From assembly GCA_037043015.1 (NCBI GenBank), contig CM073325.1, forward strand, positions 14,983,001 through 15,047,000: 64,000 nucleotides of DNA. Direction: 5' to 3'. Shown here one piece after another: positions 1-64,000 of this stretch. Each line of letters starts with the position of its first letter. The first letter of the stretch is position 1. The position numbers and the translations under genes are program-made. The stretch is from Bryum argenteum. Its lineage: Eukaryota; Streptophyta; Bryopsida; Bryales; Bryaceae. The notes under the pieces are model-generated. The model was given only the letters and a program-made list of their open reading frames with translations, was not told the DNA's origin and made no database searches.

Positions 1-1
1 C

Positions 2-81
2 TTAACCCTTAAACGCCCAACAGTATGGAAAATACACCGTAAAGCAAGCCCCTCAAGCATGCCCGGGCGTATAAGGGTTAA
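2..81. mobile_element. 80-bp TTAA-flanked inverted-repeat element (copy 1)
   Basis: TTAA is present at both ends. The inner termini are CCCTTAAACGCCC and its imperfect complement GGGCGTATAAGGG. It has the same total length (80 bp) as the copies at 17347 and 29226 and shares their GAAAATACAC-like core and a GCATGC near the right arm. There is no coding capacity. Ends and target fit a non-autonomous piggyBac-like element. Confidence 0.75.
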
Positions 82-92
82 CAATCCTATTA

Positions 93-369
93 CCGTACCA
101 CCATAGCAGGTTCGGTCATAAATAATTCTATTTTTTAGAAACAAAAAAATTTAGAAATTACAAGCCAAGAGGAACAAAAAGTTGGGAAAATATATTATTT
201 CCAAAAACCGCTTCATTGTGACGAAAGGGTATCCAAAAGTTGTGATATTATATAAAAAAGCAAAAGAACGAATTTCAAAAAAATCTATTTTTGGCAGACA
301 AACCTTATTTTTCAAAAAAAAAATATACATATTTGTTCGTTGAAGACCGAACCTGCTATGGTGGTACGG
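93..369. mobile_element. 277-bp MITE with perfect 25-bp terminal inverted repeats
   Basis: Bases 93-117 and 345-369 are exact reverse complements (25 of 25; outer end CCGTACCACCATAGCAGG). The interior is very AT-rich and non-coding. I see no clear target duplication, so the superfamily is not assigned. It lies 11 bp from the preceding TTAA element, probably inside an ACC1 intron. Confidence 0.8.
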
Positions 370-444
370 CATCGTATCTAGTTGAGATGAAGGGTTTTTT
401 AATTCAGGGATGCTGTAGGGTTTAGGGTTTAAGGGTGTGCTCAC

Positions 445-3400
445 CGACTGCAGGAGAGCATTCAAGGCCGCAGGAAGGGCTTTGAGAGAATCGGGAGAGG
501 ATGCGAGCGCCACCATCTCCTTCACCACGCGCTTCGACTCCAGCTCCTGCAAGTGCTGCTCTAGCCCTCTTGGCTCGCGACTCCACGCGCAGAATTTAGC
601 GTCATCGTCCCAGACACTTGCAGACACTTCCTTGATCAATGCCAGAGCTGCAGCATGGCTTATCATCTCGTGATCGCCCGCCGCTTGAATCAACTGCTGG
701 ATCAGGCCCTCCTCGGCCAGCCTCCTCTTCAACCGATTGTAGAAAAAGTTGCGGGACTCACCCCAATCCACCACCTGCAGCACAACTCATGACCTCCTTA
801 GTTGTCGATAACCTCAAGATTTTGTGACGAAATGACAGTTTTTCCTGTGATTATGTCATGTTGTGAATGTTAACGACATTGCCCATCGATCAGGTGATAT
901 GTAAGAGTTGGGATTGTGAAAGGTAGCGGTCGGGGCGGACCTTTCTGATGACGCCCTTGGCCGCCATCCTGTTGGGAGTGTCGTGGAGCTCCATGAAATT
1001 GATGGCCATCTGTTTGTACACTGGGGTGAGGGCTTTCTCGCGGGCTTTGATCTCTTCATGGATCCTGTACGATGTGGCGATGGGTTCGGCCTTGACCTGC
1101 TGCAACTGCTGGCGCAGCGCTACGAGTTCCGGGTCGATGCGGTGCATGCACTCTAGAAGCTCCCGCATTCGGAACTTGATCTCCACCATCCCCTCGGGCT
1201 CCAGCACGCCGCCGCGGGCGGTAGTTTCTGCATACATCTCCACTTTGTCCGAGTTGATTTTGCTGTCCACCACCACCCACGCGCCGCCCCGAAGCTCACC
1301 CGTTTTGGGAATGAACACGAACACCGGCTGTTGGTACACGCGGAGGTGCTCCACAATCATGGACCCCGCTTGGAGGATTCCTTCGAACAGGTCGCGCTGC
1401 CCGCCGGAGAATCCCCTCCAGTTTGCTAATATGAAGAGTGGCAGCCCCTCCTTGTTGAAGTCGATCAATGCCTGGGCTGTTTTCTGTGCTGAGTCGGGAA
1501 ACCACACCTGGCCTGCTTGCGGTACGACGCGCTCATGCGAGTCTGGCTGCCCTGGATCAGCTGGAATCTTTTGCGTCACTGTCTGAGTTTCCACCGCTAC
1601 AATCCCCACTGGTATCCCACCCAACCTCGCGCGCCCGGTCACCACCGTCTGCGCCCACCCTTCCAGTGTCTCAGTGAAGCTGCCGTTGTCGAAGATTCCT
1701 CCCAGCCACTTTCCATTGCTCTCGATGCCGCGAATGGCAGCGCGCGGATCGCAGGACGTCTCGGGGCAGTACTGCACGAGTCTTTCCGGTGGGTCTAGCG
1801 GTGCGATGCATGGTAAGGGGCCTCCGACGTACGACGGCACGTAGCTTAGCCACTTCAAGATGCTTGAGACGCCTTCGAGATCGTCGGCGACTGTGAGGTG
1901 CACGACGCCGTTCACCGCCATTACTTTCGGCCCGCCCAGCTGCATGTGGGAGCTGTAAACCTCCCGGCCGAGCAGCTTGTTGAGCGCTGAGAATCCCGTC
2001 AAGATGATGGGCTGGTCTAGCCGCTGTATGCATCGCATACCCAGGCGCGCCAGGTACGCACCAATGCCCACCGTTCGGCCTGAAACGTACGTCAACGTGA
2101 ATGTTTCTCGATACGCGCGTGAAAACGCGCCCGCAATCGCACCACTGCCCGACAGATTCTCCACTCCAAGCCCATCCTCCTTGCCAATCACATCCTCGAT
2201 CACCCACCTGCACAAAACTCCCCCACAATAAGGCTCACACTCTCATCGTACTCGCTTGTACGTGTCCCATACGGATACTGTACTGACCTGTGCTCGCCGG
2301 AGTCGAGTTTGAGTTCATGAGCAATGACAGACGAAGCGAGGCGCGCGTAATCGTCGGGTCGAAGGTAGAGGTACTTGAACCCGCGCTCAGGAGACGACTC
2401 TTCAGACCAGCCGATGCGGAAGCAGGACCGAACTTCCTCAGCCACACCGATACGAGCACCCGAGTTGGCTGCGAGGTAGATCAGTGGCAGCTTCTCCCGA
2501 CACGCCAAGTCGGTCATGGACTTAAAGAAGACGTCCTCCTTGGGCCCGAATGATCCTGCACTGAACGTTACGTCGTTGGAGACGATCAGCACTCTCCGCC
2601 CGTCTGGAAACTCCGGCGTGCGCATGTGCATCAACCATCCCACCATGCCCACGTTGTTGCTCGACACCGCACGATCCGATTCCACCAGATCTGTGTCCCA
2701 GCTACCGTTCGAATCCGCCAACACAAGCTCGGTTGCCTTAAAAATTGGTGCAGATCCTTGCTGCTTTGCTACTTTCTCCGATGCCTCGGCCCAGCACTGG
2801 CGCAGCACTTTCTCAAACACCTGCAGGATCGCCACCGTGAGCATACATCGACTTTCAAACCTCAAAAGAGAATCTTAGATGATTGAGCCATACCAAGGGG
2901 AAATCGTAGCAGTAAGTGGTGTTCTGGCGCCGGGCTGTGAGCCGCTTCTGATCTATAGCAGCCAGGGGTTTGTACTGAGTCGAGAGCGGCACGCCGTGCA
3001 GCGGCCCAAGCGCCGAAGCCAAAGGCGAGCAATACACCGGCTTACCAGAATCCTTATCTAGAGCTTCTCGATACACCTGCACAAGTTCCACAATTATCAA
3101 ATTGCTCCGTAAAAGCTGAACCGATTCTGGTGCATCGTGAGGTGGAATGTCACGCGGACCTGGACAGTGCAAGTATGGCCAGTTGGATTCGAAACCACCA
3201 CGCGCCACGCGCCGTTGGCAGCTTGAAGCTCCTTCAAACGAACACGAATCTCCCAACCAGCAATGGCGAGACGGTGCATGCGAGCGCCGAGCTTCGTGTG
3301 CACTTCATGTGCCAAGCTTTCCAGCACGTTCACCACTTTCTCGACTTCATTGCTGGCGTTCTCTTTCCTGAAAGCCACAGCCATAAGCATCCGCCAATGT

Positions 3401-6400
3401 GTGTTTGTCATGCAAGGGGGGCATAGATGCGTACCTTGATGTTTGAGTCAAGTCGTCAAGCTTTTGCGCTCGCAAGATGCAGAGATACATGTGCACATGG
3501 TCAGCTTTGCCGTTGATGTCATGAACGGTCAACTCCAACTCGTCGAGCGCGCCCTGCAAAGACTGCGTGATGCTGTTCTTTACGAGAGTGATGTCGCGGA
3601 AATCTGTCGATTGCACTCCGTTTTCGTCACTCGGCTTGGGTTGTCGAATGAGCGCCCTCAAGAACATCCTTCGCGTCCGCGTCTTGTCATCCGTGGCGTT
3701 GTACATGTACCACTGCCGGTTTCGGGACGGGGCGTACTGCATCTCTGTGAACCCCTTCAACTTCACCTGCAAGGCACCCAACGAGCGATGAGCTACAAAT
3801 TGGGAGTAAGACTTGTATGGGAGTTGAACACGAGACTTACAAGCTCAAGGAGGTTCGATAGCGGGGGCTCAACGTGACGCAGCAGCGGTTCCTCGGAGAA
3901 GTAATGGTGCTCCTGCGACCACTGGAAACAATGGCGTGTTGGCGCGCGACCTTCGTCACGTTGAACGACACAGCTCACTACCCCCACGCCTGAGACTTGC
4001 AGCATCGCGCCCAAGCTCTCGCCCTTGAGCGCCTTCGCCAGCTTCTCCACTCGTTCATTGATCTGGTCCTCGTCGCCACTGCGACCAGCTCAAAATCAGA
4101 CACCAGCTCAAACATCGCAAAGTGGAGATTCAAAAGCTCTGTTACCGACCTGTCTTGGAATGCGCTCAAGGGATTGCTGATCCCCACTAAGGCCACATGG
4201 AGAACGTTGCCGAAGCCACTGGGAGCACCAACGAAGGAGCGATTGCGGCGCGGGCTGCCCGCAACGCCGTGATACGACGCGGCCGAGGCTTTCGACGTCG
4301 GCATGAGCACGTTCTCCGCGTCCTTGAGGGCGGCACCCACTGCGCTCGAGAGAACCTGCAGCGACTGGAGGATCACCATGGCGCCCCATCTCTTCACGCC
4401 TTGGCTGTCACCGCTGAACACCTTCACGTGGCTCAGCATCTCCGCCGTCGGTGGCGGATACTCCTCCCAGAATTGCCATGTCGCGATCAAGCCCGTGCGA
4501 TGCCACTGCATCCTCACTGAGCCCTTCACCAAATACGGCTGCATCACACCAACAAGCTCTTGAACACTCGAGCCATTCCACAGTGTAACGAAGCATTTCG
4601 GACGTCACTCGTACCTGATACAGTCTGCGAATGTAGCTCTCGATGACGCGCCGCTGCAAAGTGTGGTCACCGTGATCGAACAAAGCCACCAAGGCGTCCT
4701 CAACTGGTAATGGAGCGTCCACTAGCGCCTCGATACGCTCCTCGATGGCACTTCGGCGCCGCCCATGGTGATGATGATGCCCGTCGCCTCCTTCCTCGAA
4801 CATCTCCAACTCCGACAAGTTTCGGGCAATGTTGGATCGCAGCTCACTCAGCTTCGTCTGCTCCAACAATTGACTCGCTCGCAACGCCAACTGCGGCCAC
4901 CATCGCAAGCTCGTCATCGAACACGATCAAATCAAGCATTCAGATATTATAATATGAGAATGCCATACCTCAGAGTAGTTTCTGTGATTAAGGTCAGCAA
5001 AGCGGACAAGCTGGTCACGATACGCAGCAGGATTCGGATACACCAACGCTTCCATCAATCTTAAGATGAGCTGATTCTTCCTCTTCACCCCCTGCAATCA
5101 AACATCCAATCGATCAACCACACCCGAAAATCATTTGAGCTCACAGAATGCATGAGAGCTTGAGTAATACCTGATGGGACAGAACAAATTCAACCACCTT
5201 CGAGAGGTCTTTCTTATGTTGCTGCCTCAATCCTTCGATCACATCAGCCTGCACTCACTCACCAGATGCTCTTAGACATCGAAACTCTAAAACACTGGTG
5301 GAATGTGTAAGAGAAAGTGAGTGCGTGCCTGCGCGTTCTCGTTGAAAAGCTCTTCGACGACAAGATAACCGTTGAATAGAGTATGCACAATGTTACACGC
5401 ATGTCCTTCACGGCCACCTTCGTAAGATCTGGCGAGATGCAAGAGAGGCTCCACGAGACGATCAAGCGTCGTTCGGTCTGCGGATTGCGCCGAGAATGCC
5501 TGCACATCCGCTCCAATTCGTAAGCAAAACCCCGCTGGAAATCAAGTGAAAGCTTCGATGAGATCGCAACATACCTCGATCAATCCCGTGAGCGCCTTCG
5601 CTGGGAAGTCGGAGCCCTCGCCACCCTGCAGGAAGCTGGTCTCGTATCCACGAAACTCAGCATCAAGCTGCCGGGGCCACATGCAATGTCAGTACTCAAA
5701 ATCTTACGGGCTAAGAAGCAATCTTAGAGACTGAATTCAAAAGCTTACTTGGGCTTTTAACTCCTTCGGCAGCCGCGTTGCAAGCACCGCCATGCACTCC
5801 TGCCATTGCAGCAAGGGCAGCTGCGGATCATCCAAACAGCTGAGCAGCTTCTTCACCACCTGCAACAACCCAATTCGTTAGAAGTCATCAAGACTGTTGT
5901 TTGAGTATGGAACCGAGGGTCGCGAGCGACACCTCATCAAGGTCGTGGTCGTAGCCGGCGAGGATGTTGCGAGCGGCGTTGAGGCTGTCGGCGCAGCGTT
6001 GGTGGACCTTGGCGGCGACGGCAGTGGGAAGTCCGAGTGGTGGGAAGCTGCCTTCGAATGGGAGCGCCTTTTTCACTGCCGAGGGATCGTCCAGATCCAG
6101 TGAGGCTATGAGATCGCCACCCTGCAGTGATCAAACGGAATTACTTTTATTACACGGCTCATGAATCGGAGGTTTTGATAGTAATAACGAGATGCTGCCT
6201 ACCAACATTGCCGATCCCTCGGACAATCGGAATTTGATCATTCCGGACGCCGGGCTTAGAAGAGGCATGCACATCTTCATCACCTCCACCTCGGCATAAG
6301 GCGCATCTGCGTCTACATGGCTTCCGTCCGCCACCAGAAACCGCATTAACTTGCACGGCGTCTCCGCTGTCAACCGCGATGGGTCATGATCATTCTGCAA

Positions 6401-9400
6401 TTCGAATCTCCCATCAGAAAATGCAAGGATTCCATATATCACGATCGTCTTAACAAATGTCGTAGTCTGTAAGCCCATAATATTGCTACTATCTGCATGA
6501 TCTCTTATGGATTGTGACTTTTTAAGAGCCCATAAATATGATTCAGATTGCAGACCTGCAAGAGGCATGTACGTCCATCAATGAGTAAGCGAGTGCCGGC
6601 CGCCTCTTCTTCGGCGTACACCACATGGCTGTTCCCATCGAGCTACACAACCACATACGCCATTGAACTCATCGGTCAACAAATGTTCGATTAACTCAAT
6701 CTTCGGACATAGTATTTGATTGCTTGTAAGTTCTCGATCTTCAATGAGCAAAAACCACGAGTTACGATCTAACATATTTAAGTGACGATAGTCTTACTTG
6801 GACGAGGAGGCCGCCGTCACGAAGAGTGTGAGCTTCGGCATACACTTCGGAGTTGTTCAAGCGGATCAGATAGCTTCCTGGCCCTCCTTTCGTCAACTCC
6901 ATCTGCGCATTCAGAGACCAAAAGAATCAGCATCTCCTCACAAAAATACGAGGAGGATTCGGAGAGAGATCGTACATTATACTTGGTTCCGTCGATGTTG
7001 AGCGAGATTTTGAAGTTCACAAGGGAGATATTCTGCGAACCCACAACGCAAAATCGTTAACAAGAACCTCGTAAGCAAATGTTAACCATGATGCTTCATT
7101 GATGAGTATGTACCTTCGGTGGAATTTGACCCTTTTCCAAGTATCCAATGTATTCTGTGACGCGAGCTGCGATCAACCTGCTTGCTTTCTGGTAAGAGCC
7201 ACCAACCCACATTCCTCAGAAGAGACACATCGAAGTATACACAAAGTTGCAGAAAGAGAGCACCTACTTACGTATAGAGCGCCACCGACAACGGAAATCT
7301 CCCACGGAGGTCGCTCGGATCGCACGCGCATCGCGATTCGCGTGTCCAACCATCCGGTGTGAATCTTGTTGTCTCTGTACTCCGGCGCCTGCGGGCAAAA
7401 ATCGATTAGGTAGTTGTTGAAAACATGTTTTTAGTCGAAAAAGCGCAGTGCTTACGTGAAGAATGTCGACAGTGTAGTCGACGTTGGTGCGAATCTCGCC
7501 ACGAATGTGCAGCTCCTTCAGACCCAGCACCATGTTCGCAATCGCCATCGCCCGCGTCTCCCCAAACGCAAAAACGTGCCCTGCATGCTCAAATTCCAAA
7601 AGCTTGCTCACAATCTAGAACTCCAATGTCTCATGAAAGTATGCCAATTTGCATGGAGTTATGTAGAATGCAAGTGATTGTGCTTTTTCCACACCCGATC
7701 TTGACCATTCAGTACTTTATCTTGCCCATGTTACATATTATAGAATAGTTTTCCTTTGCTTTGTAACTTCCTACTCTAAAATCCATCATCTTCCTTCTTT
7801 CCAACTGTGCCATTTGACATTATTAACCACGCCATAACGCCACATTCTAGAACTCAGTTCTTTCATGGGCGCGAGATGAGTATGCTCGAAGACGTACCGA
7901 ATTGCGAATCGGAGAACTCGTGGATACCGCCTCCAGACTAGCAAATCACAAAGCACAGTAAATCAGCTTCTGTTGTAAAAGCAACAGAATTGATACATAA
8001 CATTCGTGCAAACCATGTCTGGAACACTATGAAGACAATGTTTCGACCATTGCTTTGCTTAGTGTTTCAACATGCCATAAATATTTAAAACTTGGGGTGC
8101 TTGAAAGCATTGACAATGTTCGGGAATGAAAGTAACACGATGTTGAAATCAAATGTTTCAACTATGGTTTTGCACTCGTGAGGGAGTTGTTTGATACCTT
8201 GACTGAGAAGTAAGCCCACACGTAAGGTTTACTCCTGAAACTAAGCTCTTGAACTTGGCCGCTGGTGGGCTTGAATCCGTCGTCGGGATCTTCACTCGTG
8301 ACGCGCACCGCGACGACATGGCCTCTGGGTTTCTGCGATTCTACTTTCGACAAGTCGAACTGCACGGCCTCGTTCGCCACCCTCCTCCACGAGTCGTGGC
8401 TTCCGCCTCCCTTTTGACCGAATAGACGACGAATCTCTGCCCATTCAAACCCATCGAGTCATGATCACCCACTCCGAACAACCTTCTTGATGAGAAATAT
8501 GATTTAGAGCTCGTCACGCGTGGTTGGAAAGGAGGGAAGAGCCTACCAGGCATGCGCCATAGGGGAATGCCCATGGCGACCCCGAGTTGAGCTGCAGGCA
8601 AGTTGAACTCCGCGATCCATTCCGTGACTGGGTGCTCGACCTGGCCAGGAATCTCAATAGCATGAGCAAGAGAATGAATCTCATATTGTGGGGATCGGAG
8701 ATTGGTGTGGAAGATTAGTTAGTTACCTGGAGACGTGGGTTGAGTTCCAGGAAGTAATACTCGCCGGTATCCATACTGTACAAATATTCAACCGTTGCAG
8801 CGCCGATGTAGTTCACGCATTGCGCCAGCCGACACGCGCCTTGCTCTAAACGCCTCACTGTCTCCGGAGGCGCGATCGTGATCGGCCCTTCCTCAATAAT
8901 CTGAAGCCAGCTCCAAAGCTTAAGCGCCTGGTGCTAAATGGGTGGAAAGGCTCAGATCGATTGCGAGTCTAGAGCTGGCTCACCTTTTGATGTCGTCTTT
9001 GTACGCTGCAGTCACGGCTGTGTAGAGCTGCGACGTTTCCATACTTGTCGCACAGCAGCTGAACCTCGAGATGTCGACTCTGTTACGAGATGGTGCAGAT
9101 TAGTAAAACGGATTATGTGCAATTGTTGGTTTTTTGTGTGAGGTATTAACCTGGGTGGCGACCTTCATGATGAAGATCGGCGATCCGGGAACTTCACCTT
9201 GCACTTGCTTGAACAACGCCTTCACTTCTTCGTCGTTCTGCACCTTCCGGATTCCTTTCCCTCCGCCTCCCCAGGAGGCTTTGATCATGGCTGGATACCC
9301 TATGGACTGGCACGACGCCAATGCTTCCTCCGTGGTGGACACGCACGCCTGTTTGTAGACGTCGTCCGGAATCGTGCCTCGGCACACCTCGAACGCCACC

Positions 9401-10370
9401 GACACCTGCATTGCCAGATCACCGGCATCTCAATGGGGCAAAGAGGAATTAAAATCCTCCCGACACTCCTTGGAAGGATGTGCCGGAATTGAGGAGATTG
9501 CAATTGCGAGCATTGTTGATGACATGCTTATCAATTTGGCGTCATGCCCATGGAAAAGCGCATGGAAACGAAAGGAGAGAAGGGTTTTACATGAGAGCCG
9601 CTCCATGGGAGTGTGGGCACGCCCGCCGCCTGCGCGATGAGCGAGGAGCCGATTTTGTCACCGAGAGCGCTCATAGGTCCTGCTGGTGGCCCCAGAAACA
9701 GAATGCCGCGCGCCTGCAACGAATCGGGAAGCTCCGGATTCTCGGATGCGTGACCCCATCCCGGCCACACTGCTTGCACCCCTGTCCTCTCCGCAATCTG
9801 CTTGCAATCGAAATTCAAATCCAAGATCACTTGCACTGGTCACAAATTTTCTTCAGTACATTACTCTTACTGAAACATGATCAGTACTCCACTTCGAAAG
9901 CGAAAAGAGTATCCAGGATCGTGCAAGTGCGCAATTCAGTCAATCGCAGATTTGTCATTGAGTTTGTCATCTGATCAATTAAACTGTAGGTGTGGCATGG
10001 AAAAGTACGAAGGTTCTTGTCCGGGACAGCGATACCGACAGGGTGGGTGGGTCCAGGAAGCAAGCAACAGACATACCTCGACGATGAGCTGCACGTTGGC
10101 GTAGTTGTTGTTGTTGGTGCCGCCAGGGACTTCCACGAACTGATCCGCCATGCGGATGTGCTCGGCATTGATGCGCATGTCCTCAGGCGTGGCCATGGCC
10201 ACCAGCAGCACGGCGCGCTCCACGCCGAAGCTCTCGTACGCCCACGACCGCACACTGCGCATGAACTTCACGGCCGCCATGCCATTGTTGGCGATCAAAA
10301 TGCTGCGAATGGGGTCCGTCCCGCCCAGGGCCGCACAGTACTCCTCCACCGCATTCCTCATCTTCCCCAT
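445..10370 (-). CDS. ACC1: Homomeric (eukaryotic-type) acetyl-CoA carboxylase, 3' end incomplete
   Basis: Carboxylates acetyl-CoA to malonyl-CoA for fatty-acid elongation and other cytosolic uses. Exons, high to low: 10370-10077, 9797-9591, 9405-9151, 9079-8984, 8900-8727, 8640-8547, 8436-8198, 7937-7898, 7580-7456, 7388-7272, 7188-7114, 7032-6976, 6902-6798, 6642-6556, 6394-6203, 6121-5933, 5859-5749, 5667-5575, 5499-5329, 5248-5171, 5091-4969, 4890-4615, 4538-4150, 4078-3841, 3766-3435, 3367-3160, 3076-2894, 2820-2288, 2207-941, 774-445. All phases join, giving about 2226 residues (plant ACC1 is about 2250). Biotin carboxylase domain: residues ~15-540, with the ATP-grasp GGGGKGIRK at ~213 and [10 protein letters not shown] spanning exons 5 and 6. 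Biotinyl lysine is in EVMKM, about residue 695. The carboxyltransferase domain is mainly exons 28-29 (~1517-2116). The N-terminus is short with no transit peptide, so the cytosolic isoform is inferred. The start is the ATG in ACCATGG. A five-histidine run near residue 1012 looks lineage-specific. Intron 19 uses a GC donor. The C-terminal ~20 residues are expected left of the window. Confidence 0.96.
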
Positions 10371-11400
10371 GGTCACTCACCAACAACACACGTACAATCG
10401 CTGAAGGTGCCACCAGCCCTAAAACCCGCGACGCAAATATCACGCTCCCTCTCACTCTCTCTTCCTCTACCTGTCTGTCTCTAGCCCAAAATCAGAGGAG
10501 CTCGTTGTGTACACGTTGTCCGTTCATGATGGAAGCTCTGGCGAGCGATCAGCGAGTACCTAGTATTAAAATTCCCACCACGCTGTTAATGCCATCCCTG
10601 TTCTGTGTAGTCTGGTAGGTGGGTGGGCGACAGAGATTCGTCATTAATGCAGCGACGTTCGCCCTCGCCCTCTGTCTGATCAAAGTCTACTAAATTCCTC
10701 CGTCTCCATACAAGCTAGCTTCGATCAATCAACCGATCGATCAGAACGCAAAGTCCACAACGATGACCTTTGACTACTGAACACGAGGTTAGATTAATGA
10801 AAACTTGTTCTCGAAGAACGAGCACCGATCATCGTCTCGTCGATCAAAGCAAAACAGCAGTTGCAAGGTTCGATGCTACATGATGTTTTGATTGTGGGTG
10901 TTGCAGTTTGTGGGAGTACGAAGTGCATGTTGGTTGAATTTTGAGACTGTACGAATGTTGTTGATGTCGATCGAAGTGCTGATAGTGTGTATCTGATCGA
11001 GTGGGTGCTGCCGAAGGGTCGATGTCATCGATCGATTGAATGTCCGTAGTGATGTGTGCGGATTGATGGATTGGTGGCGACGAACGTGTGACGATTGATG
11101 GCATTCTCGCATGAATTCCATTGATTCGATGGTTTCTCTGGGGTCGGAGCATTAATGGCATCGAGCCAGCTGCGCCAATGGCATCTGCTCAGTAACTAGA
11201 AAAATGAAAAATACTTACTTTCGCTGTTCACTGCAAATCAATGAATGCAAATGTTGTACAGCACATGTTGCGTGCATGTTTGCATGATTTGACTTTTACT
11301 GGCCATTTTCTTGTTGCGGTGTAAGTTGCATATTTCAGATCATAAATTTAGTGTTTTCTTAAAGAAATGATCAGCACTTCACCAACTTTGTTGATTGATT
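10371..11400. promoter_or_regulatory. ACC1 upstream/leader region
   Basis: The kilobase upstream of the ACC1 start holds no other gene. Bases 10441-10487 are CT-rich on the plus strand (GA-rich in the transcript), as in a plant 5' leader. Repeated ATCGATCG-like tracts occur around 10725-11040. No convincing TATA box was seen. The small open frames here look like chance leader/promoter frames. Confidence 0.4.
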
Positions 11401-11700
11401 ATAGTAGATTGGTTTAAAATGGAGCATGTCCCATAATGGAGCTTTAGTAATCTTACTTAATAGCTTCCTAACATATCAGTGCCATGTACTTGCTGCAAAC
11501 ATTAAGGGTGGCACTTTAGGACGAAACACCTGTATTTCCAACTTCGAAAATTTGTAAGTCATTGTAGGAGAGTCCCAAAATGATGATTCTACTTGCTCTA
11601 TCTTCCCACTAATTTTCCCCATGTACCAGAATTGCTTGTACTCGTAACATTCAGATAGATTTTTCGTCTGGAAAATTGAGCCATTATTGAGTACCTTAGT
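11400..11700. repeat. Dispersed repeat, copy also at 63430-63960
   Basis: Long similar stretches are shared with the right edge of the window: AATGGAGCTTTAGTAATCTT here versus AATGGAGCTTCAGTAATCTT there, and both end near ATTGAGCCATTATTGA. Same orientation, clearly diverged, non-coding. The element type is not identified. Confidence 0.65.
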
Positions 11701-12820
11701 ATATGTTCATAAACGCCTATGCGTTCTTGGTGTTGAAAATTTTGAAATTTTGGATGGAGGGCTCAAACTTTGAAGAGTCACAACTTCTACACCTTAAGTT
11801 TGTTTTGATGCATTGAATCTCAATTCACATCTAGTTTTGACGTAGGAATTGCAAATTTATTCAATATGAAAATGATTTTATGACATGCACTTTGGTGAAG
11901 GTAATTTTTGTTTTTGGGTTCTCAAACACTAGGCAAGTTTTACCATTGCAAGTTTTACCATTACCACATCTGTGAATTAAATTGTTATCATGAATTTTTT
12001 AAAGTATGATCTTAGAATGAATTTCAACAACCTCCAAGCATGAAGATTTTGGTCCAGATTACTTTGTTATTGGACTTGCGATGACGATTCTAAACTAAAA
12101 AGAACTAGTAACTGCATGGTTTCTGCAGAGTTGTAACTCCTTCATCCATTGTTGGATTTAACCTTTATTTTTTTAAATGAATTTTAGTTAGAGTCTAGTT
12201 TTAGTGGTCAAAACCTTGACTCAGTTGTAAGAGTTTTAAAGGTTTGGCATGGATTAGGCACCATGGTTAGTAGTTCCACCATTGGTATGATGACCTCCGA
12301 GAATACATCTAAGAATAGGTCTAATGAACACTATATTCAGGCTCGCCTCAAAATGGGTAGGAGTTATTCTTCTTCTATGGCACGGATTTGAGTGCAAAGA
12401 GACTATTTTTTCATTATTTTCCCATTTTTAAAGTTTTGGCAAATTTCACCATTGCAAGGCTATTATTTATGCCAAGAACTTTTTTAATAAATTCTTTTTT
12501 GTACCGGTTGTTTCTTAAAATGAATGGGAGAAACTTTCTAGTTGAAGATTTTTTCATTCCAATAGTTTTGTTGGTAGAATTTCCACTCTCAAGTGACAAT
12601 GATGAAAAATTTTAGTTTGTTTTGAGTGCAAAACTGCAAATACGTTATAAATTCACAGTTGTTATGACTTCATGACTCAAATTTTGATTCACATGACCTA
12701 CGATAAGTCAGTTACAAGATTGTACGGTTCAGATCTGTATAACTTACTTTCATTTTCAAATATAAAACTGCTCCAAGTTGTGTTTTTTGGCTAGAATTAA
12801 GTTGAGACATTTAGGGGCTA
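11701..12820. mobile_element. Old ~1-kb TTAA-family element carrying a nested SINE fragment
   Basis: Its body matches the intact copy at 13561-14541 in order (AACTTTGAAGAG..., GGTAATTTTTGTTTTTGGGT, ...TACCATTGCAAG...). Subtracting the nested SINE and its target duplication leaves ~987 bp, against 981 bp in that copy. Both ends are eroded (AAACGCCTATG left, ATTTAGGGGCTA right). No transposase frame. Confidence 0.65.
12256..12378 (+). mobile_element. 5'-truncated SINE inside a TTAA element
   Basis: The 3' part of the SINE family described at 12964, ending in GGAGTTATTCTTCTTC. It is flanked by GGCATGGATT (12246-12255) and GGCACGGATT (12379-12388), a near-perfect 10-bp target duplication. The sister element at 13561 lacks the insert at the matching place, which confirms insertion. 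Confidence 0.7.
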
Positions 12821-12963
12821 GTAGGCCTAGTGGATGTCCTCCCAGTACTAGGCCATTCTCTACCCACACTATTTTTTATTTGTATTGTTTACAGGGGTAG
12901 GGTTTCATTGCATTTGGGTTAGGGCAAAGCTTTTTTAAAAGGGAGTGTAGGTCTTTAATTTTA

Positions 12964-13318
12964 AAGGCACCACAAGCCTTGGCTTGGTGGTTAGGGCTCA
13001 TGACTCCCAACGGGGAGGTTGTGGGTTCTACTCCCCATGCTAAATGGTGCTCTCTACTATAGTCCACTCAACTATTGTGGGGGGTCCTTGGACCTTGTTG
13101 TATGGGTACCTCAAAGTCCTTTGGGGAGAAAATTTGTCAAGTATCTTCAAGGCACTAGTAACTAGTTAGAAACTAGCGTAGTTATAGTGTCCACCCTCGA
13201 GAGAGGGAAGTAGTATTGTTCCAATTTCCCCATGTCCGGCGGTCATTGGGATAATAGCATTATGAACGGAGACTTCATTCACGCTGGCCCCTTAGAAAGG
13301 AACCAGAGTTTCTATCTA
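12964..13318 (+). mobile_element. tRNA-derived SINE, near-complete copy
   Basis: The head reads GGCACCACAAGCC, followed by a pol III A-box-like TGGCTTGGTGGTTAGGGC and a B-box-like GTGGGTTCTACTCCCC, then a ~260-bp body. It aligns end to end with the reverse complement of 28126-28480. Flanks TTTAATTTTA and TTTAATCTTA form a 10-bp target duplication with one mismatch. Non-coding; would use a LINE's machinery in trans. Confidence 0.8.
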
Positions 13319-13560
13319 TTTAATCTTAAGGTTTATGGATTTTGAGTTTTGTAAATGGTGGTTTTTTTGTTTTTTGCAAATTTTAGATTTGAAAGTGAGG
13401 AAGGGCATACTGGGTTGGGCTCTGCACCAACAAGCAAGGGGTTGAAAAGTGGGGCAAACATGGGGTTAGCAATAAAAATTTCATGGGGTAGGGGTTTCAT
13501 AGATGGATTGGGGGCTGACCCATGATTCCAATGCTCTTCAGTAAAAGGGCGGTTAGCCAA

Positions 13561-14541
13561 TTAACCCTTAAACGCCCACGATGTCGAAAAACGACATTTT
13601 GGATGTACACCAGAAACTTTGAAGAGCCATATCTTCTTCATCCGAGGTGCGTTTGGGATGAAATCACTTGGATTAGGTTCCAAATCAACTCTAGTTTGCG
13701 TTGTAAAATTTTCAAGCCCATACAATAAAGTATGAATTAATGGAATGCACTTTAGTGAAGACAACTCTTGTTTTTGGGTTTCCAAGCATGGGGCATGTAT
13801 TACCATTGCAAGCCAATTATGTGAAAATAAAAATAGTTTTTCATGATTTTTTTTTCATGGTCATGATCTTAAGGAGATTCTTAACAACTTTGTAGTGAGA
13901 AGTTTTCTGATCCAAATGCTTTTGCTATTGGATTTGCAATGATGTTTTGTCAACAGAAAAAGTGAGAAAATGGATGATATTTGAGGAGCTATATCTCCCT
14001 CATCCACCGTTGGATTTCAACTTAATTTTTTGGGATGGCCTCCAATTAGAGTCTAGTCTAAGTGGTAGAAACCTTAACAAGATCGAAGATGTTTTGAAGA
14101 TAAGGCATGAAATTGAATGCAAAGGGTCTAGTTTTGGACTATTTTTCCTTTGTAAAATGTTCGGTAGTTTTTACCATTGCATGGCTTTTATTTGAGCCAA
14201 GAAATTTTTTTGATGAATTTTTGTTGGGTAAAGGACTTATTATGATGAAGGTGAGCATCTTTCTAGTTGGTGATTTTTTCATTGCAATAGGTATATTGGT
14301 AGCATTTCCACCTCAAAGTGAAAATGATGAAATTTTGCAGTTTGTTTTTAGTATTAATATGTTATGATCTCCCGATCTATAAGGCATCATGACTCAAATT
14401 TTGGTTCACATGATCTTCGATAAGTCTATTACAAGTTTGTACGGTTGAGATCTTATTAGCTTGTTTTGATTTTCATCTATGACGATTTCTATGGAAATGT
14501 GCTTTTCCAGCTAAAAATAGGCTTGGGCGTTTAGGGGTTAA
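13561..14541. mobile_element. 981-bp TTAA-flanked element with matching terminal repeats
   Basis: Left end TTAACCCTTAAACGCCCA; right end TGGGCGTTTAGGGGTTAA: 18-bp terminal repeats with one mismatch, TTAA on both sides. The interior is AT-rich with no long frame. It is the best-preserved ~1-kb copy; relatives are at 11701-12820 and from 47146. Ends and target site fit piggyBac; autonomy is absent. Confidence 0.8.
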
Positions 14542-15996
14542 CAACCCTCCATGCACATTCACTTGAACCTTTTTGTGAGCACTTTTGGGCGGAGGCTTCA
14601 ATTTTAAACCTAGAATGATAAGACCTAGATTTCCATAGTTACCTCCTCTTGAATTTTGGCTTTTTCATTCAATTTTTTTAAAAAAAATCTAGTTTATTAC
14701 TAGAAGACGAAGAAAAAAACTTAAATATTATTTAAGACCAGTGTGAGTAAAGTGTTTGTTCGACCTATCCTTAGATGCATATTTGTTGCAAAAGATTTAT
14801 TTAAAAGCTTTTGCATCCCCAACTACTTTTGAACTTTACATTTGTAAGGGTTCCAAAACTTCAGCTGCAGAGCAATAAGGAATGAGTGTCCAATTTTTTT
14901 TGCATAAGCGTATCCAACCTCATAAAAAAATGTGAACAAAATCTTTAGTGTTTAGGGTTCACATTTGGTGATTTGGGGGCCGCAAACTTGGTGCTAGGAG
15001 GCTCCAAACATGATGTTTGGGGTCCCTAGACATGATGTTTGGTGGTGCCTTTCCATGCGTTACGAAGTCAAAATCTTTAGATTTTGTTGACATTTTAAAT
15101 TTACATACTCTTTACTTTTATTACTATTTTGGTTACAGTTTTACATTTTTAGTGAACTTTTACTTTGTAATTTTGGTTACAACTCTAATTTCAATAAACT
15201 TCCAAACAGAGTGTTACAAAAGGCGGCCAAGTTGGAGGTCTAAGTGGCACAATACAACCATCCATCAATTAGGGCTCACAGAGTTAGTTGCCACAATTTT
15301 AATGCCAACCCGTTGCCAAAGTAAAAATATATATTGCTACACCCCTTGGAGAGTCCATAGAGGAAGGAAGGAAATTGCAGTTTTGAGATTTCAAGCTCCC
15401 AACACCACAAGGAAATTCAGGTATTAAAATTAAAACCCAAAAAACCAAAAATAGTTTACCCTCTCAAACGAACACTCTCCATTTTTTCACTTTTTGCAAT
15501 TTACCAAATATCATGTTTGGAATGTATACACTTGAAAAACATGAAAATTGAAAAGTATGGGTGAGTCAGAGTACCGAGTCAAACTCCGGGGTAAAGCCAA
15601 TAAGCAGGGGCCAAGTAGGATATGGCCAAAGTGAGCCATATCCGAAGTGCTGAGAGGGCATGAGGCCCTCAAGTGAGGATGAGCCGAGGGGCCCTCCTCA
15701 CCGTCTGAACTCCCACAATCCTCTTCCACTTCACTCCCACTCCCACTCCCACTCCCAATTCCACTCCCAATTCCACACAATTTCGCTCGATTCCCAACCA
15801 ACTCACCCCACCAACTCCCTCGGATTCACCCTTGCACCTTCCAATGCGGCACCCAAGCTCGCAATCTGCGCACAATTCACCTTCAAATTGTGCTACAATC
15901 GAAAGCTTGCATGCAATTGGGGCGAGGATGTGTTGCTGCTGCTGCTGCTGATTGAGATTCTGGCAGTTTTTTTGTTGGGTGTTGGCAGGGGCAAGC
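14542..15996. other. PEX11 upstream intergenic region
   Basis: AT-rich DNA with a weak remnant of the SINE body at ~14735-14785 and a duplicated CATGATGTTTGG motif near 15009-15042. From ~15660 the GC content rises toward PEX11, and a CACTCC-type microsatellite lies at ~15729-15765, probably leader or proximal promoter. No TATA box was recognised. Confidence 0.4.
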
Positions 15997-16909
15997 ATGG
16001 ACACGGTCGACAAGCTGGTGATCTTTCTAGCGAAGCGCGATGGGATCGACAAGGTGGTCAAGACAATGCAGTACCTCGGCAAGCTGGGCCACTACCGCCT
16101 CGACTCCAAGAATCCCCTCCTCGCAGCTCGCTACAAGAATCTCGAGGTCGCTGCAGGGATGGCGCGCAAGGCGTTTCGAACGGGACGATCACTAGCTGGG
16201 TTCAACATGCTTCGCACTGCCAAGTTCCCCGACACCACCATCCAGCTGCTCACCATCGTCGGCACCGCAGGTGAGCATCACTTACATTTTTCATCATCGA
16301 ATCTTACATACAATACTCTCATTACAAACAGGAACAAAATTGAAATCTTCTAATCTGTTCCACAGTTAGAGTCTGATGCAGTGACCATACGGTTTAAACC
16401 TGTCATGGTAGCTATGGTGGACTCGCTCGTTTTAGAGATAAGAGTCCGATTCATTGATTTGAACTTTCCGCCATGCAGGTGAGATGGTGTACTGGTTCTT
16501 CGACCACTTCACATGGCTATCGAAGATGGGTGTGCTCGACAGCGATGTCGCACCTCGGTCAGCGTACATCTCCGCATTCGGCGAATCGGTCTGGTACGTC
16601 TTCTTCATCACCGTCGACGTGATCACCATCAAACGAGGCATGGCGGCCGAAACCTCGATCAAGAAACTGCTGGAAACAGTCGACGATGAGAAGGAGCACA
16701 AGATCTTGAAGATGAGACTGTCCGCGATCAAGATGCAACGGATCATGTCGGTCATGTCGATCATCGCGAAAACTTCCGATCTCTTCATCGCCCTTGCTGT
16801 TGTGGATCCGAATCCTTTCGTTTCCCATACTGTCACTTTAGGTCTCAGCGGTCTTGCCTCTGCTTGGGCTGGATGGTACCAGGTTTGGCCCGAGTCGTCC
16901 AAGAAATGA
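15997..16909 (+). CDS. PEX11: PEX11 peroxisomal membrane/proliferation protein
   Basis: Two exons, 15997-16270 and 16479-16909, joined across a 208-nt GT-AG intron that splits the Gly codon of ...GTAGE...; product 234 aa, the usual size of plant PEX11C/D/E. PEX11 proteins elongate and tubulate the peroxisomal membrane before fission. The N-terminus (MDTVDKLVIFLAKRDG...) continues into an amphipathic helix with YLGKLGHYRL. The middle has the family's KNLEVAAGMARKAFRTGRS-type stretch, and hydrophobic segments occur at ~105-140 and ~195-225. The C-terminus ends SSKK. The ATG is the first in frame with family homology. Assignment to the C/D/E subgroup rests on length and overall pattern; PEX11A/B members differ in length. 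Confidence 0.94.
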
Positions 16910-17346
16910 CTCACTCACTCAGGTTAGTGCCGAAAAGTGAGAGTTTTGAGGCTTCTCTTTTTCTTTTTCATGTTTTCAGAGACCTCGGAACTTTTTGTAC
17001 ATTTTGTTTGTTTTAATGAAAGGACTGGCAATAATTGCTTTGTCCTTGTCGATGATTTTTCGTAAGTGGGTATGTATCATCTCTCATTGATTTCATTTGA
17101 ATGGATTTGAGCACTAGATTGTAAAAGATTCTGAGGTTCTACTTTCGGTGTATGAGATCAAAGTTAAAACAACATCGATGATGTTTGATGGATATGTATC
17201 GACCTACAATTCATTTTCCATCTTCTGTATTGAAGTTTAAATTAAGTGTATGAACGCGTGGAGTTGAGTTTTTGATCATAGGCTTACTAAAATCATGATA
17301 TTTTTTAATATAGAGTAATTAGTGATTGTATGGATTGGGGTGTTAC
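16910..17346 (+). terminator. PEX11 3' flank with possible polyadenylation region
   Basis: Downstream of the stop, TTTGTACATTTTGTTTG (~16995) followed by TTTTAATGAAAGG (~17010) resembles plant far-upstream (UUGUA) and near-upstream (AAUGAA) poly(A) elements. No other gene signal is visible before the TTAA element at 17347. Confidence 0.35.
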
Positions 17347-17426
17347 TTAACCCTTAAACGTCAAGCCCCTCTGAAAATACACAGGAATCCAAGCCCGAGG
17401 GGCATGCTCTGACATTTAAGGGTTAA
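17347..17426. mobile_element. 80-bp TTAA-flanked inverted-repeat element (copy 2)
   Basis: TTAACCCTTAAACGTCAAGC at the left and GACATTTAAGGGTTAA at the right, with the GAAAATACAC core and the subterminal GCCCGAGGGGCATGC. Same length as the copies at 2 and 29226. Confidence 0.8.
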
Positions 17427-19025
17427 ACTTGTTCAAGTTCCGGAGACTGATTGGTCAGATTGTGCAGTCATTGTCCATCTAGGATCACAATTTAAGATGA
17501 AGCTTCGATTCTATGTCATCTGTTCTTTAGAAAGTGTGTTCTTTTTGGCTTGTTTGATCTTGTGCTACTTGTTTTGTTGAGGTCAGTACAATCTAGTTTT
17601 AATTTGGCAATGCTTTCTTGAGTATACATCGGCCTCTTTCTTTGCCTGTTGCTTCTAAAACTGAAAAATTCTCGTTTCTCTACTCTTGACAATCGAAACT
17701 CATACTGTGGTTGATAAATAGCTTTGCTTTGACCAGGAATAATACGATCTTGGTAGTTTTCTGAGGATTTTCGTGTGGAGCTTTTGTGAAGAAGCATTTT
17801 AACTGACTTGATTCTTGGAATACCTACCCATGTTGCAAACGTCTTGAAAGCTGAAGGACAAGGGAGAATACTAACCATCTTGTCGTGCGTTCAAAGGTGC
17901 GTTTTTGATGTTTTTTTTTTTAGTTTAGAGTAATCAATTTCAATACTTTGGCTAGTACGATCAACACTTGTACGAGAAATTTTGATATTTTGGATGGACA
18001 ATACCGATTCATCGAAATATCGATTCATCGACAAAGGCGAATTAATCAGACTACCTCGTGCATTCTGCATTGAAATGAGTCGGCTAGAAAACTTGAGGCT
18101 CATTTAGATCCCCCGAGCGATAGCGGTCTTGAATGCGTTTCTGTCAACGCCAGGAAAAGCCTTGCTTGGAACCACGGATCACAAGAGAATAGGGTGTATT
18201 TGTTCCACGAATCTTGTATTTCTGAATTATTTAGAATCTTCTGATGATGGGTATTTACAAGTATGAAAAATAGTCTGTAAGTACTCATGAACTTTAGCCA
18301 CAAGTATGTAGCCAAAGTTTGAAAATAGAGGATTATTCTAGTACTCTGGTAACCTTGCTTGAAATGGAACAAAACTTGTAATTCAATTTAGGTGTCTCGA
18401 GAAGAAAACATCATGTACTGGAATTAATAAGCCTTCAATCATTTGTTCACAAGTTTGAGTCCACATGTTGGTTACCGGTGAAGTTTTCAAGCGTGAAGTA
18501 GTTGGAGATGAACATTAGCTAGAAAAATTAATTACTATAACCGATTGGGACAATGAAGGAAGCTCCAACATGACTTCCATAATGTATGAATGTTTCGGAG
18601 TGAAGTTTCTGTGAAATTGTAGTTTCAGTATGGGTGAATTCATATTGTCCATAGCGACTAAGAGTAAATGGTTATTAGATGATTACCAATAATTATATCT
18701 TGAGTCACATATTCTTTGTCGCTAAAGACAATATAACTACACCCTCAGGCATAAAACCTTGCACTTGCTGTAGTGCTTTCAGAACAAGCTCAATTTCATT
18801 AAGTTGGAGGTTTATTATCCAATATTATTGCATAGCTTACGGCAAAAGTAAGTGAGAATGGCTATCGAAAACACAATAGAATACTCCCATCGGCTCATGC
18901 AAATAGCCAGTTTGACAAAACTCAGGCTACATACGAATCATGTAGAAGCATCCCAAACTTTCTAATCGCCATGTATATTCGACCTCCCAAATTACAGCTT
19001 TCTATAATATCAATGTTCTCTCTAT
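17427..19025. other. Intergenic DNA, no gene recognised
   Basis: AT-rich sequence with only short frames. Bases 18100-18372 hold a minus-strand frame of ~90 codons without family resemblance. No repeat with clear borders was seen. Confidence 0.35.
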
Positions 19026-19027
19026 TA

Positions 19028-19211
19028 GTACCTCCAACTAAAAAAAACACCATGATTTGTTAATATCAGTTGATCTTTCTAATGGTCTAGATCACTCATT
19101 GACATACTTGAATATGGTTTGGATGGTGTGAATTACTCAATATCAAATTTTGATATCAATGTGAGATGGGTGTTTGAACCAAATCATGGTGTTTTTCTCA
19201 AACGGAGGGAC
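19028..19211. mobile_element. Stowaway/mariner-like MITE
   Basis: TA on both sides (19026-27, 19212-13). Termini GTACCTCCAAC... and ...CGGAGGGAC are imperfect inverted repeats that continue into a shared AAAAACACCATGATTTG. 184 bp, non-coding. The CCCTCCGT-type end and TA target are typical of plant Tc1/mariner MITEs. Confidence 0.7.
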
Positions 19212-19309
19212 TATGTCATCAAGGTCATAGTGAGATCTTAGTGAGATGTTGCTGCATAGTCATTGTGAAGGTCACTAATCACTATGCAGCAACATTAATT
19301 AGTCTAGAG

Positions 19310-19600
19310 CCTTTTATTGCCACATGGACCCCCTCGAGGGGATGCGACATGGACCCCATGAGTGATATTAGATAATATTAACATTTTATTCCATGAGTAA
19401 GCCCCCAGCCAAAGCCCTCTTTTACTTTCTCATGGAAGGAAGCAATTACAAACATTATGGGAAAAATCTCCTTCCCAAGACTCCCCACCCACAAGATCCC
19501 CACCTCCACGACCCCAAGACCCCGCCCCAAGACCCGTGATCCCAAAACCCCGCACCAAGACCCCTCCAACTAGACCCTCTTCTCTGCATTTTCTAGCGTA
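19310..19600. repeat. C-rich dispersed repeat, related copy at 22930-23190
   Basis: Both copies begin TTGCCACATGGACC, continue through CCCTCTT-TACTTT and GGAAGC segments and end in a run of CCCC-rich phrases (AAGACCCCGCCCC here). Diverged, same orientation, no coding signal. Confidence 0.5.
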
Positions 19601-20178
19601 AAATGCGGCCCCGCATTTTAGAAGCATAAGTGAGATTTTGGGAGATAGTCATCAATTGTGTTTTCATTTGTAACATCGCCACCTCTGAAGCTTGCACCAT
19701 CAAAACTTTTGACCCAAAATGAGTTGAATTCACAATCTATCTTGTGTATGTTCATGAAACAACCCCCAAAGCTGTCATTTTTTACAGACTACTGCCATTC
19801 AAATGAAAGTGGGGGGTTCCAACGTTCCAACCTTGCTTCGGCACAAGGCAAATCCGCTTGCAAAAGCTGGTGCAGGGTTGGACAACCGGAGCCTCCAAGC
19901 ACTTGGGTTCTTCACCACCCTTTAAACATCTCTGTTTTTTAAGCTTAAAAATCAATGAGCATAATACAGGCTCGTAGGAAAAAGTTAACGCACAAGGTGG
20001 TCATCGATCTGTTGTGGCGAAGGCAAACAATCTTATTTCATACTAAACAAATTCATGAAGTTATTAATTAAGTGACAAGACATGCATGAGCAAAGCCAAG
20101 GCTCGGCAGAATTTCCAAAGTCTTTCTAACATGAACCTTCAAACGATTGATGTAAACATGCCACAAAATGTCCAATGC

Positions 20179-20223
<45 letters not shown>

Positions 20224-20286
20224 TTGTTTTCATTCTTTCTTTTTCAGAATCTACCATTTCTCTTCCATTCTTCACGATCTAATTAA

Positions 20287-20434
20287 GGGCCAGTTTACTC
20301 TACAGTGGAAAAGTTCACCAATCAAAAATTCTCACATGTGATAGGTTAAAAGTTAGACCTTTGGAATGTGATTGGTTGTGAATGATAATTCTTGACGGAC
20401 TGGTGGCCTTCTCCACCGTAATGTAAACAAGCCC
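20287..20434. mobile_element. Tourist/PIF-Harbinger-like MITE
   Basis: TAA on both sides (20284-86 and 20435-37). Ends GGGCCAGTTTAC and GTAAACAAGCCC are inverted repeats. 148 bp. The TAA target and GGGC(C/T)(A/T)GTTTAC ends fit PIF/Harbinger. Confidence 0.75.
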
Positions 20435-20439
20435 TAATT

Positions 20440-21725
20440 CCTCTATTATTGTAGATGAATTATACAGGTAGGATTGGTGAGTACTGTACTAGAAGTGTGA
20501 GAGTGAGGTGAGTGGTGAGCGGGATGGTTGACTTGGAGGGGCAGCAATTGAGCACGTGCGGGAGCGGATGTGCGCACGTGGTTCGTCACCTACTGTTTCT
20601 GCGGCTGTGCTCCGATTGGATGGAGCGCCGACAACTCCACCCGTGGCCCATGTGTTGAATAGCAACCACCAACACCTTCAGTCGCCCAACTGGCATTTGT
20701 ACCCACAATTTAAAAGCACCCTTTGTTGTTGCAGACTTGGAGGTAATAATCACCCCGGATTGGGATTCACAACACTTGGGAGTTGGTTGTTGGAAGTCCA
20801 AATTCTCTTATTTCTGAGAAAATTGCTCTTTTTAGTCCTACAGCATTTGTTGTGCGACTTGCCAAAAGCCCCCCGAACGGCACTTGCGGGGAACACTTCA
20901 GTATTCTTGCCCTAACGCAACCGTCATCTTCCCAGCTCATGCCAATTAGCTCCAAGTCTCGTCAAATTCACCTCACTCTCCGTGTAGCAGCAAGACGACG
21001 AGCTTTTGTTTGTCGTGTTGTGCGTGAAATTGTCGCTTTCTTGATAGTCATCTCTCGCTAGTCGAATTGAAGTTTGCGAAACCGAGATCGCGGGCAACGT
21101 TGCATGAATCAATCATAACACATCGCGGCTCACGCGAAAGCTCATACCATCTTCTGTTTGGAGGGACGAGTTTGCAGGCAGCATATAGGAGATGCTCTAA
21201 TAAGTAAAAAAGATACCAAGCTCACCGAAGTACAGAGATTGAATGTGTTTTGTACGTGGTGTCATGACTGTTACAGTTATGAAAGTCTTTGTTTTGTGTT
21301 TTTCTTATACTTTTGAGTGAATGAGTTTCGAAAACCTTTTGTTGAAAGGCCTCATGAAGGGTCCCCAAAATCACGGCTGAAAATTTGAGTAAGAAAAGAG
21401 AATATATCGCAGTTTGGATAGACTTTTAGCTTGCCCAAATTGCTCATTTTATATTCTCCTTGAATGTTTTCTTTTTACGAACCAATGCATTCTCAATTCA
21501 AAAAATACATTCTGAATACCATAACATGCGAACTTGCTGAGCAGAGGTTATTTTAAGTTTCTCACAATCATAAAAGAATCAAACAAAACGAGATGTGAGG
21601 AAAGTCCTACGATTTGCAAAAGATTTCAGCTTCGTAACCCAAAACTCATATTGCAAGTTTGAGCAAAGCCAAAAGACCCATGTCGGCTATTTCAAATTTA
21701 TGGGTGAAATATTCAATATATTAAT
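20440..21725. other. Intergenic region with a GC-richer patch and two CACGTG sites
   Basis: Bases ~20460-21170 are richer in GC than the surroundings, with two G-box cores (CACGTG) near 20553 and 20576 and several overlapping frames on both strands of 60-120 codons. None resembles a known family; it may be a decayed gene or a regulatory region. Bases 21200-21725 show nothing. Confidence 0.3.
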
Positions 21726-21728
21726 TAA

Positions 21729-22221
21729 GGACCGCATTACACAAGGAGTGAAGCCATTGATAAGGCCAATTCATGGCCAAATCCTCTCTTGTGATTGGTC
21801 CGATTCCTGATATTGGCCCGAGGGGCTTTACATGGGGAGTCAAGGCCAGTTTTCTCAAATTGCATTATAATGGGCTGGGGACAAGTTATGACATAGCATG
21901 CGCTCCAGAAGTTGGGATATACAAGAAATGAAGGCCAATTCATGTTGCATGATTTCAACACTAAATCATAATTTCTTTAAAATATATTAATGTGAACAAA
22001 TCAAAAGCATGAAATGTAGCTAATAATACAAATTGGGCCCATGACCTTCTTTTTCCTTCTACAAATCAACCCAAAAGGACTTTTACACATGGACAAATTC
22101 CTCCCCACTTCATTAATTGATCAACATATTCTCCAAGTGGCTCGCGGACCCAATTAGGCTCAAAATGTGAGTGAATCCGCTTGGAGATTTCTCACCCTCG
22201 ACTCCCCATGTAAAACGTCCC
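21729..22221. mobile_element. 493-bp PIF/Harbinger-like MITE (copy A)
   Basis: TAA flanks at 21726-28 and 22222-24. Right end ACTCCCCATGTAAAACGTCCC, left end GGACCGCATTACACAAGGAGT (imperfect complement). The interior matches 49270-49816 in the opposite orientation, including CCAATTCATGGCCAAATCCT. Contains a single GGGGACAAGTTATG, the motif expanded in the other copy. Confidence 0.75.
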
Positions 22222-22224
22222 TAA

Positions 22225-24586
22225 ATATGTACATGATGTGATTTAAGAATGTCGTAACCCGCGACCCAACAAGTTATATGTTTCTAAAATGAAAACGAGC
22301 ACCCAACAATTCCGCTAATTCCAACTTCATCTCTCTCATTAGAAAAAGCTTTATTTGCTCAGATAACAAAACAAAAGAAACATGGCACCTCTGATACACG
22401 AGTTAAATTAATATACAACCGGGCGCAAGTGACAAGCCATTCATCATTACATGATGCAAGTGTTTGTCATACGCGACGAAGGCATCATTGATTACAAACC
22501 CATCATGCGGTGCGCAACAAACACAAAATGGGTTCATTCCGACTTTGAAACCCCCCCTCTCTCTCTCTTTGCCAAGTCAATGCTTCCAAGGTTCACATAA
22601 TATGGTCAGGTCCTGTCACTCTAGATACATGAACTTCGATTCTGCAGTAACATGGTCGCACCTTACACTCACGTGACGAGACGAGCCAAAGCCAAAACAT
22701 CGTGCATTAGCTTGGCTGTCAAAAATATACTATTACATGGTAAATAGTATGTACAATAATACTTACTTTATTGGATTGTTTTATGTTCTTGGCAATAGTG
22801 AAATTTTATTTTCAATCGACATGTACAATGTGAGTCTTTTATATTCACAAAGTGGGTCTTATACTATAGAGAGTATAGTATGTAATAGGCACTTATATTT
22901 TTGAATTAATTAATTAACAAGATGAAGCTTGTGGGGGCCTGTTTTGCCACATGGACCTGGGGTGCATTTAAAATTAAAATATCATTCCATTCGGCCCTGC
23001 CCCCAACCCTCTTATACTTTTTAGGGAGAGGAAGCGGCTCCAAACAGTATGGGATAAATCCCTCGAAGACATACCATCACCATGCCATACCATCACTATG
23101 ACTCAGGACCCCAGGCTGTGCAGGCCCCTTGCCCCCCTTGGAACTCCCCCAGGACCCCCGGGACTCCAGGCCTCTAATAAATTAATGCCCCTGCAGGCAA
23201 GTTTCAGTGGATAGTGGGTCCTTCCACCATTTTTGACCATCCGTAATTGATTGTTTTACTCGATGAGACCGAATTGATTGTGAAGTAGGTTTGCCGTAGT
23301 CAATGTAATGAATTTCTAAAATGATTTTATTACATAAAATTTAGTTTTCAAGACCAAAATGGGCAGCAAGAAAATAGTTTTAAATAGTTTTTTTCAAGAT
23401 TTGTTTCTAGAATTATATTTATGATAATACTACTCCTACTCAAATTTATGAAATTTCCCTGAGTTGAATCATTTTCCTATGTTATAAAGGTAGCCTTCAA
23501 CATCAAACTTCAAAATTTGAAAAAAAAATGAAATTGCATCAACTTTGATTGTTGTAAATTTCCAACTGGTGAAGATTCAACGATTGATATTTAGCTTTAA
23601 GAACTTACGGAGAAAGTAGGAAAAAACAGTTTTTTTTTTTTTTTTTTGGCCATATCTCAATTTCAACAAGGTGGTCAAAAAAAAGCAATTTTTGACCCCC
23701 AAAACATGCCTTGGGCATTCAGGAGGTCAAAATTGCCTAAATTACAAAACTTTGACCTTCTCTTCTACTTCAAGCCTTATACACCTCAATCTAAGCATTA
23801 TTAGAAGATCCAATTGTAGGATCTCAAAGTTGTCCTAACATTCTACTCAAATTCCAAATCTCAAGGGTAAATTCTTCTTCATTTGCGAAATTGTAACGAT
23901 CAAAGTTGGCTAAATGGTTCTCCTGCAAAAACTTCAAAATCCATTGTGGGTTAGTTAGGAACTAGATAATGTTCATCGAGTCTGCCTTTACGGTGTGTAA
24001 ATGACGTGGTCGAGGTGCGGGAGCAACAAGAAACTATCACCTCATTGTAATGGCACACTCAATAAACATTATTGTTTGTAACTGGCCACGAGTGGAAATT
24101 GAGACATTAATTGTCAATCCAAGTATCAATCCAATACAACTTTGCTTATGTGTTGTGCCACTACGATACAAATATGTGCACTACGATTAATAATTACGTA
24201 GCTATGAGCCAACGAGCAGGGTTGAAATTCCCACTCGTGGCAGTCACGAATGTACTACTCTCTTTGCAGGATGTTTTGCTTCATGGTCAATTGCTCCGGA
24301 GGTCCTCTCACTTTTGAGAAGGAAATCATTTCTATCAAAGCTAAGGTACAACATATCTAGCCATTACAATTCCATATGAATTTTCATACATAAAGTACAT
24401 TGCATAAGAAAACAGTAATTTGTGACCTTCACTCTCCTCGAATTTCTTCCAAACCAATTGCAGTTGTTACTCATCTGTTACAATACTTGTGTTTTTGGAA
24501 CTAGAACGCAAATCCCAGAAATATGATTTTCTACCCTGGCATTGCACAAATGGAGGTATGTATCAATTTCTAATGAATATTCGGTC
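22225..24586. other. Intergenic DNA with repeat remnants
   Basis: Contains the second copy of the C-rich repeat (~22930-23190) and, at ~23690-23960, a reverse-oriented, degraded relative of the TTAA element at 48279 (shared phrases include ATCTAAGCATT and AAGATCCAA in reverse complement). A weak imperfect inverted repeat at ~22730-22905 has no sure borders. No gene. Confidence 0.4.
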
Positions 24587-24594
24587 TTTCAACA

Positions 24595-24747
24595 CAGTGT
24601 TGTCTTATCAGACAGAATTCCTATTCATTTGTCAAATAAAATTTAGATGAGATGTACATTTGATACATTGAAAACGTCTTACATGTACACCTCATTTAAA
24701 TTGTGTCTGATAAAGGAATAGGAGCTTTGTCTAATAAGACAACCCTG
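24595..24747. mobile_element. 153-bp hAT-like foldback MITE
   Basis: Perfect 8-bp target duplication TTTCAACA (24587-94 and 24748-55). Terminal repeats start CAGTGTTGTCTTATCAGACA and, on the other strand, CAGGGTTGTCTTATTAGACA, and extend ~60 bp with mismatches, so the whole element can fold into a hairpin. 8-bp duplication plus a CAGGG-type end indicates hAT. Confidence 0.82.
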
Positions 24748-25209
24748 TTTCAACATAGAATGTTGTAATAAGTCCTAGATCAAATTTTCAGTATCTGGAT
24801 GTGCATCATTCATGAAATCATACCTCCAAGAATCTTTTCTGAACTATTGCTTGGGAAACATAGTCTAGTTTGTAAAATGGGACTTCAAGATTTTTTTACT
24901 CAAGACATACATTTTGCTAACAATTCTTTCTAAGGATTATGTAAAGTTGAGTATAGGCGTTCAGAATTTCTATAGACACATTCGGCTTTTATGATCTTCA
25001 TAAACATTGAGTATGGAAACATCAATGATGATGTGCCATATACGGGTTTGTAAACTTTGTGCAAATTTATTTAATCAAAAACTTCCTAATTCACAAATTG
25101 TGACAAACTTTGAAAGGATTATCATGAGAAATTGCTACACACATTTAAACCCACCTCACAGAGTCGCCCCATACTTTGACGCTTGTCCTAGTGAAAACTA
25201 CGAAGTATT

Positions 25210-27084
25210 TTAACCCTTGAATGGCCCTCGGGGTCCTGTTCTACAGCACCGTATCGTTCATATACGGTTGACGCTTAAAATCCGATTCTCTCAAGGAGGC
25301 AAATTTCTGGGATCGAGCCGCACCGATTAGCTGCGGTTTCACTAGGGATCACGCTTTTTTTTTTTGAAGCCTTGTCCTTGCGACTGTGTGATGAATTTCA
25401 GCAGAACGATCAACAAACTGCTGCGCACACTCTTGATTGATGAGTACATGAATTTTAGAAAATTTGAGCTTGTATGCCATGGAAATCGCAACGGTGGGTG
25501 GCCTTCCAATGACCATCCTACTGTGCACAAAAATTGTCAACTCAAATTCTTTTGTAGCGCGCCTCCGGCAGGATTACCAATGGTATATGCAGCAAGTTCT
25601 GGGTCACCCGAAGATGCGATGGGTGAGGGCCCTTATACGCACTAAAGTGGTGATGAAGTGGCGTTGTGCAATACACGATGGCATCGTACGCGCCAATAGC
25701 TGCGCTCCATGGTGGCGCCTCAACGTGCCAACTCGTGGCGGGAGAATAACCGATTATGCGCCGTGGCAACTGTCCAAGGAGACGGACACTCCCAACGACC
25801 CCCTTCCCGCGCCTGTGTGCATTCACAGGCTTCACAAGAGCTTCTGAAATCGGACTTTAGAGTTTACTATGAATATATTTTACGATCTGTGAGCAGTAGT
25901 TTGCCATGCATGATAATTGCAACTGACTTGATCTGAGCACCAACGGCATTCCATTCACGAGCTTGGTAGAAAGAGATGTAAAGTGGCGTATGGTGGACAC
26001 CTTGCTCATGATCAAATTGCTCAGAAGGGCAATTTCAATATGCAAACCTGATCAAAGTACTGATGCACAGTTGGTTGATTTCTATGGCACACGATTGTGA
26101 TTGCATCAGGCAAAGAACAAGCTCCGAGACCGTCCATGTGTTGTTGCTAAGCGAGTTGTCTTCGTGAGGGTTTGGTGATATAACCTGATCGCTTGTTTGA
26201 GCCATCCCAACATAAGAGCTCGTGAAGAAGGAGTAATCTCACTCGCCAAGTTGCATCGATGGTTGTCGTATCAGGAGTGTCCAGTTTCCTGTGAGTCCGA
26301 GGCGGCAATGGAAGTCTACACATCCACTGGTGGTTCAACAACCCGACAATGCGTTGTGCTTGTTTCAAGCTTGCTCCTCGTGAAATTGCCCAGTTGTGCA
26401 GCAACTCGCCTTCAGCAGCTAAATAGGGTGGTGCATCAGGCACCACCGTTGCAGAGACAACAAGAGAACACATCACATCACAATCCAATTGCTCCCCACT
26501 CGCACAGGACAAACTACCTCAAAATTGCTTCCCACTCTCCCCACTCGCATAACACGAACCACCCTTGCACTGGAATGATCAAACCCACCACCTCTTCACA
26601 TCGGATGCGTGCTCCACTTTTATGCATCATTGTTGTCGCTTTTAATGTTGTACTAGCAAACGATTTGCCATGATAAAAATGCACCGTGCTGCCCCCACAA
26701 TTGCTACGGAAATGTCGGAAAGAAAAATTGAAACCCATAAATGTGTTCGTCCTCGTCGCGTGAAGTGTGATCTCCCGCGCTTAGCTGAACTCCCGCCTTC
26801 TACGGCCAACGGGCATGGCCATGTTGGCACCCGAAGAGCCGCTACAACACCAGGTATGTCTTCATTGACATACGGCTCCGTATCGCAACCCTAAAACAGT
26901 ATTTTCATCTCTCCGCGCTAATCTGTAAGCTATTATGGGCAACCAATTGACCAATTGATCCAAAATTTCAGCACCTTTCACGTTGTAGTTCATCAATCGG
27001 CCAAATACAAACCCTAGCATGGCTGAATACACAAAAAACATGAGCATACGGCCAGAGAGGGCGTTCAGGCCGTTCAAGGGTTAA
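25210..27084. mobile_element. 1.87-kb TTAA-flanked element, longest copy in the window
   Basis: Left end TTAACCCTTGAATGGCC; right end GGCCGTTCAAGGGTTAA: 17-bp inverted repeats with one mismatch, TTAA both sides. The interior is distinctly more GC-rich than the flanks and holds overlapping frames of 60-158 codons on both strands (for example plus-strand 25464-25847, whose frame opens with TTG, and 26197-26673). None shows piggyBac transposase motifs I can recognise, so it may be a decayed autonomous copy or carry captured host DNA. Confidence 0.7.
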
Positions 27085-27429
27085 CTCATGCCACTTCAAA
27101 AAAGTTAGTAGAAATTTAATCTGAAACAACAATAAATAAAACTCCTAAATAAGAAGTTTTCAGCTGCCCCACTTGGACCTCAAAACTAAACGTTTCATAA
27201 ATCCCAAACCATACCTCATTCGTTAGCCACATAATTCTCCAGATTCCCTACATACACAAAAACTTCAAAAAATAGAAAAATAAAATTTCATACTCCATCA
27301 AAGGCGACTAAATCCTCAAAGACCCACAAGGGCTTATCCGATAGCACGGCATCCACTCCTCCAAATGATGAAAAACCCATCAACTCTTCCAATGAACCCT
27401 AAACCCTCAACAATGAGGTGCAACACCTT

Positions 27430-27960
27430 ATGTCTGCCACATGGTGCACAACCTGACATCAACAAAATGTGATTCGTTTCTCAAGAAGATGCTTCTGCAA
27501 ACCAGCTGAGCTGATGATAAGCCCCACTCCCCCAAGAGAAACAAACAAAACAAATGGCCCGCGCGCCCCGGCCCCGGCTCCGGGCCGACAGGAGCTGGAC
27601 TGACTGGCTGGACGGGCACCCTGAGGGGGCCAGCGCTGGGGGGGGGGGGGGATGATTGACGAAAGGCATATAATTTCCGGGGGGGTACAGCGAGGATGGT
27701 GTCAGCTTATATTGAAGGGAGGGGTGTGGTGTATACCTGGCATGAGTAGCAGTAGAGAAAACTCTCTCGCTCATCCCTTTCCCACTTGATGGCGTTTGCG
27801 CGAATAATAGCCGGCGGACGGACGGACAGTGGAGCCAGGGTGGGAAGGAAGGGAAGGGACATGGCTGCAGTCGGCTCCATCTTGAAATGTGATGGGATGG
27901 GCACTCGCAGGCAGGCAGGCAAGGCCGGACTAACTGGTCGTTGAAGTCTCTCAATCTTTT
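27430..27960. other. GC-rich island of unknown origin
   Basis: GCCCGCGCGCCCCGGCCCCG-type sequence near 27557, a long G run near 27640, and GGAC and GGCA tetranucleotide tracts (~27815-27830, ~27905-27925) stand out from AT-rich neighbours. A minus-strand frame of 157 codons crosses it, proline/serine-rich and without a recognisable domain. Could be a CpG-island-like promoter, a decayed gene or inserted DNA. Confidence 0.35.
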
Positions 27961-28125
27961 TCAGTACTAACCAGAGTTTTTTCCGTCATGTGCATGTTCT
28001 GCCTACGTCTCGCTCTCAGCAGCAGCGAAACTCACCTAAGCTCTGAAAGCTACCACTTTACCTGTTACCACCATTTGTGCTTTGAACCATTGAATGCAAT
28101 TATTATTACATCAAGTTGCAACATA

Positions 28126-28480
28126 GAAGAAGAAGAAGAAACTCCAATCTATTTAGTGGCATGCGTGAATAGAGTGTTCGTTCGACCTATCCTTGAATGT
28201 ATGCCTAGAGTTCATCACTTCTGTCAATGACGGGACTACTAACCCCTCTTGGGGTGAACACTATATTGATTCCTACTTAGCCACTAGTGCCTTAGAGATA
28301 CGCAACGTGGTATCCCCCCAAAGGGCTTCGAGGTACCCATGCAATGAGGTCCAAGAACCCCCCACTGTAGTTGGATGGACTATGGTGATGAGAACCATGC
28401 CGGCATGGGGAGTAAAACTTGCGACCTCCTCATTGGGGGCCATGAGCCCTAACCACCAAGCTAAGGCTCCTGGTGCCTTC
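28126..28480 (-). mobile_element. tRNA-derived SINE, near-complete copy
   Basis: Reverse complement reads GGCACCAGGAGCC, A-box-like TAGCTTGGTGGTTAGGGC, a degenerate B box (GTCGCAAGTTTTACTCCCC), body, then GGAGTTTC and a CTT repeat tail. It aligns over its full length with 12964-13318. Flanks GTTGCAACATA (28115-28125) and GTTGCAATGTA (28481-28491) are an 11-bp target duplication with two mismatches. Confidence 0.82.
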
Positions 28481-28769
28481 GTTGCAATGTACACCTATAA
28501 TTAGCAAATGTGAAAACCAGGTGTTTGTGTTGTGCACTTGATTTTTTGAACTTTACCACAGGGGACGTATGGGCCACATTGCCATTTCCTCCATAATAAT
28601 GTAAAGGAACAAAAATTTAAAAAAATAGAAAATATGTTGTTGTGTGAAGAAAAAAGATTTTATGGGCTAGAAAGAGAGCTTTTATGTGGGAACATCCAAT
28701 TTTTTACCATGTGAAAACGCTTCATGTGTCCCTTGTAGAGATTGTGAAAGTTTGATTGAGTTAGGCACC

Positions 28770-28990
28770 TACTGCACTTGATACTCACCAGGAATGAGTC
28801 GCTAAAATCACGGCAAGCATGTGCATCAAGTGATATAAGATTTCACATCGAGGGTTCAAACCCACAACCAATAGAAGCCTTGCGGGTATTTCACCACTAT
28901 CACTTGCGAGTATAAGGTCAACAATTCCTCACCAAAACCGTGTCATATTTAACCATCAAAGTAGTCTTGCCGGAGGCTACAAGAACATGC
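28770..28990 (-). mobile_element. Possible second tRNA-type SINE remnant
   Basis: On the minus strand GGTTGTGGGTTTGAACCC (28851-28868) resembles a B box, and the same GGTTGTGGGTT phrase precedes the B box of the SINE at 12964. An upstream TAGTGGTGAAATACC is a weak A box. Borders and tail not found. Confidence 0.35.
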
Positions 28991-29225
28991 AATTTGTGAG
29001 TTTCCTACCCTAGAATTCACTCTCTTTCACTACTAGAATGTGACCCCATTTGCGACTTTTTTGCTTTCATGAAGGCCACGTTTGGGGAGTAACTTGAACT
29101 ACGTTTTCTTACCATTACGATTCACCGAGTATGAATTTGCACGTGTTTGAGTGTGCTGGATTTGGGGGATTACCAAGTACAAAAAATGTCAACACGTGCA
29201 ATACTGTTTGTTATTCTAGTTGATG

Positions 29226-29305
29226 TTAACCCTTAAACGCCCAGCTCCTTTGAAAATACACTGAAAAGCAAGCCCGAGGGGCATGCTTGGGCGTTTAAGG
29301 GTTAA
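29226..29305. mobile_element. 80-bp TTAA-flanked inverted-repeat element (copy 3)
   Basis: The best-preserved short copy: TTAACCCTTAAACGCCCA and TGGGCGTTTAAGGGTTAA are perfect 18-bp inverted repeats. Core GAAAATACAC; subterminal GCCCGAGGGGCATGC. Confidence 0.85.
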
Positions 29306-29519
29306 TAATAGACTTTCACAGGGGTGCACTTTGGGAGTCAAATATTCTTATTTCAGGAATGGAGAAGACAGATTGAAGCAAATTTTGAAAGAAACAAATA
29401 ATTACTCTACCATCATGGCTGCTGTGATGCACTTCTTTGACATTTTTTACATGGCTGGCACTTTGTGTTGTCCATTGACAGTATTTAAATCAAAAGGCTT
29501 CTCACGACAGACCTAGTGT

Positions 29520-30360
29520 TGAAAATGGCTCATTTAACGAGCCAAAAGCCCTCAAAATTGCCTTCTTTTGCTGGAACGTGTAAATTTTTGAATTTCATCA
29601 AGCTTCGAAGTATGTAATCATAGGATCTAGTACCTAACTTGTACACCAAATCTTAGGTTCAAATTCCTCACCATTTGTGAAAATCATAACATTCGAAATT
29701 GAAGAAAAAGTTTTTTTCCAAGTTGTACAATAGCAAAGTAAAGCTTTGGGGGCCAAAAGAACCAGTTTTGTAAGGAGAGTTGCCACACTCTTAGATATTC
29801 TTGTTTATGGGTGAGTAAGGAACATGTCTATATAATTTTACCCTCATAGGACCTATAAGAATTGACGAAATGTATGATTTTTCACATGGAGGTATGCTAA
29901 AATTCAAATACAAAGGCCAAATTTCAACAATTTAAAAAGCACATGAATAATTATTGGATTGAAAATCCAAACATTGAGATCATGCCTTACTACCTTGTCT
30001 ACCTGTGGAATAAACAAAACTTGAAAAAAAGTAAAATCTCAATTTTTGGTGAATTTTTGAAGTTTCTCCGTTTTTTCAATTTTTGGCAGATTTTGAGAAT
30101 AAATGAGCATATACTGCAAATTGGGCACATTTTGATAATAAATGAGCATATACTGCAATTTGGGCAGATTTGGCACATTTCAAACAGTGATTTTAAAATT
30201 AGACCGTGAATTATCTTCTCGAGTATGAGATGACTTTTCACAAAGCTATGGAAAAACTCTACAACACGTGAAAGGTTTCATTTTCATAAAATCTAAAAAA
30301 TAGTAATCCAGAGGCTGACCAAAGTCCAATCAACCCGATTTGACCCTCACTCACCTTTGA
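29520..30360. repeat. Dispersed intergenic repeat (relatives near 38880, 56080 and 57240)
   Basis: Shared phrases such as ATAGGATCTAGTACCTAACTT and ATGAGCATATACTGCAAATTGG link this stretch to 38880-39250, 56080-56380 and the tandem units at 57236-57605. It contains a local two-copy duplication (~30095-30170, ~41-bp unit). Probably a diverged TTAA-family member, as the 56080 relative begins TTAACCCCTAAAG; borders here not secured. Confidence 0.5.
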
Positions 30361-30683
30361 TACGATGTTTCATGTCTTGCATATCATGTTCCCCTATACA
30401 CGGCCATGTCGCTCACCTTTGATATGTTTGAAAGACAACGAGCATTCGTGTGCTTAATCATGTGAAAGTTCAAAAGCATGCAAATTGGTGTAAACGCCAA
30501 AGAGAGCAACTTCCTTATACCTCTACAATGAAGTCAATAATGTACTAAGAAGTCAATAATGTTCTAAGAAGGATCCCTTAAAACATAGTCTTTAGACATT
30601 CATTTTTATTTCTCCTCAAAATCTAATTTTAATAGGACTACTCCAATACATGTACTTCATGTCCATCATTTAGGCAACATCCC

Positions 30684-30896
30684 GGGCAATGGTTCGTGGC
30701 AGCTACCAAGGAGGCACCCTAGAATCTGTGGGGACCTCCCAAGGCCGTTTTTGATAATTTTGAGTTCAAATGTGAGGTCTACGACCCCAAGTTACCCTTG
30801 GAAGCCTACTCCTTGGCATTTAATGTCTATACATAAAAAATTAGGGGCTCATTACCCTCCTCCATCCTCCTTGGTAGCTGCTACGAACGCTTACCC
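30684..30896. mobile_element. 213-bp Mutator-like MITE
   Basis: Perfect 9-bp target duplication CAACATCCC (30675-83 and 30897-905). Terminal repeats of ~30 bp begin GGGCAATGGTTCGTGGCAGC and, on the other strand, GGGTAAGCGTTCGTAGCAGC. The 9-bp duplication indicates the Mutator superfamily. Confidence 0.8.
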
Positions 30897-31687
30897 CAAC
30901 ATCCCAATGCCCCATTCATTTGTATGAGCGAAAGTCTACCTACGCTGTTCTACAGAAAGTTTGGAGCACAACATTTTTTATGCATCGGAAGAGCTTCATG
31001 TACCTTGATGTAGAGAATGTAATATAAACTTTTGATTTCAAATACTGGCTTATTGTCATCAACAGCAAGTTTTAAGAAAAATAGAAAGATCAGTCATGGT
31101 GAGGATTGCCATATTCCCTTGCCTCTTTTTTAAGGAAAAGGAGAGTTCATTATTGAACTTGATGTTTGCCTATTTTTAAGCAAAGGACGCTTTTGAGCTA
31201 TATTCTTTTACACATATACTAGTAAACATAAAGTTGTTACATGATTTTTGAGTGGCCCAATGAAAAAAGTTATGGCCCCCCCCCCCCAATCCAAGCATTA
31301 TTCACACCCCATTTTTTAAAATTTAAATCCAAGCACACGCTTCACATGAGACGATGACTTGAGTCAAAAGGTGAAGTCAACCCAATTTTGTATTGGTTGT
31401 ACAATTGCGTTGACCTATGATCGTACATGATTGCCAAAGAACTCAAAGTATGCTATCTAGAGTTCCATCGAATGCACATGAAAATTGTTTTTGGTTTCGC
31501 AACATACTCATCATGCCATCCAGTCAGCAATCCCGTCGCCGATCTCCACGTGTGATTTTTCCATGCAAAAGCGCATCTGAGTTTCCACAATAATGCTCAT
31601 ACCAACTCTCCAGCTTGGCATGAATCAACATCATTCGGACCATCTTGACAACGATCAAATATGTGCGCAGTTGCCAATGATCCCTTT

Positions 31688-31985
31688 ACGTCGTAAAAAA
31701 CAAAGTACTCCATACCCATCTCCAAATATGAAGAATTTGACCAAGAACGACGTAAAAAACAAACTACTCCATACTCATCTCCAAATAAGAAGAATTTGAC
31801 CAAGAACGACGTAAAAAACAAACTACTCCATACTCATCTCCAAATAAGAAGAATTTGACCAAGAACGACGTAAAAAACAAACTACTCCATACCCATCTCC
31901 AAATAAGAAGAATTTGACCAAGAACGACGTAAAAAACAAACTACTCCATACCCATCTCCATATATGAAGAATTTGACCAAGAACA
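31688..31985. repeat. Minisatellite, five ~60-bp units
   Basis: Repeats of AACGACGTAAAAAACAAACT followed by ACTCCATACNCATCTCCAAA and GAAGAATTTGACCAAG. Units are nearly identical in the middle, the first diverging most (GTCGTAAAAAAC). The frame is not preserved between units, so coding is unlikely. A SINE-body remnant follows at ~32005-32080. Confidence 0.9.
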
Positions 31986-32089
31986 CCAGACCCTTATGGG
32001 TTTGGCGTGAATATAGTGTTTGTTCAACCTGCCATTGATGATACGCCCACAAGTCATAACAACAATGATAGAAGAATTTGAACTGATAT

Positions 32090-32884
32090 TGAGCAACAAG
32101 TGTAGAAAAAGATAGTACACAATGTGTCATATCAATGGAACACCCATAGAAAGAGTCATATCAATAGAACACATAGAAAGATTGTTACATGATCCATCCA
32201 CAATGACTCAAACCCACCAATCATTTGTTTTTGAGTTATTGTGGACTAGTCATAAAACACAGTTTTTCTATGAATGAGATATAAAACAAAAGAGTACTAA
32301 AAAGGACACGCCGAAAACGAGAGTGAGGAGAAGAGAGTGGAGGAGTTTATTCTCACAACGGGCACTCAATCACCCAAGTTTATGTACAAAGGCATAAACA
32401 CTTCCACATTAAGGAAGAGGCTAGCGTATGTTGCAAGAGCAACAATTTGTTGTAGAGAATTCGGTTGATATATACCTATAGAGCGGGTTGTTGTTGTTTT
32501 TTTTTACGGATTTTGGCATACAGATCTACGAGCCACAGTAGCAGCAACGCCTTAACTACACGCATAAGAAGCGTATAAAAAAAAAAAAAGGGTATATATA
32601 ATCCTCTTTTTTTTTTATCATCACCTCATATATCTCTCAAATCTTCTTAAGGAGAAAGAAGAGTAGCTAAAAAAATTCAAACAAAAAAAAATTGCGGGAG
32701 GGCTCTCAAAGGCCACTAATGAAGGCTCGTTCTAGATCTGTAAGGCTGGGGAGAAAATTCAAGTGGCTGGCTGACCCCTCAACAAATGGGTTCCTATTTA
32801 CGTAAAGTGTTTTGATTTAAAAGATATAGTAGAGGTAGCATATTAGTCATACCATTGCCTCGGTTTTATTGGGTCGGTTGCAGA
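32090..32884. other. 3' flank of the TTL gene
   Basis: AT-rich DNA with A/T homopolymers at ~32495-32505, 32576-32590 and 32608-32618. The transcript of the minus-strand TTL gene should end here; I could not pick a poly(A) site. No other gene seen. Confidence 0.35.
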
Positions 32885-35800
32885 CTATAGACTGAAATGG
32901 CTCACGGCAGTCTCTAACGCTTGCTGTGTTGGTCCCACTATGTCCTTCACTTTGAATCCATTCTTGTAGATCTTGAATGTTGGTACGAAGCTTACTCCCT
33001 CTGCCTTTGCTAAGTAGGGATTCTCCTCCACATCCACCTGCAAAAAAAAAAATCCAAAATCATTAATTGTGATGCAATTTAGTGTAAGGCAATGTTGAAG
33101 TTCCATTTAGTGTAGGTGATCAAATAGTGTGGGTGGTTAGTGTTTACCTTCAAGAAATTAACTGAAGGATGCAACTTGCAGAGCTGGTTGACGTATGTTG
33201 CCATTTGTCTACATTTGTCGCTCCATTTGGTGTTAAACTGAACCACTGAAACACCTGGAATGTAATAAACGAACGGGGTGATCAGAAACTCTGAGTGATT
33301 TACAATAGACAGAAGGGAGAGAGTTTGAATGGGTTTGGGTAATCACCTTGTTGAGAAATAGCTTCTCTCAGCCTGTCGGAGGTAGAAATGTCTTCGACTA
33401 CATTATCATGTTGAGACTCGACCACTTTCTCGCCTTTGGCCTTCTTGTGAGCTAATTGCACTTGAAACAATGTTTTCGCCACTTCCACGTCTCCAGGCAT
33501 TTCCTTCTTCAATGTTTCGTAATCCCTCATTGCCTTATCCCACTTCTCCATCTGCGCGGAGTAATGACAAGCATTAGTTTAGAGAATTCACATGTTTTGT
33601 ATAAGAAATGAAGAGGGGAGACGAAGCAGGTGTTTGGTGATTTGGTAAGCAGGTGTTTGGTGATTTGGTAAGCAGGTGTTTGGTGGTTTGGTTACCTTGA
33701 CGTAGCAATTGGCGCGTCGCAAGAGGGCTTTTAAGTAATTGGGTTGAGCTTCCAAGGCAGAGGTGCAATCCTCGACGGCCTTCTCGTAATGACCCAATTT
33801 CAGCCTGCAAGCGGCGCGATTGCACAACAAAATGGCATTCGTGGGATTGTATTGAAGTCCCTCGCTGTAGGCCACCGACGCCTCCAGAATCTTGCCTGCT
33901 TTGTACAAATCGTTCCCTTGCGTGCGCCCGTTCGCCACCGCGCGCGCTTGGCGTAACGTGGGTGACACTTCGCTGTTCTTAGGGTCGAAGTATGCTGCTT
34001 TCTCGGCTGCTATCACTGCCCCTTCAAATCTGCTCACCCCCGAATCCCTCACGCTCAGCTACTAAGCACGTATCAAAACTGAATAAAGAAAATGCGTGTT
34101 GGCAAGTGAATTCTTACCTTCCAAGAGCCATGTCGATCTGGGCTTGAACTAAAAGCGTGGTGGTATCAGCTGGCAAGCTCGTGCACTTTCGTAATCCATC
34201 CTCCACTTTCTGTGCGGCTAACAAAACGGTGTCGGCGTCCTCGGGCTTTTGCTGCTTCAAGAAAGCTTCCGCTTTCAGAGAGAATATCTGCAGCAATTCC
34301 AGACAACGTAAGCACTCTATCTGGAAGTCAAAGAGAGCTTGACTTCCAACCGATAGCTTCTGATAACCACGGTTGATGTACACAACACGAGGTTGGGAAA
34401 GAGACGAGAGAGGGTGGATTCTGTACCTGGGGTGCGGAATCAGCGCCGGCGACAACAGCAGCGTCGGACTCTCGCACGACGGTGTCCCAATCCGCGGCTT
34501 TGCGGGCTTGGAAACACTTGGAGACATGTCTTTCCACTTTCTCGATTCTTTGGATCTCGAACAATCCATCTCCGCTCTGGTGGCCCGACAATTTGACGTG
34601 CTTCTTGGCGCTCTGGGTGCGTCCCAGGCGGAGCAGCAAGGAGGCTAATCGCTGGTGAGCTCGGAAGTACCCCGGGTCCAGCTTGATGGCTTCCTCACAC
34701 TCGCGCACTGCCTCGGGGAGCTTGTTGAGTCCTGTCAGTGCCGCGGCGCGGTTACTGCGGTATGGCGCCTTGTGGGGCGCGAGCTGCACCGCCCGGTCGT
34801 AGAGCGAGAGCGCCTCCTGGAAGTTGCCTTTTTTGTATTGCTCGTTACCGGCGCGCTTGACTTCTTCGGGATCGCAGCTTGATAGCATGCGCTTCAGCAG
34901 TTGCCCCTCTCCTGCTACGTGAATGTTACCTCTCCGAAAAAACGCATCGGAGGACGCTCGCGGCGTGTCTGGCTGAGCCTGCTGCGGATGCGGCTTCGGC
35001 ATGGATTTGCCTCCGCTTCCTCCAAATAGCATCTTACCGCTGCTCGGTGGCGCCGCCTTCGCGGATTGTAGCGGCGACACTGGCGCACCTGCAACCCAAT
35101 TCAGCACTGATCGTGTCAGGATCCAGATCACCAGAGTTGCAACATTCTACTTGTAACCTACTGTAAACGAAAGGGGCTCTGATACTTTGACGATTGGAGA
35201 TTCATGGAATTTTCAACGGGCAGGGCGATGAGGGTGTTAGTTACCAGAATTGAGGCCACCGCCTGAGTAAGTGCCACTGGTAGCGGCGCCAAGCAAATTT
35301 CCCACATTGCAACTGGCGCTTCTCGAGTGGTGAACACCGCCAGGGGGGCTCCCGCCATTGGAAGCAGCACCAAACAGATTCTCCGAGCTTCCATTACGCG
35401 CAACAGTGGGGCTCCCCGCAACACTGCTACTCCGGGAGCTTGAGCTTCCGTTCTCCTTCACGGGACTCGTCCCATTCTCGCTCCCCGTCGAGCTTCGACG
35501 TGTAATCTCAGGCTCCAGCTTCTCCGAGCTGTAGAAATCGGCCGCGGGGCCACGGAGCGCCGCCATGTCGGAGCTTCCGCGCCTGTGCAACCTCGGTGGG
35601 GCAGGCACGACCTCCGGAGGCGGTGAGCGCCGCTCACTCGGGGCCGCGGTAGGCGGTGAGCGACGCTCACTCGGCGCTGCAGGGGGAACCATCGACGCGC
35701 TCCGCGCGTGACGAATGCGCGGCGTCTGTATGGGCGCATCCTCAGGCACCGAACTCACACTCCGCGGAATCGCAGGCCTCGCAGCCGATGATGACGATTC

Positions 35801-36010
35801 AATTGGGCGACTCGTACTCACAAGCTTCGAACTCGTATCCTCCTTGGAACTCCCAAAGCTCCCCACGCGCGTCGTATCACTCAACGTATTCGCGTTGAAC
35901 CGCGACCACCCCTGGAAACGATCAATTTTCCCATTGCCCTTCACGTACATGCCCCCATACTTGTTATCGAACGAGCTCGGAATAGGCTTGCTCTCCGCAG
36001 GACAAGCCAT
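32885..36010 (-). CDS. TTL: TPR and thioredoxin-like (TTL) protein
   Basis: Seven exons: 36010-35245, 35088-34427, 34287-34118, 34029-33696, 33551-33347, 33254-33148, 33037-32885; all phases join, product 798 aa. Residues 1-~310 are Ser/Pro/Gly-rich and predicted disordered, with repeated APSERRSPP. TPR cluster one is ~329-431 (AGNEQYKKGNFQEALSLYDR...), cluster two ~565-680 (GNDLYKAGKILEASVAYSEG...), then a C-terminal thioredoxin-like fold (~713-798) with VPTFKIYKNG carrying the cis-proline at ~767. TTL proteins in Arabidopsis act as scaffold/co-chaperones in stress and brassinosteroid-related signalling; that role is family knowledge. The usual Trx WCxxC is W723-S-D-K-C727 here, so the first cysteine is missing. 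It is about 100 residues longer than Arabidopsis TTL1, mostly in the disordered N-terminus. Start is the ATG in GCGATGG; an upstream GTG in the same frame was not used. Confidence 0.93.
33627..33696. repeat. Three-unit 23-bp minisatellite in a TTL intron
   Basis: Units of AAGCAGGTGTTTGGTG followed by ATTTGGT repeat three times with a single change in the last unit, and end at the 5' splice site of the intron between exons 4 and 5. High identity suggests recent expansion. Confidence 0.85.
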
Positions 36011-36486
36011 CGCGCATTCCCCTCCCAAAACCACTCACCAACCACAACGCGCTTCAAAACTCTCAAATCATTCCTGCATATCAATAACCACTCTCAATTG
36101 CAAACCCCTCAAAACAGGGAGAAGACGACGACGCTCGTACCACAACAAACCAGCTAAGCAGGTACAAACCACAAACCCAAGACCCGTGATACAGACTGGA
36201 ATCAAAATCGCATCAAAACTCCCATCTCCCAACAACGAAGCTCGGATCTATACCTGCAATGCAATCGGAATCCAATACCAATCACCCATATATCACTCTC
36301 GCGCTTGCTTCCTGATCAAGCACCTCTAACTTTCGCTACAAACGACACCAACCTTCAAGCTTTCTACTACTAGAAAGAAAACCAAAGCAGCTAGCCACCA
36401 TGATTAGAACAAGAGAGGTCCCTTGAGGGAAGACAGCAAACAAGCGAGAGAGGAAGGAGGAGCCTGGACAGGGGATGCAAGCTGGG

Positions 36487-36494
36487 TTATATAT
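36487..36494 (-). promoter_or_regulatory. TATA-like box of the TTL gene
   Basis: ATATATAA on the minus strand, in GCAGATATATAACCC, about 480 bp upstream of the TTL start codon. A start site ~30 bp downstream would give a leader of ~440 nt, possibly containing an intron. No other TATA-like sequence lies between it and the ATG. Confidence 0.45.
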
Positions 36495-36499
36495 CTGCA

Positions 36500-38865
36500 A
36501 CCAGACTGATTACAGAGGGGGCTCCCAAAGTCTTCTCCTTTGAGAGAGACGAAACCAAAACGGATGAATGTGGTTGGATGATCTTTTTGAGTGAGGTCAT
36601 AATAATGGAGGTTTTTCGTGTTTTCAGGGCGGGGTTCGTGTGGCGTGCCAGAGGGGAATTCAATGGAGTAATGGATGGATGATTTCCTTGTCTTTGGATG
36701 ATTAATTGTTGCATAATTGCAAGTAGGGTTTTGGAGATTTTTTATTTTAGAAAATGTGGACTTGGTAGCATGGTGAACAGTGTGAGCTATGGTCTAATTT
36801 GTTGTTGTGTAGGGGGGGGGGGCTGGGCTTGCATGGAGCCTGAAATTCGGGGGAAAATGCCAGGGTGGTCCCTTAGAAAGCCATGTTTATTATTATTTTT
36901 TAGATTATTTAGGTTAGCTTTGTGTGATTAGATGCTAAGCATCCTTATTCAGTGGTGCAAATCACTCTTGTGGGTGGACGGTGCTTGCTTGCATGCTTGC
37001 TTGGCCCCCTTTGGCCTTTTGCTTCAAAAAGGACGCTCTAGGTTACTTTTGTGCCTTGAGCTTCGTGATTCCCCATTACTTATAGTAAAGTGCTCAATGA
37101 TGGAACTCGATCTTCTTCAGCACAAGAAAGAATTCTTCCATATGTAACCAGTGGAGAGCAATTTTTGTGCATGGGGAAAATCAGTAGAAAACATAGAGCA
37201 TTGGAATTATCATTCCTGGACTCTAGTCATGAATTTTTGAAGTTGGAAATATAGGTGTTTTTTACAATCTGGTAAATGGTAATCCAATAAGAGTCTGAAT
37301 TACATGATTAAAAATTAAAGAATTAGAATATACAGTATAATAAAACCCACTTGTTCGAAATGAATGTTTTACTATATCAGAGTTAGTTGCATAAAAGAAC
37401 TATATTCTAATCATGGTCAATGGTATATAGTGCGAGCTTGATTCGAATGGCCAAAATTTGAAGAGCACGAATACACAACCAATTGTGTTTTTGGGGTTGA
37501 ATTTTCTCTCGTATACATTTCGTTGTCGTAGTAGAATACTCAAAAACAAGTGAAACCGAGGAACTTACATGGGAATTTAGGGTTAGATATTCCCAAATTG
37601 ACTAAACATCAAGGAGAAAACGGGTTCATGTGATTAATCCGCATCAAAAGAAGAATCATGTGGTTTGTTCATTCCACATGTCACATAGGATCTTACATGA
37701 AGATTGCACTTAGGGGGATGAATAAATGGTGTAACCCATGATTAGCTCGCACTTTAATGCTCGCAATTACACAAATGGCAGTGCGAGAGGGTGGAATTTA
37801 GTACCGAGGGTCATTTTTCCTAAATGAGGATGTTATGCTCCTCTAGTCGCGTCACTAACTTTAACTTATGCTCTTGAAAAAACAGACCATGGTCAGAAGG
37901 GGGCAACATAAGCACAATTATGAATGAACCTTGAATCAAAACTTTAATGCCGAAATCATGTTATTAATTAATGATGTAAGGTCTCAATTTTTTTCTGTAC
38001 AGCTCTAGTACAGTATGACTCGTAATTGTCATTCTGCACCGCTAGGGCCAAGAGTTGTTTTTTTCCGGGGAGCATGTGTTGAATGAATGTCAGATGTTTC
38101 TTCATCACATTGTCGCTAAAAAAGCCCCGTGGTCGATAAATTTCGGTCGATAATATTTATTTTTTTGAGGGTAAAGTAATAAAATTACAAGGGATTGATT
38201 GGCTCCCTGACCTCCCGGAAATAGCATCTTGTTTGCAAAAATGCTAAACACAATGTTGGCATGTAGTTGGATACTCATGAGCCGTGTACCCCGTCTCCAC
38301 GAGAGACATGCAATGTAGCTTTTTAGCATATGTTGGAAACTTTTGTTTTCGAAGTCATGATTTGGAACATCATTTTTTAGCTTGTCTCTTTTGTGGAGTT
38401 TGATGACAAGCGGTTATTTTTTCACTTTTGTTGGTAGATGTAATCTTAGCATTAAGAATTGGAGTGGGTTATCATTATGGGTGTGTCTCCGTGTAAAAAT
38501 AGTGACACGAAGTTGAGTACTAGCCCTCTACTTAGCCCTCTACATACCTGATGTTTGAAAGGGCGAACAATCACACTAGTGCTATTTTATGGTCATTGGT
38601 CAACTTCAAAGGTTGCCTACTCTCAGATGTTATTCTTTTTTAGAGTATTTTTCCCTACGACATATAGTTGTTCATGTTGTGTTTCCATGCTTTATAAATT
38701 TTAAATAGTCTAATTCTTTGAGAATTGGTAATCAAAATAGTTGTAGGATTTTCACAAGATCCTTTGGTCGAAATTCTCAAGTTCGAGTTTAGAAATAACA
38801 TGCATATTGATTTGGGATGAATCTTTTGTAGGTGGGTCTAGGCCTCCACACCTCTTGGGACTTTA
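36500..38865. other. Intergenic DNA upstream of TTL
   Basis: Mostly AT-rich. Frames of ~70 codons at 36698-36931 and 36932-37147 show no family resemblance. No bordered repeat was found. From ~38870 it enters a relative of the 29520 repeat. Confidence 0.35.
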
Positions 38866-39257
38866 GGGGTTGAAGGATTAGACTTCACAATTGCCAAAAA
38901 CCCTCAACATTGCTCTTTTTTGGTGCAAAGCAAGGATTTTAGTTTTTGGATGGATTTGAGGTATGTAACCATAGGATCTAGTACCTAACTTGGACATGTA
39001 CATGTACGTCAAATTTGACATCTGAATTCCCTTTCAGATGCAAGATCGTAATGTTCAAAGTTGAGAAGGATAGTTTTTTATTTCCTTCTCGAAGAATGAG
39101 GAAGGAGACTTTTTGGTGGCTTAAAGAACGAGTTTGTGAGAAAATATGACTTGAAACTCTTCAAATGTTTGCTCCTAGGTAAGATCAAGAATATGCCTAC
39201 ATGAAATTTACCCTTGTAGGGCCTATGTGGTTTGCTAAATTTCAACATGAAGGTTGA

Positions 39258-39843
39258 CTAACCCCTAAAGATCCAAGAGGACCAAATCGGGCTTTTGCTA
39301 TTTTGGGCAGCTTAGATGAATAGGTTAAAAGTAATATTTTTGCCTAAATTTTTTAATGGGCGCTCCCTATATTGCAAAGTGTATGTGGTAAAATTTACAA
39401 AGCCAAATTCCAATTTTTGAGTCTTCTACAACAATTCTTGGTTTGCGAGCCGAACTGGGGCAGTTTAAATTTAGTATTTTTTTGAAATTTTTTTTTGGAA
39501 ATATGTTCATGACCAAATCACTACTTAAGTTCCAAAGGGCCCCAACTCAAAAAGTGTACCAATTTTACAAGGGCAACCTCCAAAAGTGTCAAAAATAATC
39601 TCAACAATGCCCAAAAAAACTTCGTAGACAAACTTTGGATGTTATAATCTCTCAAATGGTAAACATCCAACGGTCAATTTTTATATCAGATACTGAAAAT
39701 TGGCTTAGGTACAAGATCTTACGGTTGGAAGTTAAGAAAAGAATAAAAAAATTGTTTCGCACCCCTTGAAGTGCATAGAGGTAGAGAATTGGAGTTTTGA
39801 GGTTTTAAGCTCCCAAAAACACCCAAGGATCTTTAGGGGCTAA
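39258..39843. mobile_element. TTAA-family element flanked by CTAA
   Basis: Ends CTAA-CCCCTAAAGATCCAAG and CCAAGGATCTTTAGGGG-CTAA: inverted repeats, with the same CTAA tetranucleotide on both sides instead of TTAA. Interior 578 bp, AT-rich, non-coding. Confidence 0.75.
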
Positions 39844-40044
39844 TTGAATGTTGGTAATGCCGGCAAGTATTCATGATGTTCAAAATATTGGTAAGGAAGA
39901 AAGCAAGAATGTTCCTAAAAAGAAAAGGGCCCTCCTAAAAATGATATATTCACTTCGAGATTGAGAGGAAGAACAAATTATCTCAATAAACTATGATTTT
40001 TATATGAAAAGGAATAAAATCTTCAACACGTTAAATGAAATGGT

Positions 40045-40145
40045 TGGTAGGTCCATTGTTGGTGTTATAACCTATGAGCATACACATCTAAACATAGGTA
40101 AAATAAACACTCTATCCATGTAGATCTCAAAGCATATTAGGAGTC
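40045..40145 (+). mobile_element. 5'-truncated SINE remnant
   Basis: GGTGTTATAACCTATGAGCA through ACACTCTATCC and AGGAGTCCTTCTTT follows the order of the 3' part of the SINE at 12964. Diverged; target duplication not found. Confidence 0.5.
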
Positions 40146-40532
40146 CTTCTTTGAAATTGGTTCGCCCTTGTCTCTTCTATAAGAACTTGTATTACATATT
40201 AATGAATGGCCGATTATAATAAAACCAATTGCTTCCATGTTGTTAATCACAATATTATGTATATTACACGTAAAACATGTGTGAATCCAATAAATATGAT
40301 AACTAACAACTGGCAACTCCAACAACAAGCCCAACTATTTTGTTGCCAAGTACATCCAACAAACTCCACCAAGAGCATAAAACAAATGCTCTCTTGGAAT
40401 TTTGATAAGGTCGGCATGCTTTTTACTTCAAAGCTCCCCACAACTCATTTCATGTCTGTCACCCCAAGTAACAAACATCATGTGCAATACAATCAATGAG
40501 TTTAATTTAGAGATGACAATTGGAAGCTACAA

Positions 40533-41738
40533 TTAACCCCTAAAGATCCAAGAAAGTCGAAATGGCTTCTTGGAGTTCGTGCAAGGAGAATTCTTGTAGC
40601 CAATTTGACAATTATAATTCCACAAATGAAGAAGAATTAAGAGTTCAAATTTTGTGTGCATGTATAAAGGCAAGTTAACTTCAAGAAACTACAGTCAGGT
40701 ACACTTCATTTACGAATTCCACTTTGGAGGGAGTTTTTATGAAAAGTTTGGCAATTCATTGTGAACTCAAAAATGATCGGATTTGAAAACCGTAAAGTGT
40801 GTTGGAATCACATCTGAGTGTACTAAAATATTGTGATAAAATACTAATTCCTCTTTGTAGTATCATTAAACGTATTTCAATTACTTATACACGATCTGTT
40901 ATTGACTACTCCTATTTTTTGCTTTTGTAAAATGTACATTTCAATTGCAAATTTGAAATAAGCTCCCAAAGTTGTTCTTGGGATACTTAGGCAGATACTT
41001 GTGGTATCATTGATATACTTCTTTTTTGGTTTTGGCTTGGAGGAATTTCTTGAAAAGTCCTAATGATCACTAAACTTTACGCAGAACATGTGAAAGCCCT
41101 TCACACAACTACATATGTCCCCCGTAGACTAAAAAATGTCTTGAAGGATGGTTGAAGGCTATTAGAGTAATAACTCTCATGCGTAGCTTAAATTCTTATA
41201 GTATTCTTGCCAAGTTCAAAGGAAGATTCATTTTCGACCTTGAGTTTTAATTGGGGACTCATGAGAAACCACTCCATACCAAAGAATCCAAGAGAGGAGA
41301 TTCTTTTGGTTATTTGAGTATGTGCCTAAGTATCCCAAGAACAACTTTGGGAGCTTATTTCAAATATGCAATCGAAATGTACATTTTACAAAAGCAAAAA
41401 GTAGGAGTAGACAATAATAGATCGTGTATAAGTAATTGAAATACGTTTAATTATATCACAAGGAGGAATTAGTATTTTATCACAATATTTTAGTACACTC
41501 AGATGTGATTCCAACACACTTTACGGTTTTCAAATCCGATCATTTTTGAATTCACGATGAATTGCCAAACTTTTCATAAAAACTCCCTCCAAAGAGGAAT
41601 TCGTAAATGAAGTGTACCTGACTGTACAGTTGGCTCTTTTCAGTTGATACTAAGATGAAGATTTTTTGGGCCTAAAGTAGACAAAGGTCATTTTCTATAA
41701 ATTTAGGTAATTTTAAGTTGAGGATCTTTACGCGTTAA
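40533..41738. mobile_element. TTAA-family element interrupted by a TA-flanked element
   Basis: Left end TTAACCCCTAAAGATCC, right end GGATCTTTACGCGTTAA (two changes from the expected complement). Removing 40692-41626 leaves a ~271-bp element that follows the 276-bp copy at 48279-48554 base block by base block. Confidence 0.75.
40692..41624. mobile_element. 933-bp long-TIR Tc1/mariner-like element, nested
   Basis: TA on both sides (40690-91, 41625-26). Arms of ~300 bp (40692-~40990 and ~41326-41624) are inverted repeats at high identity, beginning CAGTCAGGTACACTTCATTT. The host element at 48279 has an intact CCTACGGTTGG where this one has a TA interrupted by the insert. TA target and CAGT ends suggest Tc1/mariner; the ~340-bp spacer has no transposase. 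Confidence 0.8.
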
Positions 41739-42529
41739 ATTAGTCCAAATCACTTATCAAACGCGAATTTAAAATAAAATAGACATTCCGCTTGAGGCAA
41801 ATCCACAAAACATATTATTATCACTCCTCTCTCGTATTGCATATTTGGAATGTATAAACATACGGGCCTTTAAGGATTAATGGTAAGGCAAGGTGCTCGC
41901 ACAATGATGAAACCATATAAGAAAATTTTGACTTGGAAGTACAGCGCTGCAGCCATGCATGGAAGGAAAGGAGTTTGTACAACGAGACTACTGCCGGAGC
42001 CCAAGGGGTCAACCATCATGAAAAACAGGTGGCCATTGTCCTTGCCCGCAAACCCAAAAAATAAAAATTTAAAAAAATCATCCCCCAACAAACATTGCTT
42101 CGAACGTGCGATTCCTCGGCCGGGTAGCGGTGCTATCCGCGTAGCAAAAAGAGAGGATTCTAACACACTTTTGCATGTATAATTTGGATGCAATGTGAAC
42201 AACAAGCATATGCCCACTCTAGTACGTTGCGATAGAAGCAACAAACTTGCTTAATATTTGTACATCATTCCGTTTCCAAGATGGAACCTTTTTCCAAAAT
42301 ACTTCCTTTTCGGCTATTGTACGTGTAAAAAAAATGCTCGAAATCATTGCCACTCGCGAGTCAATAAAGATAATGGTAGCTATCCGGATGAAAAATTTGA
42401 GTGTGTGTAGAATGATACCACTTTTGAGCACTTTAAGTACAAGAGGGTGAGAGTGTAGTAGGTAAAGAATACATTGTTAGTTCCACATTTATAATACATG
42501 AGCTGTCTCTTTTTGGGGCCAGAATAAGA
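41739..42529. other. Intergenic DNA
   Basis: GGGCCTTTAAGGATTAATGG near 41860 may be an eroded TTAA-element end, partner not found. Frames on both strands at 41870-42244 are unassigned. Confidence 0.3.
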
Positions 42530-42760
42530 GTGAGATATTGTAAAATTAATACACTGGGCTATCGTCCTATATTAGTTCAATTTGAAAATACTCCAGACTA
42601 TTTAATAAATAGTCTGGCCTTTGACTTGGAGCCAATGAGTAGGTTACTGGAAAATAGCAACAGAGTAGCCCTGGCAGGAGTGTATTCCGATACAGTGGTG
42701 ATTAAGGCCAGTACCCACATTAACAGTATTGCTGAACCACTAGACTTTTTGGAGACTTAA
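42530..42760 (+). CDS. Unassigned short open frame with protein-like composition
   Basis: The open frame encodes ...NTLGYRPILVQFENTPDY... and ...NSNRVALAGVYSDTVVIK... to a TAA. Amino-acid use looks protein-like (balanced, few Lys/Asn runs) unlike the neighbouring frames. The codon at 42530 is a GTG-type start inside the frame, so the true N-terminus is not here: it is either an exon or a fragment of a gene or mobile element. I do not recognise the family. Confidence 0.3.
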   Translation: MRYCKINTLGYRPILVQFENTPDYLINSLAFDLEPMSRLLENSNRVALAGVYSDTVVIKASTHINSIAEPLDFLET

Positions 42761-43062
42761 TTGTAAGGTACCCCCCACAAGAACAAACCTTGCCTGCAGT
42801 AATGTAGATAACCCCTATGAGAAGCCTATTCTAGAAATAGAGTGATGATGGTGGTGGAAAATGTTTAATAATCTTGGATAGACATGCTTAGAGCTTCCGC
42901 GGAGCCGGACAAGGTCACTTGGCGTGCCGCTCGGAGAATATAAGCAACCGGGTTTCCGTTGCTAGTGTGCCCGCTCCACACCTTTGCCCCGCCGTGGGCA
43001 CCGAAACGTGATTCGAGCTTCCCGCCATTGCCCTTGGAGGTCATACACCTCACACGTGTTCG

Positions 43063-43545
43063 TTACCTCACATGGTCGAGACAACGGATATTTCGTGGAT
43101 ACAGTTTTGGAGGCTCCGTTGAAACCAACCACGAGATCTCAAATCGATTTGTTGCGCCCTTCTTCTTGTTGGCCGCTAGCATAGTGCAGCGGAGATCTCG
43201 TGGATGTAGTTCCAAAGACTCTAGCGTGACCAACCAAGAGTCCTCCGTTGTAACCAACGACGACACCTCAAATCGATTTGTTGTGCCCTTCCTCTTGTTG
43301 GCCGCTAGCATAGTGTAGCAGAGGAGATATCGTGGATGTAGTTCCAAAGACTCTAGCGTGACCAACCAAGAGTCCTCCGCTGTAACCAACGACGACACCT
43401 CAAATCGATTTGTCGTGCCCTTCTTCTTGTTCGCCGCTAGCATAGTGCAGCGAAGGAGATATCGTGGACGTAATTCCAAAGACTCTATCGTGACCAACCA
43501 AAAGACCTCGAATCGATTTGTTGAGCCCTTCTTCCTACTCAATCA
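43063..43545 (-). repeat. Tandem array of four ~130-bp units, open on the minus strand
   Basis: AATCGATTTG anchors occur at 43142, 43271, 43403 and 43511 (spacings 129, 132, 108, all multiples of three). The minus strand stays open across all units and would encode about 43-residue repeats with TNRFEVSSLVT and LVTLESLELHPR. The DNA here and upstream to 42865 is more GC-rich than the surroundings. It may be a repeat-protein exon or a minisatellite; no family recognised. Confidence 0.7.
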
Positions 43546-43927
43546 CTAACATAGTGCTCTTGCGGCATATTTCCCATGGTCGGGCCCCCTTCGTCATATT
43601 AGCTACTAATGATATCTTAGCACGACTAAGACTAGCACTTCTTCTTTGTGCATTTAAAGCGACAGTAGGATAATTATCCTTTCCCTTCTTAGGATTCTTC
43701 CCCCTACCTGAAATTATTTATTTTTACAGAAGTGAAATTCCCCCCTCTGCATATTTTTTATTGTGTGTGCAACATGTGGATGTCAGCCATGAAGGCAAGC
43801 TCTGGTTCAATCTGCAATGATTTCCTTTACTTACATGGCCTTCCAGCAGAGCTCCAAGCAAGCATGCTAGCCTGTTGCATCACTGCAATCAACATTGTTT
43901 TCAGTCCGATACCTCACTAGAAACCGA

Positions 43928-43928
43928 C

Positions 43929-43966
<38 letters not shown>
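43928..43966. repeat. Poly(A) run, ~38 bp
   Basis: Uninterrupted A tract. Similar long A/T tracts lie at 20186-20216, 48669-48701, 60111-60154 and 60942-60983. I could not link them to a recognisable retrotransposed sequence. Confidence 0.9.
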
Positions 43967-43967
<1 letters not shown>

Positions 43968-44419
43968 ACTTTGTGAAATTTTGCTAAAAGTGTTGCACGT
44001 GTGTTGTAAGCTTACAGCTAACTTTGTTTGTAGAGAACTCTAAAATCTTGGATAGCACGGCCAAGCCTTACGCGGCAAGCCGCATCATGGCATGAGCGGT
44101 GCGTATGGAGTTTCATGCTCATGCTTGCATAAGTTGGATTGACATTACGGCCATGAAACAAACGTGTAAAGTGACCCAATTAGTAACCCTACTCTCTTTC
44201 TCTTGATCGAGGTAGTCAATGCGGTGTGTTATTTTATTTTTGAGATTTTAAGTTAGGACCACTTTGTGTTTTGAGTTTCAGGAATAAAGTCAATGTGGTC
44301 CTTGCGAAGGATTAATAGCAACTATACTTTGTGTCATCATCTTCATATTTGAATAACAAGCGTGAGTAGTGTAGGATGGGGCATCATCTTCACATTCTTG
44401 CAATGAGAGGTTGATTGGG

Positions 44420-45614
44420 AAAAACCGACGATTGGTTCATTATCAGCCGATGGAAATAACCCATTAGCTAGTTGATTCTTGTAAACATCGGCTAAATTAC
44501 AAGAAATTTTCTATTCTCAGTGTAAAAGGAGACAATTGCCAATATAATTTCACCTAAAACTGGTTGGACGAGAGAATTATAGGATATTAGCTAGTAAGGA
44601 TGAAATCATTTCCTGAACCGTGGTCATAAGAGGTTGAAGGTTGAGGGACTTTCAATGATGCTACAAGTGCTGATTATTTTTGTCCCGCCATTGGTGTGAT
44701 GACCCATTCGAGGCATACATTCAACGATAGGTCAAACGAACATTCTATTCACGTTGGCCTCAACATAGGTTGGAGTTTCTCTTCTACCATTGGTGTGATG
44801 ACCTCGGGGCATAGGTCGAACAAACACTCTATTCACGCCAGCCTCTAAATAGGTTGGAGTTTCTCTTTTTGCTGATTATTCTTGCATGAAAACTCAAACC
44901 TTCAAGTGTGCTAACTTATGAAAAACTATAACTTTCATTTGCAAAAAGAAAAAGAAAAAGAAAAAGAAAAGTCTAATAAGTTAACTTTATAAGCTAGAGG
45001 AACACTAGGACGGATGGTTACATTTGGATTTGGAATTTTGGATGATTGGAAAAAATAAAAAGAGGGTTCATTGATGAGCCAAATCTTTTGTACACATCAC
45101 CCTTGGCTTGGCCACCTGGACACTGCAAAATGAACAGCTGGCTTAAAACCAACTGGCACCTTTTGACATGGATAATCTACTTTTTTCCCCATGGGGCTAG
45201 TGCACCTTTTTAGGGTACCACCACCCATTGAGAGAAAGAGGGTCCAAAACTTTAGAGTGGCCTGCCATCAAGGCATATATTTTGACCCTTTTAATCGGTT
45301 GTATAGGCCATTCATGTCTGGATCCAACTCATACTTTGTACTTTGTATATTTGTACTTTTGAGGGCGAGAACTTCCAAGAATGTCTCATTCCACCAAGCT
45401 TTGCTAGCTAGAAATCCTATTCACGGTTCTGGAAATAATTTCATCCTTACTGGCTGATATCCCATAGTTCCCTTCTCCAACCGGTTTTAGGTGAAACTGT
45501 CGCAGCAATTGTCTCATTTTATACTGAGAATATAAATCTTATTGTAATTTTCACGGGTGTTTTTAGCTAATGGGTTATTTCCATGGGTTGATAATGAACT
45601 AGCCGTCGGTTTTT
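44420..45614. mobile_element. ~1.2-kb element with ~200-bp terminal inverted repeats
   Basis: 44420-44625 and 45425-45614 are reverse complements at good identity: AAAAACCGACG..., GGAAATAACCCATTAGCTA and CACCTAAAAC(T/C)GGTTGG occur in both. Interior without a transposase frame; it contains a SINE insertion. Long arms recall Mutator-type or foldback elements, but no 9-bp duplication was found. Confidence 0.7.
44679..44869 (+). mobile_element. SINE 3'-end dimer with 11-bp target duplication
   Basis: Perfect duplication TGCTGATTATT at 44668-44678 and 44870-44880. The insert holds the SINE 3' part twice head to tail, each unit starting near CATTGGTGTGATGACC and ending GTTGGAGTTTCTCTT. Confidence 0.8.
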
Positions 45615-45619
45615 ATCGA

Positions 45620-46105
45620 TCATTGATCGTATGTAAAGCGTGGTGAAAATTCCACATGTTTCCTAAAAACCAATATCTATTGTCACCAATCTCTTTAGAA
45701 TTGCTCATATGTCATAGAATCAAAGGAATGCATGCCGCTTCACAACAATGTAGGATGAGGTTGGTTCTAGAAGAGTATAGGGTTTGGTCAATGATTTGAA
45801 CCTCCATCTTCCTCCATAGAAAAATTGTCCAAATTGTCTCAAATGATTGCATATCACCCATAAGTTGTTCTTTACGCATGTATCACAACTTTTTGAGTCG
45901 TTGTATAGAAGAAGTCACTATGGATGGTTTTTCTTATAGTGTAATAACGGTAATTTTATACTAGACAAAATTACGACCCACCACTTCTCTATATCATGAA
46001 ATTATTTTTGGGTCATCACCCACATAAAGTCCTTAAAAACTCACACCTATTTGTCAAATCTAAATCTCCTTTTAAGTTTCCAATTATAACAATGATCTTC
46101 ACACC
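45620..46105. other. Intergenic DNA
   Basis: AT-rich, no gene or bordered repeat recognised. Confidence 0.3.
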
Positions 46106-46109
46106 ATAG

Positions 46110-46532
46110 TTATCCACATGAAATGAAATTGAACCCCATCTTTGAATGAAAAGAGAGCCATTCTAATGATAGTTTAGTTGAGGCATGAATTATGTCTATC
46201 TCTAAGAAGTCAGGCACTTGAGGAGGAGGAGCTTTGGTAGTAGAGGCTTGATACCAAATAATTCTAGTGGTAAGGGTACTTGATGTGTCGGAGGAAGAAG
46301 GCTCTATGACAGGCTTTGGATTCCGGTCTCTATGGAGCTGTAACTTATCATGGTCATTTTGTCCGCTACTCTCGTAACTGCGGCCCCTATGTGCCCCCCC
46401 ATGGATAGAAAATTTTCCAGTTGTACTTCCATTGGTAAGATCACTATACTTGGTGTTGGCGACTCTAAACATGAACAACAACACCAACAAGGGTAGAGTT
46501 CTAGCAACTCTAATTTTCAGTTTCAACACCAT
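46110..46532 (-). CDS. Hypothetical small secreted protein (140 aa), unverified
   Basis: ATG-initiated frame ending in TAA. Residues 1-27 form a basic start plus hydrophobic core (TLPLLVLLFMFRVANTK), as in a signal peptide; the rest is hydrophilic and Ser/Thr/Pro-rich with no transmembrane segment. The sequence before the ATG is a CT/A-rich leader-like stretch (AATTCTTACAATTG). No match to CLE, RALF, CEP, PSK or IDA motifs that I can see. Chance occurrence in AT-rich DNA is possible. Confidence 0.3.
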   Translation of the reverse strand: MVLKLKIRVARTLPLLVLLFMFRVANTKYSDLTNGSTTGKFSIHGGAHRGRSYESSGQNDHDKLQLHRDRNPKPVIEPSSSDTSSTLTTRIIWYQASTTKAPPPQVPDFLEIDIIHASTKLSLEWLSFHSKMGFNFISCG

Positions 46533-47145
46533 TTGTGAACAATTGTAAGAATTGAAGAATTGAAAACTGAAGAAGTTGACGTTTAGTGTTAGATTTCGAT
46601 TTAGTGTTAGTCTTTATTATCCAACTGGCTGAAAGGGAGGTTGCTCTTAAGAAATGGTGGCCCCCCAATTGTTCACATGTTGATTGATACTGTTGAGGCA
46701 TGATGGTGGTAACTACACCAATTGTCATGCAATACTAAATATAATTTTGAGTGTAGTATAAAATGGTGTCTAAGGTTTGTCTGTAATTACATGTCCGGAA
46801 TTATGTAGGAGCACTTGTTTTTTTCTATAACTTTGTGTCATTCAATTAATCGTTACGAATCGCAATTTTCATCAAATTTTTACTGATTCAATAGCAGTGA
46901 AGTTTGGTTACTACAGGTATGAAATATTGGTAGTTGTGTTGATTGAATTGAGGATACGAAGTTGTAGGAAAAAGTAAGTAGGTTCATGTAATTCTGGACA
47001 AATTTTGAACACTATTTTCTACTAGTGGATCTTGAAACTAATAAGTACCATGCTAAATTTCAAGAGTTTGATGTTTACTGATGTGAGATCATAACATTAA
47101 AAGTTGATGCAAACTTGCCAAAAATGTCATAACTTGTTTTGGGTT

Positions 47146-47440
47146 TTAACCCCTAGATATCCTCGTGGTTAAAATGGGCCATTCATATTAAAACAAAAAC
47201 TTTGAAGAGCGAGAACTCCTATACTCAAATTCGCTTTTGGATGAAATCACTTAGGTGGGTCGCAAATCAAGTCTTCTTGGTACAAAACTATAGAATGAAT
47301 TATGAATTAATGGCATGCATTTTGGCAAAGGGAGCTTTTTGTTTTTAGGTTTCCAAACAATAGGAATGTTCTACCATTGCAAGCCATGTGAAATCATAAA
47401 TAATCTTTTTCACGATTTTAGCATTGTCTACCTTACACTT
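47146..47440. mobile_element. Left part of a TTAA-family ~1-kb element
   Basis: Starts TTAACCCCTAGATATCC and continues with AACTTTGAAGAGCGAGAACT, TTTTTAGGTTTCCAAACAAT and TACCATTGCAAGCCATGTGA, matching the first third of 13561-14541. No right end; truncated. Confidence 0.6.
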
Positions 47441-47449
47441 ACACTAACG

Positions 47450-48275
47450 GTCATTCTATGTATCATACGGATTACTGTAAATCAGTGTTACGAGCGTTTC
47501 TCGGGGGCAAGGGAGGGGTAAAGAGCCCCCTAATGCCAAGGATCAGGCTCCACGAGTACACAAGGGCTCAAGCCCCATTTTTGAATTCAAAAATTATCAA
47601 AAACAACCGTCGCGCGTCCAAATAAAAAATTTCCGGGATTCTTCGCAAAAAATCCCATTGGCTGATGGGGGCTCCGAGAAAAAACTCCAGTAGCACTCGT
47701 TCACGACCCCGTCTCGCATCATACGATGCGATAGTCCACATCAATGATTGCAAATGAATGAGGGGGCGAGCATGGTGGCCCATGTCCATCAGCGGCGAGA
47801 AAATATATACATATACATATATATCTGCAGTCACAAGGCTCATTGGGTGGCATGGCGCAATGAGCTTATCACAGGTACACACATCTATCATTTGTTGTTG
47901 CGAAAAGAAAAAGGAAACAAAAGTGGTAGCGAGGTAGCGAGCAAAATATTCAATGGCCGAAATAATGCTCCAAAGGCGCACCCGCCCTCGAAAAGCTAGC
48001 TATTGACGCTACAGTGATTGAGGTAAGGGGTTCATCTATTTTGATTCCCTTTGTGATTGAGTGTCCACATTGGAGTATCTTTTAATTTTCAACAAAAAGG
48101 TTGGAATAACTCTTTCAAGTTTGGTGAGAAAATGAAATTATCAATAAAAAGATAAAAAAATCTTTTTTCTCAAATTAAAACATATGTATATCGTTTGAGT
48201 TTGTCGAAAAAAATAAGGGAGTTTCTTTTCAAGCCTAACTTGTGCATTATGTTCTTCCTCTTTTCCTATTTTATT
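47450..48275. other. Intergenic DNA with a TA microsatellite
   Basis: ATATATACATATACATATATAT at ~47805-47825 is simple repeat. A 137-codon minus-strand frame at 47568-47981 is unassigned and lacks an ATG at its head. No gene supported. Confidence 0.3.
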
Positions 48276-48278
48276 TTT

Positions 48279-48554
48279 TTAACCCCTAAAGGTCCAAGAG
48301 AGCGGAAATTGCTTTTTGGAATTTCCGCAGGGAGAAAATTCATCCAACTTTGACCATTATAATCTCAAAATTGGAGAAAAATTAACGGTTCAAATTTGAC
48401 ATTCGAGAAAAGGGTCAAGTTAACTTCAAGATCCTACGGTTGGATCTTCTAATCAATGCTTAGATTGAGTTTCTTTGCACCTGAAGTAGAAGAAGGTTCT
48501 TTTTGATAATTTAAACAATTTTGTATCAAGGACCTTTAGGAGTTTAGGGGTTAA
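48279..48554. mobile_element. 276-bp TTAA-flanked element
   Basis: Left TTAACCCCTAAAGGTCC, right GGACCTTTAGGAGTTTAGGGGTTAA-type end (GGACCTTTAG then TTTAGGGG). TTAA both sides. Same family as the hosts at 40533 and 62381; non-coding. Confidence 0.78.
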
Positions 48555-48724
48555 TTTTTAAGGTGAAGTTCTTTTATTCTTTTCAAAATAAGATATGAAT
48601 CTCGTAGGCAGAAATAATCATTCTTCAATGCAAGTAATTTATATTTTTATCGGTGTTCTTCTCCAAATTTTCAAAAAAAAAAAAAAAAAAAAAAAAAAAA
48701 CAAACAGTGATTTACGGTTTCTCG

Positions 48725-48965
48725 TATGTTTGTGCCCACATTTCATGAAAAGTAATGGTTAGATACCAACCCCCTCTTATTTTGAACACTATGTTTGTTC
48801 CTACTTAATTACTAGTGCATAAGAAACAATGAACATAATTATGTTGCTCCTCGAAAGAATCTGAAAGTATTAGCACAACGGAGTTCACGAACCCCACCCG
48901 CCCACCATAGTTGGTTGAAACAAGGTTGTGAGCTAGAAGCCTCATTGATACTTTCCCATTAGATA
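48725..48965 (-). mobile_element. Degraded SINE copy
   Basis: TACTTAATTACTAGTGC, then CCCACCATAGTTGGTTG and TTGTGAGCTAGAAGCCTC, follow the order of the reversed SINE at 28126-28480. Many changes; borders uncertain. Confidence 0.5.
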
Positions 48966-49269
48966 ATATTTTAAAAAAAATTAAAAAAAAAAAAAAAAAC
49001 AAAAACAAAAACAAGATAAAGTCTTAACACGTTCTTCGAGTTATATTCTCTTGAAAAAAAATCAGAATACCAATACTTCTACTTTGTTTAGTGACTTCTA
49101 AACATTTTCTTAAACCTTTCACACCATATTCTGGTATTGTGTAAAAAGATTTCTAGAAAATTGAGGAGAACACCATATCCTTTTGGGGTTAGCGTAAATA
49201 AATTGCTTGTTCTACCTAAACTTGATGATATGCCCACGGGACATAACAAGTATAGTGTAGAACTACTAA

Positions 49270-49816
49270 GGGACGCTTTACATGGGGAGTCAAGGCCAAC
49301 AAATCTCCAAGCCAATTTACTCAAATTTTGAGTCCGATTTGCTCCACTGTCCACTTGGAGAACACATTAAACAATTAATAAAGTGGAGGCCAATTCCCCC
49401 CCCCCCCCCATGTGTGAAGCCATTGGGGCCGATTTCTAAAAGGAAAAACAAGGCCATGGGGCGAGTTTGTGTTATTATCTACATTCCATTCTATGGATTT
49501 GTTCACACTAAAGTATTTTAGCAAAATATTTTGATGAAAATCAAGAAACGGCCTTTAGGCCATGAATTTGCCTTCTATTCTTGTATCTCTCAACTTTTGG
49601 AGCACAGGCCATGTCATAACTTATCCTCCACCCATAACTTGTCCTCCACCCATAACTTGTCCTCCACCCATAACTTGTCCTCCACCCCATAAAATTGGCC
49701 TTGACTCCCCATGTAAAGCCCTTCAAGCCAATTTTAAGAATTCCACCAATCACAAAAGAGGATTTGGCCATGAATTGGCCCTCATCAATGGCTTGACCCC
49801 TCGTGTAAAGCAGCCC
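49270..49816. mobile_element. 547-bp PIF/Harbinger-like MITE (copy B)
   Basis: TAA flanks at 49267-69 and 49817-19. Ends GGGACGCTTTACATGGGGAG and CTCGTGTAAAGCAGCCC. Interior is the reverse complement of 21729-22221. A ~9-base C run lies at 49397-49409. Confidence 0.75.
49617..49688. repeat. Four-unit 18-bp minisatellite inside the Harbinger-like MITE
   Basis: Units of CATAACTTGTCCTCCACC repeat four times (the first with TATCC). The sister MITE has the unit once (reverse complement near 21878), so the expansion happened in this copy. Confidence 0.88.
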
Positions 49817-49819
49817 TAA

Positions 49820-50610
49820 CTCCTATCCGGGTAGAAACTATAAATCATTCCTAGACAAAAGTGAATCCAAACAAAATCACATAGACTCTTATGATTGATT
49901 TAAAACCTAGGTTTCAATTATCATTCTAGCTAGCAAATGATATAAAAGACGCCTTTAAAGTAAATACGCATAATATACACATGTCGTATATAATTGTACA
50001 AATACACATGTTGTATATAATAATTGTACAAATACATGATTGTGGAAAAGTAATACTTGATCCTCTGGTAGCCAGAATATGAGGGTACACTGACCTGGGT
50101 GGAAAATCTGGGCCTGCAAAGGAAAGAGATGTGAAGACTGCTGCCCCTGCTGTCCCTGCTGCCCTGGTGCTGCCCCTTCTGCCCCTGGTGCTGCCCTGAC
50201 TGCCCCTGGTGCTGCTGCTGTGGTTACTTTTACTTAAGGACTTACAATGGTACTTTGATGTTTATTTACTGGAGGAGGTCATAAGGGAGGACAAATGACA
50301 AAATGTCAGTGGGATGAGGTTATGTTGCATATTCTGGTGGGGATCTCTTGTCAGCCCCCTTTCAATTTGTGTGTGTAGAATCATCATCATCATTTTTATC
50401 AGTGAAAATTACATAATTTGGATAGAATCCAATGATAATATTATCATTAGAATAATCCACTAGAATATCATTTTTTTATTTTTTTATTTTTTTTTCTTTT
50501 TAATTTTTTATTCATCACATGTCAAATCTCACCCAAGAAGTGATCAAATATGTGTAAAGTTGCAATAGAAAAGTGGTTGGCGTATACTAGCCACTATACC
50601 AACGAGTACA
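49820..50610. other. Intergenic DNA with a CTGCCC-rich tract
   Basis: 50130-50222 is an imperfect repeat of CTGCCCCTG/GTGCTGCC. A ~28-bp duplication (GTATATAATTGTACAAATAC) lies at ~49980-50036. No gene recognised. Confidence 0.4.
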
Positions 50611-50613
50611 TTC

Positions 50614-51512
50614 TTAACCCTTAACCCCTAAAGGCCCGAGGGGTTTGAAGAAAAACTTAAATGTGTTATAAAATATGAATTCGGTAACCCTTATGAAGTA
50701 GCGCTCCAAAGATAGTATAAAGACCTTAAACCCTAAATTAGATCTATACGGTTAAATTTCCTAAAATAAGTAAGATTTCTTTAATAATGAAATAAAGAGA
50801 GTAAAACTTTGAAAATCAATATAAAATGTAATTTCTATTATTAGTAATTGAAAATTGCTATGATTGGCTAAAATCACATATTATAGAATAAACTGAAGAG
50901 AGGCCACAAGTAACCTATGAGGAACCTTATTAGTTTCCCAAAATAGTAAGTTTTCTTACACTAACAAAACTTTGCCCTGTTTGTGTTTGAAGGCTTATTA
51001 TGAACAATCTATGAATCCAAACAGAGTTCTGTAAATTGGATGTGGTTCCCAACTTACCAAACTTTTGGAATGTTAAAAAAAAATCCAAAAGAAAACTTTT
51101 TTTTATCCAGGTACAGCTCCTCAAAAATCGGGATCGACCATAAAATGGTCGATTGGGCTCTTAGGGGTTAAATGCCCAAGAGAGCCCGAGGGGCTCTTTT
51201 CCAACAGAGTAGTTCTCATTGTAATGAACTTTTCACTTATATTTTGATGTCAAATTGGTCACCTTCTTGCGATGTATTCAAAAAGTGAAATTTTACAGTT
51301 TAAATGAGAATTTGTATGAGTGATTTTGTGCTTTGAAAGGATTGTGGTAGGTAGGTTGGGGTTGTACATAACCTTGTAGGAGGTTGCAAGCTCATCATTG
51401 ATTGGTTTACTCATGATGCCCAAGTTCAAAACGTGCTCTATTCATGATGCCCTAGTCCAAAAGATGTTGTGATTCAATTTTGGGCTGCCCATTTCAAGCG
51501 TCTAAGGGTTAA
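50614..51512. mobile_element. Outer TTAA-family element split by an insertion in its own end
   Basis: With 50621-51167 removed, the left end reads TTAACCC-TTAA-ATGCCCAAG, the standard terminal repeat, and the right end is AGCGTCTAAGGGTTAA. Body includes GCCCGAGGGGCTC and ACTTTTCACTTATATTTTGA, shared with the element at 52080. Confidence 0.7.
50621..51171. mobile_element. Inner TTAA-family element nested in another's terminal repeat
   Basis: TTAACCCCTAAAGGCCCGAG at the left, GGGCTCTTAGGGGTTAA at the right; 551 bp including both TTAA copies; AT-rich, non-coding. Confidence 0.75.
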
Positions 51513-52079
51513 TCCCTTAAGGAGAAGCTCTACACTGCCCTCTAAGACGGTCATCTCTTGAATATGAGATTATTTATTTTATTTTTTTTAAAAAATATTT
51601 TTAAAAATATATATATTCAATTTTGAAAAATCAAATCGTAAGATCTTGGTTATAACTGTCTAATTAGTCTACCCACCAATTTTTGATCAGTTTTTCAACG
51701 TACGGGTCTTGAGTCCTTTACAGTCAAATTTTCAAGATTTTGCAAAAATAAAAAATAAAAAATGATTTTAAAGCTAATTGACAACAATGTGGTCGATTTT
51801 GACTCTTGGGGGGTTGTTAGCAATTTTACACCCACCTCGTGGGGGTGTAAACGGCCACTATGGGGTGTACTCGTGTAGTATACTCAAACCACTTAGTTAC
51901 CAGTGAAATAAATGATAGTGTTGTAAAGACAATCAAGTTCTAAAAATAAGAGGAATATACGATTTTTCTTCAGGGAGTATTAAGCTGGTAAATGTACTTA
52001 AATAAGGCCTTTTCATGCCATGAGCGCATAAGTGCACTGTTTCCACCATGCTAAAAGACTCATTCCACCAATACCTTCA

Positions 52080-52425
52080 TTAACCCTTAACCCTTAAAGG
52101 TCTGAGAGTGCCGTGGCGACCAGTAGAATACGGTGTATTTTGGTTGCATTTGGAGTGAATGCACACCTTTAATGGGTTTGAGTTCAAAGAAGAAGTTGAC
52201 ATTTGAATTAATGCGGTTCTAGTGAGCTATTACGATTTCAGTTTAGAGTTTCTTGTTGGTAGCAAATTCTAATTATACGACAACGTACATACTATCCACA
52301 AGGGACTTTTAAGGGTTAAACGCCCAAGTAACCCCAAGGGGCTTGATTCCAACAAAATCTTCTCTGCACCTCTCACTGTACTCAACTTTTCACTTATATT
52401 TTGATGTCAACCTGGTCACCTTCAC
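52080..52425. mobile_element. Second outer TTAA-family element, right side not found
   Basis: Left end is TTAACCC followed, after the inner element, by TTAAACGCCCAAGTAACCCC and ACTTTTCACTTATATTTTGA, as in the element at 50614. The right terminus is missing. A ~35-bp stretch with CTAAAAGACTC and TTCCAC appears both just left of it (~52050) and at ~52430. Confidence 0.6.
52087..52319. mobile_element. 233-bp inner TTAA element nested in another's terminal repeat
   Basis: Ends TTAACCCTTAAAGGTC and GACTTTTAAGGGTTAA; interior unrelated to the inner element at 50621, so the two nestings are separate events. Confidence 0.72.
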
Positions 52426-53090
52426 CAAGCTAAAAGACTCGTTCCACTAATATTTCCATCAAGCTTGGCGAAATAAGACACCCTCGATGAAAATACCACA
52501 ATTTTGTGCGGAGATATTCTTGCACCGAATCCGTACACCAAGTTACTTGATGGTCAAGATTTCCAGATTTTGTACTTTCAAGCTGAAAGAGAACAATTTC
52601 GCAAGTCTTCATTGCATGCGTAATGGCTTTATCCAGACTCCTTCAATTTCATGTTGGGCTTTCAATTTTTTCAATCCATGGTGGACCAACAATAGCAAAA
52701 AAAGATGGCAACAAAAGTATGAACGCACCCTCTACACCCAATAATTTGGCAAACCCATGTGGACTTTGTGGTATGCTTTTTTCCCACTATAATTGTTGCT
52801 TGTTGAGGTGGCCCCTTCCTTGCTTGCTAGCTTGTTGAGGAATTTTATTGCAATTGGATATAGAGTGTGTTGCAAAAAGCTATAGAGGCTTTTCCTTTCA
52901 ATGATAGAAATGGCACAAGGAACATGTTTGTGATTAATTGTTTGAGTCTTGATTTGAGTAAGGAATTAATTTGGGAGCTAAGAGTACAAAGTATTGGTTG
53001 TCAATGAGAATTTTCGCGCATACAAGCCTATTTCCCTCCCATTGTTCATGTACTCTTGTCTAGGGGATTATTTTGTGGAGTACTAAGCGA

Positions 53091-53271
53091 GAAGAAGGAG
53101 AAGAAGAAGAAGAGAAACTCCAACCTTCAACCTATTTAGTGGTCGGCGTTAATAGAGTGTTTGTTTGACGTGTCCTTGGATGTATGTCCAGGGGTCATCA
53201 TATTAATGGCGGGAGTACTAACCCCTCTCGGGGTGAACATTATGCTAGTTCCTTCCTAGCCACTTTCGGAA
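53091..53271 (-). mobile_element. 5'-truncated SINE
   Basis: A GAAGAAGAAG tail, GAGAAACTCCAACC, ATAGAGTGTTTGTTTGAC and CTAACCCCTCTCGGGGTGAAC match the reversed SINE at 28126 and break off in the middle of the body. Degraded relatives lie at ~32005-32080, 49185-49265 and 54270-54370. Confidence 0.7.
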
Positions 53272-56079
53272 AACTAAACCCGTTTTCATGCACATATCTC
53301 ATAATTTATGCTATTAATAGCCTACTAGTGTATCGAGTTCAAACTTCTACAAGTGAGGATTCTTGGTATTTGCAAAGCACATAAAAACCCAAAATTCAAT
53401 GGCAATTTTCTTTTTTATAGAAACATCATGATCAAACACATCACTTTGACATATGTCGCAAAATTGTACATCTCGTCATGTCAAAAACCTTCGTAACTCT
53501 CCAAAGATAAACTCCGCCAAGTGACTTGCTACTTTGAAAAAGAAAAAGAAAAAGAAAAAATCAAAAAGAAAAAGAAAAAGAAAACTTTCTAGAGATACTT
53601 ACTAAATGCATAAAAACCTCATTATAAATGGAAATAAAGAAACAATAATCCCTTTAAAAAAAGGGTAATTTTGACTCTTTCATAAAGCACGGTCATAAGC
53701 ACCGTCCATAATTAATGCGCCCCTAATAAGAGACATTATGCGTCGGCGGGGGTGGACATTACATACGTTTCCTTCACTCGGTGGGCAAATAGAAATAATT
53801 TAATTAAAGAAATATCTGAACATCGAATACTCTAGCAAATGAGGTTCAAGCCAATCAAATCCCCCTCCCCAAGGTGACCCACATGATTACTAACTAAAGA
53901 AGCCCAAAAAGAGTTGTATAAATAATTGAACCGCCTCATGGAATACAAAAAAGAGAAAAAAGATTCCCATTCCCTCACTTTGGAATTGTTTGTTTTTGTA
54001 AACACCCCCTTTCAAATTGGTCCGACACAACCACCCCCCCTTCCCTCCCTTTTCTCCTCGTTTGGGGGTGCCTTTGTCTCCTCGTTGTTTTAACGACTTT
54101 GGGACACTCTTGAATTTTCAAATCTCGTTAAAACATTAAAAATAAATGTTTCTTTTTAAGTGTTGATTAAGCGAGAGTTTTAGTTTTTAATTTTTGTAAC
54201 CAATAAAATGTATTGATCGATTGAGAGAAATTCCATCATAAAGAAAAGACATGAGAGTTGTAACGATTAGCGTGAATATTCGACATATCCCGTGATGGTA
54301 TTTTTGGCATGACACAACAATAATGATATAGGACTACTTACTAACCCCTCTCAAGGTGGACATTGTTTTTAATTTTATATGATCTTTCATGAATCAATGC
54401 AACATAGCTACTTGAGAGTTTTCAGATTTTGTATCATTGTGCTTGTATTACTCTTTATATGGTTTGGTCTTCAACATTTGCTTCATAAAGGGTGGAGGCT
54501 TAAATGGGAGTACGTTGATAATTAAGTACAAATGCATGTTTTGGGTTTGGTTATAACAAAGGTGTGTAGAAAATCATTTGTTCAAGGAGCGGGAAATGTG
54601 TTGTAGTATCTCTTTCACATGTCTAAAAAATATGAACAAATGTAGAATCTTAGCTACGAAGCCCATGCACTATTGGAAAGAGAGTCAATTTCCACCATGA
54701 TTCCTACCAAGCTGGATGGAAGGAAACACATCTAGAGAAAATCCTGATGGTGATTTTTGTAGAAATTGACCCTCTTTCTAGTTGTTATGTAACTTGAATG
54801 TATGGAAATGTACCTCAACTTCGAGAAGGTTTGAGCCAATTGTAACATGACTTTTGACTTTTACAATGAATCATCCTTAAAGTAAATAGATTTGAAACAA
54901 AAATATATGCAAAACCTTTAGGATGCTCTAACAATTCTATTTTCAATGAGTAAAAATTATAAATAATCTTAATGACCACTTGGGCCTTTGTTTACTTTAG
55001 AGGTGGTATTGTTGGATAGTATCAATAAAAGGATGTGATTATAATATTTTGGAAGTTGTATTATCTATTTCCCCCTTCATTTAATCAATACCTCTTCTGT
55101 AAATTGCTAAAACTCATGGATGATCACATATAAACGTTTCCACTTCAAAGCATGGCCACCCATCAAGTGAACTGCCCACTCGATCCGGATTCAAGTCTTG
55201 TCTGCACTTTTTTGTCGTCAACCCTTTCACGTCCCACCTATGCGTGCAATGCAATCCTTTCGTTATGCTTCAATAGGCGTGTCAAATCTAGCCCCCGTCT
55301 CAATGCCTCAACCAATCATGTAAAACTGTGAAAGGACTTTAAATTACACGAATTACATGAGGGGGCACTCACTAGTTCTGGCATCTTGGGAGCGTGCGGT
55401 ATCCCCCTCTCTGAGGCACGCACGCAATTGCTCCCATTTCTAGGACCTCACTGCTACACTCCTACACTCCTAGAGCATTTACAATTTTGAACCATGTATG
55501 ATAACAATTTCTACCTAAGTTGATTTCATTTCAATACAAAATACCAATATACAATTCCAATACATTGTACTAGTATAAATTTCAACATAGTAAAGCGGTA
55601 TAATTTTCTATTTTTATTTAACCAATTAATGATACCGGTAAACATTTCAAAAGAGGTTTGGTACACGAAAGGACAACACTTTGCAAGAATATTCCCACTC
55701 TTATTATTAGTATTATTATTTAAAAGAATATTTTGGCATGGGGTATTATTGAATTGATTTGCACACTTCAATCCGTACATGACAGGCTGGCATTGCATTC
55801 GCTTTCATATTTTTCTTTGATGTAGTCCCAAACTCCCTTGGTCCTACCCACTTCATATTCTATTTATCACATTCAAATCTCTTTCTCCTTCTAAAAATAA
55901 AATAAATAAAAAATCTAAAGAAATAAAAAATAAAAAATTCTTAAACTATTAGTGTTTTATTGATTTTTAACCATAGGTTGTGTTGAAAGTACTAAACCAC
56001 AAATTAAATCACTTGACACCAAGGTATTGAACTTGAGGTTCAAGAACAATAACATGTGAATGTCAAGGCATTTTCTTGC
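53272..56079. other. Intergenic DNA
   Basis: Contains an AAAAAG microsatellite (53536-53582) and an imperfect inverted repeat with AAAGAG(A/G)GTCAATTTC arms at 54676-54779, probably a small unassigned MITE. No gene supported. Confidence 0.4.
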
Positions 56080-56380
56080 TTAACCCCTAAAGTTGAAAGC
56101 CCCCAAAACTGCCAAACGCCCTTAAAACCACCCTTTTTTTGATGCAAGATGAAAAATTTCAACTTTTGATAGAATCTCAAGTATGTAAGCCTAAGATCTT
56201 GTACCTAACTTGTGTGTACCAAATCTCAAATTCTAATTCTATACCAGTTGTGAGATCGTAACATTCAAAGTTGAAATAATAGTTTTTTTTTACTTGTTGC
56301 AAAATACGTTCGAGCCCAAAAAATATATTTTAAGAGTAAATTTGAATTGCAAATCCGGACAAATGTAGGGGCTAGATAAA
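56080..56380. mobile_element. Probable TTAA-family element, left end only clear
   Basis: Begins TTAACCCCTAAAGTTGAAAG; a possible eroded right end is GTAGGGGCTAGATAA (~56366). Body related to 29520-30360. Confidence 0.45.
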
Positions 56381-56677
56381 CCACAAACCCTAAACAAAAG
56401 TCTACCTACTCAAGAGTTCATAACCCATCATGAAGATCTCACAACATGACATCATCATCTCCAAAGACTTGAAGCCCACATTTAAGCACAATTACCGAGA
56501 TAGATTCTACGTAAATGAGCCACACAAACACACTTTTATTTCAAGATGGGTAGCGTCAATAATTAAAATTTTGTAGCAAAACAAAGCAAAGCAAAGACCT
56601 AGTACAAGACAATTATTTTAGACGAGCCTTTTTGAAAATCAAAGAATCGAAAGTGGGTCCCCTCCCCCCTCCCCCAA

Positions 56678-56720
56678 CCCCCAAAGCAAGCCCCCAAAGC
56701 AAGCCCCCAAAGCAAGCAAT
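56678..56720. repeat. Three-unit 13-bp repeat
   Basis: CCCCCAAAGCAAG repeated three times in tandem. Confidence 0.85.
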
Positions 56721-57235
56721 GACCATTGTTCGGATTAGAAGGCAGGTTCTATGTGGTTTGTGGTATGGGCACATTTCCCCATACCCTCGTGATTATTCAC
56801 ATGCACGGACAAAGTCATACAAAAAGGGAATCGGTATGGTTTTTTTTTTTTTTTGTTTCCATGGGATGCTTAGGACCATGGAACAAAGTGCCCCCCCCAA
56901 TATTTTGATTCTAAAGGATTCACATACATGCATCAATCCAATCAATCTCCTTGGTGGGTGCGGAATCAAAGGTGTTTGATCAAAAGCTAAGAATAAGAAA
57001 AAGAGACGAGAATACTCGCTCAAAATCATGGTTGGAATGTGTCTTTAATCATCAACACTAAATTGGGCTTGGATTGATGTAAGCCTCTCATGCTCTTAAG
57101 ACCCTTTCCCATGTCCATGAATAATTGGTACAATATTTCCAAGAATGGCTCGAATTAGTAGCACTACGTCCAATGGGCTCTTTATTTATACATGCGGGTT
57201 TGGGTTGATTAAGCAAAGTGGGTTTGTAATCAAGA

Positions 57236-57605
57236 AACAAAGGTCGTCTACCTTAGAGTGCCAAATTGAGTTTTGAAGGTTACAAGGAGTATGCTCTTTT
57301 TATGTCATTTTGTCCTTCTTGACCCGGACACATTTTGATGATATATGAGGATATATATATTGCAAATTTGGGCAAATATCAACATGCCCTAATAGCGTTT
57401 TTCAACTTTGAGAGTGAATTACGTTTGAAAATATGAACAAAGGTCATATATGATAGAGTGCCAAATTGAGTTTCAAAGGTTACTTCTCTCATGACAAGGA
57501 CTAGGCTCTTCCTATGTCATTTTGTCCTTGTTGACCCGAGACACATTTAGATAATATACGAGGATATATTATGCAAATTTGGGCAGATCTCAACATGCTC
57601 TAATA
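57236..57605. repeat. Two ~200-bp tandem units, the second split by a LINE
   Basis: GAGTGCCAAATTGAGTTT recurs at 57256 and 57456. The second unit continues after the LINE at 59750 with TTGAGAGTGAATTTGGTTTG, the counterpart of TTGAGAGTGAATTACGTTTG in unit one. Confidence 0.85.
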
Positions 57606-57618
57606 GCGTTGTCCAACT

Positions 57619-59736
57619 CTTTTCTTCTTCTTTCTTTTCTTTTTTTTTTTTTTTTTTTTTTTTTTTGAGTCAAATGGTGGATTTCCATTGCAAGAAAGAA
57701 AATGAACACCGATGCAGAACCTAGTCCGGATTTCCAGATTGGCGAGTGACAAATTTAGGGATTTTAAAATAGTTCCTAACCTGGAGCTTGTACCTAACCT
57801 GAAACTTGAAACTAAAACCTGAGCGAGCTACTGAAGAGAGATCGGGGCAGAGAGGTCGGGCTGATGGTTAGGACAAGTGCCTGCGATGGGTTAGAAGTCC
57901 AATACTTGGGAAGCTATAGGAAGCTGCCTGTGGGTGGGCGGGTATATTGCCAGTGAGGAATGTCATGCCGTATTGTACAGAAAGTGTCGTTGCGGCACCA
58001 TTGGCGTTGGAAAGTCTGATTCGATGTCGCCCCTGCCACCGGTAGACTCCGTTCGAGGGTGCGGACTCTGAGCCAGGCGGACCTGGCTAAATCAAGGAAT
58101 GCATCCCAGAGGGCCCTCTCTAATTGTTCCCGTGGCCAACGTATTCCGTTGAAGACATTGTTGTTTCTCCTGATCCATATCAGCCACAAGGTTGAACCTC
58201 GTAGGAGCGACCATATGCTTTGCCCTTGAATGAGGTTTGACGGGAGGTCGAAGCCTAAAAGGCATTGCTGCCATGTGAGTCTCGCTTGCGGGGTTGTATC
58301 ATAAGGAATTTCTAGCATCTTGAAAAGGACCGAGGTGGTGAAATCCCAGGCATAAGTGGCAGCTGAACAGTCGTAGAAGGCATGTACCAGCGTCTCAGGC
58401 ATGTCGTGAGAGCAGCAAGTACATATATCTGAAAGAGTGGGATGAGCCACTCGCCTCCACTTGTTGACTGCGATTGCGCAATGAAAGAAACTCCAAATAA
58501 AAGCCGCTTCCTTACGAGGCCGTCCAGGTCGCCACACCTCCTTCTAATTGGGGACAAATGGTTGTGGAACCAAATCTCTCCACTTGGAGTGAATCGAGAG
58601 GCTGAGGGATTCCCTGGGAGACCGCCATTGACGACCAGCACGAGCCGTGTAAGCATAGAAAGCTTCGCCTGGTCTCCAGAGCCACCGCCCGGATCAAAAG
58701 TGAGTGAGTGTGGGAGCAAGGTACTTCGAGAGCTTTGGTACGTAATCCTCGGCTTCTTCTCACCGAGACTACCCGTACTCGGAGAAGGAGGCCTCGGAGC
58801 GTGTTGGGTCGAGCTCGATCCTGGAGGAGGAGGAGGGAGCGCGACTGACTGCTAACTATGAAAAGTGGCACCTGGTGAGGTGGCTCAACCAGGCGGGACT
58901 CCCAATGAAGTGGAGGGCAAAAGCCAGTTTGCGTGAAAAAGAGTACGTGAGGCAGTGGAGAAGTGGCAGTTTCGAAGACCCCAAGCCATTCGTCTGGACG
59001 AGATTGAGTGCGAGTGGCAGTCTCCAGTGTGATCCACTCCCGCGGTAGGCGGACAAAGAATTGCTCAATGGCAGCCCTTTCGGTGTCCTGCAATCCAAAA
59101 CTGGCTTGTAGTTGCGTCCATGATTGCTGTGAGAGAGTGTTCGGAATGCACATGTCCCGAAGATGATTGAGTCCACGCCGAGCCAATTGGCGAGCCCTGC
59201 GGACTTCGAATCCAAAGTTTGCTCCGATGTAGGTGGCTGACCACCACAGGTTGGTATTCTGCACTTCTTCGAAGGAAGTTGGCGGGACTGCATCGATCAG
59301 AGGAGTCAATCTGCGCCATGAGGAGATGAGCTTGTTCCAGAAAGGTGAGCCGAGTGGGGCAGAGAATTTGTGGAGGAAGGCTTAATGCAGGCTGCGTGGC
59401 CAGGCTCCAGAGGCCGGTGGTTGGATCGCTGAGAGTTTGTGGCGTAGCAAGAGGTGTAGTGGGGATTGATCAGGCACCAATGCCTTGATCACCCACTTTC
59501 CCATCAAGGCTATCAGGGCTTCTTCGGGATCGATGATACCTAGGCCTCCCACTTTTTTGGATGCACAACAGTCGCTCCATCGTACTCTCGCTCACGCTTT
59601 TTCTTCATTCCCTGCCCAAAGATAGTTGCGAAGAGAGGCCTTGATTTGTCGGATGATTTTGGTGGAGCCGCCCCAAATGCTGATGAAGTACCAGAGAGTT
59701 GACAGAAGGACCGAATTCACGACAACAGCACGGGCT
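57619..59736 (-). mobile_element. 5'-truncated LINE (L1-type, RT C-terminus plus zf-RVT), decayed
   Basis: Target duplication GCGTTGTCCAACT is perfect at 57606-57618 and 59737-59749. On the minus strand the element ends in an A-rich tail (57619-57666). It begins inside the reverse transcriptase C-terminal region (AARAVVVNSVLLSTLWYFIS at ~59735-59676; LRNYLWAGNE) and continues to GGLGIIDPEEALIALMGKWV. Near the 3' end is a zf-RVT region (RKEAAFIWSFFHCAIAVNKW, then C-T-C-C, ETLVH and F-Y-D-C) at ~58520-58350. At least two in-frame stops (~59591, ~59385) and frame changes between 59309 and 57914 show it is inactive. No ORF1, endonuclease or RT catalytic core is present. Confidence 0.9.
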
Positions 59737-59749
59737 GCGTTGTCCAACT

Positions 59750-60105
59750 TTGAGAGTGAATTTGGTTTGAAAGTATGAGGAAATAAAATAAACATGAATG
59801 GTCTTGTCGGAAAGATATGAATAAAAGTCTACAATGTGCGAGAAGTTTGAGTTTCATGATATCTAAAATTATTAACTCAAAAGCTTGACCAAAATGTGGA
59901 TTCTTTCAACTTTAAGGGTTAATAACTTTGTACACTCAAACATTATAAGTGTTTCTTTAACAACCATATGTAAGATTTCTTATAATTGCAAATGTCTTCT
60001 ACACATTATGGTACACATTCTTTTTAATCCACTTTTTTTGATGCCAATCAAGCCTAGTATTGAATGCCACGAATCAATGTTAGACTTTGTTGACTAGTAG
60101 AAGAA

Positions 60106-60156
<51 letters not shown>

Positions 60157-60590
60157 ATTTGAATCAAAGTTACAAGGGCACAACAAATAATTTGTACTTG
60201 TGTCATGAATCTTCCACATACATAAGTATTTCTTTGTATTTTACACATCTTTGAAATATTTTAAGTACAAGTATTTAAGAGCTAAAAAAATAAAAATTTG
60301 AGAGAACAACTCTCAAGTACGTCTTTAAGTCCGAAAGTTTGAGAATAATATTGTACTCCAATAACCAAAATTTAAATTTTAGGATGAAGGAGACATGTAT
60401 ACATATTTTGCAACTTTACTAGTAACTCACAAAGAGAGAACTTTAGGACATGGACATTCAAATCTAATTTTAATTGTTGGCAAAGCTAGGCACCATAGCA
60501 AATATAGTAGTACAAAACGATTATAATTGTTCAAAGCTAGAGTTTGATTTGATACAAAAAAATTAAAAAAAAAAAATGAAACTTACACTA
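59750..60590. other. Intergenic DNA after the LINE
   Basis: Rest of the second tandem unit, then ACTTTAAGGGTTAA (~59909-59922), a right terminus of the TTAA type, then a ~44-bp poly(A) run. No gene. Confidence 0.4.
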
Positions 60591-60594
60591 GGTA

Positions 60595-60812
60595 CACTAA
60601 ATTTGATAATCAGTGTTAGATACACTAATTTACATAAACATGTTATAAGTTTTTACTGTTGTTCAATAATTTTACCGACTATATTGGCCAAGATGGGGGT
60701 CCTTATATAGTATCATAATCAATGCTCTTGGTAAATTTTTTTAAAACAAAAGTAAAAATTTATAGCATTTTCAAATCTTATAATAATCTAACACTAATTA
60801 TCAAATTTAGTG
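60595..60812. mobile_element. 218-bp TA-flanked MITE
   Basis: TA at 60593-94 and 60813-14. Terminal repeats CACTAAATTTGATAATCAGT and its complement (one change), ~25-30 bp. AT-rich, non-coding; TA target suggests Tc1/mariner. Confidence 0.65.
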
Positions 60813-60936
60813 TAGTGCTTCCCATGACAATCTCCTTTTATCATGCGCTTTAGAAAAGATGGTACCATTTTCATTTTTATTAGGAGGATGCAAACTAGTA
60901 TGACAACCGAAAGAAGGTTGCAAGTGCTCGAGCAAG

Positions 60937-60984
<48 letters not shown>

Positions 60985-61720
60985 GGGGACGTGGTGGGGG
61001 TTGCGCGAAGATTCAAAATCTTTTTCTTCTCTATAGTACAACTGCATTATTTTTTAATTTTTTGTTGTTGGTATTAGATTTGATTATTTTATTGGATGTG
61101 TTCAAACATGTGGGATATGAGTATACCCTACCTCGTTCAATCACTCACAGGTGCCACCTTTGTTGACTGCTCTTTTCAAGTCGTAGGAATATGGATACCC
61201 CTTCTTTTGAATATTTTCCCAATCACTCGGCCCTTCAATCAAACTTGTGTTCGATCGATGGCCTATTATTTTTTGGAATTGTCACTCGATCGGGCCCCAT
61301 GGCCGCCCAACCAAAATTTCCCTTGTCGCCCTCGCGCGGATCATTGTCCTTTAGAAATTTGTCCCTTGTGACTTATTTATACCGCAAGTTTCACCTCCTA
61401 CGCGTACATCATTTGTATACTTGTTGTTGTTTCTCAAAGGTCTTGTATTGTGTGAAAATCATTAGAATTAGCAACATGCGCATTATCTCGGCTAGCTTCT
61501 ACATGACTCCATGCATTGAATCATGACAAAAAATCACTTAACCCCTCTCAAATGTCTTGAGGTTAAAATTTCGATCAAAAGTGAACCCAATTGCCGCATC
61601 ATCGATTTTTTATTTTTTTTAAATTTTTTTTTTCATAACTAAGACATTTTCCTAAAACTTGTGTTTTGAAGAAGATGCTCTAATATCAGTTCTCTATTTG
61701 TCTTGTTTCGAACAATAAAT

Positions 61721-61795
61721 GAAGAGAAACTCCAACTTATTTAGAGGCCGGGGTGAATAGAGTGCTTGTTTGACCTATCCTTGGCTTGTGGTGTC
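61721..61795 (-). mobile_element. Short 5'-truncated SINE
   Basis: GAAGAGAAACTCCAACTTAT to TTTGACCTATCCTTGG is the SINE 3' end reversed. Flanks CGAACAATA and TGAACAATA form a probable target duplication. Confidence 0.65.
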
Positions 61796-61799
61796 TTTG

Positions 61800-62380
61800 A
61801 ACAATAGAACCATGTATCCACTTATTGAAGTGCTTGGACTTATTGTGCAATTATATGGTCTCTTCATTGCATGTAATGTACCACATCTTTCAAAGACTTG
61901 AGCTTCAAAACTTTAAATTCTAGCAGCCGATAAATATCAAAAACCAAGTTTTGCGTCATGGGTTCAAGCCACCATGCTTTCATATGACTAACCTTTGATT
62001 GTTCCTCGCATAAAAATTCTAAATTGAAGATTAAGAATATCTATTTCCATGATGTTTATCCTATGTGAAGTCATCATTCTTCGAAGCCAAGTATGTACTT
62101 TCCATTTCAAATACAAAACAAACGTGTAAGCAAAGCAAGCCAATGTGGCTTTGACTACATTTGGGACGGTGATCCTCATGCTATGAAACAAGATTATTAT
62201 TCCGTGATGTTTCATATACTTCAAAGTTCTAAGAATGTATATTGAGTTCTAGTTTTGCAATTAAGACTCTTTTTACGTGCAAGGAATATTCCTATACCAT
62301 AGTAGTTGATATATTTTTCTCATTTCCTTCTTTCACGTGAGCTAATGAGCAAGAAACCAAAGGCCAATGCTGCAACCATT
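61800..62380. other. Intergenic DNA
   Basis: AT-rich; a 78-codon minus-strand frame at 61988-62224 is unassigned. Nothing else seen. Confidence 0.3.
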
Positions 62381-62642
62381 TTGACCCCCTAAAGATCCTA
62401 AAAACCGGAATTAGGTTTGTGAGGGTTCTTACAAGAGCAAAATTCAGCCAACTTTGACCGTTATGATCTCACATATGAAGAAAAGTCGACATGTCAAATT
62501 TGGCATGCAAGTAATAAGTCACGTTAACTTAAGACCCTACGGTTGGACCTTCTAAATAATGCTTAAATTGACCCTATTTTGGTTTTAAAGTAAAAGATAC
62601 CATTTTTGTAATTTAGGTAATAATTTTGCACCAAGGGGTTAT
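62381..62642. mobile_element. Degraded TTAA-family element
   Basis: Left TTGACCCCCTAAAGATCC, right CACCAAGGGGTTAT; the body (AACTTTGACCGTTATGATCT, CCTACGGTTGGACCTTCTAA) matches 48279-48554. Both flanking TTAA copies are mutated. Confidence 0.65.
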
Positions 62643-63429
62643 TGATCATTCCATGTTAGGTACAAATGCAAAGAAATTACCATGATTGAAGACAAAACGC
62701 GATCACATGTGTAACCAATTTGCGCAAATTACAAGGAAGTGGTTATCATTTATGGGGGAGCACATCCACTCTTACATAACCATGCTATCTTCCTTCAGCT
62801 TTGATTCACATGGCCTTCCATATTGGAGGAATTTAGGTCACCCACAATCTTGACTTGGAACCTAACAATTTGTAAAAGTCAATAGAGAGGCATGCATTAA
62901 TGGGTTAAAAAAACAATAATAATAATAAAAAAGGAAGTCAATGGAGCTGCCACTCATGCACTTCCTAGCCGTGATATGGTAAGATCCATTATAACAAACT
63001 CCTGCGCTAACTACCATCGCGAATTATCGTAACCATAATACTTAAGATTAACTTGACCCAACGCACTTTTTCTTGTTGAACCTGACGGCGCGCAATCTTA
63101 CCAACTCATGCTCTTGTCGTTGCTACCCACATTAATATAATTTTACTTTCCTCAAATGTAAATTGCTAAGGGTAAGGCATGATATGAGTACCCTCTCCAA
63201 AAATAGTGTGATTTTTTAAAACTACTTTTGTGATTAAAAAAAATAAAAATAAATAATAAATCAAACCAGATGGTATTATAGGTGACACAACTATAGTTGT
63301 ATACTTGGGGTTAGAGAAGGAATTTCCTGGCACATTTATAGGTCAAGTGTCTTAGTGGTACCCATATCATGCCCTTGCCCAAAAATGGATACACCTAGTA
63401 GAGTGTTCTAAAATGAAGCACGTCGCTCT

Positions 63430-63960
63430 AGTAATTTTCACTCACAAGTACATATAGTAGAACAACTAATAATGGAGTTGTGCCAAAAATGGAGCTTCAG
63501 TAATCTTCATTGACATTTACATAATAGCTTCTGCATACAACAATACTCCTTGCAAACATTACATAGCATCACTTTAGAGCACCATTTTAGTAACACCTAT
63601 ATTTCCCAACTTTGAAAAATTCATAACTCATTGTAGAAGAGTCATTCCACTTGCTATAGCTTGCTACTGATTTGCCCCATGCACAAAAATTGCTTGCAAT
63701 AGTAACATCCCCGTAGATTTTCCATGGTGAAAATCGCGCCACCTCATGGCAAAACACTGTAGGATGTCACCATTTCACAAACACTTTTATTTCCAGCTTC
63801 AAAAATTCATAACTCACTGTAGAAGAGTCCAAATATGATGATTCCACTTACTCTATCTTTCTACTAATTTACCCCATACACGATAATGTCCCCCGTACAT
63901 GAAAATTGCTACACCGCTATAGATTTTTTTCGTCCTGAGAATTGAGCCATTATTGAAACC
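63430..63960. repeat. Dispersed repeat related to 11400-11700, with an internal duplication
   Basis: AATTCATAACTCANTGTAGAAG occurs at ~63606 and ~63806, each followed by TTCCACTT and a CTA(C)TNATTT(G/A)CCCCAT segment, so this copy has a ~200-bp partial tandem duplication the other lacks. Non-coding; may run past the right edge. Confidence 0.65.
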
Positions 63961-64000
63961 AAATATACCACATGTTGTAAACATGTGGGTTGGTCACTCA

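Follow-up and report, generated by a model that had tools for sequence, protein, structure and literature searches.

The piggyBac of Trichoplusia ni (6x67/6x68) and the piggyBat of Myotis (9c0f) share a DDD core, TTAA duplication and CCC ends with the moss elements described here; part of the moss copies also have a putative cysteine-rich tail. PIF/Harbinger is a two-gene DNA transposon, with a transposase and a small conserved companion gene. The moss elements resemble it in having a companion to the transposase, but they belong to another superfamily and the companion (ORF1) lacks a convincing Myb-like Pfam match. Intact beetle piggyBac elements are 2,074-3,465 bp long, and their one ORF, for the transposase, has 500-725 aa, according to excerpts of PMC12732532. 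In contrast to this single-ORF architecture of 2.1-3.5 kb, the moss elements measure 4.5-8.4 kb and carry the ORF1 domain at 18 of 20 transposase loci. Coral CMITEs are piggyBac-derived MITEs and, in the excerpts available (PMC2872659), are like the moss MITEs in TTAA duplication, CC(C/T)T-type ends, derivation from piggyBac by deletion, an empty allele and nested insertions. They differ in their animal host and in their partner AmiPB1, for which 3,668 bp and one 601-aa ORF are given in the same excerpts.

In excerpts of plant genome papers the PiggyBac label was given to 1,230 pieces in C-fern, to one in Stipa, or stood in a list of MITE superfamilies (PMC6890710, PMC8319324, PMC10004981); it appeared there as a name, with no transposase, ends or second gene given. 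A reading of the present DNA from its sequence only had placed piggyBac mainly in animals, fungi and protists. PMC12732532 agreed with this, whereas plants were also named, in general terms, among the hosts of piggyBac-like elements in PMC8086355 and among the superfamilies of plants in PMC10794571, as far as excerpts of these papers go; an excerpt of PMC10813416 likewise reported isolation of piggyBac from plants. No description of a two-gene piggyBac variant was found in the excerpts of the research literature searched.

The window, that is, the whole 64,000-nt stretch analysed, had been taken to come from a plant genome. When the LEAFY DNA-binding domain of the host was compared with PDB 4bhk (FLORICAULA/LEAFY homolog 1), the Physcomitrium patens protein, one of its exons agreed at 61 of 61 positions and the other at 100 of 105, and this identified the host as a moss.

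The window contained ten elements that are flanked left and right by TTAA and have inverted ends resembling CCC(C/T)TAAA, two of them nested in others, besides three degenerate ones. The ten ranged from 80 to 1,875 bp, in agreement with the earlier count of at least ten copies from 80 bp to 1.87 kb. Ten of the 13 starts listed in that count read exactly TTAACCC, and the right ends of the same elements finished in TTAA. These were the 80-bp MITEs at 2..81 (ends CCCTTAAACGCCC / GGGCGTATAAGGG), 17347..17426 and 29226..29305 (+ strand), the 981-bp MITE at 13561..14541 (+), a 1,875-bp non-autonomous element at 25210..27084, a 1,348-bp element at 40533..41880 (ends TTAACCCCTAAAGATCC / GGGCCTTTAAGGATTAA), the 276-bp MITE at 48279..48554 (+), an outer element at 50614..51512 with a 551-bp inner element at 50621..51171, and a 233-bp element at 52087..52319 (strand is given where one was assigned). 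The starts at 11701 (end missing), 39258 and 62381 did not read exactly so.

A search of the genome with PF13843 (DDE_Tnp_1_7) gave at least 116 scored matches, all above the cut-off, with a best E of 7.4e-82; the same search gave no match in 14 control genomes. Among these 116 matches, 93 were listed without an internal stop, and all four frames scanned individually matched PF13843. None of the 116 fell in the window, as expected from the earlier statement that it holds no transposase gene. Both piggyBac-like ends were found around 16 of 20 transposase loci, which defined elements of 4.5-8.4 kb; at L033, L035, L043 and L046 the end pair was not found. The longer members and the PF13843 genes beside such ends, which the sequence-only reading had proposed to look for, were therefore both recovered. 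Since the ends had been searched for as TTAACC/GGTTAA, TTAA at the 16 loci alone is no independent evidence; the remainder of the inverted ends agreed without being searched for. The alignment of L029 with L030 started exactly at TTAACCC. A copy of TTAACCCCAAATTCC near the transposase was considered as the element end paired with the 3' end and rejected, as it was internal in the longer loci L029 and L030, whose 5' ends lay about 2.6 kb beyond it.

The transposase of L039 aligned with the solved piggyBac (6x67) and piggyBat (9c0f) transposases across the catalytic aspartates. Strict motifs for all three aspartates were present at 14 of the 20 loci (singly at 19, 16 and 19). The strict pattern of the C-terminal cysteine-rich domain was present at 8 of 20 loci, and this domain had no Pfam match over the cut-off in the four frames scanned. 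Among six pairs computed, the dN/dS of the transposase was 0.155 for L034/L046, 0.152 for L029/L038, 0.49 for L029/L030, and 1.19 for L039/L040, which had few changes, while L036/L043 was saturated. The value of 0.73 for L034/L042 was given no weight because the L042 frame shifts in this stretch.

The element at 39258..39843 (+) linked the window to these loci. It starts with CTAACCCC, finishes with GGGGCTAA and is flanked by CTAA. Roughly 165-205 bp from its 5' end and roughly 240 bp from its 3' end matched the termini of the transposase-bearing L045, L034 and L042, and it is a 586-bp deletion derivative. On comparison of the window ends with the 16 transposase elements, 14 of 27 had no subterminal similarity beyond the end motif, and among these 16 no partner was found for families such as the 981-bp and the 233-bp ones.

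Two empty sites with a single TTAA were found, one for a 593-bp element and one for a 5,758-bp transposase-bearing element. These were the candidates, 2 of 16, with an overlap of TTAA or GTTAA together with TTAACCC ends; the other 14 were set aside for lack of such ends at both junctions, for longer overlaps or as other repeats. The single TTAA at both empty sites is what was expected from TTAA duplication, on which the piggyBac assignment had been made to depend. Duplication of the TTAA target was also seen at two nested insertions in the window. The element at 50621..51171 sits in an internal TTAA in the end of 50614..51512, which it splits; its removal, with the flanks joined through one TTAA, gave TTAACCCTTAAATGCCC, and an uninterrupted relative of the outer element lies at L029:656-998. 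The element at 52087..52319 is inserted into a TTAA inside the end of a different element (TTAACCC at 52080), and its removal with joining of the flanks gave TTAACCCTTAAACGCCC.

The end motif TTAACCCYTAAANNYC occurred 13 times in the window in exact form, where 20 dinucleotide-preserving shuffles averaged 0.0, and 22 times with one mismatch, against a shuffle mean of 0.2 and maximum of 1. Genome-wide (258.8 Mb), the exact 16-base motif occurred 17,779 times and the reversed motif 25 times. Among the first 100 listed motif sites, all on contig C1, 19 convergent neighbour pairs of less than 2 kb were found, against 0.57 under random placement, with sizes of 80, 233, 233, 264, 268, 354, 586, 930-936 (5) and 978-982 (7). 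First-look candidates numbered 5,835 for the 981-bp MITE, 2,210 for the 276-bp MITE and 548 for the 80-bp MITE at 29226..29305. For the first, 40 full-length copies scored 96-100%; for the second and third, 40 scored 96-100% and 93-100%, respectively, with one weaker in each case (each MITE itself included). The abundance claimed earlier held for the end motif but not for the 1,875-bp element, which had a single other full-span copy; this copy, on C4, shares both ends and has an internal gap. The families of 96-98% identical copies support the earlier proposal that a piggyBac-type transposase is or was active.

ORF1 is the name given here to the reading frame upstream of the transposase on the same strand, which contains a conserved domain of about 80 aa. 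Around the 116 transposases it was found upstream on the same strand in 35 cases (0.16 at random), and in none downstream or on the other strand; its distance from the catalytic domain was 1.0-1.7 kb. The domain had no convincing match in Pfam, Myb-like families included, or in the PDB. TRP channels as PDB relatives of the ORF1 profile (E 0.02 and 0.05), FBA_2 (one of six ORF1 frames, E 0.03) and Pet100 (one of 14 members, E 0.22) were taken as chance. No relative of ORF1 or of the transposase was confirmed in viral contigs. The dN/dS of the domain was below 1 in five of eight pairs (all the computable ones), and pN was lower than pS in the remaining three, while constraint outside the domain was weak (ratios 0.54 and 0.85). 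As judged from these ratios, this shows purifying selection on the ORF1 domain. The moss elements are a two-gene variant of piggyBac, and from its conservation we infer that ORF1 may play a role in transposition.

We regard it as close to certain that these are moss piggyBac-superfamily transposons, the full-length ones with two same-strand genes, and their miniature derivatives. PF13843 between such ends, empty sites with one TTAA, and the homology of 39258..39843 to both termini of transposase-bearing elements all sustained the interpretation as piggyBac-like MITEs. The motif contains CCCTAAA, the usual plant telomere unit, and might be read as chance or a telomere-like repeat instead of transposon ends; this was ruled out, its probability being next to nil, by the shuffle and reversed-pattern controls, the convergent size-classed pairs and the empty sites. 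Very improbable, too, is an origin from another superfamily, be it Sola3, which also duplicates TTAA, PIF/Harbinger (TAA/TTA) or Tc1/mariner (TA). TA, TAA and TTA are all contained in TTAA, and target site is the sole basis on which many MITEs are classified (PMC10004981, in excerpt). On the other hand, the empty sites fit a four-base duplication, and the 80-bp family kept TTAA on the left in 19 of 20 copies and on the right in 20 of 20, with the next bases variable. The genes enclosed by such ends are PF13843, which speaks against Sola3. These superfamilies were rejected on the target site and the enclosed gene.

For ORF1, we lean towards a distinct two-gene piggyBac lineage hosted by mosses, in which an undescribed protein with the 80-aa domain, encoded just upstream and possibly on the same transcript, would be a working co-factor of transposition; insertions of this system in one moss genome would number in the thousands, and some would be very recent. 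Its position on the same strand would also fit a single long transposase protein of which ORF1 is an upstream exon, as would the long open frames of the transposases, several above 800 aa. In the L039-like clade the transposase start overlaps the ORF1 end or comes directly after it, and an intron is predicted in this clade. However, at 9 of 9 loci of this clade the predicted exon in phase with the transposase has its own ATG, in a frame that differs from ORF1, and in L047, L032 and L048 the ORF1 stop lies 1-4 nt ahead of this ATG; a single protein is thus improbable. ORF1 as a passenger gene with no part in transposition is unlikely. It has no known domain, and at least 50 of 58 copies sharing one identical ORF1 score had no scored transposase nearby, so ORF1 can travel alone. 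Against this, ORF1 was present at 18 of 20 loci, although A2 members in several clades are only 27-39% identical to L039, and its domain is constrained.

In the mechanism that we propose for these moss elements, the transposase would cut at the CCC...GGG ends and insert the element into TTAA, duplicating it, probably by cut-and-paste with seamless excision, as is known for piggyBac. Copies that retain their ends after internal deletion would be moved in trans and spread to thousands of sites, and each MITE family may have been mobilised in this way. In the L039-like clade, ORF1 and the transposase may be expressed from one transcript. ORF1 could be a helper that binds the ends or the target, or regulates transposition. 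The transposase matches, at least 116, and the TTAA elements, in their thousands, show that piggyBac can make up a main part of the genome of a land plant. As the second gene is conserved, a helper protein probably works with the moss elements. As mosses transform easily, a requirement for ORF1 is directly testable, and the elements could serve as a plant-native piggyBac tool.

A trace of ORF1 was also present in the window: the 1,875-bp element contains a remnant of its domain at 26243..26401 (- strand; tblastn with the L036 domain, E 7e-5). The 1,348-bp element contains a 937-bp inverted-repeat structure (40690-41626). The diverged relative of the 981-bp element at 11701..12821, without an intact TTAA-CCC left end, aligned with it in blocks at 67% and 75%. 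The degenerate member at 62381..62642, without intact TTAA, starts with TTGACCCCC, and this start resembled, by eye, that of the 276-bp element.

The sequence-only reading had listed piggyBac-like elements with TTAA-CCC ends across the window. Ten of them had TTAA at both sides and CCC(C/T)TAAA-like inverted ends, with lengths of 80–1,875 bp; three others on the list were degenerate. Twelve element intervals, with the degenerate elements included and 50621-51171 lying inside one of them, covered 7,821 bp, or 12.2% of the window. Copies of the end motif numbered 13 in the window versus 0.0 in 20 shuffles, and 17,779 in the genome (258.8 Mb, 25 contigs) versus 25 for the reversed motif. The 100 genome places at the head of the listing, every one on contig C1, contained 19 neighbouring pairs of convergent ends less than 2 kb apart (0.57 by random placement). 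Their sizes recurred, and 80, 233, 586 and 981 bp were also lengths of window elements. A 930–936-bp class (5 of the 19 pairs, in the first 8.73 Mb of C1), starting with TTAACCCCTAAAAATC, was absent among the window elements.

TTAA is the target-site duplication of these elements. A 593-bp element at locus L011 was missing from a near-identical duplicate, L012, where a single TTAA was left. A repeat split by the transposase-bearing 5,758-bp element of L039 was unsplit, with a single TTAA, in a relative at L038 (80–84% identical). In the window, 50621-51171 and 52087-52319 each sit in the TTAA belonging to another element's CCCTTAAA end; rejoining the flanks of either with one TTAA restored a CCCTTAAA-type end, and L029:656-998 is an unbroken relative of the element split by 50621-51171. 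In 20 copies of the 80-bp family, TTAA was present on the left in 19 (TGAA in L026) and on the right in all 20.

The copies were highly similar, which points to young families. The 981-bp family gave 40 full-length scored copies at 96–100% identity (itself counted) and five weaker pieces, the 276-bp family 40 at 96–100% and one weaker, and the 80-bp family 40 at 93–100% and one weaker; the candidates (5,835, 2,210 and 548, respectively) reflect a permissive preliminary pass and should not be read as copy numbers. The 1,875-bp element was rare: a single other copy reached from one end to the other, and three further matches were short and weak.

A profile search of the genome with PF13843 (DDE_Tnp_1_7, the piggyBac transposase domain) gave 116 scored matches from 776 candidates, all above the cut-off (E 7.4e-82 to 1.4e-69), and 23 of them contained one or two internal stops. 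No match was found in 14 control genomes. The 20 best-scoring loci were read, about 10 kb each. Inverted TTAA-CCC ends enclosed the transposase in 16, delimiting elements of 4,469–8,392 bp; since TTAACC/GGTTAA served as the search pattern for the ends, TTAA is built into this count and the rest of the inverted end is not. Both ends could not be paired in L033, L035, L043 and L046. The transposases enclosed by such ends bore out the sequence-only reading, which had proposed looking for longer members and for PF13843 beside such ends. The alignment of L029 with L030 started exactly at TTAACCC. The L039 protein aligned to piggyBat (9c0f) and piggyBac (6x67) across the catalytic aspartates; strict motifs for all three aspartates were present in 14 of the 20 loci, and a cysteine-rich tail of strict pattern in eight.

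A copy in L029 shared 98.6% identity with the window element 39258-39843. The first 164–205 bp and the last ~240 bp of the window element matched the 5' and 3' termini, respectively, of the transposase elements L045, L034 and L042. For 27 window ends, the 48 bp lying inward of the terminal 12 were also compared with those of the 16 transposase elements, with 600 random window 48-mers as control. Similarity reached p ≤ 0.01 (per end, uncorrected for multiple tests) in seven ends (81R, 29226L, 29305R, 39258L, 39843R, 40533L and 48279L) and p < 0.05 in six more; the other 14, including those of the 981-bp and 233-bp families, were not below 0.05. Known piggyBac transposases bind and cut CCC ends and join them to TTAA. 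By analogy, the transposase here would act likewise, and deletion derivatives retaining the ends would be carried along by it.

A second gene, ORF1, encoding a conserved ~80-residue domain, preceded the transposase on its own strand in 18 of the 20 loci; the domain was missing from L033 and L043, partial in L035 and broken in L046. Seven of 14 aligned members were only 27–39% identical to L039. Pfam gave no convincing family match, and a PDB search with the domain two weak matches only. The domain dN/dS was 0.06–0.51 in five of eight pairs; in the other three synonymous sites were saturated, with pN < pS. The N-terminal part of ORF1 gave ratios of 0.54 and 0.85 in two comparisons, and the constraint is therefore centred on the domain.

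In a genome search with a single ORF1 domain query (150 of 368 candidates scored), at least 35 of the 116 transposases had a same-strand match 956–1,686 nt upstream (0.16 by random placement), a lower bound because one query reaches only part of the ORF1 diversity. No transposase had such a match on the opposite strand or downstream. From co-occurrence and constraint alone, we infer that ORF1 is a helper of transposition. An ORF1 remnant was present at 26243-26401, within the 1,875-bp window element.

Fifty-eight ORF1 matches (for example G000:C2:426145-426426) had an identical bit score of 138.4 and a near-equal 149-aa frame. This suggested a very recent burst. Eight had a scored transposase directly downstream; the others may be derivatives retaining ORF1. 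L039 and L040 were near-identical in the transposase region (pN 0.011, pS 0.009) versus pN 0.116 and pS 0.286 in the ORF1 domain, a sign of mosaic elements formed by module exchange.

In all nine L039-like loci, a tiny predicted first exon (MP, basic residues, KQ; decayed in L048) joined the transposase in phase across a predicted 82–117-nt intron, whose end in L046 was GG, not AG. The transposase ATG lay inside the 3' part of ORF1 in a different frame, except in L047 (2 nt past the ORF1 stop) and in L032 and L048, which had two ORF1 stops (4 nt past the first, 1 nt past the second). This arrangement suggested that, in the L039-like clade, the one read in this way, ORF1 and the transposase would be two proteins from one transcript.

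Plants are named as piggyBac hosts in general terms in PMC8086355 and PMC10794571; the plant cases in PMC6890710, PMC8319324 and PMC10004981 are table entries or a MITE class name. A search of titles and abstract starts, with many journals and Repbase outside its scope, found no description of such piggyBac elements in mosses, bryophytes or land plants, or of two-ORF ones; "new" here means not found in that literature.

Among the genes of the window (C5:14983001-15047000) are those for PEX11, a TPR protein and a multidomain acetyl-CoA carboxylase; a zf-RVT LINE remnant is also present. One LEAFY gene was found, at C5:15179455-15180024, about 132 kb downstream. Its DNA-binding domain was nearest to PDB 4bhk (61/61 residues identical in one exon, 100/105 in the other), with 9g19, 9fwy and 2vy1 more distant. 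4bhk is the Physcomitrium protein, the Asp in KMRDYVH is the moss type, and LEAFY is not known outside the streptophyte line of green plants. Judged by this domain, the host is a moss.

Contig C1 (44.1 Mb, 17% of the genome) was poor in elements, with ~11.5 end motifs/Mb in its first 8.73 Mb versus 68.7 genome-wide. Among the best candidates listed, it held 5 of 116 transposases, 3 of 150 ORF1 matches and, in three MITE searches, 0/41, 1/45 and 0/41 matches. C1 could be a sex chromosome, or its repeat history could differ.

Other repeats were present in the window. A large inverted repeat at 40690-41626 (310-nt arms, 96%, 317 nt between) lies within element 40533-41880 and resembles a further mobile element. 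At 44412-45622, ~0.8 kb was flanked by inverted repeats whose arms measured 59 nt (86%) and 129 nt (83%), and tandem arrays lay at 31688-31984 (59-bp unit, five copies) and 43114-43509 (132-bp unit, three copies).
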